In this document: piece after piece, positions 1-64,000 of the stretch
Numbering within the stretch: position 1 is the first letter of the stretch
How the letters are laid out: every line of letters begins with the position of its first letter
Origin: Xenophilus sp. E41
GTDB lineage: Bacteria; Pseudomonadota; Gammaproteobacteria; Burkholderiales; Burkholderiaceae_C
DNA length: 64,000 nucleotides
Direction of reading: 5' to 3'
NCBI RefSeq assembly: GCF_003671765.1
Contig: NZ_QPIB01000037.1
Coordinates: forward strand, 1 to 64,000
Notes under the pieces: model-generated
Seen by the model: only the letters and a program-made list of their open reading frames with translations
Database searches by the model: none
Told to the model about the DNA's origin: nothing
Program-made: the position numbers and the translations under genes

Positions 1-70
1 CTTTGAACTCATCGCTGTGCAGGCGACGCCGACGACGCGGACCGGCTTGTTGATCGGAGATAGTGTTCAC
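1..70 (-). CDS. Transposase N-terminus, cut by window edge (IS66 TnpA / IS3 OrfA type)
   Basis: Only the first 23 codons are in the window. Read leftward from a GTG at 70-68 they give VNTISDQQAGPRRRRRLHSD and then EFK. An arginine-rich stretch followed by H-S-x-E-F-K is the typical opening of helix-turn-helix transposase subunits of the IS66 TnpA and IS3/IS2 OrfA type, which go on with a DNA-binding helix. The fragment is too short to separate the two families. It lies beside a small inverted repeat and near an integrase gene, which supports a mobile-element setting. Confidence 0.5.
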   Translation of the reverse strand, partial: MNTISDQQAGPRRRRRLHSDEFK

Positions 71-72
71 GA

Positions 73-95
73 GTCCACCAAGAATTGAGGTGGAC
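73..95. repeat. Short inverted repeat near the element end
   Basis: GTCCACC at 73-79 and GGTGGAC at 89-95 form a perfect 7-bp inverted repeat with a 9-nt spacer, between the transposase start and the stop of the next gene. It could be part of the promoter or terminal region of the insertion element. The outer element end cannot be fixed without the other half. Confidence 0.4.
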
Positions 96-104
96 ACGAG
101 ACTC

Positions 105-803
105 CTATGCCCCGGGCAGGCTTTCAAGATGGGTGGACTGGACGCTCACTGCGTAGCGGCTGCTGTCGACTTGTTCAACCAGCGCATCGGCGAGTCGCTG
201 GACGCTTTTTGAACGCACCTGGCCGATCTGTTGGTCGACAAGGACTACCAGCAGCTTGGCCGCGGTGGCAAGCATCTTTTGCTGCATGGTCGGGCTCTGA
301 TCGTCGCCGCCTTTGTCAAGTCCTGCAGCCGGGTTTGCGACTCCCGAATCGCTGCCTAAAGGGCTTGATGTGATGGATGCCTCGAAGGCCTCAGTCGATG
401 CGGTCAGGCTCCCATATTTCTCTTTGATTAGTTGCAAGCCGACCCAGGCGTCGACGTACTGGTCGCGCATGCTGTCTTCAAGATCGTTGTTGGGATGTTC
501 GACTACGAGAACATTGCCGTCGACGCTAAACGCTGGCGCCATCCATGCGCAGAGGTCAGTGATGCGCTCTGCAAGTTCTTCGTTGATTTGGGCTGTCGGC
601 AGCTTGCTGCTGGGTGGGATGCCGAGACTGATCTGCGCCACTTCGTAAAGTCGGAGGACGCGGCGGCCCATGAAGTACTTCCATCGCTTGTCTTGTGCGG
701 CTTTAAGTCGCGCAGGCAATTCTGCAGTTGGAGTGGCCGCGGCGAGGACAGGCTGCACGCGGCCAATCGTGGGGGACGCTTGGATCGGAGATGTTTTGTT
801 CAT
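105..803 (-). CDS. Unknown protein in island end, 232 aa
   Basis: I do not recognise this protein. It has no signal peptide and no clear membrane segment. Residues about 30-130 look globular and helical (for example KRWKYFMGRRVLRLYEVAQI), followed by a low-complexity linker rich in Ser, Gly and Asp (about 145-170) and a helical C-terminus with many Gln and Val. Base composition is visibly less GC-rich than the genes to the right of 3.2 kb, which fits cargo of an integrated element. The ATG at 803 is the first good start, but no strong ribosome binding site precedes it. It ends about 35 nt before the transposase start. Confidence 0.6.
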   Translation of the reverse strand: MNKTSPIQASPTIGRVQPVLAAATPTAELPARLKAAQDKRWKYFMGRRVLRLYEVAQISLGIPPSSKLPTAQINEELAERITDLCAWMAPAFSVDGNVLVVEHPNNDLEDSMRDQYVDAWVGLQLIKEKYGSLTASTEAFEASITSSPLGSDSGVANPAAGLDKGGDDQSPTMQQKMLATAAKLLVVLVDQQIGQVRSKSVQRLADALVEQVDSSRYAVSVQSTHLESLPGA

Positions 804-1367
804 GGTCGGTCATTTAGTCGCCAGCCAATCGCTGGCCTAGAGACTCTCCGACAGGCCAGGTTCCTGAACAACCGAAGTCGCCATGAATTCACTTGCAGGG
901 CAACGCGTCTCACATCCTTGCGTACGGAATGCAGGGGTCGCATTGAAGTGTGCAAGCGCACACTTATATAAAATTAGGCACGTGCGACAGCGTCCAACCA
1001 AACGCGCGTCGTGTGGGTCGACCGGCGTGGGATAGCTCTCAGCTGTCGGACCAGGCAGCGTCACAGCGAAGTGCCAGGTATTCCGCCTTACTCGCTCGAA
1101 CCATGCGTAGCGCTGGTGGCGGTTGTGTTCCGTTCAAATTTCCAACTGGCCGAGTGCCACGGCGACAGATGCGGACTGCAGGCGGCAGTCAGAGGCCGCG
1201 CGAGTCGGTGCCTGTCTTGGCCAAGGCTAAATCTAAGCTGGCGGCAATAGCTCGCTATCAAAGCTAGGCGATGCTTGGCTCGCCGCTGGAGTCAGGATGG
1301 TCGTGCATAGCTTGCCGCTGGTAATGCACACCCGCAATACTGTCCGGTTCGTTCATCCAGAATGTCC
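804..1367. other. Gene-free gap with one palindrome
   Basis: No convincing gene is visible in this 564-nt gap. It contains GTGTGC at 948-953 and GCACAC at 958-963, an inverted repeat with a 4-nt loop, directly followed by the AT-rich stretch ttatataaaatta. This could be an operator and -10 region for the unknown gene or an element-borne promoter. Short open frames here show neither a ribosome binding site nor a recognisable sequence. Confidence 0.4.
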
Positions 1368-2603
1368 TCAGAATTCGTCGTCGATGTACCGTGCCCAATC
1401 CACCATCAGCTGCCGCCGCTTGGCAGCCATGTCGCTGCGGGCATACGCGCGCACAGTCTGGTCGCCCACGGAATGGGCAAGCGCCATCTCGAGCATCTCG
1501 TGTGGGTAGTCCGTTTCTTCCTGGCCCCAGGTTCTGAAGCTCGAACGGAAGCCGTGCATAGTGAACGGCAATTTCAGCCGCCTCAACAGCTGTGTGAAAG
1601 TCATATCGCTGTGCTCCTTGCCTCGAGGCGTAGGAAACACCAGTCCCAGAGGATTGTGTTCGCCGGTCCAGCAGTGTTGGACCTGCAGCGCTTTGGCATC
1701 CCTTAGGATCTGCTGAGCTCGTTCGCTGAGCGGCACCCGATGTTCCCGCCCGGCTTTCATCCGCTCCTCTGGCACCGTCCACGTGGTCAGCGCGTCGTCG
1801 AGTTCTGACCAGGTCGCCCCGCGCACCTCTCCCGAGCGCGCCGCCGTCAGCACAGTGAATTTGAACGCCAACTTCACCATCGGCGTAGCCGTGCTGGCAT
1901 CGATCGTCCGGAGCAGCACACCTACTTCCGCATGCGGGCAGGATGGATGGTGTTCCACCTTGCGCGCCCGGTCGTTTTTGCCAAGTGCCAGCTTCACCTG
2001 CGCCCAAAATTCGGCATCCTTGCCAGGGCAGTAGTCCTTGGCCGCCGCGTAGTTCAGCACCTTACGGATGCGCTGCAGCACACGGCTGGCCGTTTCTGCT
2101 TTGGACTTCCAGATCGGGCTTAGCGCCTGCACGACTGCTGCCTTGTCGAACTCCGCTAGCGGTAGATCGCCGTATTTCGGGAACACGTAGCTCTGGAGGG
2201 TGTTGATCCACTGCGCTGCGTGCTTGGCATTGCGCCACTCATTGTCCTGAGACTTATGAAATTCCCTGGCGCATTCCTCGAACGTACGTGCCTGGACCGC
2301 TGCCGCCTTCGTTTCGGCCAAGCGCTCTATGCGTTGCTGACGTCGGTGCTCGATGGGGTCGATGCCATCTGCCAGAAGGAGCCGCACCTTCTTGGCACGC
2401 TCCCGCGCGTCCGCCACGCCAAAGTCCTCGAGGGACCCCAGCCCCATTTCGCGCTTGCGCCCGTCGACCGAGTAACGCAGCACCCAAGACTTACTGCCCC
2501 CGGCCGCCACCTGTAAGTACAGGCCCCGCCCGTCGAGGTAGTAGTTAGGCGCCATGTTTTTGGCACGCGCCTTGGCGTCATTGAGCAAGTTGTGGCGGGT
2601 CAC
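1368..2603 (-). CDS. Tyrosine recombinase / P4-type prophage integrase
   Basis: Site-specific recombinase that would integrate and excise a genomic island. The N-terminus (about 1-90) has the arm-type DNA-binding module of P4-like integrases, with the YYLDGRGLYLQV pattern and the WVLRYSVDGRKREMGLG strand pair. A SAM-like core-binding region follows (about 105-205), then the catalytic domain. The active-site set is visible: Arg in TAARSGEVRG, Lys in RMKAGREHRVPL, His350-x-x-Arg353 in HGFRSSFR, His377 in ALAHSVGD, and nucleophile Tyr387 in VRAYARSD. The length of 411 aa is normal and the gene looks intact. It reads toward the transposase fragment, so the element probably lies to the left and its boundary to the right of 2603. 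No tRNA target is visible. Confidence 0.93.
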   Translation of the reverse strand: MTRHNLLNDAKARAKNMAPNYYLDGRGLYLQVAAGGSKSWVLRYSVDGRKREMGLGSLEDFGVADARERAKKVRLLLADGIDPIEHRRQQRIERLAETKAAAVQARTFEECAREFHKSQDNEWRNAKHAAQWINTLQSYVFPKYGDLPLAEFDKAAVVQALSPIWKSKAETASRVLQRIRKVLNYAAAKDYCPGKDAEFWAQVKLALGKNDRARKVEHHPSCPHAEVGVLLRTIDASTATPMVKLAFKFTVLTAARSGEVRGATWSELDDALTTWTVPEERMKAGREHRVPLSERAQQILRDAKALQVQHCWTGEHNPLGLVFPTPRGKEHSDMTFTQLLRRLKLPFTMHGFRSSFRTWGQEETDYPHEMLEMALAHSVGDQTVRAYARSDMAAKRRQLMVDWARYIDDEF

Positions 2604-3283
2604 AGTTCGATGCAGCAGTGGCTGTGACGCCGCATTTTACCCCACCTTTTGCCCACCATTTATTTTGTGCTGCGTTGGCGTTGGTTGCACCGTGCTGCAC
2701 CGGTGTCTGGCGCTAAGTGGTTGATGGAACACAACTTTTTGACGTGGATGATTGCTGTTGGGCGTTGTTGCAGTTAGGATGATGCGGCCACACTCTCCGC
2801 CACTTCAGCGTTCGCGCAGTGCCGACTCACAGCTTCGGTCCGGCGAAAGGAAGTCAGCCCGCTCCAAGACCTCGAGGGCATTGATCGCTTTCCGCCGCCT
2901 CAAGGTCGGGATGATCCACCGCCCGGAAAACGGGTTCATGAGCTCTGTGTAACGCGGCCTTTGGCGAATCCTACGCGCAAGGCCGGCTGGCATCTGCGCC
3001 CGAAGTGATCAACGGTCTGTCGGCGCAATGCCTGGAGATCGCCGCAGGCATCTGGGCACCCTTGACCCCATTTCTCTAGGCTGCCGCGGGAAAAGCGCTG
3101 CTCGAAACAGGACATACGCGATCGCCTTTGCGTGCCTGAAGCATCTCGACCCGGATGCGCAGCCGCCGGAGTTGATGCGGCGCAAAGGCGGTGTGCGGGA
3201 CGCGCTTAGAGTGAATGGCCGCCACCCATGCGCTGGCGTCGCGTAGCTCCACGGCTGTCAACCCAAGCACGAGAGGAAAGCCC
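2604..3283. other. Probable island boundary; no recognisable gene
   Basis: This 680-nt gap lies between the integrase start and the first chromosomal stress gene. Integrase attachment sites usually lie here, but there is no tRNA-like cloverleaf and, with only one end visible, no duplicated core can be seen. Several open frames of 60-100 codons exist on both strands. None has a good start with a ribosome binding site or a sequence I recognise. The stretch from about 2,800 to 3,240 may hold gene remnants. GC content rises through this gap to the level of the rest of the window. Confidence 0.4.
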
Positions 3284-3754
3284 ATGAAGTCCGGTACCCA
3301 GATCCGAGATGATGTCCTCGCCGAGTTGCGGTGGGATCCGGCCGTCAACGAGACCGATGTCGGCGTCATCGTGAAGGCCGGAAACGTGACCCTGACAGGC
3401 CACCTGTCCAGCTTCGCGGAAGAGTATGCCGCCGAGCTTACGGTGCAGCGCGTGGTCGGGGTGAGGCGCGCAGCCGAGGGCGCCGTACGCAACCTCCTGG
3501 GCGTCACCGGCGTCACCAACCTCATCACCCTGAAGCCGCGCGTCAAGGCCGACGCCATCGAGGGAAGGATTCGCGAGGCGCTGGAGCGCCGGGCGGACCG
3601 GGAGGCGAGAAGGATCGAGGTGGGCGTGGCCGGAACTGCAGTGACCCTCCGCGGCAAGGTGCACACGCTGGCCGAGCGCCAAGCCGCGCAGGGCGCTGCC
3701 TGGTCGGCACCGGGGGTGACCCGCGTCGTCAACGACATCCTGGTCGAGGCCTGA
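3284..3754 (+). CDS. BON-domain protein, shortened form (156 aa)
   Basis: BON domains are small alpha/beta folds found in periplasmic and stress proteins (OsmY, BON of transporters) and are thought to bind phospholipid or surfaces. The protein starts MKSGTQIRDDVLAELRWDP with an AGAGGAAAG-type ribosome binding site. It is clearly related to the 218-aa three-BON protein at 34192-34848: residues 1-60 match its first BON and about 85-156 its third, including the shared AAWSAPGVT. The middle BON is missing apart from its last strand (GVTGVTNLITLKP). No signal peptide is seen. It heads a rightward cluster with the PaaK-like gene 21 nt downstream. No FNR-type box was found upstream. Confidence 0.88.
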   Translation: MKSGTQIRDDVLAELRWDPAVNETDVGVIVKAGNVTLTGHLSSFAEEYAAELTVQRVVGVRRAAEGAVRNLLGVTGVTNLITLKPRVKADAIEGRIREALERRADREARRIEVGVAGTAVTLRGKVHTLAERQAAQGAAWSAPGVTRVVNDILVEA

Positions 3755-3774
3755 TTCACGAGCATCGGCGGTCC

Positions 3775-5184
3775 ATGGTCGTCGCGATGCCGCCGTCCTT
3801 CGAGCCATGGCGCGCATTCCTGGCGGCGGCCGAGGTGGCGACGGCCACGCGAGCCAGCGCGGCGGTGCTCGCTGCCTGCCGGGCGCAGCGCCTTGCGGCG
3901 TTGCTCGCAGCGGCCCGCGCAAACTCTCCGCGCTACCGGCATGTCCTGGCCGGCTGCAATCCCGCGACGCAGAAGCTCCAGGACCTGCCCATCGCGCGCA
4001 AGGCCGAACTCATGCGCGACTTCGACGGCTGGCTGGCCGACCCGGCCATCTCGCTGTCGATGCTGCGCCGCTTCGTTGCCGATAGCGCAAACATCGGGAA
4101 GGACTTCCTCGGCCGCTACACGGTGTGGGAGAGCTCGGGCAGCACCGGCGAACCCGCAGTCTTCGTGCAGGACGCGCAGGCCATGGCGGTGTACGACGCG
4201 TTGGAGGCGCTGCGCCGCCCACAGCTGCGACCGCTCGAGCGACTTCTGGACCCGTGGAGCCTGACGGAACGCATGGCATTCGTGGGCGCGATCGACGGGC
4301 ACTTCGCGAGTACCGTCTCGGTCGAGCGCCTGCGGCGCCTTCAACCGGGGCTTGCGACGCGCCTGGTCGGCATGTCGTTCCTGCAGCCGCTCCCGAGGCT
4401 CTGCGCAGAACTTGATGCATTCCAGCCCACGGTGATTGCGACCTACCCCAGTGCAGCCGTGCTGCTCGCGCAGGAGAGGCGTGCAGGCCGGTTGAAGGCC
4501 TTCCCGCGCGAGATCTGGACCGGGGGCGAGAACCTGTCGATGGCGAGCCGGAACTTCGTGCGCGAGGCCTTCGGTTGCCCGTTGGCCAACAGCTACGGCG
4601 CGTCCGAATTCCTGTCGCTGGCTTTCGAATGCACCGAGGGCGCCATGCATCTCAACAGCGACTGGGCGATCCTGGAGCCGGTCGACGCGCAGGGAAGGGC
4701 TGTGCCACCGGGGCGGGCGGGTGCAACGACGCTGCTCACCAACCTGGCCAACCACGTGCAGCCACTGATTCGCTACGACCTGGGAGATCGGGTCGTCATG
4801 CACGAGGTGCCGTGCCGATGCGGCTCACCCCATCCGGTCGTCGAGGTGAACGGGCGCGACGACGACATGCTGTGCCTTGCGGGAGTGACGGACAGGCGCC
4901 CGGTCTACATCGTGCCGTTGGCGGTGAGCACGGTCCTGGAGGAGGAGGCGGGATTGTTCGACTTCCAGCTGCTCCAGCGCGGGCCGCGAGAGCTGCTGCT
5001 GCGCACGGGCGAGCATGGCCCCGCGGCGGCGCGCACGCTGCACAGGGCGCGCATCGTGCTGGCGGCCTTTCTCAAGGCCCAGGGTGTTGCGAACGTCGCG
5101 ATTCATTGCCGGAGCGGAACTGCCGCGGCTTGCGGCCGGAGCGGAAAGACGCGGCGCGTGATCGCCTGCGCCGAAGGTGCCTGA
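3775..5184 (+). CDS. PaaK-like acyl-CoA ligase / adenylate-forming enzyme
   Basis: Adenylate-forming enzyme of the phenylacetate-CoA ligase (PaaK) / coenzyme F390 synthetase-like group. It is predicted to activate a carboxylic acid with ATP; the substrate is unknown. The phosphate-binding loop is ESSGSTGEP (about residue 120). Further landmarks are WTGGENL, the NSYGASEF motif that holds the adenine, and LIRYDLGDRV (the (Y/F)-x-TGD-like hinge motif). A short Cys-rich stretch, VPCRCGSPHP, follows, as is common in this family. The length of 469 aa fits. The start is ATG 3775 or ATG 3787; neither has a strong ribosome binding site. It follows the BON gene by 20 nt, so the two are probably cotranscribed. 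Similar orphan PaaK-like genes occur in anaerobic-stress loci of related bacteria. Confidence 0.78.
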   Translation: MVVAMPPSFEPWRAFLAAAEVATATRASAAVLAACRAQRLAALLAAARANSPRYRHVLAGCNPATQKLQDLPIARKAELMRDFDGWLADPAISLSMLRRFVADSANIGKDFLGRYTVWESSGSTGEPAVFVQDAQAMAVYDALEALRRPQLRPLERLLDPWSLTERMAFVGAIDGHFASTVSVERLRRLQPGLATRLVGMSFLQPLPRLCAELDAFQPTVIATYPSAAVLLAQERRAGRLKAFPREIWTGGENLSMASRNFVREAFGCPLANSYGASEFLSLAFECTEGAMHLNSDWAILEPVDAQGRAVPPGRAGATTLLTNLANHVQPLIRYDLGDRVVMHEVPCRCGSPHPVVEVNGRDDDMLCLAGVTDRRPVYIVPLAVSTVLEEEAGLFDFQLLQRGPRELLLRTGEHGPAAARTLHRARIVLAAFLKAQGVANVAIHCRSGTAAACGRSGKTRRVIACAEGA

Positions 5185-5193
5185 GCGCGCGCG

Positions 5194-5207
5194 TTGACCG
5201 CAATCAA
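5194..5207. promoter_or_regulatory. FNR/ANR-type box, perfect palindrome
   Basis: TTGAC-CGCA-ATCAA matches the FNR/ANR consensus TTGAY-N4-RTCAA completely. It lies just after the PaaK-like gene and before the small lipoprotein gene. A class II promoter would start transcription about 41 nt downstream of the box centre, near 5242, which argues for a translation start later than 5233 (for example ATG 5242 or 5281). Confidence 0.7.
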
Positions 5208-5232
5208 GGTCCGGCGGGGCGTGCTGCGCAGA

Positions 5233-5661
5233 ATGACGCACATGGTTCAAGAGGCCACTACGGCGAGGCCGACGAGGCAGATGTCGCTTGTTCTCGCGGC
5301 GCTGCTGTGGCTGCCGGTCTTGGGCTGCGGCCAGTTCGGCACATCGGCACCGGCCGAAAGGAAGTTGACTGGCTCACTGGCCAGCGTCGCGTTGGGCAGT
5401 GTGGCGGCCAGGGCCATGGACGACAGTGACCGACGCCACGCGGCGGCGTCCCTGGAAGGCTCACCGGACGGCGCGCCTTCGATCTGGCGCAATCGTGAAA
5501 CCGGAGATCGCTTCATGTTCATGCCGGTGAGCAGTTTCACCCGGGGTGGCGCGAGATGTCGGGCTTTCAGGATCGAAGTGACGGTCGGCGGCCGCCCGGA
5601 CAGCATCGACGCAAGCGCATGCCGGCAGGCCGACGGCAGCTGGCGGATTCAAGGCAGGTAG
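5233..5661 (+). CDS. 17-kDa surface-antigen-type lipoprotein
   Basis: Small outer-membrane lipoprotein resembling the C-terminal part of the Rickettsia-type 17-kDa surface antigen family. The hydrophobic segment SLVLAALLWLPVLGC ends in a lipobox (V-L-G-C). The mature part ends in the family signature: WRNRETGDRF, then CRAFRIEVTVGG and ACRQADGSWRI, with two conserved cysteines. Function is unknown. The start is uncertain: ATG 5233 keeps arginines before the hydrophobic core, while ATG 5281 fits better with a transcript starting from the FNR box at 5194-5207. It is followed by the P-type ATPase gene. Confidence 0.75.
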   Translation: MTHMVQEATTARPTRQMSLVLAALLWLPVLGCGQFGTSAPAERKLTGSLASVALGSVAARAMDDSDRRHAAASLEGSPDGAPSIWRNRETGDRFMFMPVSSFTRGGARCRAFRIEVTVGGRPDSIDASACRQADGSWRIQGR

Positions 5662-5781
5662 GGCGTCGCCGTGTCGCGGGCAGCCTTCCCGGTCGCGAGC
5701 CCGTCCAGCGCGACGGCTGCGCGCCGCACGGTCTCGGCGGCCATGAGCCAAGGCAATGACCTGCGTCCCGGAGGATCGAAC

Positions 5782-8271
5782 ATGCCGGAGCGCCCACCCA
5801 CCGGCCTGACCGACGAGGAGGCCGCTCGGCGCCTGGACCGCGACGGGCCGAACGTTCTGCCCTCCGGTTCGCACAGAGGTGTTCTTCGCATCGCCCTCAA
5901 TGCGCTGACGCAACCGATGTTCCTGCTGCTGCTGGCCACTGCCAGTGTGTACGCGATGCTCGGCGACCTTGGCGACGCCGGCATGCTCGCCGCTTCCGTC
6001 CTGGTCGTCGGAGGGCTGTCGATCTACCAGGAGCAGCGCACGGAGCGCGTGCTCGAGGCATTGAAGGATCTGTCCAGCCCACGCTGCACGGTCGTGCGTT
6101 CCGGCAGGACCTTGCACATCGCGAGTCGCGAACTGGTGCGCGGCGACCGGCTGATGGTGAGCGAGGGCGACCGATTGTCCGCCGATGCACAGCTGCTCGA
6201 AGCGGTCGGTCTGCAGGTCGACGAGTCGCTTCGCACCGGAGAGTCGATTCCGCAGGACAAGCGTGCCGCGGGAGACGGCGACAGCGGACGACTGTTCGCC
6301 GGCAGCCTGGTCGTGCGCGGCGATGGCGTGGCCGAGGTCACCGCCACAGGGGCACACACGGCGCTTGGCGACATCCACCGCGTCATCGTCCAGCTTGCCC
6401 CGCGCCCGAGCCGGTTGCAGGCAGAGCTGCACCGGCTGGTGCGCCGTGTCGCCTTGCTCGCGGCGGGCACCTGCCTCGTCGCGGCTGCGGTATTCGCGCT
6501 GCGGGAGGGGTCGTGGACGCAGGGCCTGCTGGTGGGGCTGACACTCGCGATGTCGCTGATTCCCGAAGAGTTTGCGGTCGTCTGGAGCGTGATGCTGGCG
6601 CTGGGTAGCTGGCGGCTCGCCAGGTCGAACGTCCTGACCCGTCAGCCGCAGGCCATCGAGGCACTGGGCACCACGACGGTCCTGTGCGTCGACAAGACAG
6701 GAACGCTGACGCACAACCGCATGACGTTGACGGCGCTGCACGACGGTGACGCGCAGTGCCGGCTCGATGCGGGGCGTCCGGCGTCGCGCTTTCATGCCCT
6801 GATGTCCTGTGCCTTGCGCGCGAGCGGCACGCGCGGGGCCGAGCCCATGGACCGCGCGGTGCGAGCTGCCGCACAGGCGGCAGGATGGGACGGCGCAGAA
6901 GCGTCGGGCTGGGTTCCCGGACCGCATCGCGGCATCCGCGATGGTGCGCCCTACGTGGTGCATTGGTGGCAGGCGGCGGATGCGGCCGGCTCCACCGTGG
7001 CGGTGAAGGGGGCTGCAGAGGCCGTGCTCGCGCTGTGCGACGGCGATACGGAACGCATCCAGCGCCTGCGCGAAGCCGCCGAGCGGTGGGGCGCCGCCGG
7101 CCTTCGCGTGCTCGCCGTGGCCGAGGGCCAGGTTCCGCCGGGCGGCCGAGCGGAGATGGACGCCGGGCTGCCGCCGGGGATGAAGCTCTCGGCGCTGGGC
7201 CTGCTGGGCTTCCTGGATCCCTTGCGCGAACAGGTACCCGGCGCCATTGAAGCCTGCCGTCGCGCTGGAGTCCGCGTGGTCATGATCACTGGTGACGCAG
7301 CTCTTACGGCGCAATCGATCGCCCGGCAGGCCGGCCTGGTCGATGGCGGCGAAGCGAAGGTGCTGACCGGCAGGGCGCTGGCCGGGATGGACGATGAGGC
7401 ATTGCGTCGGCGCGCCCGGGATGTGCACGTCTTCGCGCGAGTCGACGCCGCTCAGAAGCTGCGCATCGTGCGCGCCCTGCAGCGGCAGGGAGACGTGGTG
7501 GCGATGACGGGTGACGGTGTGAACGACGCGCCCGCGCTCAAGGCGGCCGACATCGGCGTGGCCATGGGCCAGCGCGGCACCGACGTCGCTCGCGAGGCGG
7601 CGTCGCTGGTGCTGCTGGACGACAACTTCGCCTCGCTGGTGGAGGCCGTGCGAGCGGGCCGGCGCATCTTCACCAACCTGCGCAAGGCGCTGGGATACCT
7701 CTTCGCCGTGCATGTGCCGATCGTCGGTGTGGCGCTGATCCCGGTGGCAATGGGCGGGCCCGTGCTGCTCTTGCCCTTGCACGTCGTGTTGCTCGAATTG
7801 CTGATCGACCCGGCCTGTTCGCTCGTGTTCGAGGCCGAGCCGGCGGACGACGACAGCATGTCGGTGCCGCCGCGCCGGCGTGACGATGCGCTCTTTTCGC
7901 TCGCTTCGGCTGCTCGTGCGTTCGCGATGGGTGCGCTTGTGTTCGCCGGCGTGGCCGCCGTGCAGTGGGCATGCAGAACCGCAGGGGCCTCGCACGAGGA
8001 ACTCCGCATGGCCAGCCTGGGTTCGATCGTGCTGGGCAACCTGCTGCTGTTGCAGAGCTTCCGAGGCACCGGCCGGCGGCCGACGCATGGCAACACGACC
8101 TTCTATGCGCTGCTCATCGGTGTGTGCGTGGTCTGGATCCTGCTCACGGCGGTGCCGGGCGTCGGCAGTGTGTTCGGGCTGCCGGGCCGTCCTTCGCCGT
8201 GGGCGCTGTGGGTGGTGCTGCCGGCAGCCTGGGCCCTGCGGCACCTCGTCGCCGGCGCGCGGCAGCCTTGA
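5782..8271 (+). CDS. Cation-transporting P-type ATPase (P2-like), 829 aa
   Basis: ATP-driven cation pump of the inner membrane. It has an N-terminal cation-ATPase domain (GLTDEEAARRL...GPN), the actuator motif RTGESIPQDK, the M4 ion-site motif IPEEF (PEGL in calcium pumps), the phosphorylation site DKTGTLTHN, the hinge MITGDAALTA and TGDGVNDAPALKAADIG, then a C-terminal membrane domain with about six helices. The absence of CPC and of heavy-metal-binding domains argues against a copper or zinc pump; calcium or magnesium-like transport is more likely. Start ATG 5782 has GGAGG 8 nt upstream. The mycobacterial DosR regulon contains a similar pump (CtpF), which fits the dormancy theme of the neighbours. 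The kinase fusion gene follows 17 nt later. Confidence 0.92.
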   Translation: MPERPPTGLTDEEAARRLDRDGPNVLPSGSHRGVLRIALNALTQPMFLLLLATASVYAMLGDLGDAGMLAASVLVVGGLSIYQEQRTERVLEALKDLSSPRCTVVRSGRTLHIASRELVRGDRLMVSEGDRLSADAQLLEAVGLQVDESLRTGESIPQDKRAAGDGDSGRLFAGSLVVRGDGVAEVTATGAHTALGDIHRVIVQLAPRPSRLQAELHRLVRRVALLAAGTCLVAAAVFALREGSWTQGLLVGLTLAMSLIPEEFAVVWSVMLALGSWRLARSNVLTRQPQAIEALGTTTVLCVDKTGTLTHNRMTLTALHDGDAQCRLDAGRPASRFHALMSCALRASGTRGAEPMDRAVRAAAQAAGWDGAEASGWVPGPHRGIRDGAPYVVHWWQAADAAGSTVAVKGAAEAVLALCDGDTERIQRLREAAERWGAAGLRVLAVAEGQVPPGGRAEMDAGLPPGMKLSALGLLGFLDPLREQVPGAIEACRRAGVRVVMITGDAALTAQSIARQAGLVDGGEAKVLTGRALAGMDDEALRRRARDVHVFARVDAAQKLRIVRALQRQGDVVAMTGDGVNDAPALKAADIGVAMGQRGTDVAREAASLVLLDDNFASLVEAVRAGRRIFTNLRKALGYLFAVHVPIVGVALIPVAMGGPVLLLPLHVVLLELLIDPACSLVFEAEPADDDSMSVPPRRRDDALFSLASAARAFAMGALVFAGVAAVQWACRTAGASHEELRMASLGSIVLGNLLLLQSFRGTGRRPTHGNTTFYALLIGVCVVWILLTAVPGVGSVFGLPGRPSPWALWVVLPAAWALRHLVAGARQP

Positions 8272-8288
8272 CCAGGGAGCCCGAATCC

Positions 8289-9815
8289 ATGGACACCACG
8301 CTGGTCGAGGCATTGCGCGAAGCGCTCCGGCAGGAGCATGGCGAGCCGGTCGAGCAGGTGGAGACACACATTTCCTGGGTGCTTCTGACCAGCACCGACG
8401 CGTTCAAGCTCAAGAAGCCGGTGCGCCTGCCCTTCGTCGACTTCAGCAGCGTCGCGGCGCGCAAGCACTTCTGCGACGAGGAACTTCGGCTCAATCGGCG
8501 CGTCGCTCCTGCGCTGTACCTTGACGTCTTGCCGGTGTGCGGCAGCCCGGCGTCGCCGCGGATCGGCGGTGCGGGTGCGCCGATCGACCATCTTGTGCAC
8601 ATGAGGCGGTTTCCGCCGTCATCCCTGTTGTCCGATCTGCTGGGAACCGGTCGACTCGATCCTGCCCGGATCGATGGCCTGGCACAGCGGCTGCATGCCC
8701 TGCACGCCGGCGCGGAGCGCGCCGCCCCGGATTCCGGATTCGGCAGTCCGGAACGAATCGCCGGCGCGGTGGCGAAGGTGCTGGCGGGGTTGCCGACGCA
8801 CCACGACGAGCGGCTGGCCACCCTCGGTGCCTGGATGCGCGACCAGGAACGCGCACTGCGCATGGCTTGGATCACACGCCAGCAAAGCGCAGCGGTGCGT
8901 GAATGCCATGGCGACCTGCATGCCGGCAATGTCGTCCTGCTGGATGGGGAGCTTGTGCCCTTCGACTGCATCGAGTTCGACCCGGCGCTGCGATGGATCG
9001 ACGTGATCAGCGATGTCGCCTTCCTCACGATGGACCTGCAGGCCCGGGGCTACGAGGATCTTGCATTCCGCTTCCGGGATGTCTGGCTGCAGCACAGCGG
9101 CGACTATGAGGGGCTCAGGGTATGGCGCTTCTACGAGGTGTACCGGGCGCTGATACGCGCCATGGCCGCGCAACTGGCGCCAAAGAGTGCACAGGGGCGG
9201 GCGACCCCCGATTACGTGGCCTGTGCCTGGCAACTGAGCCGGCAGCACCGCGTCGGGGCGCGGCTGATGATCACGCACGGCTTCTCCGGTGCGGGCAAGT
9301 CGAGCGTCGCCTCTCGATTGCTCGGTGCCCTGGGAGCGGTCCGGGTTCGGTCCGACGCTGAACGCAAGCGCCTTCACGGCCTTGGCCCGCTCGCCCGGTC
9401 GGCCGAACACGGGCTCGACATCTATGGTGAACAAGTGACGGCCCGGACCTTCGAGCGCCTGCGCGTCTGCGCGCGAGAGGCGCTGCTCGCGGGCTACCCG
9501 GTGATCGTGGACGCGAGCTTCCTTCGTCGTGCCGAGCGCCTGCAGTTCCGTGCCTTGGCCAGCGAACTGCGGGTGCCCTTCACCATTCTGGATTGCCGGG
9601 CCGACCCGCAAACCCTGCGCCGGCGGGTCGTGGCACGCGCGGCCGCAGGGCTGGACCCTTCCGAAGCCGGCCCGACGGTGCTGGAGCACCAGTTGGCACA
9701 TCACGAAGCTCTGCTGGCCGACGAGCGCGCCTGCGCCATCGAAGTGGACACGCAAGGGCCGGTGGACATTCCGTCGATCGAAGCGGCCTGGTGCGCCGCC
9801 GGCCGGTGTGCATGA
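8289..9815 (+). CDS. Two-domain kinase: APH-like phosphotransferase plus P-loop kinase
   Basis: Fusion of an aminoglycoside-phosphotransferase-like domain (COG2187 type, about 1-320) with a P-loop kinase domain (COG0645 type, about 325-508). The first has the Brenner motif CHGDLHAGNVV and a downstream metal-binding FDCIEFDPALRW. The second has Walker A GFSGAGKSS, a VRSDAERKRL motif and IVDASF as Walker-B-like strand. The substrate is unknown and a role in antibiotic resistance is not implied. Fused proteins of this kind are common in proteobacteria, often with stress genes. Start ATG 8289 follows GGGAGCCCG after the ATPase stop. It converges with the next gene over only 11 nt. Confidence 0.85.
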   Translation: MDTTLVEALREALRQEHGEPVEQVETHISWVLLTSTDAFKLKKPVRLPFVDFSSVAARKHFCDEELRLNRRVAPALYLDVLPVCGSPASPRIGGAGAPIDHLVHMRRFPPSSLLSDLLGTGRLDPARIDGLAQRLHALHAGAERAAPDSGFGSPERIAGAVAKVLAGLPTHHDERLATLGAWMRDQERALRMAWITRQQSAAVRECHGDLHAGNVVLLDGELVPFDCIEFDPALRWIDVISDVAFLTMDLQARGYEDLAFRFRDVWLQHSGDYEGLRVWRFYEVYRALIRAMAAQLAPKSAQGRATPDYVACAWQLSRQHRVGARLMITHGFSGAGKSSVASRLLGALGAVRVRSDAERKRLHGLGPLARSAEHGLDIYGEQVTARTFERLRVCAREALLAGYPVIVDASFLRRAERLQFRALASELRVPFTILDCRADPQTLRRRVVARAAAGLDPSEAGPTVLEHQLAHHEALLADERACAIEVDTQGPVDIPSIEAAWCAAGRCA

Positions 9816-9826
9816 GTGAGTCTTGC

Positions 9827-10849
9827 TCAGGGCACCAGCACCGCTGCACCTTCGATGCGGCCGTTGCGCAGGTCGGCCAGTGCCTGGTCTGCCTGTTCGA
9901 GCGGATAGGTCGCCGCGTGGACCTGGGGAGGATGGGCCTGCGCGAAAGCCAGGAAATCCCGGGCGTCGCCGCGCGTGAGGTTGGCGACCGAGCTCAGGCT
10001 GCGTTCTTCCCACAGCAGCCGATAGGGAAAGGCCGGTATGTCGCTCATGTGGATGCCGCCGCATACCACGCGGCCGCCCTTTCGCACCGCACGAAGCGCG
10101 GCCGGCACCAGTTCGCCCACGGGCGCGAACACAATGGCGGCGTCCAGTGACGCGGGTGGGCGCTCGTCCGATCCGCCGGCCCAGGCCGCGCCCAGGCGCC
10201 GCGCAAAGTCCTGTGTGGCAAGGTCGCCGGGCCGGGTGAACGCGAATACCTGGCGCCTCTGCGCCGTGGCGACCTGCGCCACAAGATGCGCCGCCGCGCC
10301 GAAGCCATACAGCCCCAGCCGCTGCGCGCCGTCGCCGGCCGCCCTCAGGCACCGCCAGCCGATCAGGCCCGCACACAGCAACGGCGCGAGATGGACGGCA
10401 TCGGCGCCGAGCATCGACAGCGGCAGGCAGAAGGCGGCCTCGGCAATGACGTGGCTCGCAAAGCCGCCATCCCGGTGGTAGCCGGTGAATCGCGGCGCAT
10501 CGCAGAGGTTCTCTCGCCCGTTCTTGCAGAACTCGCAGACCTTGCAGGTGTGGCCCAGCCACGGAACGCCGACCAGATCACCCACCGCGAATCCGGTGCC
10601 GACGGAGCCGGCTTCTTCCACGATGCCCACGATCTCGTGCCCCGGCACGATCGGCAGCACCGGCAAGGGGAGTTCTCCGTCGACGATGTGAAGGTCGGTG
10701 CGGCACACGGCGCACGCGAGCACGCGAAGTCGCAACTCTCCAGGCCCGGGGCTGGGGACCGTGCGCCATTGCAGTTCCAGTGGCGTCCGCGGCGCGTTCA
10801 GGACCATGGCGCGCATGGCCGATGCGTGGCAGACCAGGGCTTCGGGCAT
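9827..10849 (-). CDS. Zinc-dependent alcohol dehydrogenase family protein
   Basis: Medium-chain dehydrogenase with a GroES-like zinc domain and a Rossmann domain. Catalytic zinc ligands are visible in CAVCRTDLH and GHEIVG, and the structural zinc lobe is in CKVCEFCKNGRENLC. The nucleotide-binding glycine motif is degenerate (LYGFGAAAH in place of GxGGxG). Substrate and cofactor preference cannot be told. Start ATG 10849 is preceded by CCGGAAA; ATG 10816 (MRAMVLN) is an alternative closer to the usual family start. It lies 42 nt downstream of hsp20 in the same direction, so it is probably transcribed from the FNR-type box at 11381-11394. Confidence 0.85.
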   Translation of the reverse strand: MPEALVCHASAMRAMVLNAPRTPLELQWRTVPSPGPGELRLRVLACAVCRTDLHIVDGELPLPVLPIVPGHEIVGIVEEAGSVGTGFAVGDLVGVPWLGHTCKVCEFCKNGRENLCDAPRFTGYHRDGGFASHVIAEAAFCLPLSMLGADAVHLAPLLCAGLIGWRCLRAAGDGAQRLGLYGFGAAAHLVAQVATAQRRQVFAFTRPGDLATQDFARRLGAAWAGGSDERPPASLDAAIVFAPVGELVPAALRAVRKGGRVVCGGIHMSDIPAFPYRLLWEERSLSSVANLTRGDARDFLAFAQAHPPQVHAATYPLEQADQALADLRNGRIEGAAVLVP

Positions 10850-10891
10850 GGGTTTCCGGATCTGCACGCAGCGCACCGTATGCCGCAGCGC

Positions 10892-11323
10892 TCACTGGAT
10901 CTTCAGCAGCTTCTGGCTGGCGCCTTCCCGCTTGGGCAGCGTCAGCCGCAGGATGCCGTCCTCCAGCTTCGCTACGGCGTTCTTGTCATCGACCTCGCTG
11001 GCCAGTGAGAATCCCCTCGAGACGCTGCCGCGGAAGGTCTCCCTGACGATCGACCGGCCGGACTTGCGCTCTTCGTCCTTGTTGATCTCCGCTGCGATCG
11101 ACACGTAGCTGCCGTCGATCGACACGCGGACATCCTCCTTCTTGGCGCCGGGAATCTCGGCCGTGACGAGATATTCCTTGTCGTTCTCCGAGATGTCCAC
11201 GCGGATGTCGGCCGGCAACTCGGTCTCGTCGAGCAGTTGCAATGGTCGGGCCCAGCGTCGAAGCATCTCCGGCAGGAAGTTCTCGACTCGGTCCAGGCGA
11301 GACAGGGCGGTGGTCATGGTCAT
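10892..11323 (-). CDS. Small heat-shock protein, Hsp20/alpha-crystallin
   Basis: Holdase chaperone that keeps unfolded proteins soluble without ATP. The 143-aa protein has an N-terminal arm (1-40), the alpha-crystallin domain (about 40-130: ADIRVDISENDKEYLV, then AEIPGAKKEDV) and the conserved GILRLTLPK near the end. Start ATG 11323 has a strong GAGGAG ribosome binding site 5 nt upstream. The gene heads a leftward unit with the alcohol dehydrogenase and has an FNR-type box 58 nt upstream of its start codon. An Hsp20 is a hallmark of low-oxygen and dormancy regulons. Confidence 0.93.
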   Translation of the reverse strand: MTMTTALSRLDRVENFLPEMLRRWARPLQLLDETELPADIRVDISENDKEYLVTAEIPGAKKEDVRVSIDGSYVSIAAEINKDEERKSGRSIVRETFRGSVSRGFSLASEVDDKNAVAKLEDGILRLTLPKREGASQKLLKIQ

Positions 11324-11380
11324 TGCTCCTCGAATGAGTTGAAGGGCCCTCCAATCTAGGGACTCGGATCGGCAGTTCGG

Positions 11381-11394
11381 TTGCGCTGTGTCAA
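11381..11394. promoter_or_regulatory. FNR/ANR-type box upstream of hsp20
   Basis: TTGCG-CTGT-GTCAA: the right half is a perfect FNR half site and the left half matches TTG. It is nearly identical to the box at 16437-16450. It lies 58 nt before the Hsp20 start on the minus strand, a suitable distance for an activated promoter, and 332 nt before the cytochrome gene on the plus strand. Confidence 0.6.
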
Positions 11395-11725
11395 GCCGGT
11401 GGCGCTCGGGTCGGCCGGGGGTGCGAACCTGCTGTTCGTCCTCGCGTCGCCCCTGCGAAGAAGCACTGCCGCGACGTGCTCGGGCCAGGGCTTCGGGGTC
11501 CATGGGCACCTTGCGGCAACCTTGCGCGAGCGCAAGGGTCCCGCCGGCGGATCGGGAGCTAATGGAGGCATTGCGGAGAGAGCCATGACTGTCGATGCCA
11601 TCCCCTCGTGCATGCATGAAATCGACGCCCCGGCACGGCCGTGGTGTTTGCAGCGGAACGCGACCTCCGCCGGCACGAGCCGGCACGAGCAGGAGGCGGC
11701 CGCAGGTGTCCGACATGCAGTCGTC
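11395..11725. other. Divergent intergenic region with a direct repeat
   Basis: Between the hsp20 box and the cytochrome c gene no gene is convincing. A tandem direct repeat, CCGGCACGAG twice in a row, lies near 11,675-11,695. The reading frame of the cytochrome gene is open through this region, but the upstream part has no protein-like sequence. Confidence 0.35.
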
Positions 11726-12130
11726 ATGCGTCCAGCGCTCGAAGGAAGGACCCGCTGCCGCGGTGCCCGCCTGCCGAGCCGCTTCGCGGCATCACTGGCC
11801 ATCGCGATGGCGAGCTTGAACCTGGCACCCGCCTGGGCGCAGTCGCGCGGGGAGCTGCTGTACACGACCAACTGCATCGCCTGTCACACCGAGCAGGTGC
11901 ATTGGCGCGATCGAAAGCTCGTGCGCGACTGGAACTCCCTCACCGAGCAGGTGCGGCGCTGGCAGGACGTTGCATCGCTCGGCTGGCGGGACGACGACAT
12001 CGTGGCAGTTGCTCGCTACCTGAACCATCGCTACTACGGCTTCGACCCCGCCGACGGCAAGGCGTCGCTTCGAAGCCTCGGGCCCGTATCGCCGCCCCCG
12101 TTGTCGGCGGACTGCAGACGGACGACTTGA
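11726..12130 (+). CDS. Exported monohaem cytochrome c
   Basis: Small c-type cytochrome for periplasmic electron transfer. An N-terminal signal peptide (arginines, then FAASLAIAMASLNLAPAWAQ) precedes the haem motif CIACH at about residue 51, in the family-typical context LLYTTNCIACHTEQ. The distal Met ligand is not obvious; the family (short cytochromes with CIACHTEQVHWRD) often lacks the canonical M-P motif. The mature protein is about 95 aa. Start ATG 11726 was chosen because it gives a proper signal peptide. It is followed by a Usp gene 20 nt downstream and probably shares its transcript. Confidence 0.85.
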   Translation: MRPALEGRTRCRGARLPSRFAASLAIAMASLNLAPAWAQSRGELLYTTNCIACHTEQVHWRDRKLVRDWNSLTEQVRRWQDVASLGWRDDDIVAVARYLNHRYYGFDPADGKASLRSLGPVSPPPLSADCRRTT

Positions 12131-12150
12131 TCCGACCCAAGGAGAAAACC

Positions 12151-12597
12151 ATGTACTCGAGAATTCTGGTTCCGATCGACGGCAGCAAGACGGCGCAGCG
12201 TGGCTTCGAAGAAGCCGTTCGCCTGGCACGCGAGCTCAAGAGCGACCTGCACCTCCTGCATGTCATCGACGACTTTCCTTCGATGATGGAAATGTCGGCG
12301 CTGACAAGTTTCGAGGCGGCCTTGAGGGAGATGAGAAGCTACGGCGAGAAGGTGCTCGCGGATGCCGTCAAGCGAGCCGCGGAGTCGGGCGTGTCGAGCG
12401 GCAGCAGTGTGCGCGAAGTCGTGGGCGAGCGCGTGTCCGACGTGATCGTCGACGAGGCCGCCAAGGCAGGCTGTGAACTGATCGTCATGGGAACGCACGG
12501 GCGTCGCGGCGTCAGCCGCGTTGCCCTGGGAAGCGACGCGGAGAACGTGTTGCGCAGCAGTTCCATCCCGGTTCTTCTGGTCCGCAGCGCGTCCTAG
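12151..12597 (+). CDS. Universal stress protein (UspA family), single domain
   Basis: Cytosolic universal stress protein of 148 aa. It starts MYSRILVPIDGS and ends with the ATP-binding signature GTHGRRGVSRVALGSDAE, then PVLLV, so it belongs to the ATP-binding subgroup (G-2x-G-9x-G-S/T). Usp proteins support survival during growth arrest and oxygen lack. Start ATG 12151 has AAGGAG 8 nt upstream. It lies at the end of a rightward unit after the cytochrome gene and converges with the E2 gene. Confidence 0.94.
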   Translation: MYSRILVPIDGSKTAQRGFEEAVRLARELKSDLHLLHVIDDFPSMMEMSALTSFEAALREMRSYGEKVLADAVKRAAESGVSSGSSVREVVGERVSDVIVDEAAKAGCELIVMGTHGRRGVSRVALGSDAENVLRSSSIPVLLVRSAS

Positions 12598-12636
12598 GGC
12601 CCGGCCAGCGCGCCGCCCGGCCGCTGCAGCGCGGAT

Positions 12637-13395
12637 TCAGGCGAGCAATCCGCCCGGCGTCTCGAGCTGCCGCTTGACCGAAGCCAGGAAGCGCGCACCG
12701 ACCGCCCCATCGATCACGCGGTGGTCGTATACCAAGGTCAGGGGCAGCATGGGTCGCGCAATCAGGCGACCTTCGACGTCGACCACCTTGGGGGCCGCAC
12801 GTGCCATGCCGAGGATCGCCAATTCCGGCGCATTGATGATCGGAATGAAGCCGGTTCCCCCGAGGCTGCCGAGGTTCGAGACCGTGAAGCAGGCGCCCTC
12901 CGCGTCGCTCAGCTCCAGCTTGCCGGCCCTGGCCTTGGCCGCCAGTGCATCGATGTCCTGCGCGATCTCCTGAAGTCCTTTGCGATCGACATCGCGCAGC
13001 ACGGGTGCGAGCAGGCCGATGGGCGTCTCGGCGGCGAAGGCGATATGGCAATAGCGCTTGAGCACCAGGTTCCTGCCGCTCGCGTCCAGCGAGGCGTTGA
13101 CTTCGGGAAACTCCCCGAGCGCACGCGCACAGGCGCGCATCACGAAGCTCAGCAGCGTTGGCTTCCTGCGGGACGTTTCGCCCTGCGAAGCTTGCCCGCG
13201 CAGCGCCAGCAGCGCGGTGACGTCGACCTCGTCGAACTGCGCGACGTGCGGCACGTCGCTCCAGCTGGCCTGCAAGCGGCGCGCGATGACCTCGCGGATG
13301 CGCCCCATCGGACGGACCTCGACGGGACCGAACAGCGCGTAGTCGTAGGTCTCGACGCCCGGTCGCGCGGGCGACCCGTCGGTGGCGGCAGCCAT
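12637..13395 (-). CDS. 2-oxoacid dehydrogenase E2, catalytic domain only
   Basis: Dihydrolipoamide acyltransferase core that moves the acyl group from lipoyl-lysine to CoA. The 252 aa contain only the catalytic fold: MGRIREVIARRL at the start, AFAAETPIGLLAPVLRDVD, FTVSNLGSLGGTGF and the active-site motif YDHRVIDGA. The lipoyl domain and the peripheral subunit-binding domain, normally at the N-terminus of E2 (which then exceeds 400 aa), are absent. The lipoyl domain is encoded as a separate protein two genes upstream. Start ATG 13395 follows the previous stop by 4 nt. It is the last gene of the leftward dehydrogenase operon; no E3 gene is in the window. Confidence 0.9.
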   Translation of the reverse strand: MAAATDGSPARPGVETYDYALFGPVEVRPMGRIREVIARRLQASWSDVPHVAQFDEVDVTALLALRGQASQGETSRRKPTLLSFVMRACARALGEFPEVNASLDASGRNLVLKRYCHIAFAAETPIGLLAPVLRDVDRKGLQEIAQDIDALAAKARAGKLELSDAEGACFTVSNLGSLGGTGFIPIINAPELAILGMARAAPKVVDVEGRLIARPMLPLTLVYDHRVIDGAVGARFLASVKRQLETPGGLLA

Positions 13396-13399
13396 GGCG

Positions 13400-13714
13400 T
13401 CAGGACCGGCCTGCGAAGACCTGGTCCCCGCTCTTGCCGCCCAGGCCGGGATGGGCGTCAAAGCGGACCACGCCCACGGTGGCACGTCCGCCTGCGGCGC
13501 GCGCGACGCGCGCCGTGCCATCGATGCCGAAGCCGCCGCACAGCTCGATTGCCGAGACGCCGGCGTCCGCCAGTGCCTTTGCGCACGCCTCGGCCCGGGC
13601 GTAGTCCGGTGCGCCCAGGACGGTGAGCTCGACCTCCGGGGTGTGCAGCACGGCGCGATGGGCGTCCGGGTCGGCACCCGGTGCCAGGAAGATGAATGCG
13701 GCCTTGAGGGTCAT
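13400..13714 (-). CDS. DUF6506-type small protein
   Basis: This 104-aa protein starts MTLKAAFIFLAPGADP and has alternating strands and helices, including VELTVLGAPDYARAEACAKALADAGVSAIELCGGFG. I recall this as a family of unknown function (DUF6506) in proteobacteria and actinobacteria. GGAG lies 7 nt upstream of ATG 13714. It sits inside the dehydrogenase operon between the lipoyl protein and E2, so a link with that complex is possible but unproven. Confidence 0.75.
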   Translation of the reverse strand: MTLKAAFIFLAPGADPDAHRAVLHTPEVELTVLGAPDYARAEACAKALADAGVSAIELCGGFGIDGTARVARAAGGRATVGVVRFDAHPGLGGKSGDQVFAGRS

Positions 13715-13745
13715 GATGAACTCCGAACGGGTGGAAGGAGCCGCT

Positions 13746-14054
13746 TCAGACGCGCAGCTCCGGCTTGAAATCGGCCACGAAGCGGTCGATCTGGGCGTCG
13801 TCCGCGTCGGGCGGCGCTATGACGCCGACCAGCTCGCCCACGGCCAGGGTGGTGCCGACGGGAACCACCTGTCTGCGCAGGACGCCTGGGCACGGTGCGG
13901 CGCATTCGCTGGTCACCTTCTCGGTCTCGACGTCGAACACCGGGTCGCCGGCGCGCAACGCCACGCCTGGCGCTGCATGCCAGGCGGCCACCGTGCCTTC
14001 CTTCATCGTCAGGCCGAGCTGGGGCATGGTGAGTGCCACGACGCGATCGCTCAT
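13746..14054 (-). CDS. Free-standing lipoyl-domain protein
   Basis: Single biotinyl/lipoyl attachment domain of 102 aa: MPQLGLTMKEGTVAAW, then the attachment motif DVETEKVTSE (lysine in E-K-V) and a symmetric second half. It should be lipoylated and act as the swinging arm of the E1/E2 proteins encoded around it, although it is not fused to E2. The start overlaps the stop of the E1 beta gene (ATGA), which implies translational coupling. A short acidic tail, PPDADDAQIDRFVADFKPE, might be what is left of an interdomain linker or subunit-binding helix. Confidence 0.9.
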   Translation of the reverse strand: MSDRVVALTMPQLGLTMKEGTVAAWHAAPGVALRAGDPVFDVETEKVTSECAAPCPGVLRRQVVPVGTTLAVGELVGVIAPPDADDAQIDRFVADFKPELRV

Positions 14055-15064
14055 GGCGTCCAGCCCACGGTGTTGCGCACGGTCTCCTCGATGCGCGCCG
14101 GGCTCGGGATGTAGGCGTCTTCCAGGCCCGGCGAGAAGGGCACGGGTGTATGCGGCGGGCAGACCATTCTGATCGGCGCCTTCAGCCGACCGAATGCCGC
14201 CTCGGCGACCAGTGCCGAGATGTCGGTGGCGATGTTGCAGCGTGGGTTGGCCTCATCGACCAGGACCAGTCTGCCGGTCTTCTCCACGCTGGCGAGGATG
14301 GCGCCGGTGTCCAAGGGCGACGTCGTCCGCAGATCGAGCACCTCACAGTCCACGCCGCGGCCCGCCAGGGCCTGGGCTGCATGCAGCGCGTGCTTCACCA
14401 TGCGCCCGCAGGCGACGATGCTGGCGTCGCGGCCCTCGCGCGCCACCCGCGCCTGGCCGAGCGGGATCGCATAGGGCTCGTCCGGCACCTCCTCGGTGTC
14501 CTCGTACAGCGCCTTGTGTTCGAAGAAGATCACCGGGTCGTCGTCGCGGATCGACTGGATCATGAGGCCCTTGGCCTCGTAGGGCGAGGAGGGGATGACG
14601 ACCTTCAGCCCCGGCACGTGCGTGAAGACCGGGTACAGGCACTGGCTGTGCTGGCTGGCCGCGCGCAGCCCCGCGCCGTACAGCGTCCGTATCGTCACCG
14701 GCGTCGTCGCCTTGCCACCGAACATGTAGCGGAACTTGGCCATCTGGTTGATGATCTGGTCGCCGCAGACACCGAAGAAGTCGACGAACATCAACTGGGC
14801 GATCGGCCTCAGGCCGGCCACTGCCGCGCCGGCTGCCGCCCCGATGAAGGCGCTCTCGCTGATCGGCGTGTCGAAGATGCGTTCGCGACCGAACTCGCCC
14901 AGCAGGCCCTTGCTGGCGCCCAGTACGTCGCCCCAGGCGTCCTGTTGTCCCTTGGCGCCCATGCCGCCGGCGATGTCTTCACCGAGCGCAATGACCGTGG
15001 GGTCGCGTTCCATCTCCTGGCGCATCGCCTCATTGAGCGCCGTGCGGAAGGACTTCTTGCTCAT
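14051..15064 (-). CDS. acoB: Thiamine-dependent 2-oxoacid dehydrogenase E1 beta (acetoin type)
   Basis: Beta subunit of the E1 decarboxylase of an acetoin/pyruvate dehydrogenase complex. The length of 337 aa is usual. Visible family features are IALGEDIAGG, the DTPISESAFIGAAAGAA region, LMFVDFFGVCGDQI and FEHKALYEDTEEVPDEPYAIPLG, closest in my reading to AcoB-type E1 beta. Substrate assignment (acetoin or pyruvate) cannot be settled by sequence alone. Start ATG 15064 lies 11 nt after the alpha subunit stop. It overlaps the lipoyl gene by 4 nt. Confidence 0.88.
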   Translation of the reverse strand: MSKKSFRTALNEAMRQEMERDPTVIALGEDIAGGMGAKGQQDAWGDVLGASKGLLGEFGRERIFDTPISESAFIGAAAGAAVAGLRPIAQLMFVDFFGVCGDQIINQMAKFRYMFGGKATTPVTIRTLYGAGLRAASQHSQCLYPVFTHVPGLKVVIPSSPYEAKGLMIQSIRDDDPVIFFEHKALYEDTEEVPDEPYAIPLGQARVAREGRDASIVACGRMVKHALHAAQALAGRGVDCEVLDLRTTSPLDTGAILASVEKTGRLVLVDEANPRCNIATDISALVAEAAFGRLKAPIRMVCPPHTPVPFSPGLEDAYIPSPARIEETVRNTVGWTP

Positions 15065-15075
15065 GGCCGTCTCCT

Positions 15076-16044
15076 TCAGTAGGTCTTGTACACGTCGGTC
15101 AGCAGGTCCGCGGCGTCTGGCGAAGGCGCGCTCTTGGCGTCGCGCAGCGCCGTCTCGATCGCGCCGTGCACCTCGGCCTCGATTTCGTCGAGGTCGGCTG
15201 CGGGCACGAGCCCCGAACTGATCAGCCGGGCGCGCATGAACTTCAGGCAGTCCAGGAAGTTGCGCTCCTCGGCGACCTCACCGGGCGGGCGGTAGGTCAT
15301 CTGATCGCCTTCGAAGTGCCCGTAGTAGCGCGTGAACTCGACATGCAGGAACTGCGGGCCGCCGCCGGCGCGCATGCGGTCCACGGCTTCCTTGGCCGCG
15401 CGGTAGACGGCAAAGAAGTCGTGTCCGTCGACGCGGTTGCCAGGGATTCCGAAGCCTTCTGCCCGTCGGACCGGGTTGTGTCCCCCGATCGACCATGCGC
15501 TGGCAGTGCTTTCGGCATAGCCGTTGTCCTCGAGCACGAAGAACACCGGCAGCGAATAGACGGCCGCAAGGTTCATGGACTCGAGCGTCGTGCCCTGGTT
15601 GAAGCCGCCGTCGCCGAAGAACGCCACCGCGACGTCATGGGTACGCCTGACCTTCGCAGCGAGCGCCGCGCCGCAGACCAGTGGCGGCCCGCCGCCGACG
15701 ATGCCGTTGGCGCCGAGCATGCCCTTGGAAATATCGGCAATGTGCATCGAGCCACCCTTGCCCTTGCACAGGCCGCCCTGGCGCCCGAAGATCTCTTTCA
15801 TCATTCCCGTCACATCGCATCCCTTGGCGATGGCATGCCCGTGCCCGCGGTGCGTGCTGGCAATGAAGTCGCGCTCCGTCAATTGCAGGCAGACGCCGAC
15901 CGCCGAGGCTTCTTCGCCCGCATACAGGTGTACGAAGCCCGGGATCTGGCCGGTCGCGAACTCCTGGTGAACGCGCTCCTCGAACTCGCGGATCGTGGAC
16001 ATCGCTCGATACGCACTCCCGAGTTGCTCACTGCTCATCTGCAT
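15076..16044 (-). CDS. acoA: Thiamine-dependent 2-oxoacid dehydrogenase E1 alpha (acetoin type)
   Basis: Alpha subunit of the E1 decarboxylase, 322 aa. The thiamine-diphosphate motif begins GDGGFNQGTTLESMNLA and ends VLEDN (GDG...N). Other family marks are THRGHGHAIAKG, KGKGGSMHIAD and RYYGHFEGD. Start ATG 16044 has AAGGAGC 8 nt upstream. It is preceded by the small MPW-type gene (20-nt gap), and both probably run from the divergent FNR-type box at 16437-16450. With the alcohol dehydrogenase and acetate kinase nearby, a fermentative role is plausible. Confidence 0.9.
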   Translation of the reverse strand: MQMSSEQLGSAYRAMSTIREFEERVHQEFATGQIPGFVHLYAGEEASAVGVCLQLTERDFIASTHRGHGHAIAKGCDVTGMMKEIFGRQGGLCKGKGGSMHIADISKGMLGANGIVGGGPPLVCGAALAAKVRRTHDVAVAFFGDGGFNQGTTLESMNLAAVYSLPVFFVLEDNGYAESTASAWSIGGHNPVRRAEGFGIPGNRVDGHDFFAVYRAAKEAVDRMRAGGGPQFLHVEFTRYYGHFEGDQMTYRPPGEVAEERNFLDCLKFMRARLISSGLVPAADLDEIEAEVHGAIETALRDAKSAPSPDAADLLTDVYKTY

Positions 16045-16063
16045 GGTCGGCTCCTTGTCTCCG

Positions 16064-16336
16064 TCATGGCCGTCGGCGGCTGGCCGTCGCCCCTGCGGCG
16101 GCCGGCGGGGTTGGCCCTTGTATCGACGCGAAGAGGACATCGCTGCGTTGGCCGTCAAGCCTCCGGGCCTTGGCGGCGCGAGACCAGCGGCGAGCGCCCG
16201 CAGTCGCGATGCGGATGGCCTTGCCTTCTTCGATCCCCTGGCGCAGCAACGCGTTCGCGATCTCGATCGCCTTCCGAAGCACGGGTTCGGGCAGGTTGCG
16301 CATCGAGGCCGGGTAGCGTTCGGGCGTCCAGGGCAT
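16064..16336 (-). CDS. Small conserved protein, MPW...YP...MRNLP family
   Basis: This 90-aa gene starts MPWTPERYPASMRNLPEPVL and continues RKAIEIANALLRQGIEEGKA and IRIATAGARRW. This matches a widespread small cytosolic family (YdaT-like in Bacillus: MPW-x-x-x-x-YP-x-S-x-x-x-LP, then KAIxIANA and AIxIA). Function is unknown; members often sit with stress genes. The C-terminal 30 residues are low complexity. It lies 20 nt upstream of the E1 alpha gene in the same direction. The ribosome binding site is weak. Confidence 0.72.
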   Translation of the reverse strand: MPWTPERYPASMRNLPEPVLRKAIEIANALLRQGIEEGKAIRIATAGARRWSRAAKARRLDGQRSDVLFASIQGPTPPAAAGATASRRRP

Positions 16337-16436
16337 GTGGCGATTGCACGCCCGGCGGATGGTGGCGCGCTTGCGCTGGCGCAAATGAGCACTCGACGCG
16401 GCGAGCCGCCCCCACCCGCGCGCGCGCCCCCCGAAC

Positions 16437-16450
16437 TTGCGCTGCGTCAA
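16437..16450. promoter_or_regulatory. FNR/ANR-type box between divergent units
   Basis: TTGCG-CTGC-GTCAA differs from the hsp20 box by one base. It lies about 100 nt from both the leftward small gene/dehydrogenase operon and the rightward adhP gene, so it may serve either or both. Confidence 0.6.
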
Positions 16451-16552
16451 TCGGCAGCCGGGGGCACGGGCAAATACTGTGACGGTCCAGCGCCTCTTCG
16501 GAGCTCGCGCCGGGTCGGTCCCCCTGCCTGATTCCCTTCCGAGGAGCACACC

Positions 16553-17581
16553 ATGCCCACCATGAAAGCCGCTGTCGTCCGCCAGTTCGGACACCCTCTG
16601 AGCATCGAGGAAATGCCTGTGCCGGACGTCGGCCGCGGGCAGATCCTGGTCAAGGTCGCCGCCTGCGGCGTCTGCCACACCGACCTTCACGCCGCGAACG
16701 GCGACTGGCCGGTGAAACCACAGCTCCCCTTCGTTCCCGGCCACGAAGGTGTGGGGCACGTCGCAGCCGTCGGGGCCGGGGTCGAGGGCGTCCGCGAAGG
16801 CGACCGCGTCGGCGTGCCATGGCTGCACACGGCCTGCGGAGGCTGCGAACATTGCCTGACGGGCTGGGAGACGCTGTGCGACCACCAGCAGATGACCGGC
16901 TACACGGTCAACGGCAGCTATGCCGAATACGTGCTGGCCGACCCCCGCTACGTGGGCCTGCTGCCCGCACAGATCGGGTTCGTCGACATCGCTCCTATCC
17001 TCTGTGCCGGCGTGACCGTGTACAAGGGGCTCAAGGTCCTGGAGCGCAAGGCCGGCGACTGGGTCGCGATCTCGGGCATCGGCGGCCTGGGCCATCTGGC
17101 GATCCAGTACGCGAAGGCCATGGGATACCACGTCGCGGCGATCGATGTCGATCAGGCCAAGCTGCGCCTGGCCAGGGAGATGGGCGCCGACCTGGTCATC
17201 GACGGCCGACAGGACCCGGCAGCTGAGCTGCACAGGACCGTGGGCGGGGCCCATGGCGTGCTGGTGACCGCCGTGTCGCGCCAAGCCTTCTCACAGGCGC
17301 TGGGCATGCTTCGCAAGCGCGGCATCATGTCCATGGTCGGCCTGCCTCCCGGTGATTTCGACCTTCCGATCTTCGACGTCGTCCTCAATGCGAAGACCGT
17401 GCGCGGCTCCATCGTCGGGACGCGCCAGGACCTGCGCGAGGCACTCGATTTCGCAGGCGAAGGCAAGGTTCGCGCGACTTGCTCCGAAGGCCGTCTGGAG
17501 GACATCAACGGCATCTTCGACCGGATGCGCACAGGAAACATCGACGGCCGCGTCGTGATGCGGATGGCGCAGGACGCCTGA
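16553..17581 (+). CDS. adhP: Zinc-dependent alcohol dehydrogenase, AdhP type
   Basis: NAD-dependent, ethanol-active type medium-chain alcohol dehydrogenase of 342 aa. Catalytic zinc ligands appear in ACGVCHTDLH and GHEGVG, the structural zinc lobe in CGGCEHCLTGWETLC, and the Rossmann motif in GIGGLGHLAIQYAKAMG. YTVNGSYAEYVLAD is typical of AdhP/AdhA. GAGGAG lies 7 nt upstream of ATG 16553. An FNR-type box precedes it, which suits a role in regenerating NAD during fermentation. Confidence 0.93.
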   Translation: MPTMKAAVVRQFGHPLSIEEMPVPDVGRGQILVKVAACGVCHTDLHAANGDWPVKPQLPFVPGHEGVGHVAAVGAGVEGVREGDRVGVPWLHTACGGCEHCLTGWETLCDHQQMTGYTVNGSYAEYVLADPRYVGLLPAQIGFVDIAPILCAGVTVYKGLKVLERKAGDWVAISGIGGLGHLAIQYAKAMGYHVAAIDVDQAKLRLAREMGADLVIDGRQDPAAELHRTVGGAHGVLVTAVSRQAFSQALGMLRKRGIMSMVGLPPGDFDLPIFDVVLNAKTVRGSIVGTRQDLREALDFAGEGKVRATCSEGRLEDINGIFDRMRTGNIDGRVVMRMAQDA

Positions 17582-17642
17582 TCCTGGCGCCGTGCGCCGC
17601 AGATGCCTGCGCCTGCGAGGCAACTGGCGCAGTGGACCGCCC

Positions 17643-17656
17643 TTGACGCAGATCAA
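17643..17656. promoter_or_regulatory. FNR/ANR-type box, perfect palindrome, upstream of phaC
   Basis: TTGAC-GCAG-ATCAA is a full consensus match. It lies 91 nt before the phaC start and would govern the eight-gene unit that runs to ackA. Confidence 0.72.
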
Positions 17657-17746
17657 TGGTTGGTCCGGGCCCGACGTCGCGACCTGCCCGATCACCACCT
17701 ATCGTTGCCGCTGGTCGCTCATCCCTGTTCTTTCGTCGATCCAGCC

Positions 17747-19471
17747 ATGACGCACGGCGCCTGCCCACCGGACCTGTCGCATACCACGCCCTACGACCTG
17801 GAGGTGCGTGCCGCGCTGGCCCGGGCCACCGGCGGGCTGTCGCCAGCGGCCGCGCTGCTGGCCGCGGTCGACTGGGCGGTGCACCTGGCCGTGTCGCCGG
17901 GCAAGCGCCTGCAGCTGGCGCAACTGGCGCTGCGCCTGCAGCGGCAGCTGGCGTACGACGCCGCGGCGCGGCTGTTTGCGCCCGGCAGCGCCGCGCCCCC
18001 GCCGCCGGATGACCGGCGCTTCGCGGCGCCCGAGTGGCAGCGGTGGCCCTTCTGCCTTTGGCAGCGAAGCTTCCTGGCGACCGAGCGCTGGTGGGACGCC
18101 GCCACCCACGACGTGTTCGGCGTGGAGAAGCACCATCAGGACCTGGTGGCCTTCGGCGCCCGCCAGTGGCTCGACATGTTCTCGCCCGGCAACCTGCCCT
18201 GGACCAACCCCCGGGTGGTGGCACGCACGGCGCAGGAGGGCGGCGCCAACCTGTGGCGTGGCCTGTGGCATTGGGCCGAGGACCTGCATCACCTGGCCAG
18301 CGAGGCGGCGCCTGTGGGCAGCGAGGCCTACCGCGTCGGCCAGACGCTGGCCGTCACCCCGGGCAAGGTGGTGCTGCGCAATGCGCTCGTCGAACTGATC
18401 CAGTACGCGCCGGCCACGGCCACCGTGTACCCGGAGCCGGTGCTCATCGTTCCGGCCTGGATCATGAAGTACTACATCCTCGACCTGTCCGCGCGGAACT
18501 CGCTGGTGAGGTACCTCGTCGAGCAGGGCCACACCGTGTTCTGCATCTCGTGGAAGAACCCGGGCGGCGCCGAACGCAACATGGGCATGGAGGACTACCT
18601 CACGCTTGGTCTGCACGCGGCGCTCGACGCGGTGAACGCCCTGTGCCCCAGCCGCAAGGTGCACGCCGCGGGCTACTGCCTGGGCGGCACGCTGCTGGCG
18701 ATCGGCGCGGCGGCCATGGCGCGCGACGGCGACGCCCGGCTGGCGACCACCACCTACTTCGCGGCGCAGACCGACTTCTCAGAGCCGGGCGAACTGGGCC
18801 TGTTCATCGACGAGAGCCAGCTCAGCCTGCTGGAAGCGCAGATGCACGAGACCGGCTACCTCACCGCGCAGCAGATGGCCGGCGCCTTCAGCATGCTGCG
18901 CAGCTACGACCTGCTGTGGTCGCGCATGGTCGGCGAATACCTGCTGGGTGAGCGTGCGCCGCTGAACGACCTGATGGCCTGGAACGCCGACGCCACCCGC
19001 ATGCCGGCGCGCATGCACTCGGAGTACCTGCGCCGCCTGTTCCTCGACGACGATCTGAGCGAGGGCCGCTTTCCGGTCGGCGGCCGTCCCGTCACGCTGG
19101 GCAGCCTGCGCCTGCCGACCTTCATGGTGGGCACGCTGACGGACCACGTGGCGCCCTGGCGCTCGGTGCACAAGCTGCACTTCCTGAGCCCGGCCGAGAT
19201 CACCTTCGCGCTGACCAGCGGCGGGCACAACGCCGGGATCGTCAACCCGCCGGGGCCCGAATCGCACCGCCGCTATCGCCTGCTCACGCGTCCCGCCGAC
19301 GGTCCGTACCTGGCGCCCGACGAATGGCTCGCACAGGCGCCCGAACATGCGGGTTCATGGTGGCCGGCCTGGCAGCAGTGGCTGGCGGCGCACTCCGGCG
19401 CGCGGGTGAAGCCGCCGCGCATGGGTCCGGCCCTCGCCGATGCGCCGGGCCAGTATGTGCTGGAGAAGTGA
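17747..19471 (+). CDS. phaC: Polyhydroxyalkanoate synthase PhaC
   Basis: Polymerises hydroxyacyl-CoA into PHA granules. The 574-aa protein has the N-terminal PhaC region (WQRWPFCLWQRSFLATERWW, then FSPGNLPWTNP), the lipase-like box G-Y-C-L-G-G with the nucleophile Cys near residue 311, the catalytic Asp in GTLTDHVAPW and His in SGGHNAG. The size fits class I. PHA formation stores carbon and consumes reducing power, which suits oxygen limitation. It is first in a tightly packed rightward operon: fabI starts 1 nt after its stop. Confidence 0.95.
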   Translation: MTHGACPPDLSHTTPYDLEVRAALARATGGLSPAAALLAAVDWAVHLAVSPGKRLQLAQLALRLQRQLAYDAAARLFAPGSAAPPPPDDRRFAAPEWQRWPFCLWQRSFLATERWWDAATHDVFGVEKHHQDLVAFGARQWLDMFSPGNLPWTNPRVVARTAQEGGANLWRGLWHWAEDLHHLASEAAPVGSEAYRVGQTLAVTPGKVVLRNALVELIQYAPATATVYPEPVLIVPAWIMKYYILDLSARNSLVRYLVEQGHTVFCISWKNPGGAERNMGMEDYLTLGLHAALDAVNALCPSRKVHAAGYCLGGTLLAIGAAAMARDGDARLATTTYFAAQTDFSEPGELGLFIDESQLSLLEAQMHETGYLTAQQMAGAFSMLRSYDLLWSRMVGEYLLGERAPLNDLMAWNADATRMPARMHSEYLRRLFLDDDLSEGRFPVGGRPVTLGSLRLPTFMVGTLTDHVAPWRSVHKLHFLSPAEITFALTSGGHNAGIVNPPGPESHRRYRLLTRPADGPYLAPDEWLAQAPEHAGSWWPAWQQWLAAHSGARVKPPRMGPALADAPGQYVLEK

Positions 19472-19472
19472 C

Positions 19473-20243
19473 GTGGACCCGTATTCCCTGTCCGGCCGCA
19501 AGGGCCTGGTGATCGGCATCGCCAACGAACACAGCATCGCCTGGGGCTGCGCGCGCGCCTTTCATGCTGCGGGCGCCGAGCTCGCCGTCACCTGGTTCAA
19601 CGACAAGGCGCGCCCCTACGTCGAACCGCTGGCACGGCAGCTGGACTGTCCGATCACCCTGCCGCTGGACGTGGAGCAACCCGGCCAGCTGGAGGCACTG
19701 TTCGACGCCATCACCGCGCAATGGGGCCGGCTGGACTTCGCGCTGCACTCCATCGCTTTCGCGCCCAGGAGCGACCTGCACGGCCGCGTGGTCGATTCCT
19801 CGCGCGAGGGCTTCGCGCGGGCCATGGACATCTCCTGCCATTCCTTCGCGCGCATGGCACACCTGGCCGAACCGCTGATGAACGCTGGCGGCAGCCTGAT
19901 GACCATGAGCTACGTGGGCGCGGAGGAAGTCATTCCCGACTACGGGCTCATGGGCCCGGTGAAGGCTGCACTGGAGGCCAGCACGCGGTACCTGGCGGCG
20001 GAACTGGGCCCCCGCGGCATCCGCGTCAACGCGGTGTCGCCCGGCCCGCTGGCCACGCGCGCAGCTTCGGGCATCCCGAACTTCGACGCGCTGCTCGAGG
20101 GCGCACGCCAGCGCGCACCCCTGCGGCGGCTGGTGGACATCGACGAGGTCGGTGCCCTGTGCGCCTTCCTGGCCAGCGATGCGTCGCGCGCCATCACGGG
20201 CAACACCCTGTATGTGGATGCGGGCTTCCATATCCTGGGATGA
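19473..20243 (+). CDS. fabI: Enoyl-ACP reductase FabI
   Basis: NADH-dependent enoyl-[acyl carrier protein] reductase of type II fatty-acid synthesis. Features are GLVIGIANEHSIAWGCA (cofactor loop), LDFALHSIAFAPR, the catalytic Tyr-x6-Lys in YGLMGPVK and the family C-terminus ITGNTLYVDAGFHILG. The start is a GTG at 19473 directly after phaC, with GGAG inside the phaC end. The length of 256 aa is normal. Its place behind phaC is unusual for a housekeeping gene, so it may be a second, stress-specific copy. Confidence 0.93.
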   Translation: MDPYSLSGRKGLVIGIANEHSIAWGCARAFHAAGAELAVTWFNDKARPYVEPLARQLDCPITLPLDVEQPGQLEALFDAITAQWGRLDFALHSIAFAPRSDLHGRVVDSSREGFARAMDISCHSFARMAHLAEPLMNAGGSLMTMSYVGAEEVIPDYGLMGPVKAALEASTRYLAAELGPRGIRVNAVSPGPLATRAASGIPNFDALLEGARQRAPLRRLVDIDEVGALCAFLASDASRAITGNTLYVDAGFHILG

Positions 20244-20247
20244 GCCC

Positions 20248-21699
20248 GTGCGGCCCCGCACGTCCTCGCGAGCGGTCGGCCTGCTGGGGCCGGTGCTGAT
20301 GCTCGCCGGCTGCGCATCGATGGCGCCGCCGCTGGCGCTGCCCGAGCCGCCGGTGGCGGCGCAGTTTCCGCTCGCCGATGCGGCGACGGAGCCCGCGGCG
20401 GCGGCGGCCGGGCTCGCCTGGAGCGATGCCTTCCCCGACCCGCAGCTGCAGGCACTGATCGCGCTGTCGCTGGCCAACAACCGGGACCTGCGTGCCGCGG
20501 CCCTGCGGGTGCAGGAGGCGCAGGCGCAGCGCCGCATCCAGGGCGCGGAGGCCTGGCCCACGGTGGGCGCGTCGATGGACGCGCAGCGCGCGCGCGTGCC
20601 CGGCGACCTGAACGTGAGCGGCGAGCCGATCGTGAGCAGCCAATACCGTTTCGGCGTGGGCCTGGCCGACTGGGAGCTGGACTTCTGGGGTCGCGTGCGC
20701 AGCCTGGATGACGCTGCCCTGCAGAGCGAGATGGCCAGTGCCGACGCATGGCGCGCGGCCTCGCTGTCGCTCGTCGGCCAGGTGGCGCAGGGGTGGCTGG
20801 CCCTGCGGGAGCTGGACGAGCGTCTGCTGCTCGCGCGCGCGGCCATCGACAGCCGCGACGAGTCGCTGCGTATCTTCACGCGCCGTGTCGAGGTGGGGGC
20901 CACCTCCCGTCTGGATCTGGCCCAGGTGCGCGTGCTGGCAGAGCAGGCGCGTGCGCTGGGCACACAGCTGGCCCAGCAGCGGGCTCAGCAGGCGAATGTG
21001 CTGGCGCTGCTGGCGGGCGCGCCGGTGCCGACCGGGATCGCCGAGGCTCCACCGGCGCCCCGTCTGCCCGAGCGGGTGGTGTTGCCGGTCGCCACCGGCC
21101 TGCCTTCGAGCCTGCTGGCCGACCGGCCGGACATCGCCGCGGCCGAGCACCAGCTGCGGGCGGCCAATGCCAGCATCGGTGCCGCACGCGCCGCCTTCTT
21201 CCCGCGCATCACGCTGACCGGCAGCCTGGGCACGGCCAGCGCCGAGCTGGACCACCTGTTCCACGCCGGCAGCCGTGCCTTGTCTTTCGCCCCGAGCGTG
21301 TCGCTGCCCCTCTTCACCGCGGGCCGCCTGCGCGGCAGCCTGGACGTGGCCGAGCTGCGCCGCGACATGGCAGTGGCCGCCTACGAGAAAGCCATCCAGT
21401 CCGCCTTCCGGGACGTGGCCGATGCGCTGGGCGCCCGACGCTGGCTGGCCGACCAGCTGGTGGTGCAGCGCGCGGCCCTGGCCGCGCAGGCCGAGCGCGC
21501 GCGGCTGGCGCGGCTGCGCTACGACGCCGGCTCGGCCACCTTCCTGGAGGTGCTGGACGCGCAGCGCGACCTGCTGGCGGCCGAGCAGCAGCGCGTGCAG
21601 ACGCAGCGTGCGCTGCTGTCGTCGCAGGTGGCGCTGTACATCGCACTGGGCGGCGGATCGCGCGTGCAGTCCGTGTCGGCAGCGCTTCCACATCCCTGA
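20248..21699 (+). CDS. Outer-membrane efflux lipoprotein (NodT/TolC family)
   Basis: Outer-membrane channel of a tripartite exporter. The signal peptide ends in the lipobox LMLAGC. Two OEP repeats follow (about 70-260 and 290-470) with WELDFWGRVRS, LLADRPDIAAAEHQLRAANA and LRYDAGSATFLEVLDAQRDLL. The start is GTG 20248, 4 nt after the fabI stop. The length of 483 aa is typical. The next genes encode the membrane-fusion protein and the ABC pump, so the whole exporter is encoded here. Confidence 0.93.
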   Translation: MRPRTSSRAVGLLGPVLMLAGCASMAPPLALPEPPVAAQFPLADAATEPAAAAAGLAWSDAFPDPQLQALIALSLANNRDLRAAALRVQEAQAQRRIQGAEAWPTVGASMDAQRARVPGDLNVSGEPIVSSQYRFGVGLADWELDFWGRVRSLDDAALQSEMASADAWRAASLSLVGQVAQGWLALRELDERLLLARAAIDSRDESLRIFTRRVEVGATSRLDLAQVRVLAEQARALGTQLAQQRAQQANVLALLAGAPVPTGIAEAPPAPRLPERVVLPVATGLPSSLLADRPDIAAAEHQLRAANASIGAARAAFFPRITLTGSLGTASAELDHLFHAGSRALSFAPSVSLPLFTAGRLRGSLDVAELRRDMAVAAYEKAIQSAFRDVADALGARRWLADQLVVQRAALAAQAERARLARLRYDAGSATFLEVLDAQRDLLAAEQQRVQTQRALLSSQVALYIALGGGSRVQSVSAALPHP

Positions 21700-21720
21700 T
21701 CGATCCACGAGGCCGTTGCG

Positions 21721-22788
21721 ATGAACCCGAAGAAGAGATGGCTGGCCGTGCTGGCGCTGCTGGCGCTGGCCGCCGGGGGCACGGCGATGTGGCAGCGGCT
21801 GCAGCCGCAGGAGCCGGGCGAGGGCCTGGCCAGCGGCAACGGCCGCATCGAGGCCACCGAGGTCGACGTGGCCACCAAGCTGGGCGGCCGCGTGCAGGAC
21901 ATCCGGGCCGAAGAGGGGGCTTTCGTCCAGGCGGGTGAACTGCTCGCGACCATGCAGGTCGATGCGCTCGAGGCCCAGCGCGCGGAAGCGCAGGCCCGGC
22001 TGCAGCAGGCGCACACCAACGTGGCCGCCAGCGCCGCGCAGGTGGCGATGCGCGAGAGCGACCGCCAGGCCGCGCAGGCGGTCGTGGTGCAGCGCGACAG
22101 CGATGTCGATGCCGCCCAGCGCCGCCTGCGCCGCTCGGAGCTGCTGTCGACCGAAGGCGCGGCCTCTGTGCAGGAAACCGACGACGACCGCGCGCGGGTG
22201 CGCAACATGCAGGCGGCCGCCGGTGCCGCACGGGCGCAGGTGGCGGCCGCCCAGGCGGCCGTGGAAGCGGCCCGGGCGCAGCTGGTGGGCGCGCGATCGG
22301 CGGTCACGGCGGCGCAGGCCACGTTGGCCCGGGTGGAGGCCGACATCGCCGACAGCCAGCTGACGGCGCCGCGCGACGGCCGCGTGCAGTTTCGCGTGGC
22401 GCAGCCGGGTGAGGTGCTGGCGGCTGGGGGCCGGGTGCTCAACCTGGTGGACCTGTCGGACGTCTACATGACCTTCTTCCTGCCCGAGACGGTGGCCGGG
22501 CGGGTGGCCTTGGGCAGCGAGGCGCGCATCGTGCTGGACGCCGCGCCGCAGTTCGTCGTCCCGGCCCGCATCTCCTTCGTGGCCGCCACCGCGCAGTTCA
22601 CGCCCAAGACCGTGGAGACCGCCAGCGAGCGGCAGAAGCTCATGTTCCGTGTCAAGGCGCAGATCGACCGCGAGCTGTTGCACAGGCACCTGGCACAGGT
22701 CAAGACCGGCCTGCCGGGCGTGGCCTGGGTGCGCGTCGATCCCCAGGCGCCGTGGCCGTCGCAGCTGGCCGTGAAGTTGCCGCAGTAG
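21721..22788 (+). CDS. HlyD-family membrane-fusion protein (YhiI-like)
   Basis: Periplasmic adaptor anchored by one N-terminal helix (WLAVLALLALAAGGTAMW). The lipoyl-like half motif GRIEATEVDVATKLGGRV is followed by a long coiled coil (about 85-215, very Ala/Gln-rich) and a beta-barrel part (DSQLTAPRDGRVQFRVAQPGE). In E. coli the order yhiI-rbbA-yhhJ is the same as here. Start ATG 21721 is 21 nt after the channel gene. Confidence 0.92.
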   Translation: MNPKKRWLAVLALLALAAGGTAMWQRLQPQEPGEGLASGNGRIEATEVDVATKLGGRVQDIRAEEGAFVQAGELLATMQVDALEAQRAEAQARLQQAHTNVAASAAQVAMRESDRQAAQAVVVQRDSDVDAAQRRLRRSELLSTEGAASVQETDDDRARVRNMQAAAGAARAQVAAAQAAVEAARAQLVGARSAVTAAQATLARVEADIADSQLTAPRDGRVQFRVAQPGEVLAAGGRVLNLVDLSDVYMTFFLPETVAGRVALGSEARIVLDAAPQFVVPARISFVAATAQFTPKTVETASERQKLMFRVKAQIDRELLHRHLAQVKTGLPGVAWVRVDPQAPWPSQLAVKLPQ

Positions 22789-22800
22789 CGCCTCCCTCGC

Positions 22801-25542
22801 ATGAACGCCGCCGCCTCGCCCGTCGTGCGCCTGCAGTCGCTGCAGCTGCGCTATGGCCGCACCGAGGCCCTGCGCGGCGTCGCACTGGAGGTGCCCGCCG
22901 GTCGGATGGTCGGGCTGATCGGGCCCGACGGCGTGGGCAAGTCGAGCCTGCTGTCGTTGGTGGCGGGGGCACGCCGCGTCCAGCAGGGGCGGGTCGAGGT
23001 GCTCGGCGGCGACATGGCGGACCGGCGCCACCGGCAGGCCGTGTGCCCGCGCATCGCCTACATGCCGCAGGGCCTGGGCAGGAATCTCTACCCCACCTTG
23101 TCGGTGGAAGAGAACCTGCAGTTCTTCGCCCGCCTGTTCGGCCACGGCGCGGCCGAGCGGCGCCGGCGCATCGACGCGCTCACCCGCAGCACCGGGCTGT
23201 CGCCCTTCCTGGCGCGGCCGGCGGGCAAGCTGTCGGGCGGCATGAAGCAGAAGCTGGGCCTGTGCTGCGCGCTCGTCCACGACCCCGACCTGCTGATCCT
23301 CGACGAGCCCACCACCGGCGTGGACCCCCTGGCGCGGGCCCAGTTCTGGGACCTGATCGACCGCATCCGCGCGCAGCGTCCCTCGATGAGCGTGATGGTG
23401 TCCACCGCGTACATGGACGAGGCCCGGCGCTTCGAATGGCTGGTGGCGATGGACGAGGGCCAGGTGCTGGCCACCGGTACGCCCGCCGAGCTCCTGGCGC
23501 GCACCGGCAGTGCGCAGCTGGAGCAGGCTTTCATCCACCTGCTGCCCGAGGCCAAGCGGCGCGGCTGGGCACCGGTCGAGATCGCGCCGCTGGCGACGGC
23601 GGACCAGGACATCGCCATCGAGGCCCGCGACCTGACCGTGCGCTTCGGCGACTTCACCGCGGTGGATCACGTCAGCTTCCGCATCCGGCGCGGCGAGATC
23701 TTCGGCTTCCTGGGCAGCAACGGCTGCGGGAAGTCCACCACGATGAAGATGCTCACCGGACTGCTGCCCGCGACCGAAGGCCAGGCCTGGCTCTTCGGCC
23801 GCCCGGTGGACCCCCGCGACCTCGACACCCGCCGCCGCGTGGGCTACATGTCGCAGGCCTTCTCGCTCTACGGCGAGCTGACCGTGCTGCAGAACCTGCA
23901 ACTGCATGCACGACTGTTCCATCTGCCGGTGGCGGAGCAGCCGGCGCGCGTGCGCGAGATGCTGGAGCGCTTCGGCCTGGCCGAAGCGCAGCACCGGCTG
24001 CCGGAGAACCTGCCGCTGGGCATGCGCCAGCGCCTGTCGCTGGCCGTGGCCATGGTGCATCGGCCCGAGCTGCTGATCCTGGACGAGCCGACCTCGGGCG
24101 TCGACCCGATCGCGCGCGACGGCTTCTGGCGGCTTCTGGCGGAACTGTCGCGGCGCGACCGCGTGACCATCTTCGTCTCCACCCACTTCATGAACGAGGC
24201 CGAGCGCTGCGACCGCATGTCGATGATGCATGCCGGTCGCGTGCTCGACAGCGACCGCCCGGCGGCGCTGGTGCAAAAGCGCGGGGCCGCTTCGCTGGAG
24301 GAGGCCTTCATCGGCTACCTGGTGGAGGCAGGCGCAGGCACGACCCGCGATGCCGATGCGCCGGCCTCGGCGGGGCCCGCTCCGGCGCACGAGCTCCCTC
24401 CTGCGCCGACGCGGCACCGTCCGTTCAGCCTGCAGCGCCTGTCGAGCTACCTGTGGCGCGAGGCGCTGGAGCTGCAGCGCGACCCGGTGCGCGCCACGCT
24501 CGCGCTGGCCGGCTCGATGGTGCTCATGTTCGTGATGGGCTTCGGCCTCAGCATGGACGTGGAAAGCCTGCGCTACGCCGTGCTGGATCGCGACCAGAGC
24601 ACGCTCAGCCAGAACTACGCGCTCAACCTCGCGGGCTCCCGGTACTTCGCGCAGCGGCCGCCGATCGCCGGCTACGACGACCTGGACCGCCGCATGCGCA
24701 GCGGCGAGCTGGCGCTGGCGCTCGAGATTCCTCCGGGCTTCGGCCGCGACCTGCTGCGCGGGCGGCAGGTGCAGGTCGGCGCCTGGATCGACGGCGCGAT
24801 GCCGCAGCGCGCGGAAACCGTGCAGGGCTACGTGCAGGGCATCCACCAGCAGTGGCTGTCCGGGCAGGCCGGTGAGCGCGGCCTGGCCGGTGCCGCCGCC
24901 GTCACGGTGGAGACGCGCTTTCGGTACAACCCCGACGTGCGGAGCCTGCCCGCCATGGTGCCGGCCGTGATCCCGATGCTGCTGCTGATGCTGCCGGCCA
25001 TGCTCACGGCGCTGGCGGTGGTGCGGGAGAAGGAGCTGGGTTCCATCGTCAACCTGTATGTCACGCCGGTCACGCGCACCGAGTTCCTGCTGGGCAAGCA
25101 ACTGCCCTACGTGTTGCTGGCGATGTTCAACTTCGCGTTGATGTGCGCGCTGGCCGTCACCGCCTTCGGCGTGCCGATGACGGGCAGCTTCGCCGCCCTG
25201 GCGCTGGCGGCGCTGCTGTTATGCATGGCTTCCACCGGCATGGGGCTGCTGGCCTCGGCGGTCACGCGCAGCCAGATCGCGGCCATGTTCTTCGCCATGA
25301 TCGGCACCATCATCCCGGCCCAGCAGTTCGCCGGGCTGACCGACCCGGTCTCCTCGCTGGAGGGCGCCGGCCGCTGGATCGGGGAGATCTATCCGGCCAC
25401 CCACATGTTCGTCATCAGCCGCGGTGTCTTCAGCAAGGCGCTGGGCCTGGCCGAGCTGCACCGGGCGCTGCTGCCGCTGGCCGCCTCGGTGCCGGTGATC
25501 CTGGGCATCGCCATCCTGCTGCTGAGGAAGCAGGACCGATGA
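22801..25542 (+). CDS. rbbA: ABC exporter: two ATPase domains fused to an ABC-2 permease (RbbA type)
   Basis: The 913-aa protein has ATPase domain 1 (about 5-240: Walker [10 protein letters not shown], signature LSGGMKQK, Walker [13 protein letters not shown]), ATPase domain 2 (about 275-510: [31 protein letters not shown]) and a C-terminal ABC-2 membrane domain with about six helices (about 560-910). The signature of the second ATPase is degenerate (LGMRQ). This layout is that of E. coli RbbA/YhiH, once described as ribosome-associated. With the adaptor and second permease it should form an exporter; the substrate is unknown. Confidence 0.92.
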
Positions 25543-26678
25543 GGCACGTCTGGCGCCGACATCTCGCCAACGTCCTGCGCCTGGGCGTCAAGGAGCTGTG
25601 GAGCCTCTGGCGCGACCCGGTGATGCTGGTGCTGATCGTCTACACCTTCACGGCCTCGGTCTACACCGCGGCCCGCGCCTTGCCCGAGACGCTGCACAAC
25701 GCACCCATCGCCATCGTCGACGAAGACGCTTCGCCGCTGTCCGCGCGCATCGCCTCGGCCTTCTACCCGCCGCACTTCACGCGCCCGGCGATGGTCTCGC
25801 TGCCGGAGGTGGACCCGGCGATGGACGCCGGCCGCACCACCTTCGTGCTGGTCGTGCCGCCGGGCTTCCAGCGCGACGTGCTCGCCGGCCGCGCACCCGC
25901 AATGCAGCTGAACGTGGATGCCACGCGCATGAACCAGGCCTTCTCGGGAAGCGGCTACGTGCAGCAGATCGTGCTGGCCGAGGTCAACGAGTTCGTGCAG
26001 CGCTACCGCGGCAGCGCCCCGCAGCCGGTGGAACTGGCCTTGCGGGCTCGCTTCAACCCCGCCCTGGAGAAGGCCTGGTTCGGCGCGCTGATGCAGATCA
26101 TCAACAACGTGACGCTGCTCTCGCTCATCCTCACGGGTGCCGCGCTCATCCGCGAGCGCGAGCACGGGACGCTGGAGCACCTGCTGGTGATGCCCGTGAC
26201 CCCCACCGAGATCATGCTGGCCAAGGTCTGGTCGATGGGCATGGTGGTGCTGCTGGCGGCCGGCACCTCGCTCGCGCTGGTGGTGCAGGGCGTCATGGGC
26301 GTGCCCATCGGCGGCTCGGTGCCGCTGTTCCTCGCCGGTGCCGCGCTGGCGCTGTTCGCCACCACGGCCATGGGCATCTTCCTGGCGACCGTGGCGCGCG
26401 ACATGCCGCAATTCGGCATGCTGATGGTGCTGACCATCCTGCCGCTGCAGATGCTCTCGGGCGCGCTGACGCCCCGGGAAAGCATGCCCGCCCTGGTGCA
26501 GACCGTCATGCTCGCGGCGCCCACCACCCACTTCGTGGAGCTGGGCCAGGCCATCCTCTATCGCGGTGCCGGCCTGGAGGTGGTCTGGAAGCCCTTCGTC
26601 TGGCTGCTGGCGATCGGCAGCGTGCTCTTCGCGGTATCGCTGGCGCGCTTTCGCAGGACCATCGGCCAGATGGCCTGA
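25539..26678 (+). CDS. yhhJ: ABC-2 type permease (YhhJ type)
   Basis: Membrane subunit of the same exporter, 379 aa. It has one N-terminal helix, a large extracytoplasmic domain (about 45-170) and five to six C-terminal helices, including [31 protein letters not shown], the usual ABC-2 signature region. The start overlaps the stop of rbbA (ATGA). It is followed by a 54-nt gap and the phosphotransacylase fusion gene. Confidence 0.92.
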
Positions 26679-26732
26679 ACCGCCGCAGCCCTGCGACACT
26701 CCCCTCACCATCCGACCCAGGAGATCCAGCCG

Positions 26733-28160
26733 ATGAGTCCCCACGATGGCCCGGCGCCGACCAGCCTCGGCCTGATCCGCAACCGCACCTTCGACGAGAT
26801 CGCCGTCGGCGACAGCGCGAGCATCCAGCGCACGCTCACCGCGCAGGACATCCAGCTCTTCGCGGTGCTTTCGGGCGACGTCAATCCGCAGCACCTGGAT
26901 GCGGAGTTCGCCGCGTCCACGCGCTTCCATGGCGTCATCGCGCACGGCATGTGGGGCGGTGCGCTCATCTCCGCGGTGCTGGGCACCCGCCTGCCGGGGC
27001 CTGGCACCGTGTACCTGGGTCAGTCGCTGAAGTTCCTGCGCCCCGTGCGGGTGGGCGACACGCTCACCGTCACCGTCACCGTGGTCGCGCGCGACGAAAC
27101 CAAGAAGCGCCTGACCCTTGCCTGTGCATGCGTCAACCAGGCCGCAGAAGCGGTGATCGAGGGCGAGGCCAGCGTGCTGGCACCCACCGAACGGATCGAA
27201 CGGCCCGCCGCCACGCTGCCCGAAGTGCGCATGAATGCGGACGGCGACGGCCTGCCGCGCTTGCTGGCGCACGTGCAGCCCATGGGAGCGATCCGTGTCG
27301 CGGTGGTGCACCCCTGCGATGCGCTCAGCCTGGGCGGTGCGCTGGACGCGCGCGCCGCCGGCCTGATCGAACCGGTGCTGGTCGGCCCGCGCGCCAGGGT
27401 CGAGTCCGCTGCGGCGGCGGCCGGGCTGGACCTGGCCGGTGTCGCCCTGGAGGACGTGCCGCACAGCCATGCCGCCGCGGCCCGCGCGGCCGAGCTGGCC
27501 GGCCAGGGCCGGGTGGAGGCGTTGATGAAGGGCAGCCTGCACACCGACGAACTGATGAGTGCCGTGCTGCAGGCCGGTGCCAATCTGCGGACCAAGCGGC
27601 GCCTGTCGCATTGCTTCCTGATGCAGACGCCGGCCTATCCGCGCTCCTTCATCATCACCGACGCAGCCATCAACATCGCGCCCACGCTGGAGGAGAAGGC
27701 CGACATCGTGCGCAACGCGATCGAACTCGCGCATGCGATCGGCGTGGCGCAGCCGCGCGTTGCGATCCTGGCGGCGGTGGAAACCGTGAACCCCCGCATG
27801 CCTGCCACGCTGGATGCCGCCGCGCTGTGCAAGATGGCCGAGCGCGGCCAGATCTCCGGGGGCGTGCTCGACGGCCCGCTGGCCTTCGACAACGCCGTGT
27901 CGGCTGCGGCCGCGCGCGTCAAGGGCATCGAGTCGCCCGTGGCGGGGCAGGCCGATGTGCTGGTGGTGCCCGACCTGGAAAGCGGCAACATGCTGGCCAA
28001 GCAGCTCGAGTACATGGGCGACGCCGCCACTGCCGGCATCGTGCTGGGCGCGCGGGTGCCGATCGTGCTGACCAGCCGCGCCGACGCGCGCGACACGCGC
28101 ATGGCCTCCTGCGCCATCGCCGTGCTGCTCGCGCATCGCTGGCGCACCAGCCCGCCGTGA
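26733..28160 (+). CDS. MaoC hydratase - phosphate acetyl/butyryltransferase fusion
   Basis: Bifunctional protein of 475 aa. The N-terminal part (about 15-150) is a MaoC-like hotdog domain (R-enoyl-CoA hydratase type) with LFAVLSGDVNPQHLD and FHGVIAHGMW, which include the catalytic Asp and His. The C-terminal part (about 165-470) is a phosphate acetyl/butyryltransferase (EALMKGSLHTDELMSAVL, then FIITDAAINIAPTLEEK). It can supply R-hydroxyacyl-CoA for the PHA synthase and convert acyl-CoA to acyl-phosphate for the kinase encoded next. ATG 26733 has CCAGGAG upstream. The fusion is known in other proteobacteria. Confidence 0.92.
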   Translation: MSPHDGPAPTSLGLIRNRTFDEIAVGDSASIQRTLTAQDIQLFAVLSGDVNPQHLDAEFAASTRFHGVIAHGMWGGALISAVLGTRLPGPGTVYLGQSLKFLRPVRVGDTLTVTVTVVARDETKKRLTLACACVNQAAEAVIEGEASVLAPTERIERPAATLPEVRMNADGDGLPRLLAHVQPMGAIRVAVVHPCDALSLGGALDARAAGLIEPVLVGPRARVESAAAAAGLDLAGVALEDVPHSHAAAARAAELAGQGRVEALMKGSLHTDELMSAVLQAGANLRTKRRLSHCFLMQTPAYPRSFIITDAAINIAPTLEEKADIVRNAIELAHAIGVAQPRVAILAAVETVNPRMPATLDAAALCKMAERGQISGGVLDGPLAFDNAVSAAAARVKGIESPVAGQADVLVVPDLESGNMLAKQLEYMGDAATAGIVLGARVPIVLTSRADARDTRMASCAIAVLLAHRWRTSPP

Positions 28161-28183
28161 GCGGGGAAGCGGGCTCGGACGCC

Positions 28184-29380
28184 ATGAGCGAATCCTTCAT
28201 CCTCGTCCTCAACTGCGGCTCGTCGAGCATCAAGTTCGCGCTCTTCGAGGCCGGCGCCGCCGAGCCCGCGCGCCAGCCGGCATGGAACGGCAAGGTGCAG
28301 GGCATCGGGGGCCCGGACGCCGACTTCGGTGCGCGCGACGTGGCCGTGAGGCCGGTGACGCTGGACCCGGCGCAGCCGTACCGCGACGCGCTCGAGCTCA
28401 TCCGCCGGCACACGCTGCGCTGGCTGGACGGCCGGCCGCTGGCAGCGGTCGCGCACCGCGTGGTGCACGGCGGCAGCAAGTACTTCGAGCCGGTACGGGT
28501 CGACGGGCGCGTGCTGGCCGACCTGAAGGGCTACATCCCGCTGGCGCCGCTGCACCAGCCCTTCGCGCTGGAGGCGATCGAGATCCTGCTGGCCGAGCGG
28601 CCCGACCTGCCGCAGGTGGCCTGCTTCGACACCGCCTTCCACCACACCCTGCCACGGGTCGAGCAGATGCTGCCGCTGTCGTGGTCGGCCTGGGAGCGCG
28701 GGTTGCGGCGCTACGGCTTCCATGGCCTGAGCTACGCGTACATCGCCACCGCGCTGGCCGAGCGCCACGGCCGCGAGCAGGCCGAACGCGCCCGTACCGT
28801 CGTCGCCCACCTGGGCAGCGGCGCCAGCCTGTGCGCGATGCAGAGCCTCGAGAGCGTGGCGACCACCATGGGCTTCTCGGCACTGGACGGCCTGATGATG
28901 GGCACGCGCACCGGCGCTATGGACCCCGGCGCCGTGCTGTACCTGATGGAGATCGAGAAGCTGAGCCTGGAACAGGTGGGCCATGCGCTGTACCACGGGT
29001 CCGGCCTGCTCGGCATCTCGGGCCTGTCGAGCGACCCGCGCGTGCTGCTGGCCCGCGAGGGCGAGGACGGCGAGATCGGCGAGCGCTGCCGGGCGGCCCT
29101 CGAGCTGTACGTCCGGCGCATCGTGCGCGAGATCGGCGCCATGGCGGCGGTGCTGGGCGGTCTCGACCGGCTGGTGTTTACCGCAGGGGTGGGCGAGCAC
29201 AACGCGGCGATCCGCGCGCGCGTGTGCGCTGCGCTCGGCTGGCTGGGCGTGGAGGTCGACGAGGCCGCCAACCGTGCCGATGCCGTGTGCATCGGCACGG
29301 CGGAGGGCCGCGTCGATGTCGGGGTCGAACCGACCAACGAGGAATGGGTGGCGGCGCGCTGCGCGTCGGCCCTGGCCTGA
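28184..29380 (+). CDS. ackA: Acetate kinase
   Basis: Makes ATP from acetyl-phosphate (or butyryl/propionyl-phosphate). The 398-aa protein begins with the nucleotide motif LVLNCGSSSIKF and contains HRVVHGG, CFDTAFHHTLP, RYGFHGLSY (catalytic Arg/His region), HLGSGAS, GTRTGAMDPG and FTAGVGEHNA. It is the last gene of the phaC operon. With the phosphotransacylase it forms a substrate-level phosphorylation route, the main reason for fermentation under anoxia. Start ATG 28184 was chosen; an upstream GTG at 28157 is less likely. Confidence 0.95.
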   Translation: MSESFILVLNCGSSSIKFALFEAGAAEPARQPAWNGKVQGIGGPDADFGARDVAVRPVTLDPAQPYRDALELIRRHTLRWLDGRPLAAVAHRVVHGGSKYFEPVRVDGRVLADLKGYIPLAPLHQPFALEAIEILLAERPDLPQVACFDTAFHHTLPRVEQMLPLSWSAWERGLRRYGFHGLSYAYIATALAERHGREQAERARTVVAHLGSGASLCAMQSLESVATTMGFSALDGLMMGTRTGAMDPGAVLYLMEIEKLSLEQVGHALYHGSGLLGISGLSSDPRVLLAREGEDGEIGERCRAALELYVRRIVREIGAMAAVLGGLDRLVFTAGVGEHNAAIRARVCAALGWLGVEVDEAANRADAVCIGTAEGRVDVGVEPTNEEWVAARCASALA

Positions 29381-29429
29381 TGCGCCGGCGGTCGTGCGTC
29401 GGAGCCGCCTTGCAGCGGCCGTCCGTGGC

Positions 29430-29528
29430 TCAGTCGAGCGTGACCCACCGCACGAACATGAGCAACAGGAGCCAGCCGCTCCCGAGTGCCAGCGCCGTGC
29501 ACAGGGCGATCACCAGCAGCCGTTGCAT
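29430..29528 (-). CDS. Possible 32-aa single-helix membrane peptide
   Basis: MQRLLVIALCTALALGSGWL followed by LLLMFVRWVTLD forms one membrane helix flanked by Arg. A purine-rich AAGGCAGG lies 9-16 nt upstream of the ATG at 29528, and the stop of the DUF2892 gene is 15 nt upstream in the same direction, so it could be its small partner. The size makes any call uncertain. Confidence 0.42.
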   Translation of the reverse strand: MQRLLVIALCTALALGSGWLLLLMFVRWVTLD

Positions 29529-29543
29529 CGCCGCGCCTGCCTT

Positions 29544-29771
29544 TCAGGTCGACGAGCGCGATGCCGGTGCCTGAGCCGGCTTCGTTCGCGTGCTCAGTCC
29601 GAAGAGCGAGTACAGGGGACATGTGCCCACGACACCGGTGAGCAGGGGCACGGCGCCCAGGTAGCCCCAGAGGCCCACCGTGCCCTTCACCGCGAGCGCG
29701 ACGAGCAGGAGGCCCACCACGATCCGCAAGGCGCGGTCCAGGTGTCCGACGTTGATTTGGAGGAATGGCAT
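29544..29771 (-). CDS. DUF2892 (YgaP-like) small membrane protein
   Basis: This 75-aa protein begins MPFLQINVGHLDRALRIVVG, the usual start of the DUF2892 family (N-V-G-x-x-D-R-x-x-R). Two membrane helices follow (IVVGLLLVALAVKG and LGAVPLLTGVVGTCPLYSLFG), with the conserved T-x-x-x-G-x-C-P-L-Y. A related domain is fused to rhodanese in YgaP. GGAG lies in front of ATG 29771 and an FNR-type box lies 54 nt upstream. Confidence 0.85.
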   Translation of the reverse strand: MPFLQINVGHLDRALRIVVGLLLVALAVKGTVGLWGYLGAVPLLTGVVGTCPLYSLFGLSTRTKPAQAPASRSST

Positions 29772-29824
29772 CGCGGGGGCTCCTGCAAAGGCCTTCATCG
29801 TGCGCCCGCTCGCACCGGGCGGCG

Positions 29825-29838
29825 TTGAGAAAGCGCAA
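29825..29838. promoter_or_regulatory. FNR/ANR-type box
   Basis: TTGAG-AAAG-CGCAA, a TTG-N8-CAA site between the leftward DUF2892 gene (54 nt away) and the rightward VOC gene (165 nt away). The inner halves are imperfect. Confidence 0.45.
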
Positions 29839-30002
29839 GCCATCGCAGGTGCGATCAGGCCTGCGGTGCCGGCGCGGCATGAGCACCGCAGCTTTCATGT
29901 TGAGCATGGCTCATAGAACTTCCAATTTGGTGCGCCCGCGCCTATGGTCTCGCCCCACGCCCGGCCCTGGCCGGCTCACCCGTCCCACCGATCTTCGTGT
30001 CC

Positions 30003-30422
30003 ATGCCCTTCTCCAAGCTCCGCATCGTCCGGCCGACCAACGACCTTCGTGCCCTGCTTCCCTTCTACCGTGACGGGCTGGGCATGCAGATCCTTGGTGT
30101 GTTCGACGATCACGGCGGCTTCGACGGCATGGTCCTGGGACGAAAGGACACGCCCTACCACCTCGAGTTCGTTCGCCAGCGCCACCGCAGGCTGGCGATC
30201 TCCGCGCAACAGGAGCACCTGCTCGTCTTCTATCTCCCCGAGCGCGAGGACTGGCAGGCGGCGGTCGACAGCATGCGCGCGTCGGGCGCTGCGGCGGTGA
30301 AGTCCGCCTTGCCGTTCTGGGATGAGCACGGACAGACCTTCGAGGATCCGGATGGCTACAGGGTCGTGCTGCAGCAGAGCGCCTGGCGCATCGCTAGCGA
30401 CGAGCGGCCGCACCCGGGCTAG
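30003..30422 (+). CDS. Glyoxalase/VOC superfamily protein
   Basis: Single VOC-type beta-alpha-beta-beta-beta protein of 139 aa. It has LRIVRPTNDLRALLPFYRDG at the start and PFWDEHGQTFEDPDGYRVVL at the end, the two half motifs of the fold, with candidate metal ligands (His in YHLEF and Glu in FEDPDG). The substrate is unknown. ATG 30003 is preferred over GTG 29997. The end overlaps the end of the convergent LysR gene by 4 nt. Confidence 0.85.
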   Translation: MPFSKLRIVRPTNDLRALLPFYRDGLGMQILGVFDDHGGFDGMVLGRKDTPYHLEFVRQRHRRLAISAQQEHLLVFYLPEREDWQAAVDSMRASGAAAVKSALPFWDEHGQTFEDPDGYRVVLQQSAWRIASDERPHPG

Positions 30423-31435
30423 GAGGGGTGGGCTTGGCCCCGTTCCGGAGCGCGTGACGCTGCGGCGACCTGCCGACCGAGGCGCACCAACGCCTGACAA
30501 GCCGCCTGCAGGAGCGGATCGCCCGTGGGCCGCGCAGGCGTGACGGCGACGACCTCGGACTTGCGCAAGGGCAGCGGGGGCTTGAAGAAGCGAAGGTGCC
30601 CGACGAGATCCTCGCGTGCGTGCGCGACGCTCGAAGGCACCGTGAGGAGCAATCGCGTGCCGACTAGCAGTTCCGCAGCTTGCATGAAAGAGGGCTCGAT
30701 CACCTCGACGCGCCGATGCAGGCCGCGCGCAGCCAGTTGCTCGTCGACGGCGTCGTCCCTGTCGTCGTCCTCCCCCACACGCAGGTGCGGAAGATCGAGA
30801 AAGGCGTCCAGCGCCAGCGTGCGGGTCGGCAGCTGCGTGTTCCCGAGCCACGCCACGGTGACGAACGGGTCTTGATAGAGCGGGGTGCGCTTCATCCGTG
30901 ACGAGGCGGTGGCGCCGAAGTCACCCACTGCCAGGTCGAGCGCCCGGCCGTCGACGGCCCGGATGGCTTCGGCATCGCCGCGAATCGATGTGATGCGTAG
31001 CATCGCCTGGCTCGCTTCGGCCGTCATTGCCCGGCAGAAGCCAGGCAGAAGCGCGGCCCGGCTGCTGGGCGTCATGCCTATCGCGAGGCTGCGCGACAGC
31101 GCCGAGGGGCCGTCCGCAAAGTGCTCGAAGACCGCTTCCGCGGCCTGGACGGCGGGAAGGATCCGCGGAGCGAGCGACCTCGCCAGCCGGGTGGGACGAA
31201 GCCGGGCCGCGCCCCGCTCGAACAGCGGATCGATGAAGCGCTGACGCAGCGCCTTCAGCGAGTGGCTCACGGCCGACTGGGTGACGCCGAGCTTCTGCGC
31301 AGCGCGTGTCACCTGCAGCTCGCTGTACAGCGCGGCGAAGATGCTCAGGGCGCGCAGGTCTCCCTTCGGAAGCGGCGGCTCGGTCCGGCTTGCGGCCGGA
31401 TCGGTGGTCACTCGTCGGGCGGGGCCGCGGGCCAT
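30419..31435 (-). CDS. LysR-family transcriptional regulator
   Basis: 338-aa LysR-type regulator. The N-terminal winged helix is DLRALSIFAALYSELQVTRA then AQKLGVTQSAVSHSLKALRQ. Residues about 110-310 form the effector-binding domain, of the NodD/LeuO-like subgroup (PLYQDPFVTVAWLGN). The first 25 residues before the helix-turn-helix are extra. It lies 8 nt after the small membrane gene, so the FNR-type box at 31783-31796 may control both. The target genes are unknown. Confidence 0.88.
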   Translation of the reverse strand: MARGPARRVTTDPAASRTEPPLPKGDLRALSIFAALYSELQVTRAAQKLGVTQSAVSHSLKALRQRFIDPLFERGAARLRPTRLARSLAPRILPAVQAAEAVFEHFADGPSALSRSLAIGMTPSSRAALLPGFCRAMTAEASQAMLRITSIRGDAEAIRAVDGRALDLAVGDFGATASSRMKRTPLYQDPFVTVAWLGNTQLPTRTLALDAFLDLPHLRVGEDDDRDDAVDEQLAARGLHRRVEVIEPSFMQAAELLVGTRLLLTVPSSVAHAREDLVGHLRFFKPPLPLRKSEVVAVTPARPTGDPLLQAACQALVRLGRQVAAASRAPERGQAHPS

Positions 31436-31443
31436 GCGTGCGT

Positions 31444-31692
31444 TCAGCGCTGCGCCACGTGCACGGCGCCGGGCGAAGAAGAACCCTGTGCAGCCGATTC
31501 GGGCCCCGTCGGAACGGGGACGGCAGAGGAAACTCGGGCGGACACGAGGTCGAACGACAGGAAGGCGCACACGACGCACATCAGCGCCCATTCCCATTGC
31601 ATCGAGATGTCGTCGTCGTCGCGCGCGACCGTCCAGACCAGCAGGCCGACGATCACGAGCGCGCCATAGGCCAGATATCCATTTGACAGCAT
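31444..31692 (-). CDS. Small membrane protein with two helices
   Basis: 82 aa: a first helix (GYLAYGALVIVGLLVWTVA), an acidic loop RDDDDISMQ, a second helix (WEWALMCVVCAFLSFDLVSA) and a Ser/Pro-rich tail. I do not recognise a family. It lies upstream of the LysR gene and divergent from the 129-aa gene, with an FNR-type box 91 nt upstream. Confidence 0.7.
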   Translation of the reverse strand: MLSNGYLAYGALVIVGLLVWTVARDDDDISMQWEWALMCVVCAFLSFDLVSARVSSAVPVPTGPESAAQGSSSPGAVHVAQR

Positions 31693-31782
31693 GGCAGACC
31701 TTTCGTTTTTCCGGCGTTCGCCCCTTGTTGGCGAAAAGCGTAGCGTCAGATTTCACGGCTGCGGGCAGGCCCCGCAGGAAGC

Positions 31783-31796
31783 TTGCGATTTGTCAA
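31783..31796. promoter_or_regulatory. FNR/ANR-type box between divergent genes
   Basis: TTGCG-ATTT-GTCAA, with a perfect right half. It lies between the leftward small membrane gene (91 nt) and the rightward 129-aa gene (74 nt). Confidence 0.6.
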
Positions 31797-31869
31797 GCGG
31801 GTTCATCGCGCGTGCGCGGAGACTGCCCACGCTGCAATCGCAATCCGCGAGAAGAAAGGAAGCTTCCAG

Positions 31870-32259
31870 ATGGCCACCCACATCGTCGATCTGTCGGCAC
31901 GCTCCGAGGTACTTCGGAACGAACCGTTCAGTGCGCATTTCTGGGAATGCACACCGAGCGAATACAAGGCCTTCCTGGGGCGTCCGCGCGAGTTCCTCCG
32001 CGGCATCGGCGTTGAATTGGACCCGGCCTGCCGCATCGAGACCCTGATCGAGAACCACGATCGCTTCAGCGAGAGGATCCCGGATTTCGACGGTGACTCC
32101 GACGAGGTGATCTGCAGCCTGGGCCGCAGCAACGCCGCGAACGACGCCTACCGCGTGGTCAGCTACGCCCGCGACCGCAATGCCAAGAAGGTCAAGAAGC
32201 ACCTGCTGCACAAACCGGACCGCGAGCGCGTGAAGGAAAAACGTGCGGACAAGGCTTGA
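31870..32259 (+). CDS. Unknown 129-aa protein with a nitrile-hydratase-leader-like segment
   Basis: I do not know a firm family. Residues about 15-60 (FSAHFWECTPSEYKAFLGRP, then EFLRGIGVELDPACRIETLI) resemble the nitrile-hydratase-alpha-like leader fold (NHLP), in which a helix ends in DP-x-x-x-L-x-x-x-G-x-x-L/P and is followed by a strand. The C-terminus is very basic (KKVKKHLLHKPDRERVKEKR), as in a nucleic-acid-binding tail. No peptide-modifying enzymes are nearby. GAAAGGAAG precedes ATG 31870. It is followed 13 nt later by a Usp gene, and an FNR-type box lies 74 nt upstream. Confidence 0.72.
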   Translation: MATHIVDLSARSEVLRNEPFSAHFWECTPSEYKAFLGRPREFLRGIGVELDPACRIETLIENHDRFSERIPDFDGDSDEVICSLGRSNAANDAYRVVSYARDRNAKKVKKHLLHKPDRERVKEKRADKA

Positions 32260-32272
32260 GGAGGGGCAAGTC

Positions 32273-33094
32273 ATGACGCTGCGTCGCATCCTTGTCCAAG
32301 CCGACAACTCGGCACCATGTGCTGCCCGCGTGCAAACGGCCCGCGCGATCGCCGAGCGCTTCGGCGCCACGGCGGTCGGCGTGCCCTGCATGACGACGGC
32401 GCTGATGCAGTATCCCTATTCGCTGGTGGCCCTGGGCGACACCTTGTCGGTGCTTGAGGATGTCGATCGGGAGACGGCGGACAGGGCGCGCAGGACCTTC
32501 GAGAAGGCGGCGGCCGGCGCCGCGTGCATGGCATGGGAGCACCTGGTGGGGCAGGGCCCCTGGGGGTTCATCCGGCGGGCGTTCTACGCCGACCTCCTGG
32601 TCCTCGGGCAACCCGATCCCGACGAACCCCTGGATGGCCGGCTGCCCGCGGATTTCCTGAGCAGTGTGCTGATGGACAGCGGCAGGCCGGCGCTCGTCCT
32701 TCCCTACGTCGCCGGCCCGCGCCCCGACATCGGACGGACCGTGCTCGTGGCATGGAAAGAGACGGCCGAGGCCGCCCGTGCCCTGGCCGCCGCCTGGCCT
32801 TGGCTGACCCGGGCCGCGTCGGTCCATGCCGTGAGCTATGGAGACGGTGCGGCACAGGCGCTCGGCCGTTTGCAGGCGCTCATGTCGGCCCATGGCGTGT
32901 CGGCCACGGTCCACGACGGCGGCGTCGACGAGACCGACGCGGGCGAACGTCTTCTCTCGCTGGCGGCGGACGTGGATGCGGGCCTGCTCGCGATGGGCTG
33001 CTATGGCCACAGCAGGGCCCGGGAGTGGATGTTCGGCGGTGTGACGCGCACCCTGCTTGCGTCCACCACCGTGCCCTTGCTCATGGCGAGCTGA
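32273..33094 (+). CDS. Universal stress protein, tandem two-domain
   Basis: 273-aa Usp with two repeats. The first (about 1-145) starts MTLRRILVQADNSAPCAARV and is degenerate. The second (about 150-273) starts RTVLVAWKETAEAARAL and ends with the GCYGHSRAREWMFGGVTRTLL signature, then VPLLM. Tandem Usp proteins are typical of low-oxygen regulons. GAGGAGGGG precedes ATG 32273. It is cotranscribed with the 129-aa gene. Confidence 0.9.
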   Translation: MTLRRILVQADNSAPCAARVQTARAIAERFGATAVGVPCMTTALMQYPYSLVALGDTLSVLEDVDRETADRARRTFEKAAAGAACMAWEHLVGQGPWGFIRRAFYADLLVLGQPDPDEPLDGRLPADFLSSVLMDSGRPALVLPYVAGPRPDIGRTVLVAWKETAEAARALAAAWPWLTRAASVHAVSYGDGAAQALGRLQALMSAHGVSATVHDGGVDETDAGERLLSLAADVDAGLLAMGCYGHSRAREWMFGGVTRTLLASTTVPLLMAS

Positions 33095-33190
33095 CATCGC
33101 TCCCGCCGAGGCATGCATGGCGCCGTGCGCTGCCCCGAGCGTGGCCCCGTGCCGCTGTGACCGCCAGCGCAACGTGCACAGGCAGGCAAG

Positions 33191-33940
33191 CTAGTGCGTC
33201 GTCGGCGACGCCATCGCTCGTGCCACCGGCAAGGTCACCACGAAAGTGCTGCCGGGGCCAGGGCCGGGGCTTTCGGCATGGATGCTGCCACCGTGTTCGT
33301 TCACGATCCGGCGCACGAGCGCCAGCCCGATTCCCTGTCCTGGCACTTCCGGGTCGGGCTGTACGCGCTGGAACATCCCGAAGATCCGGTCGGAATCGCA
33401 GGCGTCGAGGCCGCGTCCGTTGTCGCGAACTCTGACGCAGACGCGGTCGGGGCACGGCTGCTCCACCGTCAGAGCGACGAGGCCGCCCGGCGGCGTGAAC
33501 TTCGCGGCGTTCAGCAACAGGTTGTCGACAGCCTGCGCAAGGCGGATGGAGTCACCCGACACGGGCACCGGCGCGGCGGGAAGACGGCATTCGAAGCGGT
33601 GTTGGCGCCCCTCCAGGTCGGGACGAGCCAGGTCGATGGCGCTTTCGATCGCTTCACGCAGATCGAAGTCCTTGCGCACCACGCTCAACTGGCAGCGCCG
33701 GATGCCGTCGATGTCCGCCAGGTCCGCAATCAGCCGCGAAAGGTGCCGTGCGGCCCGTGATGCGACGGCGATGGCCTTGTCGCGCTGGGACCCGGGCCCG
33801 CAGGTTTCGGCCAGTCGAAGGGCCGAAAGTACCGGAGAGATCGCATTCCTGAATTCGTGCGACAGCGTGGCCAGCGACTGGGCACTGGACAGGTCCATGT
33901 CGCTGCCGACGCCGGCGATCGCGGGGGTGTCGTGACGCAT
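33191..33940 (-). CDS. Short histidine kinase without sensor domain
   Basis: 249-aa cytosolic kinase that has only the dimerisation/phospho-acceptor box (SLATLSHEFRNAISPVLSAL, His about 28) and the HATPase domain (N box LLLNAAKF, G1 RDNGRGLD, GQGIGLALVR). No input domain or membrane helix is present, so the signal must come through a partner protein. It is third in the leftward BON - 79-aa protein - kinase unit headed by the FNR-type box at 34938-34951. Confidence 0.88.
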   Translation of the reverse strand: MRHDTPAIAGVGSDMDLSSAQSLATLSHEFRNAISPVLSALRLAETCGPGSQRDKAIAVASRAARHLSRLIADLADIDGIRRCQLSVVRKDFDLREAIESAIDLARPDLEGRQHRFECRLPAAPVPVSGDSIRLAQAVDNLLLNAAKFTPPGGLVALTVEQPCPDRVCVRVRDNGRGLDACDSDRIFGMFQRVQPDPEVPGQGIGLALVRRIVNEHGGSIHAESPGPGPGSTFVVTLPVARAMASPTTH

Positions 33941-33955
33941 GACGGCAAATGGCGG

Positions 33956-34195
33956 TCACCCGTCCAGCGGGACACCGCCGCCGAAGCGGGCGATCCACTG
34001 GTCCAGCAACTCGCGTTGTGCCTGTGTGCAGCCGCGGTGCCATGCGGCCCAGAACGCCACCCACTGATGCACGAAGGTCAGCGCCGGCATGGCCGCCGTG
34101 GCGAGCAGGGGCGCCATGTCGCCCGGTGGCCACTGGACGGCAGGCGGCGAGCCGGAGCGCCGCCCGGGTGGCGAGGAGGAATCTTGCTCGCTCAC
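33956..34195 (-). CDS. Small unknown protein, 79 aa
   Basis: The start is a GTG at 34195 that overlaps the stop of the BON gene (GTGA), which implies coupled translation. The N-terminal 30 residues are Ser/Pro-rich. The C-terminal part, TFVHQWVAFWAAWHRGCTQA then QRELLDQWIARFGGG, is one long amphipathic, aromatic-rich helix pair. This resembles granule- or membrane-associated phasin-like helices, but I cannot assign a family. It is located between BON and kinase genes. Confidence 0.6.
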   Translation of the reverse strand: MSEQDSSSPPGRRSGSPPAVQWPPGDMAPLLATAAMPALTFVHQWVAFWAAWHRGCTQAQRELLDQWIARFGGGVPLDG

Positions 34196-34848
34196 AGCGG
34201 CGCCACATTCAGGTCGTCCTGGACGCTGGTCACGCCAGGAGCGGACCAGGCCGCACGCTCGGCCACCGCCCGCTGCGCCCAGGAATGCACCGACCCGGAC
34301 AAGGTGGCCTTGTTGCCGGTCACCGCCACGCGGATCTTGTTGGCCTCGTCGAGCGCCTGGCGCTCCAGAGCCTTGCGGATCAGGCCCGACACCTCCGCCG
34401 GCGTCGCCGCGGGCTTGAGCGTCAGGTTGTTCGACACGCCCAGGACGCCGGTCAGCGAGCGAACGGCGCGCAAGGCCACGCGGCGCTGGAAGTCCCAGTC
34501 CACCTGGCCGCTGAGTGTGATCCAGCCGCTCTCGACGCGCACCTTCACGGTGTCTGCGGGCAGCTCGGATTGCCAGGCCAGCGCCCGGTCGGCCGCCTCC
34601 GCGATCTCCGTGTCGCTGCGCTTGTGGCCCGGCGCGAGCCGGACGTCGAGTTCGATGGCGATGGCCCGCACGCCGCGCACATGCTGGACCGCCCGCTCGA
34701 TGGCGAACTTCTCCGCATAGGTGCCCAGGTGGCCGGACAGCGTGACCACGCCCTCCGTGACCGTGATGCCCACATGGTTGGCGTTGATGGACGGGTCCCA
34801 TGCCAGTTCGGCTTCCACGTCGGCTTTGAGCTGTGCATCTGTCTTCAT
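34192..34848 (-). CDS. Three-BON-domain protein
   Basis: 218 aa with three BON repeats (about 5-70, 78-145 and 150-215). Each has the G-x-V-x-L-x-G-x-V/L core: GVVTLSGHLGTYAEK, WITLSGQVDWDFQRR and NKATLSGSVHSWAQR. No signal peptide is seen, so it is probably cytosolic or exported by an unknown route. GGAAGAAG precedes ATG 34848. It is the full-length relative of the shortened BON protein at 3284-3754. Its FNR-type box lies 90 nt upstream. Confidence 0.92.
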   Translation of the reverse strand: MKTDAQLKADVEAELAWDPSINANHVGITVTEGVVTLSGHLGTYAEKFAIERAVQHVRGVRAIAIELDVRLAPGHKRSDTEIAEAADRALAWQSELPADTVKVRVESGWITLSGQVDWDFQRRVALRAVRSLTGVLGVSNNLTLKPAATPAEVSGLIRKALERQALDEANKIRVAVTGNKATLSGSVHSWAQRAVAERAAWSAPGVTSVQDDLNVAPL

Positions 34849-34937
34849 CTCTTCTTCCTTTCCATGCAATGGATCCTCGGGAGTCACGGCTTGCAACCCA
34901 CCGGCGGCCATCGTCGGCGTGGAAGGCCGCCCGGCAC

Positions 34938-34951
34938 TTGCGGTTGATCAA
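34938..34951. promoter_or_regulatory. FNR/ANR-type box upstream of the BON gene
   Basis: TTGCG-GTTG-ATCAA, with a perfect right half (ATCAA). It lies 90 nt before the start of the leftward BON gene. Confidence 0.6.
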
Positions 34952-34958
34952 TGCACGC

Positions 34959-35180
34959 TCATCTCCTCGAGCCGGGTTGCGGCGACGGGGCGATCAGCGG
35001 CAACCGCGACACCTGGGCGAGAACATCGGTTTCCCGAGGGGCCTGCGCACGCCACAGGCTCGTCGAGGGTTGGGCCGCGGAGGTTTTCTTCGCCTGACGG
35101 CCGCCTCTGCTGCGCCCGGTGGGCGCAGCATCAGCGCCGGCGTATGGCGGGGACAGGCGTGAGGTGCGGCGCTGAGTCAT
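34959..35180 (-). CDS. Possible 73-aa unknown protein
   Basis: Open frame starting MTQRRTSRLSPPYAGADAAP and ending RLPLIAPSPQPGSRR, with GC-rich third codon positions like real genes here. It has no family I know, a weak ribosome binding site and a basic, Pro-rich composition. If real it would follow the Ala-rich protein gene by 43 nt and lie before the FNR-type box of the BON unit. It may be noncoding. Confidence 0.3.
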   Translation of the reverse strand: MTQRRTSRLSPPYAGADAAPTGRSRGGRQAKKTSAAQPSTSLWRAQAPRETDVLAQVSRLPLIAPSPQPGSRR

Positions 35181-35223
35181 ACGAAGTCCGGTCGACGGCA
35201 GCGCGGATCGAGCCCGTGGATGC

Positions 35224-35904
35224 CTACTTCGGTGCGTCCTGGGGCTCGGGCGGGCGGGTCTCGTCCTGCCGCCTGCCTGCTCGCGCGGCCGCCCGGTCCA
35301 GGGCGCGCGCGGCGGCGGCCGCGGCCTGCTCGGCGCGCCGCAAGGACCGCTGGGTGGCCGCGAGGGCCTCGCGGGCCTGCGCCGTGCCGAGGTCGCGGTA
35401 GCGGGTTGCGAGCGATTCAGCCCGCTCCATGGCGTCGCGGGAGGCTTGGGCTGCTTCCGTGCTGGCGTCTGCAGCCGCGCGTGCGGCATCGCGGCCTTCT
35501 TCGCGCGCCAGGGCGGCCGATCGCTCGGCCGCTTCGCGCAGGCGCGTGGCGGACTGTGCGGCCTCCCGGCTGGCTTTTCGAATCGCTTCGACCATCGCGC
35601 GCGACAGCCGGCCTGCCTCGACATCGGCGGCGGCCGCCGCCTCCCGGGCAGAGCGGGCGGTGGCTGCTGCCGCTGTCCTGGCTTCCCTGGCGGCGTCTCT
35701 CGCTGCCTCGACGGCCGGGTCCGGCGGCGGGCTGAGGAGCCCTGGCGGATCGGCCGCCCGGGCGGCACCGAGGGGCGCAAGTGCGAGCAGGAAGGCGCAA
35801 GCCAAGCCCCGAGTCCATTCGGACCGCGGTCGTGAGCCAGGACCTGGCAGGATGGCCGACACCTGCGCGTTTGGGACGGGCGGGGTGATGCAAGTGGATC
35901 GCAT
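35224..35904 (-). CDS. Exported Ala-rich coiled-coil protein
   Basis: Probably periplasmic. A basic region is followed by a signal core (RGLACAFLLALAPLGAARA, cleavage before AD). The mature part (about 55-210) is a long heptad-like coiled coil made of Ala, Arg, Glu and Ser repeats (ARDAAREARTAAAATARSAR and similar), ending in a Pro/Glu-rich tail. No family is recognised; the sequence is low complexity. The start is uncertain: ATG 35904 leaves a long n-region, and ATG 35964 extends it further. An FNR-type box lies 78 nt upstream of 35904. Confidence 0.6.
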   Translation of the reverse strand: MRSTCITPPVPNAQVSAILPGPGSRPRSEWTRGLACAFLLALAPLGAARAADPPGLLSPPPDPAVEAARDAAREARTAAAATARSAREAAAAADVEAGRLSRAMVEAIRKASREAAQSATRLREAAERSAALAREEGRDAARAAADASTEAAQASRDAMERAESLATRYRDLGTAQAREALAATQRSLRRAEQAAAAAARALDRAAARAGRRQDETRPPEPQDAPK

Positions 35905-35981
35905 GGACGGCAGCCTGGGTTGCATGGCGGATTCGATGGCCTGTGGAACGCCCACTGTAGGCACGCTCCAGATGTGGGACC

Positions 35982-35995
35982 TTGCGCGCCGTCAA
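35982..35995. promoter_or_regulatory. FNR/ANR-type box
   Basis: TTGCG-CGCC-GTCAA, with a perfect right half. It lies between the stop of the carbamoyltransferase-like gene and the start of the Ala-rich protein gene, both leftward, so it most likely serves the latter. Confidence 0.58.
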
Positions 35996-36008
35996 GCCGG
36001 GCGGCTCC

Positions 36009-36512
36009 TCAGGCCAGCGCGTGAAGGATCAATCCCTGCAGGACCAGTCGCCGGCCCTCGCGTGCAGGAAGGTCGAGCTGCATGCGCCGAGCCAGCAGGT
36101 CCAGCGCCGCGACGCGCACCGCCGCGTTGCTGAGGACGGGGATGGCGGCGTGGTGCGCGATGCGCTGCACGAGTCCCGGCTCGACGCCCTGGCACTCGAT
36201 CGCTTCGTAGAGCTGTCCGAGCATGCGCGCCAGGCTCGACATCCGGTCGGTCGGATCGTCGGGTCGCCTGCGCAGCGGCATGACGGCCACCTGCGCGCCC
36301 AGCGCGCGGGCAGCATCGCAGAACAGGGATTGGGCGCGTTGGGATGCGATGCCATAGACCAGCCCCAGGTGCCGCGCCTGCAGCGGCTGCGGTGAGCGCC
36401 CTTCCTGCCGCGCATCCCACAGCTGCCGCGCGCGGACGAGGATGTCCCCGGTGGCGTGCTCCGTGGCCAGGGGATCGTCGATGACACGTGCGAATGATGG
36501 CTCGGGACTCAT
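36009..36512 (-). CDS. Ornithine-carbamoyltransferase-like N-domain protein, active site lost
   Basis: The 167 aa follow the carbamoyl-phosphate-binding half of ornithine/aspartate carbamoyltransferases: ARQLWDARQEGRSPQPLQAR then HLGLVYGIASQRAQSLFCDA correspond to the AxxLKxxxxxG...LxGKxLxLIFEKxSTRTRxSFExA region. LARMLGQLYEAIECQGVEPG corresponds to the DTARVLxRMYDxIxxRGxxQ region. The essential STRTR has become ASQRAQ and HPTQ is missing, and the second (ornithine-binding) domain is absent. It should not be an active transferase; a structural or regulatory role, for example with carbamoyl-phosphate metabolism, is a guess. ATG 36512 was chosen. An FNR-type box lies 55 nt upstream. Confidence 0.72.
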   Translation of the reverse strand: MSPEPSFARVIDDPLATEHATGDILVRARQLWDARQEGRSPQPLQARHLGLVYGIASQRAQSLFCDAARALGAQVAVMPLRRRPDDPTDRMSSLARMLGQLYEAIECQGVEPGLVQRIAHHAAIPVLSNAAVRVAALDLLARRMQLDLPAREGRRLVLQGLILHALA

Positions 36513-36566
36513 GGCTTGCACGATGCGTGGATGTTCAAGCCTAGACCGCGGCCACCTGATGCCCGC

Positions 36567-36580
36567 TTGAGGAATGTCAA
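36567..36580. promoter_or_regulatory. FNR/ANR-type box
   Basis: TTGAG-GAAT-GTCAA lies 55 nt before the leftward carbamoyltransferase-like gene and 165 nt before the rightward CRP-family regulator gene. Confidence 0.58.
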
Positions 36581-36745
36581 TGCCGGCCGTCCCGCTCTGC
36601 CAACTATTGCACGATCTCGGCCGCTGACGCGTTCGACATCGTTCGTTCACCGAGCGTTACTCGATGACATCCAACGTTGTCGTGGGTGTTGCTTGCACGG
36701 CGCAGGATCAATGCCTTCCAGCAAGCCATCCTTCCCACACCCATC

Positions 36746-37516
36746 ATGAACCCAGCCCACGCCGAAGCGCCTCTTGCGCGCGCCGCCTCTTTCCTGAAGT
36801 CCACGGGTGCCGCGTCAGCTGCGGTCGCCATCGATCCGATCGGCGCGCGTCTGCGCAGCTTGCGTGAGCAGATGAATCCCGTGCGCCGGGTCGTGCACGC
36901 GGGGGAGGCGATCTTCCAGGCAGGCGAGCGCTTTGCAAGTCTCTACGTCGTCCATGCCGGCCTGTTCAAGATGATCAACATCTCCGCCGACGGCAGGGAG
37001 CAGGTCGTCGGCTTCAAGTTCCGGGGTGACTGGATCGGCTTCGACGGCATTGCCGAGGCCCGTCACAAGAGCGATGCGGTGGCCATGGACACCAGCGAGG
37101 TCTGGGTCCTGCCCTACGAACAACTGATGGTCCGCTCGGCGGAGCAACCGGGCTTGCTGGGCGAACTTCACGCTGCCATGAGCCGGGAGATCGTCCACGA
37201 CCGCGACTCGATGATGGCGCTGTGCACCCTGCCGGCCGACGCGCGCGTGGCGGATTTCCTGCGTTACTGGGCGGAAAGCCTGGCGATCCGCGGCATGCGC
37301 ACGGATGAGATCGCCTTGCGGCTGACCCGGGCCGAGATCGGCAACTACCTCGGCATGACGCTGGAGAGCGTCAGCCGAGCGCTGTCGAAGCTGGTGCGCG
37401 CCGGCGTCATCGACTTCTGCAGCAAGGGGCGCCGCGACCTGCAGATTCCGGACGTCGACGCACTCGGACGTTTCGTTCAGCGCTACCTGGTGCCTGCTCC
37501 GGCGACGTTGCAGTAG
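36746..37516 (+). CDS. CRP/FNR-family regulator without Fe-S cysteines
   Basis: 256-aa regulator with a cyclic-nucleotide-like sensor domain (about 45-160: VVHAGEAIFQAGERFASLYVV, then FKFRGDWIGFDGI) and a C-terminal helix-turn-helix (RAEIGNYLGMTLESVSRALS) whose recognition helix carries the E-x-x-S-R that reads TTGA half sites. The N-terminal cysteine cluster of FNR is absent; the only cysteines are in MALCTLP and FCSKG. It could therefore respond to another signal (haem/NO as in DNR, or a metabolite) while reading the same boxes. ATG 36746 was chosen. Confidence 0.9.
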   Translation: MNPAHAEAPLARAASFLKSTGAASAAVAIDPIGARLRSLREQMNPVRRVVHAGEAIFQAGERFASLYVVHAGLFKMINISADGREQVVGFKFRGDWIGFDGIAEARHKSDAVAMDTSEVWVLPYEQLMVRSAEQPGLLGELHAAMSREIVHDRDSMMALCTLPADARVADFLRYWAESLAIRGMRTDEIALRLTRAEIGNYLGMTLESVSRALSKLVRAGVIDFCSKGRRDLQIPDVDALGRFVQRYLVPAPATLQ

Positions 37517-37544
37517 CCGGCGCGCATCCTCCACGGCGTGCGGT

Positions 37545-39635
37545 TCAGCCGCGGGGGGCCACCCGGGCCAGTACGTCGATCAGCTCGGTCCGCGAAAACG
37601 GCTTCTGCAGCAGCTCGCAACCGGCGGGGAGCTGGCGGTCCGCCTCCATCAGCTCGGCGGAGTAGCCCGACATGAGGACGATGGAAATGCCGGGTGTCGC
37701 CTGCAGGGCCTGCACGGCCAGTGTCGTGCCCTGCATGCCCGGGCCCAAGGAGACGTCGCTCAGGAGCAGGTCGAAGCGGGGCGACCCGGTCTGCAGCAGC
37801 GCCAGTGCCTCCTCGCCGCTGGCCGCTTCCTCGACCTTGTAGTCCAGTGAGCGCAGGAGGCGGCTGGCGACCTTGCGCACCTCGGCATCGTCCTCGACCA
37901 GCAAGGCTTGCCCACCGGCACGGCGCGCGAGTGCGGCCGGCGCCGCATGTGCCTCGCGCGGGACGGCATGCTCGTCACGGACCGGGAGGGACAGCGTCAC
38001 GGTGGTGCCTGCGCCGGGCTGGGACTCCACCTCGACATGGCCGCGCGACTGCGAAGCGAACCCGTAGACCGTGCTCAGTCCCAGGCCGGTTCCTTTTCCC
38101 GGTGGCTTGGTGGTGAAGAAAGGCTCGAACGCGCGCTTTTTCGTCTGTTCGTCCATGCCAGCCCCGGTGTCGGCAACGGAAATCGCCACCATCGGATGGC
38201 GCCCGGCGTCCGGCCCGGCCGCTTCGGGCAAGGGGTAGGCTCTGAAGCTCAGCGTCCCGCCGCCGGGCATCGCGTCACGGGCGTTGATGGCCAGGTTCAG
38301 GAGGGCGGACTCCAGCTGGCCGGCGTCGACCCAGGCGGTCGGGCAACCCGGGGCGACATGCAGGTCCACGCGGATGCGCCGGTCCAGGGTCCGGCCCAGC
38401 ATGTCGCACAGCGACTCCAGCAGCGCCCCCAGGTCGACACGTTCCGTCTGGAGGCGCTGGCGGCGCGAGAACGCCAGCAGTTTGCGCGTCAGCGCGGCGC
38501 CGCCGCCTGCGGCGCGCAACGCGGCTTGCAGAAGTCGCACGGCCTCGGGGTCGTGCGCGACGGCGGGCAGGTCCTCCAGGACCTGCAGGTTGCCCTGCAC
38601 GATGGTCAGCAGGTTGTTGAAGTCGTGGGCCACGCCGCCGGTGAGCTGGCCGATGCTCTCCAGCCGCCGGGCGTGGTCGAGCTGTTCCTCGGATCGCAGA
38701 CGCTGGTGGGTGGTCGCGAGCAGATTGGCGGCCGACTCGAGGAAGTGCAGTTCGTCTTCGCCGAAGCGATGGGGCAGCCGGCTCCTGACCGACAGGATGC
38801 CGATGATCTGCCCCCGGTCGGCCAGGGGCACGGCAAGAGCGCTCCGCAGACCGGCGTCGTGCCAGGCCTGCGGCACCGCGAAGCGCGTCTCTTCGCGCAG
38901 GTCGCCCACCCGCACCGCGGACAGCTGCCGGGCGACGAGGCTGGGCAGGGAGTCCGGCCGGCTTCCCACCTGCAGCCCGACATATTCGCCCGTCGGCATG
39001 CCGATCCCCCCGACCAGGCGAAAGACGTTGCCCGGGCGGTCGAGCAGCCAGGCAATCGCCACCTCCACCTCCTGCGCCGAGGCGACGATCTCCGGCACCC
39101 GCTGGACGATCTGCGCCAGGTCGCGACTTTCGACGGTCAGTCGAGCCAGCTGGGCGAGGTGCTCGCTGTACCGTGCACGCTTCAGGGCCTGCTTGACGCG
39201 TGGATAGTCCGCGATGTCGCGGATGGCGGCCAGGACGAAGTGCGACCCGGGCCGCTCCAGTGGACTGAGTGCGATCTCGACGATGACCTCGGAGCCGTCC
39301 TTGCGACACGCGGCCAGCTCCGTGCGGGTGCCCATGGGCCTTCGCTGCGGGGCCCGCGCATAGGCCGCCCGGTAACCGGCGTGGCGTGCGCGGCTTGCCT
39401 CGGGGACCAGGTGCTCGATCGGCATCCCCGCAAGCTCGCCGGTGGTGTATTGCAGGAGCGCGGCAGCCGCCGGGTTCGCGGCCGCGATCGACCCGTCGGG
39501 CCCGACCACCAGCAGGGCGTCGGGATGGGCCTCGAAGATGGACTGGAGGACCTGCACGTCCACGCCCGGAGCGGCCAGAGGGCCGGTCGACGCCGAGTCC
39601 TCGGGGGGCGGGGTGCGCGCACCGGATTCAGCCAT
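37545..39635 (-). CDS. Soluble hybrid histidine kinase PAS-GAF-HK-REC
   Basis: 696 aa without a membrane segment. It has a PAS domain (about 28-150, IFEAHPDALLVVGPDGSIAA), a GAF domain (about 165-320, IVQRVPEIVASAQEVEVAIA), the phospho-acceptor box LTGGVAHDFNNLLTIVQGNL (His about 345), a HATPase domain (SVADTGAGMDE, GTGLGLSTVYGF) and a C-terminal receiver (LLVEDDAEVRK, phospho-Asp in LLLSDVSLGPGM). Its start overlaps the end of the response-regulator gene by 8 nt. The pair probably senses a redox or metabolic signal in the cytosol. Confidence 0.92.
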   Translation of the reverse strand: MAESGARTPPPEDSASTGPLAAPGVDVQVLQSIFEAHPDALLVVGPDGSIAAANPAAAALLQYTTGELAGMPIEHLVPEASRARHAGYRAAYARAPQRRPMGTRTELAACRKDGSEVIVEIALSPLERPGSHFVLAAIRDIADYPRVKQALKRARYSEHLAQLARLTVESRDLAQIVQRVPEIVASAQEVEVAIAWLLDRPGNVFRLVGGIGMPTGEYVGLQVGSRPDSLPSLVARQLSAVRVGDLREETRFAVPQAWHDAGLRSALAVPLADRGQIIGILSVRSRLPHRFGEDELHFLESAANLLATTHQRLRSEEQLDHARRLESIGQLTGGVAHDFNNLLTIVQGNLQVLEDLPAVAHDPEAVRLLQAALRAAGGGAALTRKLLAFSRRQRLQTERVDLGALLESLCDMLGRTLDRRIRVDLHVAPGCPTAWVDAGQLESALLNLAINARDAMPGGGTLSFRAYPLPEAAGPDAGRHPMVAISVADTGAGMDEQTKKRAFEPFFTTKPPGKGTGLGLSTVYGFASQSRGHVEVESQPGAGTTVTLSLPVRDEHAVPREAHAAPAALARRAGGQALLVEDDAEVRKVASRLLRSLDYKVEEAASGEEALALLQTGSPRFDLLLSDVSLGPGMQGTTLAVQALQATPGISIVLMSGYSAELMEADRQLPAGCELLQKPFSRTELIDVLARVAPRG

Positions 39636-40356
39636 CCGTCACCGGCCCGATGAAGATGTATCCGGCACCGCGAACCGACTTGATCAGCTGCGGGTCGTCC
39701 GGGTTCGCCTCGATCTTGCGGCGCAGGCGTCCGACCTGCACGTCGATCGTGCGGTCGAAGGGCGCCGCGTCGCGCCCTCGGGTACAGCCGAGCAGGAAGT
39801 CGCGCGACAGCACGCGTCCCGGGTGGCGGGCGAAGGCCTGCAGCAGCTCGAATTCGCCCCGCGTCAGTGCCACGTCCTCGCTCGCCGGGCTGCGCAGGCT
39901 GCGCGCCGCCATGTCGAGCGTCCAGCCGGCGAACCGCAGCAGGCCGGCATGCTGCGTCGGGGCAGGTGCCGCGGCGTCCGCGCGCGGGACGGTTCGTCGC
40001 AGCACGGCCTTGATTCGGGCCACGAGTTCGCGCAGGTCGAACGGCTTGGTGACGTAGTCGTCGGCGCCGACCTCCAGGCCCACCACCCGGTCCACCGCGT
40101 CGCCCCGACCCGTGACGATGATCAGCCCGCAGCTGTGGTGTTCCCGCAGGCTGCGTGCGATGGAGAAACCGTCCTCGCCCGGCAGGCCGAGGTCCAGCAG
40201 CACCAGGTCCGCCGGATCGGCCTTCATGGTGCTCAGCAGCGAACCGCCGTCCTGGTGGCTCGACACCCGGAAGCCGTGGCTGCGCAGGTACTGCTCCAAC
40301 AGCACGGTGATTTCCGCCTCGTCGTCCAGGATCGCAACGTGGAAGCCGGTTTTCAT
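39628..40356 (-). CDS. OmpR-type response regulator
   Basis: 242 aa with a receiver domain (HVAILDDEAEITVLL, phospho-Asp in LVLLDLGLPGEDG, Lys in YVTKPFD) and a winged-helix DNA-binding domain (LTRGEFELLQAFARHPGRVL, then TIDVQVGRLRRKIE). It is likely the partner of the overlapping hybrid kinase. ATG 40356 was chosen over upstream codons because the protein fold starts there. An FNR-type box lies 77 nt upstream. Confidence 0.92.
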   Translation of the reverse strand: MKTGFHVAILDDEAEITVLLEQYLRSHGFRVSSHQDGGSLLSTMKADPADLVLLDLGLPGEDGFSIARSLREHHSCGLIIVTGRGDAVDRVVGLEVGADDYVTKPFDLRELVARIKAVLRRTVPRADAAAPAPTQHAGLLRFAGWTLDMAARSLRSPASEDVALTRGEFELLQAFARHPGRVLSRDFLLGCTRGRDAAPFDRTIDVQVGRLRRKIEANPDDPQLIKSVRGAGYIFIGPVTDG

Positions 40357-40432
40357 GGCGTACGTGTCCTTCCTGATGATTAAACATCCGTCGGACAGCC
40401 GTGCCAATGCCCCGGTCAGGGGAGCGCATCGC

Positions 40433-40446
40433 TTGATCTGGCGCAA
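40433..40446. promoter_or_regulatory. FNR/ANR-type box between divergent units
   Basis: TTGAT-CTGG-CGCAA, with a perfect left half. It lies between the leftward response-regulator gene (77 nt) and the rightward flavodoxin gene (51 nt). The upstream extension of the regulator frame begins in this site, which argues against that longer start. Confidence 0.58.
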
Positions 40447-40496
40447 GGCCGCGTGCCAGGGGCCGCCTACATTGGGATGTCCGTTGGAGATGGCCT

Positions 40497-41024
40497 ATGA
40501 GCAAGGTGTTGGTCGTTGTGTATTCGTACACCGGTACGTCGCGGCGCGTGGCCGAACTGCTGTCCAGTCAGCAGGGCTGGCCGCTGGGCACAGTGGCCGA
40601 GATCCGACCGCGCCGGGGCGTCGAGGGCAATTTGCGCTGCGTCCTCGATTCGCTGCTGCGGCGCAGGCCGCCGGTGCGCTACGACGGGCCGCCGCCCGAG
40701 GACTTCGACCTCGTGGTTCTCGTCGCTCCGATCTGGCTGCTGCGCATGGCTGGCCCCATGCGCAGCTTCGTCGGGCGTTCCGGGCGGGCGCTGCGCCGCG
40801 TGGCCGTCCTGTCGGTCATGGGCGGGCAGGGCGCGCCCAATGCCGCCGCCGAGATCGCCGCGCTCTGCGGATCGACGCCGCTGCTCGCCGCCGCCGTGAC
40901 CCAGCGCGAGGCGGACGACGGCAGTTGTGCGGGCCTGTTGCAGTCCTTCGGCACCGCGATCCAGGGCGCGCTGGGCCCGGCAGCGCCGGTGCGCGCTGCC
41001 GAGCTCTCCACGCAGGCCGTCTAG
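40497..41024 (+). CDS. Flavodoxin-family protein
   Basis: 175-aa FMN-binding protein. The N-terminal phosphate loop is VVVYSYTGTSRRVAELL (S/T-x-T-G-x-T-like), followed by DLVVLVAPIWLLRMAGPMRS, the second FMN loop. Electron donor and acceptor are unknown; family members are short-chain redox proteins or NADPH-dependent reductases. GGAG lies 8 nt upstream of ATG 40497. The protease gene follows 13 nt later. Confidence 0.85.
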   Translation: MSKVLVVVYSYTGTSRRVAELLSSQQGWPLGTVAEIRPRRGVEGNLRCVLDSLLRRRPPVRYDGPPPEDFDLVVLVAPIWLLRMAGPMRSFVGRSGRALRRVAVLSVMGGQGAPNAAAEIAALCGSTPLLAAAVTQREADDGSCAGLLQSFGTAIQGALGPAAPVRAAELSTQAV

Positions 41025-41037
41025 GTCGACGGGCGCG

Positions 41038-42480
41038 ATGGTGCAAGCACGTCGCGCAGCACGCGGGACGCGCCTCGCCGGCGCCGTCCTCGCGGGCGCG
41101 ATGCTCGCGGGCTGCGCGGCGGTCGGCCGGGCGGAGGTCGGGGCGGCCGGGTCCCCGGTCGCCATCCGGTCGGATGCGCCCGGCTTTTCGGCGCTCGTCG
41201 GGCAGCTCGCGCATTCGGTGGTCGATATCCGCACCTTGCGCATCGGCCGCGACGAAGCCGCCGACGACCAGAACCCCGATCTCTCGCCCGACTTCGACTT
41301 CGCGGATCGGCTGGCGCAGCCGCTGGCCACGCAGGTGCAGGTGAGCCAGGTCCGGGATCTCGCATCGGGGCTCGTGATACGCGAGGATGGACTCATCCTC
41401 ACGAGTGCGCACGTGGTGGCGGGCGTCGACGACGTCCAGGTCCAGCTCGACGACGGGCGCCGGTTCACCGCGCGCGTGCTCGGGGCGGACCGGCGCTCGG
41501 ATGTCGGTCTGCTGAAGATCGAGACGAAGGGCCTGCCAGTGGCGGCCCTGGGCGATCCGGCCACCACCCGGGCGGGGGACTGGGTGGCAGCGATCAGTTC
41601 GCCGTTCGGATTCCATTCGAGCGTGACCGCCGGCGTCGTCAGTGCCGTGGGTCGCTTCCTCAACGGGGCGGGCGAGATCCCGTTCATCCAGACCGACGTC
41701 GCCATCAACCCTGGCAGCTCGGGCAGCCCGCTGTTCAACGTGCGAGGCGAAGTCGTGGGCATCAATTCCCTGATCTACAGCGCGAACGGGGGCTACATGG
41801 GCCTGTCGTTCGCGGTGCCGATCGATCTGGCGATGCGTGTCGCCGGACAGCTGGAACGCGAGGGCATGGTGCGGCGTCCGCAGTTGGGTCTGGCGACGCA
41901 GACCCTGACGCCCGCGCTGGCCGATGCCTTCCAGCTTCCACGTCCCGAAGGTGCTCTGGTGGTGCGGGTGAGTGCGGGCAGCGCGGCCCAGCGCGGCGGA
42001 CTGATGCCGGGAGACGTGGTCGTCGCCGCGAATGGCGCAGCGATTCACCAGCCGATGGATCTCGTGAACATCGTCAACGGGCAGCCGGAACGAGCGCCGC
42101 TGCAACTGCAGGTATTTCGTGCAGGTCGAGCGCTTGCCCTGCGCGTCGTGCCGGGGCCCAGGCTGGCGGATGCGCCTCTCGAGTTCAAGCCAGCCGACAC
42201 GCCCTGGCGCGACGGCATCGGTCTGAGCCTGGCCGAGCTGTCGACTCGGCTGCGCGCGCAGACCGGAACGGAGACCGGCGTGCTTGTGCGAGAGGTCGAG
42301 GGCGCCGCGCGGCGCGATGGTGTCCAACGCGGGGACGTGATCGTCGGCGTGAATGCCGAGAAGGTATCGGGCATCGACGAGTTCCAGCGAGCCCTGGCCA
42401 AGGCAGCCGGACGCCCCGCCGTCGCGCTGCTGGTGGTCCGTCAGCGACGCATGGCGTACGTGTCCGTGCAATTGCGCTGA
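41038..42480 (+). CDS. DegP/HtrA-type serine protease, lipoprotein form, two PDZ domains
   Basis: 480 aa. The signal peptide ends in the lipobox LAGAMLAGC, so the protein should be membrane-anchored in the periplasm. The trypsin-like domain (about 40-280) has His in LTSAHVVAG, Asp in RRSDVGLLKIE and Ser in NPGSSGSPLFN. The usual GNSGGP is changed to GSSGSP, but the Ser is kept. Two PDZ domains follow (about 285-375, 385-478). It is likely a quality-control protease for stress in the envelope. The flavodoxin gene lies directly upstream. Confidence 0.9.
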   Translation: MVQARRAARGTRLAGAVLAGAMLAGCAAVGRAEVGAAGSPVAIRSDAPGFSALVGQLAHSVVDIRTLRIGRDEAADDQNPDLSPDFDFADRLAQPLATQVQVSQVRDLASGLVIREDGLILTSAHVVAGVDDVQVQLDDGRRFTARVLGADRRSDVGLLKIETKGLPVAALGDPATTRAGDWVAAISSPFGFHSSVTAGVVSAVGRFLNGAGEIPFIQTDVAINPGSSGSPLFNVRGEVVGINSLIYSANGGYMGLSFAVPIDLAMRVAGQLEREGMVRRPQLGLATQTLTPALADAFQLPRPEGALVVRVSAGSAAQRGGLMPGDVVVAANGAAIHQPMDLVNIVNGQPERAPLQLQVFRAGRALALRVVPGPRLADAPLEFKPADTPWRDGIGLSLAELSTRLRAQTGTETGVLVREVEGAARRDGVQRGDVIVGVNAEKVSGIDEFQRALAKAAGRPAVALLVVRQRRMAYVSVQLR

Positions 42481-42530
42481 ACGGGTCCAAGCCGTCTGCC
42501 ACGCAACCCGGCCGGCTTGGTGCGGTCGCC

Positions 42531-42544
42531 TTGACGTGCCGCAA
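42531..42544. promoter_or_regulatory. FNR/ANR-type box upstream of the Fe-S FNR gene
   Basis: TTGAC-GTGC-CGCAA, with a perfect left half. It lies 186 nt before the start of the FNR-type regulator gene and could allow autoregulation. Confidence 0.5.
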
Positions 42545-42729
42545 GCCCGGGCGAGCGCGGGGTTCCTATGCTCGAACGGTGTCGCCCGCATCGTGGCGGC
42601 ATGAAAGGGTGGGATGCCTATATCTGATTCGTCGAGACGGGTGCAAGCGCGGCGCGCATGCAGTCGGCCGCGGGAGATCGACCTCGGCGTTGTGCCCGCG
42701 ACGGCCCGGTGCGCTGTGTGCCAAGCAGC

Positions 42730-43491
42730 ATGGGACCGGGCGGCGCACCTGTGAGCGCCGCGGCGGTGGCGACGCAGGAGGCGTTGTCCTGCCGCGGCTG
42801 CCCCCACCTGGGCGTGTGCATGCCGGCGCTGGCCGTGCCGAGCGAGGGCAAGCCCGTGCGGCTGATATCGAACCGCCTGCTGCTGCAGCGCCGCGAGCCG
42901 CTGCTCGCTCAGGGAGACCGATTTGTTGCGGTGTACGGCGTGCGCCGCGGCCTGCTCAAGGGCGTGCTCGGGACCGGCGCGTCCAGCGGCGTGGTCACCG
43001 GGTTCTTCTTTCCAGGGGACGTGGCGGGACTGGACGGCATCGCGATGGATCGGCATCCGACCGGCCTGCTGTCGGTCACCGACGCCGAAGTCTGCGTCAT
43101 CCCGTTCGGACGCCTGGAGGCCTGGGCCGCGCGGTCCTCGCAGGCACAGCGTCATCTGCATCGATTGCTGTCGAAGGAGATCGGTCGCAGCTGCATGGCC
43201 CTGCTGCCCTTGGCCCGTCTCACGGCCGCCCAGCGGGTCGCCGACTTCCTGCTGCGCTTCGCAGCCGCGCAGTCGCACGGCAGCGGCAGCCCATCCGATT
43301 TCGTCCTGGCCCTCACCCTGGAAGAGATGGGCAGCCACCTGGGGCTGCAAATGGAAACCGTGTCGCGCGTGCTGTCGCAACTGGTGTCGCAGCGGCTGAT
43401 CGCCCGGGAGGGGCGCAGCCTGCGCATTCTCGAGCAGGGCGACCTCGGCCGCCTCGCGCGGGCGCAGCAGATCGGCCCTGACGCAGGCTGA
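42730..43491 (+). CDS. FNR/ANR-type oxygen-sensing regulator with Fe-S cysteines
   Basis: 253-aa CRP/FNR-family regulator. N-terminal cysteines at 21, 24 and 30 (SCRGCPHLGVC, C-x2-C-x5-C) and another at 122 (DAEVCVIP) coincide with the spacing of the [4Fe-4S] ligands of E. coli FNR (20, 23, 29, 122). The C-terminal helix-turn-helix EEMGSHLGLQMETVSRVLSQ carries E-x-x-S-R for TTGA recognition. It should dimerise and activate from TTGAY-N4-RTCAA boxes when oxygen is absent, and is the obvious candidate controller of the surrounding locus. ATG 42730 gives the FNR-like N-terminus. Confidence 0.92.
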   Translation: MGPGGAPVSAAAVATQEALSCRGCPHLGVCMPALAVPSEGKPVRLISNRLLLQRREPLLAQGDRFVAVYGVRRGLLKGVLGTGASSGVVTGFFFPGDVAGLDGIAMDRHPTGLLSVTDAEVCVIPFGRLEAWAARSSQAQRHLHRLLSKEIGRSCMALLPLARLTAAQRVADFLLRFAAAQSHGSGSPSDFVLALTLEEMGSHLGLQMETVSRVLSQLVSQRLIAREGRSLRILEQGDLGRLARAQQIGPDAG

Positions 43492-43547
43492 CCGCGGGCG
43501 ACATCCGTCGGCAGGAGCGCGGCCTTGGGGGTGAATGCGCCGCAGGC

Positions 43548-45605
43548 TCAGCGCGGGTTGCCGATCCAGTGATCGACGGTCTTCAACAGGTCCTCGGGCG
43601 ACACCGGTTTGGTCACGTGGGCGTCGAAGCCGGCGGCCGCCGTGCGCTCCCGGTCTCGCGCAGAACCCCAGCCGGTCAAGGCCACGATCCGTGGCTGCGG
43701 AACGCCGGCTTCCGAGCGAAGGCGCTCGGCGATCTCGAAGCCGTCCATGGCCGGCAATCCCAGATCGAGCAGCACGACCTCGGGATGCATGTGCCGTGCG
43801 GTCTCCAGCGCGGACGGGCCATCGGCCGCGCCGATCACCTCGTGCCCTTGCGCCCTGAGCAGTTCCACCAGCGTGCTTCGTCCGTCCGGGTTGTCCTCGA
43901 CGACGAGGACGCGTCCCCGCCGTGCGGGCGTCGCCGGCGGCACGGCGCGCGCCGCCGGTTCCACGGGAGCCGTCTCGAGTGGCAACGAGACTCGGAAGGT
44001 GCTGCCCTGATTCAGGCCGGCGCTCTGGACCTCCACCGCACCGCCGTGCATCTCCACCAGGCTCTTGACGATCGACAAGCCGATGCCGAGTCCACCGTGC
44101 GCCTTGGCGCCCGTGTGGGGCAACTGGGTGAAGAGATCGAAGAGCCTGGACTGGTCCGCTGCCGGTATGCCCAGCCCGTTGTCCGAGACCTCGATCAGCG
44201 CGCGGTTCGCCTCGACCGTGCATGACAGCGAAAGCTCGCCGCCGTCGGGGGTGTACTTGACCGCGTTGTTCAGCAGGTTGGTGACGATCTGCACGATGCG
44301 CGATGGGTCCGCGAGGATGGGCGCCGGCGTATCGGGCAGGCTGAGCGTCAGGCGGTGGCGCGCGGCGTTCACCCCTGGCTGCGCCGCTTCGACGGCCTGC
44401 ACCAGCAAGGCAGACAGATCCAGGACCTCGCGCTTGAGCTCGACCACGCCGCGGCTGATGCGCGACACGTCGAGCAGATCGTCGACGAGCCGCACGAGGT
44501 GGCTCGTCTGGCGTTCGATGACTTCCGTGCGGCTCAGCAGCCGCGCGGGGTCCTTCTCGCGCTTCATCAACGCGATCGCGTAGAGCATCGGCGCGATCGG
44601 GTTGCGCAGTTCATGCGCCAGCGTGGCGAGAAACTCGTCCTTGCGCCGGTCCTGCAGGCGCAGTGCCGCCGCATCGCGCACGCGTTCGATGTGCGCCCAG
44701 CACCGGTCCACCACTTCGGTGATGACTTCCAGATCCTCGGCGTTCCACTGGCGTGGTTCGGCTTGATGAACCGCCATCATCGCCACCAGCAGCCCGCGCT
44801 TGACCAGGCCGGCGCAGACGATGGCCTTGATGCCGATCGCGTTGAACATCTTCGCCCCGCCCTCGTCGCCGAGATCGCGGTCGACATCGTCCACCACCAG
44901 GTGGCGCCCCATGCGAAGGTTGGACGTCGCCCGCGGTCCGAAGAGTTCCAGCGAATAGACGTCGACGCTGGAAGGCACGCTGGGCGACCAATCGGCACGG
45001 ATGGTGAATCGGTTGTTGTCGGCCTCGACGTCCGCGTAGGCGCAGCGCGTCGCCTCCAGGTGCTCGCCCAGGAGCCGGGTCGTCACCTCCATCACGTCCT
45101 GGGCACTGTTCAAGGGCCGCGTGGCGCGTTCGATGCGATTGAGCAGCTCCAGCCGTCGGCGGCCGCGCTCCGCCGAGGCCTCGGCATGCTTTCTTGCGGT
45201 GATGTCGATCACGGTGCCGATCGCCCGCACGCATTCGCCCTGGTCGTTGAAAAGACCGCGTCCCTTGGCAGCGACCCACCGCATGACCCCGTCTTCCTTG
45301 CCGATGGTTCGGTACTCGACGTCGTAGACCGTTCGCAGGTCCGGGTTCTGGCAGTCCGCGAAGGCACGCAGCACGTGCCCGGCGTCCTGCGGGTGGAGGC
45401 AGGCCTCGAAGTCGTCGAGCGTGGCGGTGGCGTCGGGCGAAATGCCGAACATGGCCTTCACCCGCGCCGGCCAGTACAGCGTGTTGGTGGCCACATCGAC
45501 GTCCCAGAGCCCGACCTCTGCAGCGTCGATGGCAAGCCGCAGCTGCTCCTCGCGCTGGCCCAGAGTGAGTGTGGCGATGCTCGCGCCCTGTGCGGTCTGG
45601 CTCAT
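43548..45605 (-). CDS. Soluble hybrid histidine kinase PAS-GAF-HK-REC (second copy)
   Basis: 685 aa with no membrane helix. It has a PAS/PAC domain (about 22-150, LAIDAAEVGLWDVDVATNTL), a GAF domain (about 165-310), an acceptor box FLATLAHELRNPIAPMLYAI, a HATPase (VSDNGLGIPA, GGLGIGLSIVKSL) and a C-terminal receiver (VLVVEDNPDGRS, Asp in VVLLDLGLPAMDG, Lys in HVTKPVS). It is less similar to the first hybrid kinase than the shared layout suggests. ATG 45605 was chosen. It is divergent from the small membrane gene at 45796. Confidence 0.92.
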   Translation of the reverse strand: MSQTAQGASIATLTLGQREEQLRLAIDAAEVGLWDVDVATNTLYWPARVKAMFGISPDATATLDDFEACLHPQDAGHVLRAFADCQNPDLRTVYDVEYRTIGKEDGVMRWVAAKGRGLFNDQGECVRAIGTVIDITARKHAEASAERGRRRLELLNRIERATRPLNSAQDVMEVTTRLLGEHLEATRCAYADVEADNNRFTIRADWSPSVPSSVDVYSLELFGPRATSNLRMGRHLVVDDVDRDLGDEGGAKMFNAIGIKAIVCAGLVKRGLLVAMMAVHQAEPRQWNAEDLEVITEVVDRCWAHIERVRDAAALRLQDRRKDEFLATLAHELRNPIAPMLYAIALMKREKDPARLLSRTEVIERQTSHLVRLVDDLLDVSRISRGVVELKREVLDLSALLVQAVEAAQPGVNAARHRLTLSLPDTPAPILADPSRIVQIVTNLLNNAVKYTPDGGELSLSCTVEANRALIEVSDNGLGIPAADQSRLFDLFTQLPHTGAKAHGGLGIGLSIVKSLVEMHGGAVEVQSAGLNQGSTFRVSLPLETAPVEPAARAVPPATPARRGRVLVVEDNPDGRSTLVELLRAQGHEVIGAADGPSALETARHMHPEVVLLDLGLPAMDGFEIAERLRSEAGVPQPRIVALTGWGSARDRERTAAAGFDAHVTKPVSPEDLLKTVDHWIGNPR

Positions 45606-45795
45606 CGGGCCATTGTCATCGACTCGGTCGGACCGCACGGCCCGGGCGTGGCGGATGAGACGGAGCGGGTCGCTCGCTTCCTGTCCGACAAGCGCAAGCT
45701 GGGTTCGCCGGCGCGGCGGTCGCGGGGCGCGACCTAAGTTGGCTGCTCATTCAACCCCAGCAGAGGCCCCATGCCATCCATCTCGTGCCGCGACC

Positions 45796-46047
45796 ATGAG
45801 TGATCTCATCGGATTGATCCAATGGCCGGCGTTCGCCGCTTCGCTTGTCGCGGCCTGGCTGGTCGGGTCGAAGAGCAGCCGGCGCCGCAATTACGGCTTC
45901 TGGGTCTTCCTGGCGTCCAACGTGCTGTGGATCGTCTGGGGGATCAGCACCTCGGCCTGGGCGCTGATCGCGCTGCAGGTCGGACTGGCCATTCTCAACA
46001 TCAGGGGCCTCTTCAAGACGGAAGAGCAGACCGAGGACCCGGCCTAG
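45796..46047 (+). CDS. Small membrane protein, three helices
   Basis: 83 aa. Helices are near IQWPAFAASLVAAWLVG, FWVFLASNVLWIVWG and ALIALQVGLAILNIRGLF. The last two resemble half of the YgjV/PnuC-like fold (NVLWIVWG...W...ALQ...LNIRG), but no function follows from that. A charged C-terminal tail, KTEEQTEDPA, ends the protein. The N-terminus is the first ATG that starts the hydrophobic part. Confidence 0.72.
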   Translation: MSDLIGLIQWPAFAASLVAAWLVGSKSSRRRNYGFWVFLASNVLWIVWGISTSAWALIALQVGLAILNIRGLFKTEEQTEDPA

Positions 46048-46076
46048 CCCCGGCGGCAGCCGCGGGTCGGCCTGCC

Positions 46077-46661
46077 TCAGAGCGGCGCGCCTTTGCGCGC
46101 GCGCAGATCGGCAAGCAAGGTGCGGATCGCCCAGCCGGTGGCCTTCGCGATCTGCTCGCCGCTGAGGTCCCAGTGATCGCGCATCTCGAGCCAGGGCGTC
46201 GTGTGCAGCACCTGCAGCATCGCCGTGGCGAGCAACTGGTCGTCCTTGGGCAGGTCCTTCACCGCATCGGCCGTCACCCGGGTGTAGCTCTCCTGTCGTT
46301 CCTTCTTCTGGGCGAGACGCATGGCGCGGCCTTGAGGCGTGGAGCGAACCAGGGTGACGATCGGTGCGATGCGATCCAGGCCCTGGTAGATGGACTGCGT
46401 GTCCAGCAGGTCGCTCTCGCTCTTCGGAAAGGAAACGCGTGCGCCTGCCAGTTCCCGGACCCGGGCGCTCGCCGCACCGAGCAGGGCCTCGCGATCGACG
46501 AAGTACCGGTAGATCGTTCGGCGGCTGATTCCGGTGCGTTCTGCCACCGCGTCGTGGCTCAGGTCAGCCCGGCCCTCGGTCATCAGCTCGATGACCGCAT
46601 CCAGGATGCGGGTCCGTGCCGCTTCCTTGTTGCGCTCGCGTTGGCCCGCCACCTCTTCCAT
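46077..46661 (-). CDS. TetR-family repressor
   Basis: 194 aa with an N-terminal helix-turn-helix (RTRILDAVIELMTEGRADLS then GISRRTIYRYFVDREALL) and a variable all-helical ligand domain. AGAGG precedes ATG 46661. It is divergent from the small gene at 46778, with a nested palindrome in the 116-nt gap. It probably represses itself and that gene; the ligand is unknown. Confidence 0.9.
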   Translation of the reverse strand: MEEVAGQRERNKEAARTRILDAVIELMTEGRADLSHDAVAERTGISRRTIYRYFVDREALLGAASARVRELAGARVSFPKSESDLLDTQSIYQGLDRIAPIVTLVRSTPQGRAMRLAQKKERQESYTRVTADAVKDLPKDDQLLATAMLQVLHTTPWLEMRDHWDLSGEQIAKATGWAIRTLLADLRARKGAPL

Positions 46662-46678
46662 GCTGAAACCTCTCTGGT

Positions 46679-46731
46679 TGTCAATATGGCACAAGAAGTG
46701 CCAAAAGATATTGACACTTATTGTGTCACAA
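46679..46731. promoter_or_regulatory. Nested palindrome, probable TetR operator
   Basis: TGTCAATAT at 46679-46687 pairs with ATATTGACA at 46708-46716. Within it, GGCAC and GTGCC (46688-46702, 5-nt loop) form a second arm. TTGTGTCACAA at 46721-46731 is a further 11-nt palindrome. All lie in the gap between the TetR gene and its divergent neighbour, the usual place for such operators. Confidence 0.65.
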
Positions 46732-46777
46732 CCGACGATTCGGGCTTCCCATTGGCACCACGACCTGTGAGCACCCC

Positions 46778-47260
46778 GTGATCTACCACTTCTCCATCGC
46801 CGCCCACCGTCCCCGCCATGTCGCGGGAGTCATCGCCGAACTGTGGGGTGGCGATGCCCTGCTGTTCCCGCCCGTGTCCGACGACGGCTGGATCGTCCTG
46901 GCCGGCGACGAGCGGCGCAGCGCGATCGAGGTCTACCCCATCGATACCGTGCTGCGCGAAGCCGACGGCGATGCGGACGCGTACGGCGAGTCCACGGGAC
47001 ACGTGGGCTACACCGCCACGCACGGTGCGATCGGCACGCCTTTGACGCAAGATCAGGTGATGGCCATCGCGGCCCGCGAAGGCTGGCCGGCGAAGTACCG
47101 CATGCGCGGCGGGATGTTCGGCGTCGTTGAAATGTGGATCGAGGGACGGCAGATGATGGAGTTCATGACGCCCGAGATGCAGGCCGAGTACATGGCCTCC
47201 ATGTCGACGGCCAACTGGCGCGCCATGCTCGACGCGTTCCGGGCGCCTGCGACGGCCTGA
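46778..47260 (+). CDS. Unknown protein of the IYHxS...PRHVAxVIAELWGG family
   Basis: 160 aa from a GTG start: IYHFSIAAHRPRHVAGVIAE then LWGGDALLFPPV, WIVLAGDERRSAIEVYP and MWIEGRQMMEFMTPEMQAEY. I recognise it as a conserved proteobacterial protein of unknown function, distantly like VOC proteins. The GTG at 46778 matches the usual family start better than an ATG at 46721, which lies in the palindromic operator. It is divergent from the TetR gene and likely its target. Confidence 0.75.
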   Translation: MIYHFSIAAHRPRHVAGVIAELWGGDALLFPPVSDDGWIVLAGDERRSAIEVYPIDTVLREADGDADAYGESTGHVGYTATHGAIGTPLTQDQVMAIAAREGWPAKYRMRGGMFGVVEMWIEGRQMMEFMTPEMQAEYMASMSTANWRAMLDAFRAPATA

Positions 47261-47313
47261 GTTCGCCCAGCGCGATCCGGCCTGACCCGGGCGCTGTCCG
47301 GTGCGCCGACGCT

Positions 47314-48147
47314 CTAGGCGTCGAAATCGGTCGCGATCGACCGGTCGCGCCACGCATCGATGTCGGCGCGCAATGCCGCCAGCTTCTGCTCCGCGATGCG
47401 GTGGGCCGCCGGCCCCAGCGGCAGATGCAGCGGTGGATGCTCGGCATCGATCGCCTGGAGCATGACGGCGACCGCCTTCATCGGATCGCCAGCCTGTTTG
47501 CCGTCGTTGCTTTCTCGATACAGGCGGCGTGCGTGCGCGCTTTGCGCATAGGCCTCGATTCGACGACCGGCGCTCGCGATGGAGCGGCCCAGGAAGTCGG
47601 TGCGAAACGGTCCCGGCTCCACGATGATCACGTTCAGCCCGAGCGGGCGAAGCTCTTGTGCCAATGCCTCGGAGAGCCCCTCGACGGCGAACTTCGTCGC
47701 GTTGTAGTAGCCCGACCCCGCCGATCCGGCGATACCCGCTCCGGATGACAGGTTGACCACGCACGCCCCTGCGGTGCGGCGAAGCAGGGGGAGGGCGGCG
47801 CGGGTGGTTTCGATGAGCCCGAAGACGTTGGTCTCGAACATGGGTCGATATTCGTGCGGCTCGGCCTCTTCGATCGCACCGATGAATCCGAATCCCGCGT
47901 TGTTGACCAGCACGTTCAAGCCGCCGAACGCGTCTTCGGCCACGGCCACTGCACGGGCCGCGTCGCCTGGCGCCGTGACGTCGAGCGTCGCGACGCGGAC
48001 CGTGCGGGGGTACCGTGCCTGCAGGTCGTTCAGCGTCTGAACCGAGCGCGCCGTCGCGACCAGCTTGTCGCCACGCGCAGCGACCGCCTCCGCGAGCTGC
48101 CTTCCCAGGCCGCTCGAGCAGCCGGTGATGAGCCATGTCTTCTTCAT
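47314..48147 (-). CDS. Short-chain dehydrogenase/reductase
   Basis: 277-aa classical SDR with the cofactor motif TGCSSGLGRQLAEA (T-G-x3-G-x-G), NNAGFG, and the catalytic Ser in NLSSGAG and Tyr-x3-Lys in YYNATKFAVEGL. The small residues favour NADP, but this cannot be fixed by reading. The substrate is unknown. The start overlaps the end of the exporter gene (ATGA), so the two form an operon. Confidence 0.92.
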   Translation of the reverse strand: MKKTWLITGCSSGLGRQLAEAVAARGDKLVATARSVQTLNDLQARYPRTVRVATLDVTAPGDAARAVAVAEDAFGGLNVLVNNAGFGFIGAIEEAEPHEYRPMFETNVFGLIETTRAALPLLRRTAGACVVNLSSGAGIAGSAGSGYYNATKFAVEGLSEALAQELRPLGLNVIIVEPGPFRTDFLGRSIASAGRRIEAYAQSAHARRLYRESNDGKQAGDPMKAVAVMLQAIDAEHPPLHLPLGPAAHRIAEQKLAALRADIDAWRDRSIATDFDA

Positions 48148-49610
48148 GTCGGTTCCTTCAGGTTCAAGCGGGTGGGTGAGGCGAGGGCGCCGAAGCCGAT
48201 GACCGAGAGCAGGACCGCCACGCCGAGGCTCGCTCCGATGCACAGCATGGTGACGACCAGTGCGTGGGCCATCGATTCGGCGTGCGGGCTGGACCCTGCG
48301 ATGCCGAAGAAGACGCCACCGAAGACGGCGACGCCCAGCGACGCGCTGATCTGCAGAGCCGAGTTCGCGACGCCGGCGATCATGCCGGAGCCGTTGGCCG
48401 GCGCACGGTCGATGACCGAGCGCACCAGCGTCGGCAGTGCCCAGCCTTGGCCGAAACCCAGCAGGCCGATGGCAACGATCAGGGGGAACGCTTCAGGCAT
48501 GCGTGCCGGCGCCCGGGCGACGATCGCGGCGAGATACACGCAGCCCGCCACTTCCAGGAGCATGCCGATCGCGGGCACCCAGCGGCCGAACACCCGCACG
48601 GCCCATGGGGTGGTCAAAGGCCCGACGAAGAATCCGACCCCGAAAGGCAGGAACACCAGCCCCGTCGCCAATGGATCCAGGCCCAGGCCGGACTGCAGAT
48701 AGACCGAGAAGGTCAGGAAGAAAGCGGAGACCACGTAGAAGAACAGGATCGCGGCCAGGCCGCTCGCCAGCCCGGGCGTGCGCAGCAGGTCCGCCCTCAC
48801 CAGGGGAACGCCACCGCGCCGCGCGAGCGAGGTCTCGAAGCGCCAGAAGCAGAAGGCGGCGGCGGGGCAGAGGATCAGCATGCCCACCGCCCACCCGGGC
48901 CAGCCCGCTTCGCGTCCTTCGACCAGCGGCACGATCAGCAGTGCGAGCGTGATCGCGCACAGCGCGACGCCGGCCTTGTCGAGGGGCGCCGGGGTCTCAG
49001 CACGGACATCGGGCAGCAGCTTCGCGCCGCCGATCAGGACCGCGGCCACGATGGGCAGGTTGATGAGAAAGATGACGCGCCATTCGAGGTGCAGGATGTT
49101 GGCGGCGATCAGTGCACCCCCGAGCGCCTGCGCGACGACCGCCGCCAGCCCCACCGTCGCGCCGTAGAGACCGAGTGCCCGCGAGCGCTCTTCGACGGAG
49201 AACAGCGCCTGGACCGAGGCGAGGCCTTGGGGCGCCATCGCTGCAGCGCTCAGGCCCTGCAGGATGCGGCCGACGACCAGGACCGCAGGCGTCGGTGCGA
49301 GCCCGCAGAGCAGCGACGTCAGGCCGAAGCCGCACATGCCGATCAGGAATATCCGCTTGCGGCCGAACAGGTCGCCGAGCCGGCCACCGGTGATGAGGAA
49401 CACGGCGTACGCGGCCGCATAGCCGGAGATCACCAACTGCAGTTCGGCGGCGGTCGTGTGCAGGCTCCCCCTGATCGACGGGATCGCGACATTGACGATG
49501 AAGAAGTCCAGCGGAGGCAGGAAGGCCCCCACGAGCAACACCGCGAATGCCCACCACCGGCGCATCGCTGGCGTCGTCGTCTGCGTGGCGAGGCGCTGCC
49601 GCGGCGCCAT
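48144..49610 (-). CDS. MFS exporter, DHA2-like (14 helices)
   Basis: 488-aa proton-driven exporter of the EmrB/QacA-like DHA2 group. It has about 14 helices, motif A in GGRLGDLFGRKRIFLIG (loop 2-3) and motif C-like GLYGATVGLAAVVAQALGGA in helix 5. Start ATG 49610 gives MAPRQRLATQTTTPAMRRWW; upstream codons in the same frame look noncoding. It precedes the SDR gene in a leftward operon divergent from a TetR gene whose likely operators lie in the gap. Confidence 0.9.
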   Translation of the reverse strand: MAPRQRLATQTTTPAMRRWWAFAVLLVGAFLPPLDFFIVNVAIPSIRGSLHTTAAELQLVISGYAAAYAVFLITGGRLGDLFGRKRIFLIGMCGFGLTSLLCGLAPTPAVLVVGRILQGLSAAAMAPQGLASVQALFSVEERSRALGLYGATVGLAAVVAQALGGALIAANILHLEWRVIFLINLPIVAAVLIGGAKLLPDVRAETPAPLDKAGVALCAITLALLIVPLVEGREAGWPGWAVGMLILCPAAAFCFWRFETSLARRGGVPLVRADLLRTPGLASGLAAILFFYVVSAFFLTFSVYLQSGLGLDPLATGLVFLPFGVGFFVGPLTTPWAVRVFGRWVPAIGMLLEVAGCVYLAAIVARAPARMPEAFPLIVAIGLLGFGQGWALPTLVRSVIDRAPANGSGMIAGVANSALQISASLGVAVFGGVFFGIAGSSPHAESMAHALVVTMLCIGASLGVAVLLSVIGFGALASPTRLNLKEPT

Positions 49611-50017
49611 CACGCGGGACGCCCGAAGCGGCCGGGTCTTGCGGTGGCAGAGCGAACTTCGATCGCTTCGATAGGGGATTCGAGACGGGTGGACATGGGA
49701 TGCCTTCTTTTGTCGGGCGTGACTCGCAGCGAGATGTTTGCGTGGAAAATGTATCGACCGGTACAAAAATAGTCGAAGAAAAACGACTTGGTGTCGTCAT
49801 GGAACAGGCCCTGTTCGATTCGAGCGGGCCGCCGGCGCCGAGTTGCCTGTGTGCGTCCCAGGGAACTTGGCTAACGAATTACGTATCGGTCGGTACAAAT
49901 ATATGTGCGCACGGCGGTCCTGTCAACGGAGCCTTTCAGACAGACGCGAGCTGCCGCCCCTGGCGTGCGAGAATTCTGTATCGAGTAGTATTTAAATTTC
50001 ATCGACAGGAACGGCTC
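49611..50017. promoter_or_regulatory. AT-richer intergenic region with repeated operator-like sites
   Basis: GTATCGACCGGTACAAA starts at 49751 and GTATCGGTCGGTACAAA starts at 49883. The two sites are nearly identical and each is an imperfect palindrome around CG-GTAC. A third partial copy, GTATCGAGTAGTATT, starts at 49979, 39 nt before the TetR gene. The spacing suits a repressor that controls both the leftward exporter/SDR operon and its own gene. No gene is convincing in the gap. Confidence 0.62.
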
Positions 50018-50635
50018 ATGAGTCAGCGAGGACGGCCACGCACCTTCGACCGCGACGTGGCGCTTACTTCAGCCATGCACCTGTTCTGGGAGCACGGCTT
50101 CGAATCCACCTCTCTGTCGCAGCTGAAAGCGGCGATGGGCACCGGCATCTCCGCGCCGAGCTTCTACGCGGCCTTCGAGTCCAAGGAGGCGCTCTACAGG
50201 GAAGCCCTGGAGCTGTACCTGAAGACCTACGACCTGACGCGGAGTCTTCATGATCCGTCGCTTGCGCCGCGGGAGGCCGTGTTCCTGGCGCTGGACCGGT
50301 CTGCGAGGATGCAAGCCGGGACTGGTCACCCGAAGGGCTGCATGGTCACCTTGGGCAGCATGACCTTTCAGCCGAGTGCGAGCGAGGCGGTCACCCAATT
50401 GCTGCGCGACTCGCGTACACGCACCCGGGATGGCTTTCGCTCGTGCGTGGAGCGTGGAATCAAGAGCGGAGAGTTGCGACGGTCCACCGATCCGGCCTCG
50501 CTCGCACTGGCGTTCGACAGCTTCTTCCACGGGATGTCCGTCCTCGCGCGCGACAAGTTGCGCCAGAGCGTGATCGAGAAGACCGTGATCGACGCCATGG
50601 GCATCTGGGACGCGGCCGCGAGCAAGCGCTCCTGA
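50018..50635 (+). CDS. TetR/AcrR-family repressor
   Basis: 205 aa. The N-terminal helix-turn-helix (RTFDRDVALTSAMHLFWEHG then SFYAAFESKEALYREALELY) is followed by a C-terminal regulatory domain with PKGCMVTLG, typical of the YcnC/NemR-like subgroup (TetR_C_33-like), some of which sense electrophiles through Cys. CAGGAACGG precedes ATG 50018. It is likely the repressor of the divergent exporter/SDR operon. Confidence 0.9.
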   Translation: MSQRGRPRTFDRDVALTSAMHLFWEHGFESTSLSQLKAAMGTGISAPSFYAAFESKEALYREALELYLKTYDLTRSLHDPSLAPREAVFLALDRSARMQAGTGHPKGCMVTLGSMTFQPSASEAVTQLLRDSRTRTRDGFRSCVERGIKSGELRRSTDPASLALAFDSFFHGMSVLARDKLRQSVIEKTVIDAMGIWDAAASKRS

Positions 50636-50715
50636 GGTGCCGGCGGGCGCGGGATCGACCCGGTCGGTGGCGGTAGTCCGACGCGCGCCGTGGGCGTTGC
50701 TATCCTTTCGCCTCG

Positions 50716-51477
50716 ATGACACGCCTGGCCCCCGAATTCCACCGTCTCTATGCGCCTCTCCCCGGCGGCGACACGTCCGACACGGCGCTGGTCGGGCCCG
50801 GTGGCGAGGTGCGGGCGCTGGTGATGGAGCTCACCGCGCCACCGTCCTGGGACAGCCTGCGACCGGTCTGGCAGGGCGTGCAGACCGAACTGGGCTTTCC
50901 TGCTCCCGCCATCGCCGTGTCGGGCGTCGACGGACTCCAGCTCTGGTTCTCGCTAGCGAATGCCGTGACGGCGCAGGAAGGCCATGCCTTCCTCCACGCG
51001 CTGCGCCGGCGTTTTCTTCCCGACGTGCCGATCCGCCGGCTGCGGTTGTGGCCGAGCGCTGCATCCGAACACGTGCGCCCCGTGCCACAAAGGCAGGCGC
51101 CGAGTGGCGATTGGTCAGCGTTCGTGGCGCCCGACCTGGCGCCGGTGTTCGGCGACACGCCCTGGCTGGACATTCCGCCCAGCGACGACGGCCAGGCGGC
51201 GCTGCTGGCCGCGCTCGAATCCATCCCGCGGGCGGTATTCGATGCGGCGGCAGCACTTCTGGGCGACGAGGCATCCTTGACTTCCGACCCCATCGCTGCG
51301 GATCGGCCGGACAGCGAAGCGCCCGCGCCCGCGGCGGCTCCCACGCCGCGCATGATCCCGACCGACGATCCGCTTCTTTTTCTTCGACAGGTGATGAGCG
51401 ACGAGCGCGTGCCGCTCGCCTTGCGAGTCGAAGCCGCCAAGGCCTTGCTGGCACACCGCGCAGGCGGCGGACGTTGA
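50716..51477 (+). CDS. Unknown 253-aa protein next to urease genes
   Basis: I do not recognise a firm family. Residues about 60-110 (PAIAVSGVDGLQLWFSLANA, then FLHALRRRFLPDVPIRRLRL) resemble the SGxG-LxxWW strand region of archaeo-eukaryotic primase-like folds. The C-terminal 30 residues (PLLFLRQVMSDERVPLALRV then EAAKALLAH) resemble the helical motif of small terminase-type proteins. The middle is an Ala/Pro-rich linker. Both likenesses are weak. It converges with ureG over an 18-nt gap. Confidence 0.65.
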   Translation: MTRLAPEFHRLYAPLPGGDTSDTALVGPGGEVRALVMELTAPPSWDSLRPVWQGVQTELGFPAPAIAVSGVDGLQLWFSLANAVTAQEGHAFLHALRRRFLPDVPIRRLRLWPSAASEHVRPVPQRQAPSGDWSAFVAPDLAPVFGDTPWLDIPPSDDGQAALLAALESIPRAVFDAAAALLGDEASLTSDPIAADRPDSEAPAPAAAPTPRMIPTDDPLLFLRQVMSDERVPLALRVEAAKALLAHRAGGGR

Positions 51478-51495
51478 CGGCGTTGCGCCGCGTGC

Positions 51496-52143
51496 TCAGG
51501 CGGCGCGCAGCATGCCGCGCTCCTCGATGAAGCGCACCACCTGCGCCACGCCGTCCTGCGTCTTCAGGTTGGTCATCACATAAGGCTTGGCCTTGCGCAT
51601 GCGCTGCGTGTCCTGCTCCATCACGCCCAGGTCCGCGCCCACGTAGGGCGCCAGGTCGGTCTTGTTGATGACGAAGAGGTCGCTCTTCGTGATGCCGGGG
51701 CCACCCTTGCGCGGAATCTTCTCGCCGGCGGCGACGTCGATCACGTAGATCGTGAGGTCCGACAGCTCGGGGCTGAAGGTGGCGGCCAGGTTGTCGCCAC
51801 CGCTTTCGACGAAGACCACGTCGGCGTCCGGAAAGTCTTCCAGCATGCGGTCGATGGCCTCGAGGTTGATCGACGCGTCCTCGCGGATAGCGGTGTGCGG
51901 GCAGCCGCCCGTCTCCACGCCCATGATGCGCTCGGCCGGCAGGGCGCCGGCGACGGTGAGCAGGCGCTGGTCTTCCTTCGTGTAGATGTCGTTGGTGATG
52001 GCGACGAGGTCGTACTGCGCGCGCATCGTCTTGCACAGCATCTCCAGCAGCGTGGTCTTGCCGGAGCCGACGGGCCCGCCGATGCCCACGCGCAGGGGCG
52101 GCAGCTTCTTGGTGCGATTGGGGATGTGGTGCAGGGCGCTCAT
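51496..52143 (-). CDS. ureG: Urease accessory GTPase UreG
   Basis: 215-aa GTPase that drives nickel delivery to urease. The P-loop is [13 protein letters not shown], followed by DIYTKEDQ, the metal-binding CPH motif in [32 protein letters not shown] and [13 protein letters not shown]. The length is normal. It lies last in the leftward urease operon, 9 nt after ureF. Confidence 0.96.
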
Positions 52144-52152
52144 GGGCTTGGC

Positions 52153-52854
52153 TCAGCTTCGGAAGAGTCTGGAGTACTGGGTTTCATGCCGGGCGGACAG
52201 CACCGCGAGCATGGGTGAAAAAGCCTGGCGGCTGTCGTCGTCGAGACGCATGGCCGCCTCGACGGCGGTGGGCATTTCGCGCGCGAGGCGCGCCAGCATG
52301 CGCTGGCCCGCGCTCTGGCCCAGCGGCACGGCCTTGACTGCCGCGGCGGTCATGTTCTCGGCCCAGCCGAAGGCGAAGGCCAGGCAGCCGTCGCGCACCG
52401 CGGCACCGCTGCGGGCAGCGGCGAAGGCGAAGGCCACCGGGTAGGTGACGGGCAGGCCGGCGAAGGCCTCGGCCGCGTCCTCGTGGTGCAGCTTGAGCCA
52501 TTCGAGGAAGGAGCGGCCCATCTGTTCGGTCTGCAGCAGGAACTCGGCGGACTCGCGGGTGGCCAGCACCCAGGCGTTCAGCGCCTGCACGCGCGCGCTG
52601 TCGGCGCGGCGCCATGCCTCGATCGCCGACGCGACCACGGCCAGGTCGCCGCGCGCGAGGGCGAGGTGTAGTTGGTCGACCAGCCAGTCGGCTGCCGTGG
52701 CCTCATCCTTCACGCCGGCCCATTCCACCGCCGCCTCGAGCCCCTCGGAGTACGAGAAGCCGCCCACCGGAAGTGCAGGCGAGGCGAGCCAGATCAGCTG
52801 CAGCAGGCTGCTGGCGTCGATGGTGTCGCGTGGCGCGGTCGCGGGCGCGTGCAT
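52153..52854 (-). CDS. ureF: Urease accessory protein UreF
   Basis: 233-aa all-helical accessory protein that, with UreD and UreG, forms the activation complex on apo-urease. Typical pieces are [32 protein letters not shown] and [20 protein letters not shown]. It starts 14 nt after the ureE stop. Confidence 0.95.
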
Positions 52855-52868
52855 GGGCTCGATGGGCT

Positions 52869-53480
52869 TCAGTGCGAGTGATTGCAGCCGGGGCCGTGGA
52901 CATGCCCATGTCCGTGATGATCGCCGTGCACATGCTCGGGTGCGAGGACCAGCGGAGGCTGCCCATGGGCGTGTTCGTGCGGGTGGCCATGCGCGTCGTG
53001 GTCGTGGCCATGGCTGTGTCCACCGTGTCCGCCATACGCGCCCCCTTCGGGCTCGAAGGCGTCGTCCACCGCCACCACGATCAGGTGCATGGCGCGCAGC
53101 ATGTCGGCCAGCACATGGTCGGGTTCGATCTTCAGGTGGTCGGGCTGCAGCTCGATCGGCACGTGGCGGTTGCCCAGGTGATAGGCGGCGCGCGTGAGGT
53201 CGAAGGGCGTGCCGTGGGCCGGGCAGTGCGTGATGCGCAGCACCGGCTGCTTCGCGGCGACCACGCGCAGCAGCGACCCGTCTTCCAGCACCAGCACGTC
53301 GCCGCCGCGCACGGCCGTGCCGCGCGGCAGGAAGACGCCGACCTGCCGGCCCTGTGAATCGGTGGCGTCGAAGCGGCTCTTCTGGCGCACGTCCCAGTCG
53401 AGTTCGACCGTGGCGGCGCGCTTGAGCAGCACGGGCGCGAGACCGCGGCCCTGGGGCATGATTTTGTTGGCGGTGAGCAT
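52869..53480 (-). CDS. ureE: Urease accessory nickel chaperone UreE, long His-rich tail
   Basis: 203 aa. The N-terminal domain (about 1-75, [20 protein letters not shown]) and metal-binding domain (about 80-145, [27 protein letters not shown]) are followed by an unusually long His-rich tail (about 150-203, roughly 20 His in patterns such as [16 protein letters not shown]), which stores or delivers nickel. The size exceeds the tail-less UreE of many species. It follows the GNAT gene by an 83-nt gap in the operon. Confidence 0.95.
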
Positions 53481-53563
53481 GGTGTGTGGCGTCTGTTGGC
53501 AGGCAGTGAGGCAGGGCAGGGCGCCATTGTCCCGCGACACCATGGCCCTGTGGGTGCGGCGCC

Positions 53564-54043
53564 CTAGAGCATCCGCGTCATGAAGTGGCTCGCCGGGTCG
53601 TTCGTGTAGTCCGAGAACGGCGCACAGGCTTCGAAGCCGTGCCGGGCGTAGAGCGCCCGTGCCGGCGCGAAGAAGGGTTGGCTTCCCGTCTCCAGGCTCA
53701 TGCGGGTGTGTCCTGCGGCGCGGGCCTCGGCCAGTGCGTGGGTCAGCAACTGCGCCGCGATGCCCTGGCCGCGCAAGTGCGCGGCGGTGCGCATGGACTT
53801 GAGTTCCGAATGGCCGTCGTCCAGCCGTTTCAATGCCACGGTGCCCGCCAGCGCCTCGCCGGTCGCATCGGCCGTCCAGGCGCTCCAGAACCGGATCCCG
53901 GGTCGGCGCAGGCCCTCCAGGTCCAGCGCATGCACGCTTTCGGGCGGCGACACGCGGCGCATGTCCGCCAGATGCTCTTCCAGGAAGGCGGCGATGCGAG
54001 GGTCGCGCAGGTCGTCCAGGCGAATGTGCAGCGCCACCGCCAT
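53564..54043 (-). CDS. GNAT N-acetyltransferase inside the urease operon
   Basis: 159-aa acetyltransferase. The acetyl-CoA motif A is [20 protein letters not shown] (R-x-x-G-x-A), followed by [15 protein letters not shown] and [10 protein letters not shown]. The substrate is unknown. It starts 3 nt after the ureC stop, between ureC and ureE, so it is cotranscribed with urease genes. Similar insertions occur in urease operons of related Burkholderiales. Confidence 0.9.
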
Positions 54044-54046
54044 CGG

Positions 54047-55765
54047 TCAGAAGAGGAAATAGCGCTGCGTCATCGGCAGCACTTTGGCCGGCTCGCAGGT
54101 CAGCAGCACGCCGTCGGCACGCACGGCGTAGGTCTGGTGGTCGATCTCCATCTTCGGCGCATAGCCGTTGTGGATCAGGTGCTCCTTGCGCACGCCGCGG
54201 ATGTTCTTCACCGCGCTCACGTTCTTGGCGAGGCCGTAGCGTTCCTTCACGCCTGCCGCCAGGCCGGCCTGCGACACGAAGGTCAGCGAGCTCTTCGCCA
54301 GCGAACCGCCGAAGGCGCCGAACATCGGCCGGTAGTGCACCGGCTGCGGCGTGGGGATGCTGGCGTTGGGGTCGCCCATCGCTGCCATGGCGATGCTCCC
54401 GCCCTTGAGGATGCAGAAAGGCTTGACGCCGAAGAAGGCCGGCTTCCACACGACGATGTCGGCCCACTTGCCCACTTCGAGGCTGCCCACCTCGTGCGCG
54501 ATGCCGTGCGAGATGGCGGGGTTGATCGTGTACTTGGCGATGTAGCGCCTGGCGCGGAAGTTGTCGGCGCGCTCGCTGTCCTCGGGCAGCGCGCCACGCT
54601 GTGCCTTCATCTTGCTCGCCGTCTGCCAGGTGCGGATGATGACCTCGCCCACGCGGCCCATGGCCTGCGAATCGCTGCTCATCATGCTGATGGCGCCCAG
54701 GTCGTGCAGGATGTCCTCGGCCGCGATGGTCTCCTTGCGGATGCGCGACTCGGCGAAGGCGAGGTCTTCGGCGATGGCGGCGTCGAGGTGGTGGCACACC
54801 ATGAGCATGTCGACGTGTTCGTCGAGCGTGTTCACGGTGTAGGGCATCGTGGGGTTGGTGGAGGAGGGCAGGAAGTTCGCCTCGCCCACCACGCGCAGGA
54901 TGTCCGGCGCGTGGCCGCCGCCCGCGCCCTCGGTATGGAACGCACACAGCGACCGGCCCTTGGTGGCCGCGATGGTGTCCTCGACGAAGCCCGACTCGTT
55001 CAGCGTGTCGGAATGGATCGCCACCTGCGTGTCGGTGGCCTCGGCCACGTCCAGGCAGTGGTCGATGGCCGAGGGCGTGGTGCCCCAGTCCTCGTGCAGC
55101 TTCAGGCCGATCACGCCGGCCTCGATCTGCTCGTGCAGGGCCTCCGGCCGGCTCGCGTTGCCCTTGCCCAGGAAGCCGAGGTTCATCGGGAAGGCATCGG
55201 CCGCCTGCAGCATGCGCTCGATGTGCCAGGGGCCGGGCGTGCAGGTGGTGGCGAAGGTGCCGGTGGCCGGCCCGGTGCCTCCGCCAAGCATGGTGGTCAC
55301 GCCGCTGGCCAGCGCCTCCTCGATCTGCTGCGGGCAGATGAAGTGGATGTGGCTGTCGATGCCGCCGGCCGTGACGATATTGCCCTCGCAGCTGATGACT
55401 TCGGTGCCGGGGCCGATGACGATGTCCACGCCGGGCTGCGTGTCGGGGTTGCCGGCCTTGCCGATGGCGGCGATGCGGCCGTCCTTGAGGCCGATGTCGG
55501 CCTTGACGATGCCCCAGTGATCGAGGATGAGCGCATTGGTCAGCACCGTGTCGACGCTGCCCTGCGCGCGCGTGCGCTGGCTCTGCGCCATGCCGTCGCG
55601 GATCGTCTTGCCGCCGCCGAACTTGACTTCTTCGCCGTAGCCGCCGGCGCGCAGGGTGTAGTCCTCCTCGACCTCGATCACCAGGCCCGTGTCGGCCAGG
55701 CGGACGCGGTCGCCCACGGTGGGGCCGAAAATTTCTGCATAGGCGCGGCGAGAGATGGTGGCCAC
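54047..55765 (-). CDS. ureC: Urease alpha (catalytic) subunit UreC
   Basis: 572 aa with all nickel-site residues visible: His pair in [11 protein letters not shown], carbamylated Lys in GLKLHEDWG, His in [11 protein letters not shown], His in [15 protein letters not shown] (catalytic flap region MVCHHLD follows) and Asp in SSDSQAMGR. It hydrolyses urea to ammonia and carbamate. The start is GTG 55765 ([19 protein letters not shown]), the usual UreC beginning. A 122-nt palindromic element separates it from ureB. Confidence 0.97.
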
Positions 55766-55796
55766 AGCGTTGTCCTGGGTGGGAGGTTCAAAAAGT

Positions 55797-55918
55797 CGGA
55801 CAGCCGAACGCGGCGGGCGCAGAGGTGACGCGAAGGGCGCAGAAGAAATACCGCAATTTGCTTTGTCTTTCCTGCGTGTTCTGCGAAATCTCTGCGCCCT
55901 CTTGCGTTCGGCTGTCCG
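55797..55918. repeat. Long imperfect palindrome (MITE/REP-like) between ureB and ureC
   Basis: CGGACAGCCGAACGC at 55797-55811 and its exact inverse at 55904-55918 enclose an interior with further matching arms (GGGCGCAGA with TCTGCGCCC, CGCAGAA with TTCTGCG) and an AT-rich centre. The CGCAGAG/CGCAGAA rhythm is that of palindromic intergenic repeats found in many genomes. It could fold into a cruciform or, as RNA, a long hairpin between two genes whose products are needed in equal amount. Confidence 0.75.
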
Positions 55919-55928
55919 CGTTCGGTTT

Positions 55929-56237
55929 TCAGAGCGGCCCTTGCACCAGCCCGCGAAAGCCGTACACGGTGCGGGCGCCCGCATAGTCGACCAGCTCCAC
56001 CGTGCGCTGCTGCCCCGGCTCGAAGCGCACGGCCGTGCCCGAGGCGATGTTCAGCCGCATGCCGCGCGCGGCGTTGCGGTCGAAGTCGAGCGCGCCGTTG
56101 GTTTCGGCGAAGTGGTAGTGCGAGCCGACCTGGATGGGCCGGTCGGCGGTGTTCTTCACCACCACCGTCAGCGTGCGGCGGCCCGGATTCAGGTCGTGGT
56201 CGCCCGCGTCGATCAGCAGTTCACCAGGGATCGTCAT
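55929..56237 (-). CDS. ureB: Urease beta subunit UreB
   Basis: 102 aa: [20 protein letters not shown], then [20 protein letters not shown] and [20 protein letters not shown], the standard UreB sequence. It forms the trimer scaffold with UreA and UreC. It ends just beside the palindromic element and starts 13 nt after ureJ. Confidence 0.97.
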
Positions 56238-56250
56238 CGCCGCGCTCCGT

Positions 56251-56853
56251 TCAGGCGAGTCCGCCGAGCAGCGCGGCGCCCAGCAGCGCCACGGCCGCGC
56301 CGGCGATGCGCGGCATCCAGCGGTTGGCATGGCGCAGCGCGTAACCCAGGCCGATGCCGGCCACGTGCAGCAGCGCGGTGGCCGCGACCATGCCGGCCAG
56401 GGTGAGCGCCGCATCCGGCTCGCCGGCCAGTTCGTGGCCATGCGCGATGCCATGGAAGATCGCGAACACACCGACCAGCGCCGCGGCGGCCATTGCCGGG
56501 AGACGCTTCTGCGTGAGCACCAGCAGGCCCAGCACCAGCAGCGAGGCCGCGATCATCGGTTCCACCGCGGGCAGGTGCAGGCCGGCCAGGCCCATCAGTG
56601 CACCCACCAGCAGCATGGCGACGAAGCCCAGCGGCGCCCACAGCAGGTCGGTACCGCGGCGCGCCACCAGGGCGCTCCACAGGCCCACCGCCACCATGGC
56701 GGCCAGGTGGTCCAGACCGGTCAGCGGGTGCATGAAGCCCGCGGCCAGGCCGTGGTGCAGGCCGGCATCGGCGCCCGTGTGGGCGAGGGCGGGCAGGGCG
56801 GTCAGGCTGGCGAGCGCAACGGCGGCGACGCGGGCAGGGCGGGTGAAGGACAT
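56251..56853 (-). CDS. ureJ: HupE/UreJ-family nickel permease
   Basis: 200-aa membrane protein with a signal-like first helix ([19 protein letters not shown]) and about six further helices. [20 protein letters not shown] is the metal-binding signature of HupE/UreJ, and [10 protein letters not shown] is a second His motif. It supplies nickel to urease. It lies between ureA and ureB, the order seen in Comamonadaceae and Alcaligenaceae. Confidence 0.94.
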
Positions 56854-56873
56854 GGGGGCGGTCTCCGGGGAAA

Positions 56874-57176
56874 TCAGGCAATCGGCTGGTGCACGGTCAC
56901 GAGCTTCGTGCCGTCGGGAAAGGTTGCTTCGACCTGGATGTCGGGAATCATCTCCGGCACCCCTTCCATCACGTCGTCGCGCGTCAGGACGGAACGGCCC
57001 TCGCTCATCAGCGCGGCGACCGTCTTGCCGTCGCGCGCACCTTCCATGACGGCGGCTGAGATCAGGGCCACCGCCTCGGGATAGTTCAGCTTCAGCCCGC
57101 GGGCCTTGCGCCGCTCCGCCAGCAGGGCGGCGGTGAAGATCAGGAGCTTGTCTTTCTCTCTGGGAGTCAATTCCAT
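56874..57176 (-). CDS. ureA: Urease gamma subunit UreA
   Basis: 100 aa: [70 protein letters not shown]. It is the first gene of the visible leftward urease operon. Its start is only 42 nt from the divergent permease-kinase gene, so both promoters overlap. ureD, often found just upstream, is not here. Confidence 0.97.
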
Positions 57177-57218
57177 ATCGCTGGGCTCGATGTTGCTTCG
57201 CTGTGGTCGCGAAGCATT

Positions 57219-60200
57219 ATGGGCAACGACGCATCCTTGCAACAGTCGTGCCGCGGGCCGGCTTCGGCATGGAATGTGCACCGCAATGGTGTGCCCCCTG
57301 ACTCCGCCTCCGCCATCGAACCGTCCGACGCCGACCGCGAGGACGCGCCCCAGCGCATCGTCAAGGTCCGGCGCGACTACAACAGCTGGGTCGGCAGCGA
57401 GACGCTGGAGGACTACGCGCTGCGCTTCACGCCGCAGCGCTTTCGCAAGTGGTCGGAATGGCGCGTGGCCAACACCGCCTTCGGGGCGGCGTCCTTCCTG
57501 ATCCTGGAAGCCGTGGGCGCCACGCTGCTGGTGCAGTACGGCTTCGCGAACGCCTTCTGGGCCATCCTGGCGACGGGACTCATCATCTTCCTGGCCGGCT
57601 GGCCGATCAGCGTCTACGCGGCGCGCTACGGCGTCGACATGGACCTGCTCACGCGTGGCGCGGGCTTCGGCTACATCGGCTCGACCATCACTTCGCTGAT
57701 CTACGCCAGCTTCACCTTCATCTTCTTCGCGCTCGAGGCGGCCGTGATGGCCTACGCGCTGGAACTGGCCCTGGGCGTCCCGCCGGCCTGGGGCTACCTG
57801 GTGTGTGCGCTGGTCGTCATCCCGCTGGTCACGCACGGCGTCTCGGCCATCAGCCGCCTGCAGCTGTGGACGCAGCCGATCTGGCTGCTCATGCTGGTGG
57901 TGCCCTTCGGCTTCGTGCTGATGCGCGATCCTGGTGCGTTTGCCGGCATCACGCACTACGCCGGGGATCGCAGAGGTTCGGCGGGCTTCAGTCTGCACCT
58001 TTTCGGTGCCGCGTTGACGGTGGGCATCGCCCTCATCACCCAGATGGGCGAGCAGGCCGACTACCTGCGTTTCATGCCCGCGCGCACCCGCGCCAACCGT
58101 GGCCGCTGGTGGCTGGGCGTGATGGCGGGCGGGCCGGGCTGGGTGGTGCTGGGCGTGGTCAAGATGCTGGGCGGCGCGCTGCTGGCCTACCTGGCGATCA
58201 CCCACATGGTGCCGACCGAACGCGCCGTGGACCCGAACCAGATGTACCTCGCGGCCTACGAGTACGTCTTCCCGCACTACGGCTGGGCGGTGGCGGCGAC
58301 GGCGCTCTTCGTCGTGATCTCGCAGCTCAAGATCAACGTGACCAACGCCTACGCGGGCTCGCTGGCCTGGAGCAACTTCTTCTCGCGCGTCACGCACAGC
58401 CACCCGGGGCGCGTGGTGTGGGTGGTGTTCAACGCGCTCATCGCCTTCATGCTGATGGAGATGAACGTGTTCGAGGCCCTGGGCGACGTGCTGGGCCTGT
58501 ACGCCAACATCGCCATCGCCTGGATGATGGCGGTGGTCGCCGACCTGGTGGTCAACAAGCCGCTGGGCCTGTCGCCGCCGGGCATCGAGTTCAAGCGCGC
58601 CCACCTGTGGGACATCAACCCGGTCGGCGTCGGCGCGATGGTGCTGGCCTCGGCCCTGTCGATCACGGCGCACCTGGGCGTGTTCGGGCCGCTGGCGCAG
58701 TCCTTCTCGGCCGTGATCGCGCTGGGCACGGCCTTCGTGACGGCGCCGCTGATCGCGTGGGCGACGAAGGGGCGCTATTACCTTGCGCGTGACTCCGCTC
58801 CCGTCCGCCAACGGGAGAAGGGGAGAAAAATCCGTTGGGCAAAGGTCGAGCAAGCCGCGTCGGCAGCGCTGGTCACCCAGCGCTGCGTGATCTGCGAACG
58901 GGAGTACGAAGGCCCCGACATGGCGCATTGCCCCGCGTACCAGGGCGCCATCTGTTCGCTGTGCTGCACCCTCGACGCCCGCTGCGGCGACCTGTGCAAG
59001 CCGCAGGCCTCGCTTTCGGCGCAGTGGTCGGCCACCCTGCGCTGGCTGCTGCCGCGGCGCGTGTGGCCCTACCTCGACACCGGCCTGGGCCACTTCATCA
59101 TGCTCATGCTGATCGTCGTGCCGCTGCTGGCGGCGGTGTTCGGCGTGCTCTACCAGCAGGAGCTGCGCGGCGTCGGCGAATGGGTGCAGGCGGGCACCGC
59201 CGCGGCCCCGGGCGTGGGCAAGGCGGTGGGCGCCGAGGTGGGCAGCGCACTGCGCGGCGGCTTCTTCAAGGCCTACATGGCGCTGCTGCTCATCGCGGGC
59301 ATCGTCGCCTGGTGGCTGGTGCTGGCGCACCAGAGCCGCAAGGTGGCGCAGGAGGAGTCGAACCGCCAGACCCACCTGCTCATGCGCGAGATCGAACTGC
59401 ACCGCGAGACCGACCGCGCCCTGCAGGAGGCCAAGCAGACGGCCGATGCCGCCAACCAGGCCAAGAGCCGCTACATCAGCGCCATCAGCCACGAACTGCG
59501 CACGCCGCTCAACTCGATCCTCGGCTACGCCCAGCTCATGGGCGAGGACGCCTCCGTGCCGCCGCACCGCCAGCAGGCCGTGGCGGTCATCAAGCGCGGC
59601 GGCGAGCACCTGCTGTCGCTCATCGAGGGCACGCTGGACCTGGCCCACATCGAGTCGGGCAAGCTGACGTTGCAGGCGCGGCCGCTGCGCTTCGTCGACA
59701 TGCTGCGCGAGCTGGCCGAGATGTTCGAGCCGCAGGCCGCCGACAAGGGCCTGCGCTTTCGCTTCGAGCCCACGGGCGCCCTGCCCGAGGTGGTGCGCGC
59801 CGACGAGAAGCGCGTGCGCCAGATCCTCATCAACCTGCTGGGCAATGCCATCAAGTTCACCGCCCGCGGCGAGGTGGGCCTGCGCGTGGCCTATGCGCGC
59901 GAGTTCGCCACCCTCGAGATCGAGGACACCGGCCCCGGCATGGACGCGCAGGCGCTGGCGCGCATCTTCGAGCCCTTCGTGCGCGTCGAGTCGCCCGGCA
60001 CGGCGGCCACACCGGGCGCCGGCCTGGGCCTGACCATGGCCAAGATGCTCACCGACCTCATGGGCGGCGAGATGAAGGTGCAGAGCACGCCCGGGCAGGG
60101 CTCGGTGTTCCGGGTGCGTCTTTTCCTGCCGCGGGTGCACGACGCGCCGGCGCGGGCGGCGAACACGGCCCCGTCGCCTGCCGTGGCGGCACGCCCCCGC

Positions 60201-60941
60201 CGTGGCTACGAAGGCGAGCGCCGCCGCCTGCTGGTGGTCGACAACGAGGAGACCGACCGCGAACTGCTCGTGCATCTGCTGGCGCCGCTGGGCTTCGAGC
60301 TGCGCACCGCCGCCAGCGGCCACGACGCGCTCGACCTGCTGGCCGCCGGCTTCCGTCCCCACGCCATGTTCGTCGACCTTGCGATGCCGGGCATCGACGG
60401 GTGGGAAACGCTGCGCCGGGCGCGGGCCTTCTGGGAGGCAGGCGACGGCGGGGGCCGGCCGGCGCCGGGCCGCCCCAAGCCGGACGCGGCCCCCTCGGGG
60501 GGCAGCGAGGACACGCAGTGCCGAGCGTGGGGGCCAGCAACCGCCATCGTCTCGGCCAATGCCTTCGACAAGCGGCTGGAGAACGACGTCGGCATCACGC
60601 CCGAGGACTTCTTCGTCAAGCCGGTGCGCCACAGCGAGCTGCTGGACTGGTTGGAGCGCCGGCTGCAACTGCGCTGGACCGACACGCCCGCGACGGCGGC
60701 GCAGCCGCCCGCAGCCGAGGCGCCCGTGGCCCCGTCGCCCGAACGCCTGCGTGCCCTGGAAGAGGCCGTCCAGCTCGGTTACCTTCGCGGCATCATGAAG
60801 CAGCTCGACGAGATCGACGCGGCGCAGCCGGCCTGTGCCGCCTGGACCGCGCAGCAGCGCACGCGCGCGCGGCAGTTCCAGTTCGAAGCGATGGCCGAGG
60901 CCATCCGCCGCGCCGGCGCGGCGCCGGAGTCCGTGGCATGA
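57219..60941 (+). CDS. NCS1 permease fused to a hybrid histidine kinase
   Basis: 1240 aa. Residues about 55-540 form an NCS1 (purine/cytosine/hydantoin/allantoin type) permease with about 12 helices ([59 protein letters not shown]). Residues about 560-600 are a Cys-rich module ([29 protein letters not shown]) that may bind zinc. Two more helices follow (about 625-710). The kinase part has [20 protein letters not shown] (acceptor His near 763), [10 protein letters not shown] and [12 protein letters not shown], then a receiver ([12 protein letters not shown], Asp in MFVDLAMPG, Lys in FFVKPVRHS) interrupted by a repeat-derived insert at 60451-60536, and a short helical tail. It probably couples sensing of a transported nitrogen compound to the REC-LuxR protein encoded next. 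Confidence 0.93.
60451..60536. repeat. Comamonadaceae-type intergenic repeat inside the receiver domain
   Basis: The segment contains GGGCCGCCCCAAGCCGG, GGCCCCCTCGGGGGGCAGCG and GCGAGCGTGGGGGCC-like parts, with a CCCCCTCGGGGG hairpin core. I know this pattern from intergenic DNA of Comamonadaceae. Here it lies in frame inside a coding region and adds about 30 residues ([20 protein letters not shown] and on) between two secondary elements of the receiver domain. Confidence 0.7.
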
Positions 60942-61969
60942 AGCCGCCGCCGTCGCCCCTGGCCGCCAGCCTGCGCGAGGAGACCGCGCGCGGCGACCTG
61001 GTGCTCATCGTCGACGACGTGCCCGACAACCTCGCCGTGCTGCACGACGCGCTGGACGAGTCGGGCTACACGGTGCTGGTGGCGACCAGCGGCGAGGCCG
61101 CACTGGTCCGCGCCGCCCAGGCGCAGCCCGACATCGTGCTGCTCGACGCCATGATGCCGGGGATGGACGGCTTCGAGGTCGCGCGCCGGCTCAAGGCCGA
61201 TGTGGCCACGGCGCACATTCCCATCGTGTTCATGACCGGGCTGACCGAGACCGAGCACCTGGTGGCCGCGCTGGACGCCGGCGGCGTGGACTACGTGACC
61301 AAGCCGATCAAGCCCAAGGAAGTGCTGGCGCGCATGAACGTGCACCTGCAGGGCGCCCGCGCCGCGCGCCAGCAGGCCCAGCAGGCCGGCCAGGCGCGCA
61401 ATGCGCTCGATGCCTTCGGCTATGCCAGCATCACGGTGCGCATGCCCGAGGGGCGACTCATCTGGCAGACATCGCTGGCGCGCGACCTGCTGCTGCGCTA
61501 TTGCGGCACCACCGCGCCGCAGACGCCCGCAGCCGTGCTCGACTGGCTGCACCAGCACCTGCCTACCACGGCAGGCGGTGTGGAGCCGCCGCCGCTGACC
61601 ATCGAGCAGGGCGCGCGCCACCTGCAGCTGCGCGTGCACCAGCAGACGGGAGACCGGGACGAGCCCGGGCAGAACCTGCCGGGCTGGGCCGGCGACTGGC
61701 TGCTCATCATCCGCGAGGTGTCCGACGCCAGCGTGATCGAGGCCATGAGCCTGGCACTCAAGCTCACGGCGCGCGAGGCCGAGGTGCTGTACTGGGTGGT
61801 CAAGGGCAAGACCAACAAGGACATCGGCGACATCCTCGGCAGCAGCCCGGCCACCGCCAAGAAGCACCTCGAGCGCGTGTTCGTCAAGCTCGGCGTGGAG
61901 ACGCGCACCGCGGCGGCGGGTGTGGCCCTCAAGCGCATCCGCATGATCCAGCCGCATTTCGAGGTGTAG
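60938..61969 (+). CDS. Response regulator with LuxR-type output
   Basis: 343 aa with a receiver ([16 protein letters not shown], phospho-Asp in [13 protein letters not shown], Lys in [10 protein letters not shown]), a middle region of about 120 aa without a clear family, and a LuxR helix-turn-helix ([20 protein letters not shown], then [20 protein letters not shown]). The start overlaps the stop of the permease-kinase gene (ATGA), so they are a translationally coupled pair. The urease operon next door is a likely target. Confidence 0.94.
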
Positions 61970-62005
61970 CGAAGGCGCCATGCGGGGCGGCTATGCTGCG
62001 CGCCC

Positions 62006-62683
62006 ATGACGCCTCGCGTTCGCATCCCGCGCTTCCTGTCGTACGCCGCCCTGGCACTCGCGGCGGGCGGCGCCGGCGCGGGCGGCCACTTCGACGTCGA
62101 CGATGCCGACACGCTGGCCCCCGGTCGCTGCCAGGTCGAGCTCTGGGCCGGGCGCGCCGACGCCACGGCGACCGGCTTCCAGCACATCGGCCCGGCCTGC
62201 CGCGTCGGGCCGGTCGAACTGGGCTTGAACCTCGACCGCTCGGCGTCGCCGGACGCCCGCAGCCGCAGCGTGGGCCCGGCCGTCAAGTGGACCTGGTACG
62301 GCGGGCCCGACGAGCCGCTGCGCGCCGCGCTCGAGTTCGCCGCCTCCTGGGACCTGCGCAACCACGGCAGCCCCAGCCGCCAGTGGCTGCTGCCCGTGAC
62401 CTGGCAGCCGCTGCCGAGCCTGCAACTGCATGCCAACCTCGGCGCCGACTGGGCCGCGGGCACCGGCGTCCGCACGCGTCGCGTCGGCGCGGCCGCCGAG
62501 TGGGCCGTGGACGAGAAGGTGTCGTTCATCCTTGAACGCAACCGCGCCCAGGGCGCATGGACCACGCGAGGTGGCCTGCGCTTCGGCCTCACGCCGCTGC
62601 TGACGCTGGACCTCAGCGCCGCCAAGGTGCGGCCCGGCGGCGCGGTCTACACGGTGGGACTGAGCCACGAGTTCGGGCGCTGA
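62006..62683 (+). CDS. Exported beta-rich protein of unknown function
   Basis: 225 aa. A signal peptide (FLSYAALALAAGGAGAGG) is followed by FDVDDADTLAPGRCQVELWA and alternating strands (VGPVELGLNLDRS, LQLHANLGADWAAG, GLRFGLTPLLTLDLSAAKVR), ending YTVGLSHEFGR. The strands and the terminal aromatic/Arg fit a small outer-membrane barrel. No family name can be given. ATG 62006 follows the regulator gene by a 36-nt gap. Confidence 0.8.
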   Translation: MTPRVRIPRFLSYAALALAAGGAGAGGHFDVDDADTLAPGRCQVELWAGRADATATGFQHIGPACRVGPVELGLNLDRSASPDARSRSVGPAVKWTWYGGPDEPLRAALEFAASWDLRNHGSPSRQWLLPVTWQPLPSLQLHANLGADWAAGTGVRTRRVGAAAEWAVDEKVSFILERNRAQGAWTTRGGLRFGLTPLLTLDLSAAKVRPGGAVYTVGLSHEFGR

Positions 62684-62747
62684 GCTGGCCCGGCCTCGCT
62701 TCTCAAGCCCGATCGGGCTCCCGCGCCCGTCCCGCCTGCGCAAGCAG

Positions 62748-63533
62748 CTATGGATTCGATAGCACGGAAGGCGTGGAGGCCGCCGCGCCCGGCATGGCCT
62801 GCACGCCCTCGCGCGTGGCAATGGCAGCCGGTGGCGCCGGGGGCAGTTGCGCCAGCGCTGCGCGCAGCCGCTCGATCGCGGCGTCGCGGATGCCCAGGCG
62901 CGTCAGGGTCTCGACGGTCTGTTCGAAATACGCACGGCAGGAGCCCAGGCTGCCGGCGGCGGTGGCGATGTGGCGCACCGCCTCCTCGGGTCGCAGGGCG
63001 CCGGCGTAACGCGGGTGGCGCCGGTTGGCCACGAAGGTGAGGGCGCGGCTGCGCTGGCCGCCGATGTCGGCCTGCACCCAGCGCGCGTCGTAGGTGCCGC
63101 CGAGCATCTCGCGGCGCCACAGCAGCGTCAGCTCGGTGCGCACCTGCTCGGGCGCGATGCGAAAGCCGATGCCGCGGCAGCCGCCGCCCCGGTCCAGCGC
63201 CAGCATCAGGCCGGGCTCCTCGGGCGTGCCGCGGGCGGTGTAGAGCCACAGGCATAAGCGGCGCGACCAGCCGCGCACGGTGGCGGGCAGGGCGTCGAGG
63301 TAGTGGAAGGCCGGGTTCCACATCAGCGAGCCGTAGCCGAAGAGCCACAGCGGCTCGTCGGCCGGATGCGTGGCCAGCGTCTCGTCCAGCGAGGCGGCCA
63401 GTTCCTCGTCGCTGCGCAGCACCATGCCCGGCGGCGCGCTGGCGCGCAGCGCGGCCAGCAGGCTGCCGTCGTGCAGGCGCTCGCGCGTCACCGGGCCGTC
63501 GACGGTGGGAAAGAGGAGCTTGGGCGTGGGCAT
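62748..63533 (-). CDS. Gamma-glutamylcyclotransferase, ChaC type
   Basis: 261 aa. The signature PLWLFGYGSLMWNPAFHY (Y-G-S-L-x-W) binds the gamma-glutamyl group. RGWSRRLCLWLYTARGTPEE and GIGFRIAPEQV follow, and the catalytic Glu lies in WRREML. It cleaves glutathione to 5-oxoproline and Cys-Gly in characterised ChaC proteins. The first 60 residues are an extra N-terminal extension. The 64-nt gap to the convergent neighbour contains the palindrome AGCCCGATCGGGCT at 62706-62719, possibly a terminator. Confidence 0.9.
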   Translation of the reverse strand: MPTPKLLFPTVDGPVTRERLHDGSLLAALRASAPPGMVLRSDEELAASLDETLATHPADEPLWLFGYGSLMWNPAFHYLDALPATVRGWSRRLCLWLYTARGTPEEPGLMLALDRGGGCRGIGFRIAPEQVRTELTLLWRREMLGGTYDARWVQADIGGQRSRALTFVANRRHPRYAGALRPEEAVRHIATAAGSLGSCRAYFEQTVETLTRLGIRDAAIERLRAALAQLPPAPPAAIATREGVQAMPGAAASTPSVLSNP

Positions 63534-63617
63534 GAGAGGGCGGCAACGGGCCGGGTGCGATGGAGCAAGGATAGGACCCGCACGCGCCGGTTCCGCCGCG
63601 CCGGTCTCCTGCGGGAC

Positions 63618-63644
63618 AAAAAAGAACGGCGCCCGAAGGCGCCG
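63618..63644 (-). terminator. Intrinsic terminator downstream of tctA
   Basis: CGGCGCC at 63627-63633 and GGCGCCG at 63638-63644 form a 7-bp stem with a CGAA loop. On the minus strand the stem is followed by a T-rich tract (complement of the six A at 63618-63623). It lies 25 nt after the tctA stop in the direction of transcription. Confidence 0.82.
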
Positions 63645-63669
63645 ACGCAGCTGGGGCCCGACAGGCCCG

Positions 63670-64000
63670 TCACTCCTCGACGAAGGCCTCTTCGCGCTTG
63701 GCCTTCACGGCCGGCAGCAGCACAATCACCAGCAGCGCCGCCGCCACGATCAGCAGGCCGGCCGAGATCGGCCGCGTGACCAGCACCGACCAGTCGCCGC
63801 GCGAGAGCAGCAGGGCGCGGCGCAGGTTCTCTTCCATCATCGGCCCCAGGATGAAGCCCAGCAGCAGCGGCGCGGGCTCGCACTTGAGCTTGAGGAAGGC
63901 GTAGCCGACGATGCCGAAGATCGCCACCATCCACACGTCGAAGGTGTTGTTGTTCTCCGAATAGACGCCCACGGCGCAGAACAGCACGATCGCGGGGAAG
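63670..64000 (-). CDS. tctA: Tripartite tricarboxylate transporter permease TctA, C-terminus (cut by window edge)
   Basis: The visible 109 codons run from the right edge to a stop at 63670 and contain the family end: FCAVGVYSENNNTFDVWMVA, YAFLKLKCEPAPLLLGFILG, PMMEENLRRALLLSRGDWSV, then a last helix and a charged tail. TctA is the large membrane subunit of a solute-binding-protein-dependent secondary transporter. The rest lies outside the window. A terminator follows. Confidence 0.93.
   Translation of the reverse strand, partial: FPAIVLFCAVGVYSENNNTFDVWMVAIFGIVGYAFLKLKCEPAPLLLGFILGPMMEENLRRALLLSRGDWSVLVTRPISAGLLIVAAALLVIVLLPAVKAKREEAFVEE

Follow-up and report, generated by a model that had tools for sequence, protein, structure and literature searches.

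A probable low-oxygen survival locus of Xenophilus sp. E41, lxa-like in job and separately built and wired

How do aerobic bacteria outlast anoxia? The matter is poorly understood, and a gene cluster of Xenophilus sp. E41 offers a compact, testable case. A first-pass annotation had it as a complete low-oxygen-activated (lxa) locus outside Burkholderia. We analysed a window of 64,000 nucleotides (contig NZ_QPIB01000037.1), in which codon-usage gene calling predicted 42 genes at 3284-45605, the first start and last end agreeing with the borders drawn by that annotation (Table 1). The first 4 kb of the window have a GC content of 0.62. Gene classes were assigned by Pfam and NCBIfam profiles, with genes 21721, 25539 and 29430 outside the library comparison; the first two (HlyD and ABC permease) were named by match to annotated Leisingera genes. 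Pfam or NCBIfam support was obtained for each of the following classes already named for the locus: Usp, Hsp20, BON, P-type ATPase, Zn alcohol dehydrogenases, 2-oxoacid dehydrogenase, PhaC, MaoC-Pta, AckA (NCBIfam only), two GAF hybrid kinases and the DegP-like protease. The FNR regulators on the same list were recovered as two Crp/Fnr proteins, of which 42751 carries the FNR cysteine pattern and 36746 has no N-terminal cysteine cluster. Pfam comparison of h31 gave no match. Genes that had escaped notice were FabI (19473), the exporter (20248-26678), the APH+AAA_33 kinase (8289), the OmpR regulator (39628), the flavodoxin-like protein (40497) and the OTC-like gene (36009).

Table 1. Genes and promoter sites in and around the locus (window positions).
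Feature	Position	Strand	Basis or remark
Tyrosine integrase, left of locus, possible island edge	1368..2603	-	Pfam Phage_integrase + Arm-DNA-bind_3
Hybrid site TTGCGCCGCATCAA	3172..3185	-	112 bp before BON gene (3284)
Two-BON-domain protein	3284..3754	+	PF04972
Adenylate-forming (PaaK/F390-related) enzyme	3775..5184	+	PF00501; NCBIfam below cut-off
Canonical FNR box TTGACCGCAATCAA	5194..5207	+	87 bp before 17-kDa/P-ATPase/AAA_33 genes
17-kDa surface antigen-like protein	5281..5661	+	PF16998; 62% to Variovorax VAI-C
P-type cation ATPase	5671..8271	+	Profile match; 79-80% in two Variovorax megaplasmids
APH + AAA_33 kinase-like protein	8289..9815	+	PF13671
Zn alcohol dehydrogenase (adh_fam_2)	9827..10849	-	Profile match
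Hsp20	10892..11323	-	PF00011
Hybrid site TTGCGCTGTGTCAA	11381..11394	+	Between Hsp20 and cytochrome/Usp genes
Small c-type cytochrome-like protein	11585..12130	+	One CXXCH; Pfam below cut-off; 65% to Variovorax
Universal stress protein	12151..12597	+	PF00582
2-Oxoacid dehydrogenase genes: E2 core, DUF6506, separate lipoyl domain, E1 beta, E1 alpha	12637..16002	-	Profile matches
Hybrid site TTGCGCTGCGTCAA	16437..16450	+	116 bp before alcohol dehydrogenase (16553)
Zn alcohol dehydrogenase, AdhP type	16553..17581	+	NCBIfam above cut-off
Canonical FNR box TTGACGCAGATCAA	17643..17656	+	104 bp before phaC
PhaC, class I PHA synthase-like	17747..19471	+	Below NCBIfam cut-off
FabI-type enoyl reductase	19473..20243	+	NCBIfam PRK07533 above cut-off
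Exporter: outer membrane factor, HlyD, RbbA-type double ABC ATPase, ABC permease	20248..26678	+	OEP, RbbA profiles; orthologues found
MaoC hydratase-phosphotransacylase fusion	26733..28160	+	PRK08190, 753.7 bits; DVNPQH motif
Acetate/propionate kinase (AckA)	28157..29380	+	TIGR00016, 328.7 bits, cut-off 293.4
Hybrid site TTGCGATTTGTCAA	31783..31796	+	Before h31-Usp genes
Uncharacterised protein h31	31870..32259	+	54-55% in two Variovorax strains
Universal stress protein, long form	32273..33094	+	PF00582
Small histidine kinase	33191..33940	-	No sensor domain found by profile comparison
Triple-BON protein	34192..34848	-	PF04972
Hybrid site TTGCGGTTGATCAA	34938..34951	+	103 bp before triple-BON gene
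Hybrid site TTGCGCGCCGTCAA	35982..35995	+	400 bp before nearest gene start (35224-35595); least convincing of the eight
OTCN, reduced ornithine carbamoyltransferase: N-domain + C-terminal tail	36009..36512	-	PF02729 E 8e-6, NCBIfam E 1e-9, both under cut-off
One-letter FNR-box variant TTGAGGAATGTCAA	36567..36580	+	In FNR1/OTCN divergent promoter
FNR1, Crp/Fnr regulator without N-terminal FeS cysteine cluster	36746..37516	+	Profile match; alignment
HK39, PAS-GAF hybrid histidine kinase	37545..39635	-	Profile match
RR40, OmpR-type response regulator	39628..40356	-	Profile match
Hybrid site TTGCGCCAGATCAA	40433..40446	-	Between RR40-HK39 and flavodoxin-DegP
Flavodoxin-like protein	40497..41024	+	Weak NCBIfam match; 60-63% to Variovorax genes, two annotated flavodoxin
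DegP-like protease	41038..42480	+	Profile match
Hybrid site TTGCGGCACGTCAA	42531..42544	-	220 bp before FNR2
FNR2, Crp/Fnr regulator, CX2CX5C + fourth Cys	42751..43491	+	Profile match; alignment
HK44, PAS-GAF hybrid histidine kinase	43548..45605	-	Profile match

Gene content, synteny and site positions were read directly from the genomes; from them we infer an oxygen response, site-protein pairing, metabolic flux and a survival benefit. The locus is probably a composite that serves survival at low oxygen: it would resemble lxa in its job but would have been built and wired separately, and the cluster very probably aids the survival of a soil and water bacterium when oxygen runs out. It would consist of three layers. 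The first is the phaC-fabI-exporter-maoC/pta-ackA operon, widespread in proteobacteria; a canonical FNR box presumably drives it. The second is a stress shell that comprises the P-type ATPase, the AAA_33 kinase, Hsp20, Usp, BON, DegP, flavodoxin and alcohol dehydrogenases; it is closest to Variovorax megaplasmid clusters, with a putative FixK2-type site, TTGCG-N4-RTCAA, at most of its operons. In the third, the OmpR regulator and a PAS-GAF kinase would act beside FNR1, which is divergent from OTCN and in most relatives has a predicted FNR box upstream.

The promoters carry two types of site. The exact FNR box TTGAYNNNNRTCAA occurs nine times in the genome, and the two copies within the locus compare with a mean of 0.005 in shuffled intergenic DNA of the window. 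Elsewhere, one copy precedes an Fnr gene together with a putative hemN and another a putative ccoN, names that we assign on the strength of the start sequences and the order of the genes. An asymmetric (hybrid) site, TTGCG-N4-RTCAA (TTGCGNNNNRTCAA), was found 21 times genome-wide, including eight times at the locus, always between genes and in seven cases 64-220 bp from a gene start. The shuffled control gave 0.02 against these eight, for a motif picked post hoc after the window was seen, and the reversed pattern occurred 11 times genome-wide. At operon heads, two canonical sites, eight hybrid sites and one one-letter variant, all intergenic, conform to TTGA/C-N6-T/GCAA, the FixK2 box given in PMC9104804, with which TTGCG-N4-RTCAA is compatible.

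Variovorax and the family genome G294 provided an independent test of the hybrid motif, itself first noticed in this window. Hybrid and canonical sites stood at 23:22 in Variovorax, 9:5 in G294 and 31:37 in FNR1 neighbourhoods; any other dinucleotide was counted at most three times in Variovorax and G294, and up to nine times in FNR1 neighbourhoods. Whole-genome hybrid counts across 250 genomes were mostly background (985 versus 442 reversed-control sites in the 41 FNR1 carriers). Within 350 bp upstream, a box was present for 23 of 42 phaC and 11 of 28 Usp1 relatives and for none of the 84 ackA or 36 ABC ATPase relatives, while four control palindromes produced one match across all 15 gene sets of the scan.

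By alignment and neighbourhood, RR-HK-FNR1-OTCN is a new control block, nearly restricted to one bacterial family. HK39 and RR40 lie near FNR1 in 18 of 20 loci, and 20 of 26 FNR1 relatives have an exact FNR box upstream. FNR1 does not qualify as a [4Fe-4S] FNR, no N-terminal cysteine column being common to more than five of the 26 relatives. FNR2, which is predicted to bind such a cluster, has CX2CX5C and a fourth cysteine; we take this to be the [4Fe-4S] FNR pattern, and it is found also in the genome's own Fnr. OTCN retains one cysteine in all 31 members. The carbamoyl-phosphate loop STRTR is missing in all 22 aligned members and present in the two genuine OTCs of the same alignment, and 60 residues follow the cysteine column, compared with 225-226 in genuine OTCs, the full second (ornithine) domain being absent. 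OTCN is thus no ornithine carbamoyltransferase in these respects, and is apparently non-catalytic. A bare N-domain ending early was ruled out, as the tail aligns with the OTC C-terminal end and what has been lost is the middle; nor is OTCN taken for a simple broken gene, given its retention beside FNR1 with an invariant cysteine. AlphaFold on OTCN alone returned a mean pLDDT of 42.7, too low to use, and the papers listed by a literature search on OTC together with Crp-Fnr included nothing on point. An enzyme has apparently become part of a regulator, and intermediate forms can still be seen. We propose, tentatively and with considerable doubt, that FNR1 and OTCN form a new regulatory pair, in which the dead carbamoyltransferase, with its one invariant cysteine, would sense metabolite or redox state (for example carbamoyl phosphate or thiol state) and tune a cluster-less Fnr that reads TTGCG-N4-RTCAA and commands a family-specific anoxia-survival regulon. 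The locus offers a promoter code marking its own regulon and a regulator block almost wholly confined to one family.

Since G294 has hybrid sites and no FNR1-clade match, FNR1 as their reader stays a proposal. The genome encodes three Fnr-type proteins (Fnr, FNR1 and FNR2), and the two half-sites differ, as would suit heterodimers (Fnr-FNR1 or Fnr-FNR2) as readers of the asymmetric sites, instead of an FNR1 homodimer acting like FixK2. However, the E-x2-SR motif, which presumably bears on half-site preference, is identical in all three, so that this preference cannot be read off. According to PMC5934665, Herbaspirillum seropedicae promoters co-bound by two Fnr paralogues, including those of usp genes and fnr1, have a hybrid site that combines two half-sites, for which heterodimers were suggested; against this, the FixK2 consensus admits TTGC half-sites (PMC9104804). 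Heterodimers are a real possibility, though less likely than not. In the composite locus, falling oxygen would lead a [4Fe-4S] Fnr, joined perhaps by FNR2, to turn on the core operon and FNR1, and FNR1, alone or as heterodimer, would relay the signal with RR40 across the shell. Energy would be conserved as the kinase converts acyl phosphate to ATP, PHB and the alcohol dehydrogenases may serve as redox buffers, and the products would guard proteins and envelope.

Loci of alpha-, beta- and gammaproteobacteria keep PhaC, FabI, the MaoC fusion and the kinase linked. The papers listed by a literature search on the MaoC-Pta fusion enzyme included nothing on point. The linkage would suit a core operon that turns PHB or crotonyl-CoA into butyrate and acetate by fermentation, yielding ATP without oxygen, as would the MaoC and FabI catalytic motifs, both of which are present. 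The transacylase domain reached 296 bits for phosphate butyryltransferase TIGR02706 (below the cut-off of 410.5) and 79 for Pta TIGR00651. Yet it scored 470.9 bits for PRK11890, a phosphate acetyltransferase, above the cut-off of 413; the kinase is of the acetate/propionate type (328.7 bits), and butyrate kinase was rejected for 28157 at 44.7 and 67.1 bits for the butyrate kinase models; and FabI, near MaoC-Pta in 32 of 57 loci (PhaC in 26 of 57), may instead serve fatty acid synthesis. Such fermentation is unlikely. A congener has the core operon at another genomic place; the shell was not found in the 160 kb examined, and AAA_33 and the FNR1 clade had no match genome-wide. Our results suggest that such loci may combine a metabolic operon that stays stable with a stress shell that can move.

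The host does lie outside Burkholderia, as first stated, but this is nothing special: related loci occur on plasmids of Variovorax, Paraburkholderia and Leisingera, and also in Collimonas, in Ralstonia soli and in G294. Five of five Variovorax megaplasmid stress clusters (VAI-C, EBFNA2, 2u118, PDNC026, SPNA7) contain the FNR1-OTCN-BON unit, and several share the P-ATPase, AAA_33, Usp, flavodoxin and DegP; in contrast to the locus, they sit on megaplasmids, and MaoC-Pta and the exporter had no match in the stretches compared. Plasmid pOLGA1 of Paraburkholderia phytofirmans OLGA172 shares Hsp20, Usp, AAA_33, ADH, PhaC, MaoC-Pta, AckA, FabI, the P-ATPase and an exporter, whereas it adds cydAB, a second ATP synthase operon and arcDA; its 68 kb hold 12 canonical sites and one hybrid. 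LysR, glyoxalase, DUF6506, E1/E2 and the adenylate-forming enzyme had no good match in the comparison loci. At least three shell genes accompany MaoC-Pta in only 2 of 79 loci. The AAA_33 kinase, present in 91 of 250 family genomes, was rejected as a locus marker, lying near MaoC-Pta (same contig, at most 60 kb, read by eye) in 3 of the 49 genomes with both, two of the three being this species and many assemblies fragmented.

Is the locus then a complete lxa? About 12 function classes are common to it and the lxa list of Burkholderia cenocepacia J2315 (BCAM0275A-BCAM0323; Table 2 of PMC4981469): Usp, Hsp20, BON, cytochrome c, Zn-ADH, PhaC, Pta, AckA, the OM-HlyD-ABC exporter, a cation ATPase, a CRP regulator and a two-component pair, and all but cytochrome c entered a co-location check, in which they were found together here. 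With the FNR/FixK-type sites, this supports a presumptive low-oxygen survival function in the lxa sense, as first suggested. Completeness did not hold up. Two Usp genes stand against six, and in a B. stagnalis lxa-type locus, used as stand-in for J2315 and recognised as such from its gene order and the usp76/usp92 primer sites, 14 of the 42 genes have matches, at 24-63% identity, some with one common target and in different order. Site balance differs as well (15 canonical and two hybrid in 69 kb of B. stagnalis, versus two and eight here). The shell's nearest relatives are in Variovorax, where 21 of the 42 genes reach at least 40% identity in one or more of three strains. For all the shared classes, it is therefore very improbable that this is a true lxa orthologue, passed down or moved between Burkholderia and this genus in one piece. 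The papers listed by a literature search on lxa outside Burkholderia included nothing on point. Unlike lxa, the locus has MaoC fused to Pta and the extra FNR1-OTCN block, and labels of that table without counterpart here are SulP, lysine decarboxylase, PhbB, metallo-beta-lactamase, metallopeptidase, ribonucleotide reductase, phosphofructokinase and cytochrome b561 (PMC4981469).

A random accumulation of stress and metabolic genes within a genomic island, lacking common oxygen control, would fit the integrase at the left edge, the congener without the shell in the stretches examined and the several genes without good match in comparison loci, but as the sites cluster here well beyond the control counts and their types recur in independent genomes, it is scarcely credible.

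Among known low-oxygen regulons, the DosR parallel drawn earlier stood as a likeness of gene classes, rather than of compared Mycobacterium proteins; the one stand-alone response regulator here is of OmpR type, not of the DosR type (NarL family), and the locus, unlike the DosR regulon, has FNR/FixK-type sites. The likeness takes Rv1997 to be CtpF and draws on the domains of Rv2004c. Both genes are among the M. tuberculosis dormancy genes (PMC5309233), and alpha-crystallin and Usps mark the likeness of class with the DosR regulon (PMC6127331). In Herbaspirillum, a dksA-phaC2-fabI operon is a direct Fnr1 target (PMC5934665); Fnr1 and Fnr3 are discussed there as [4Fe-4S] proteins, whereas FNR1 here is without such cysteines. 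Among the genes down-regulated in a Bradyrhizobium diazoefficiens fixK2 mutant, those for which a box is predicted comprise groEL5 (TTGCGCTAGGTCAA) and others for Hsp20, Usp, phaC2, acetate kinase and HlyD/ABC proteins; all but groEL5 recur here as classes, and predicted site types include TTGCG-N4-RTCAA (PMC9104804). In contrast to our locus, this is an alphaproteobacterium with many targets at separate places, and FixK2 answers to FixLJ, whereas the regulator adjoining FNR1 is of OmpR type. Clusters for surviving oxygen starvation are already known; its own DNA switch code and a shrunken enzyme beside a regulator set this cluster apart.

Gene calling on codon usage predicted 42 genes in the locus, and library searches with all of them except 21721, 25539 and 29430 backed every gene class named in the first-pass annotation with a Pfam or NCBIfam model. 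That list held in its classes but had overlooked FabI, an RbbA-type exporter, an APH+AAA_33 kinase, an OmpR regulator and an OTC-like gene. The locus is flanked on the left by a tyrosine integrase, close to where the contig begins, and on the right by urease genes syntenic with the congener G469. The integrase has an arm-binding domain and sits in a low-GC stretch by the contig edge; a tRNA search of the window found none. The 2-oxoacid dehydrogenase E2 is split into a 252-aa catalytic protein, a DUF6506 protein and a separate 102-aa lipoyl protein. Its best foreign matches among 250 family genomes reach ∼50% and lie mostly inside longer frames; some frames are shorter, such as those of G489 (367 aa) and G317 (271 aa), and could be comparable cases.

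Coordinates of the features discussed (window positions unless a contig is given)
Feature	Position	Remark
Locus under study	3284..45605	42 predicted genes
Tyrosine integrase	1368-2603	left flank
Split E2	12637-14054	2-oxoacid dehydrogenase
OTCN	36009..36512	shrunken OTC-like gene
FNR1	36746..37516	Crp/Fnr gene
HK39	37545..39635	kinase
RR40	39628..40356	OmpR regulator
Urease genes	51496 on	right flank
Hybrid sites	3172, 11381, 16437, 31783, 34938, 35982, 40433, 42531	TTGCG-N4-RTCAA
Outlying Usp gene	G000:C6:7375-7882	source genome, contig C6

Because gene content alone is weak evidence for a low-oxygen function, the promoters were tested. Genome-wide counts refer to a 5.92-Mb draft; the window opens its contig C4 and takes up 64 kb of that contig's 100,054 bases. 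A 21-kb stretch of Xenophilus aerolatus E41 covers 22 of the window genes, all matching at 100%, so the source belongs to this species or to one very near it. The exact FNR box TTGAYNNNNRTCAA occurs nine times in this genome, each site counted once, and the locus holds two of the nine, upstream of the P-ATPase genes and of phaC. Of the seven elsewhere, one separates a putative hemN from the gene of a regulator that has the Fnr cysteine pattern, and another precedes a putative ccoN; these names are presumed from start sequence and gene order. In relatives of the locus genes we scored exact boxes up to 350 bp upstream of the match, excluding own-species loci and allowing one genome to give several loci. 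The box preceded 23 of 42 phaC and 11 of 28 Usp1 relatives, and also some of those of fabI (6/46), MaoC-Pta (4/84), AAA_33 (8/65) and P-ATPase (3/19), but almost none of the outer membrane factor (1/26), ackA (0/84), ABC ATPase (0/36) and 9827-type ADH (0/4) relatives. Four control palindromes gave one match in total across all 15 gene sets. ChIP-seq and RNA-seq in Herbaspirillum seropedicae identify a phaC2-fabI-containing operon as directly controlled by Fnr1 (PMC5934665).

Listing weaker box matches brought out a single recurring variant, the hybrid (asymmetric) site TTGCG-N4-RTCAA. All eight window sites are intergenic by our own gene calls. Seven of them have a gene start at 64-220 bp, compared with 400 bp for the one at 35982, and shuffled intergenic sequence yielded a mean of 0.02 sites. 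The whole genome holds 21 hybrid sites versus 11 for the reversed control, which puts the 13 located elsewhere close to background. One of these lies 57 bp before the Usp gene on contig C6, which is likely an outlying regulon member. Since the motif had been picked post hoc in the window, it was fixed and then sought in other genomes. Four Variovorax stretches totalling 172 kb held 23 hybrid sites, 20 of them intergenic, versus 22 canonical ones. The corresponding counts were 9 versus 5 in G294, a family genome with a related locus (59 kb), and 31 versus 37 in forty stretches of 20 kb surrounding FNR1 relatives (800 kb in all). Other dinucleotides at positions 4-5 each gave at most 3 in Variovorax and G294 and up to 9 in the FNR1 stretches, with canonical forms scored on one strand and all others on both. 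The balance was 2 versus 15 in the lxa-type locus of Burkholderia stagnalis (69 kb) and 1 versus 12 in pOLGA1 (68 kb); a scan of 160 kb of G469 found no hybrid site. A search of G294 gave no FNR1-clade match, although hybrid sites are present there. The FixK2 consensus of Bradyrhizobium diazoefficiens, TTGA/C-N6-T/GCAA, and the predicted box TTGCGCTAGGTCAA of its FixK2-dependent groEL5 (PMC9104804) both fit the hybrid site, which thus belongs to an established type of low-oxygen site. What seems new is that one locus uses it as its main code.

In the window, RR40 and HK39 point towards FNR1, and OTCN is divergent from FNR1 and followed by h36 and a triple-BON gene. Three Variovorax megaplasmids keep the order RR40-HK39-FNR1-OTCN-BON and two more keep FNR1-OTCN-BON. 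FNR1-clade proteins (at least 54% identity) were found in 43 of 250 family genomes, and an order-wide sample (n=300, E 1e-60) gave three matches, one outside the family. Of 20 neighbourhoods of 40 kb each, 18 contained HK39 and RR40 and 17 held an OTC-like gene, which in G412 is a genuine OTC. A set of 29 short FNR1 loci overlaps with the former: 19 of its 20 genomes recur, and the OTCN sequences of those genomes were among the queries. In this set OTCN was divergent by a strict score rule in 21, an exact FNR box lay upstream in 21, and HK39 was on the opposite strand in at least 21, a lower bound given the short loci. The ten new loci among them comprised six with OTCN by the strict rule, two scoring below genuine OTC, one on the same strand and one without the gene. 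Within 450 bp before FNR1, 20 of 26 relatives carry the exact box (control 0/26); the window itself has a one-letter variant. FNR1 relatives have no N-terminal cysteine cluster in common. At window-equivalent positions they have Cys at 109 (24/26), 131 (19/26) and 160 (24/26), of which window FNR1 retains only Cys160, residue 109 being Ser.

OTCN is related to the ornithine carbamoyltransferase N-domain by Pfam and NCBIfam matches, both below curated cut-offs. Two genuine OTCs aligned alongside have the STRTR loop, which is missing in 22 of 22 OTCN members (G412 excluded); the Tyr of LGRLYDAIEY is replaced by Cys in those 22 members and in nine of nine further loci (31/31). This Cys is followed by 57-68 residues in 24 of the 31 and by 140-162 in 7, compared with 225-226 after the equivalent Tyr in the genuine enzymes; start positions are uncertain in several genomes. 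The tail aligns with the OTC C-terminal end and the stretch between is shortened. Two size classes and internal shortening with the end kept suggest a stepwise loss of the ornithine domain from inside.

The locus also appears composite. Its core, the phaC-fabI-exporter-MaoC/Pta-ackA operon, was surveyed in the best 80 loci of a longer list that was itself capped; the exact eight-gene order occurs in 6 of 79, and in the 57 loci of at least 20 kb ackA always adjoins MaoC-Pta, with fabI nearby in 32 and phaC in 26. G469 has the core at a different place with a Usp behind. The shell of surrounding stress genes was not found in 160 kb of that genome, nor was an AAA_33 kinase match in the whole of it, and FNR1 matched only a 43% Fnr-like protein there. 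The shell genes have their nearest relatives on Variovorax megaplasmids, and 21 of the 42 window genes match at least one of three Variovorax strains at 40% identity or more, up to 80%. Third-position GC gives a weak contrast (core 0.87-0.95, rest 0.78-0.91). We infer that the shell was joined onto a resident core, perhaps with help from the integrase. The core would likely form ATP through phosphotransacylase and acetate/propionate kinase; butyrate formation is less likely, and end products are a guess.

Related clusters occur on other plasmids. Exporter, AAA_33 kinase and Usp genes lie together with BON genes on Rhizobium pRL9 and with a P-ATPase on a Leisingera plasmid. On the 70-kb plasmid of Leisingera caerulea (L118), P-ATPase, Usp, AAA_33, Usp and RbbA exporter genes adjoin U32 peptidase, UbiX/UbiD-like and NnrS genes, a setting that hints at anaerobic quinone synthesis. 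On an Amphritea plasmid, AAA_33 lies within 12 kb of a Crp/Fnr gene and of cbb3-type oxidase genes, in a neighbourhood with no gene annotated Usp. pOLGA1 of Paraburkholderia phytofirmans OLGA172 (271 kb; L115, L170) adds cydAB, a second ATP synthase operon and arcD-arcA to the window gene set, like a portable anoxia kit. The actinobacterial Rhodococcus pDK1 (L253) clusters GAF kinase, Usp, AAA_33, phosphofructokinase and 2-oxoacid dehydrogenase genes, a content close to DosR and to the window locus alike.

The first-pass annotation had called the locus complete and lxa-like, lxa being the low-oxygen-activated locus of Burkholderia cenocepacia, which is patchily distributed among Burkholderia strains. 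About 12 classes are shared, by label, with the published list (PMC4981469). For sequence comparison, B. stagnalis YJ-2 was taken as stand-in on the strength of its gene order and of sites for two of twelve primers tried, with 4 mismatches in 27 positions and 2 in 20; most of the twelve had no close match. Against it, 14 of 42 window genes match at 24-63% identity, some pairs sharing one target. The locus would thus work like lxa, but its being an lxa locus goes beyond this comparison. Deletion of lxa lowers anoxic survival (PMC3759415; PMC9104464), an effect that by analogy supports a role of the present locus in anoxic survival.
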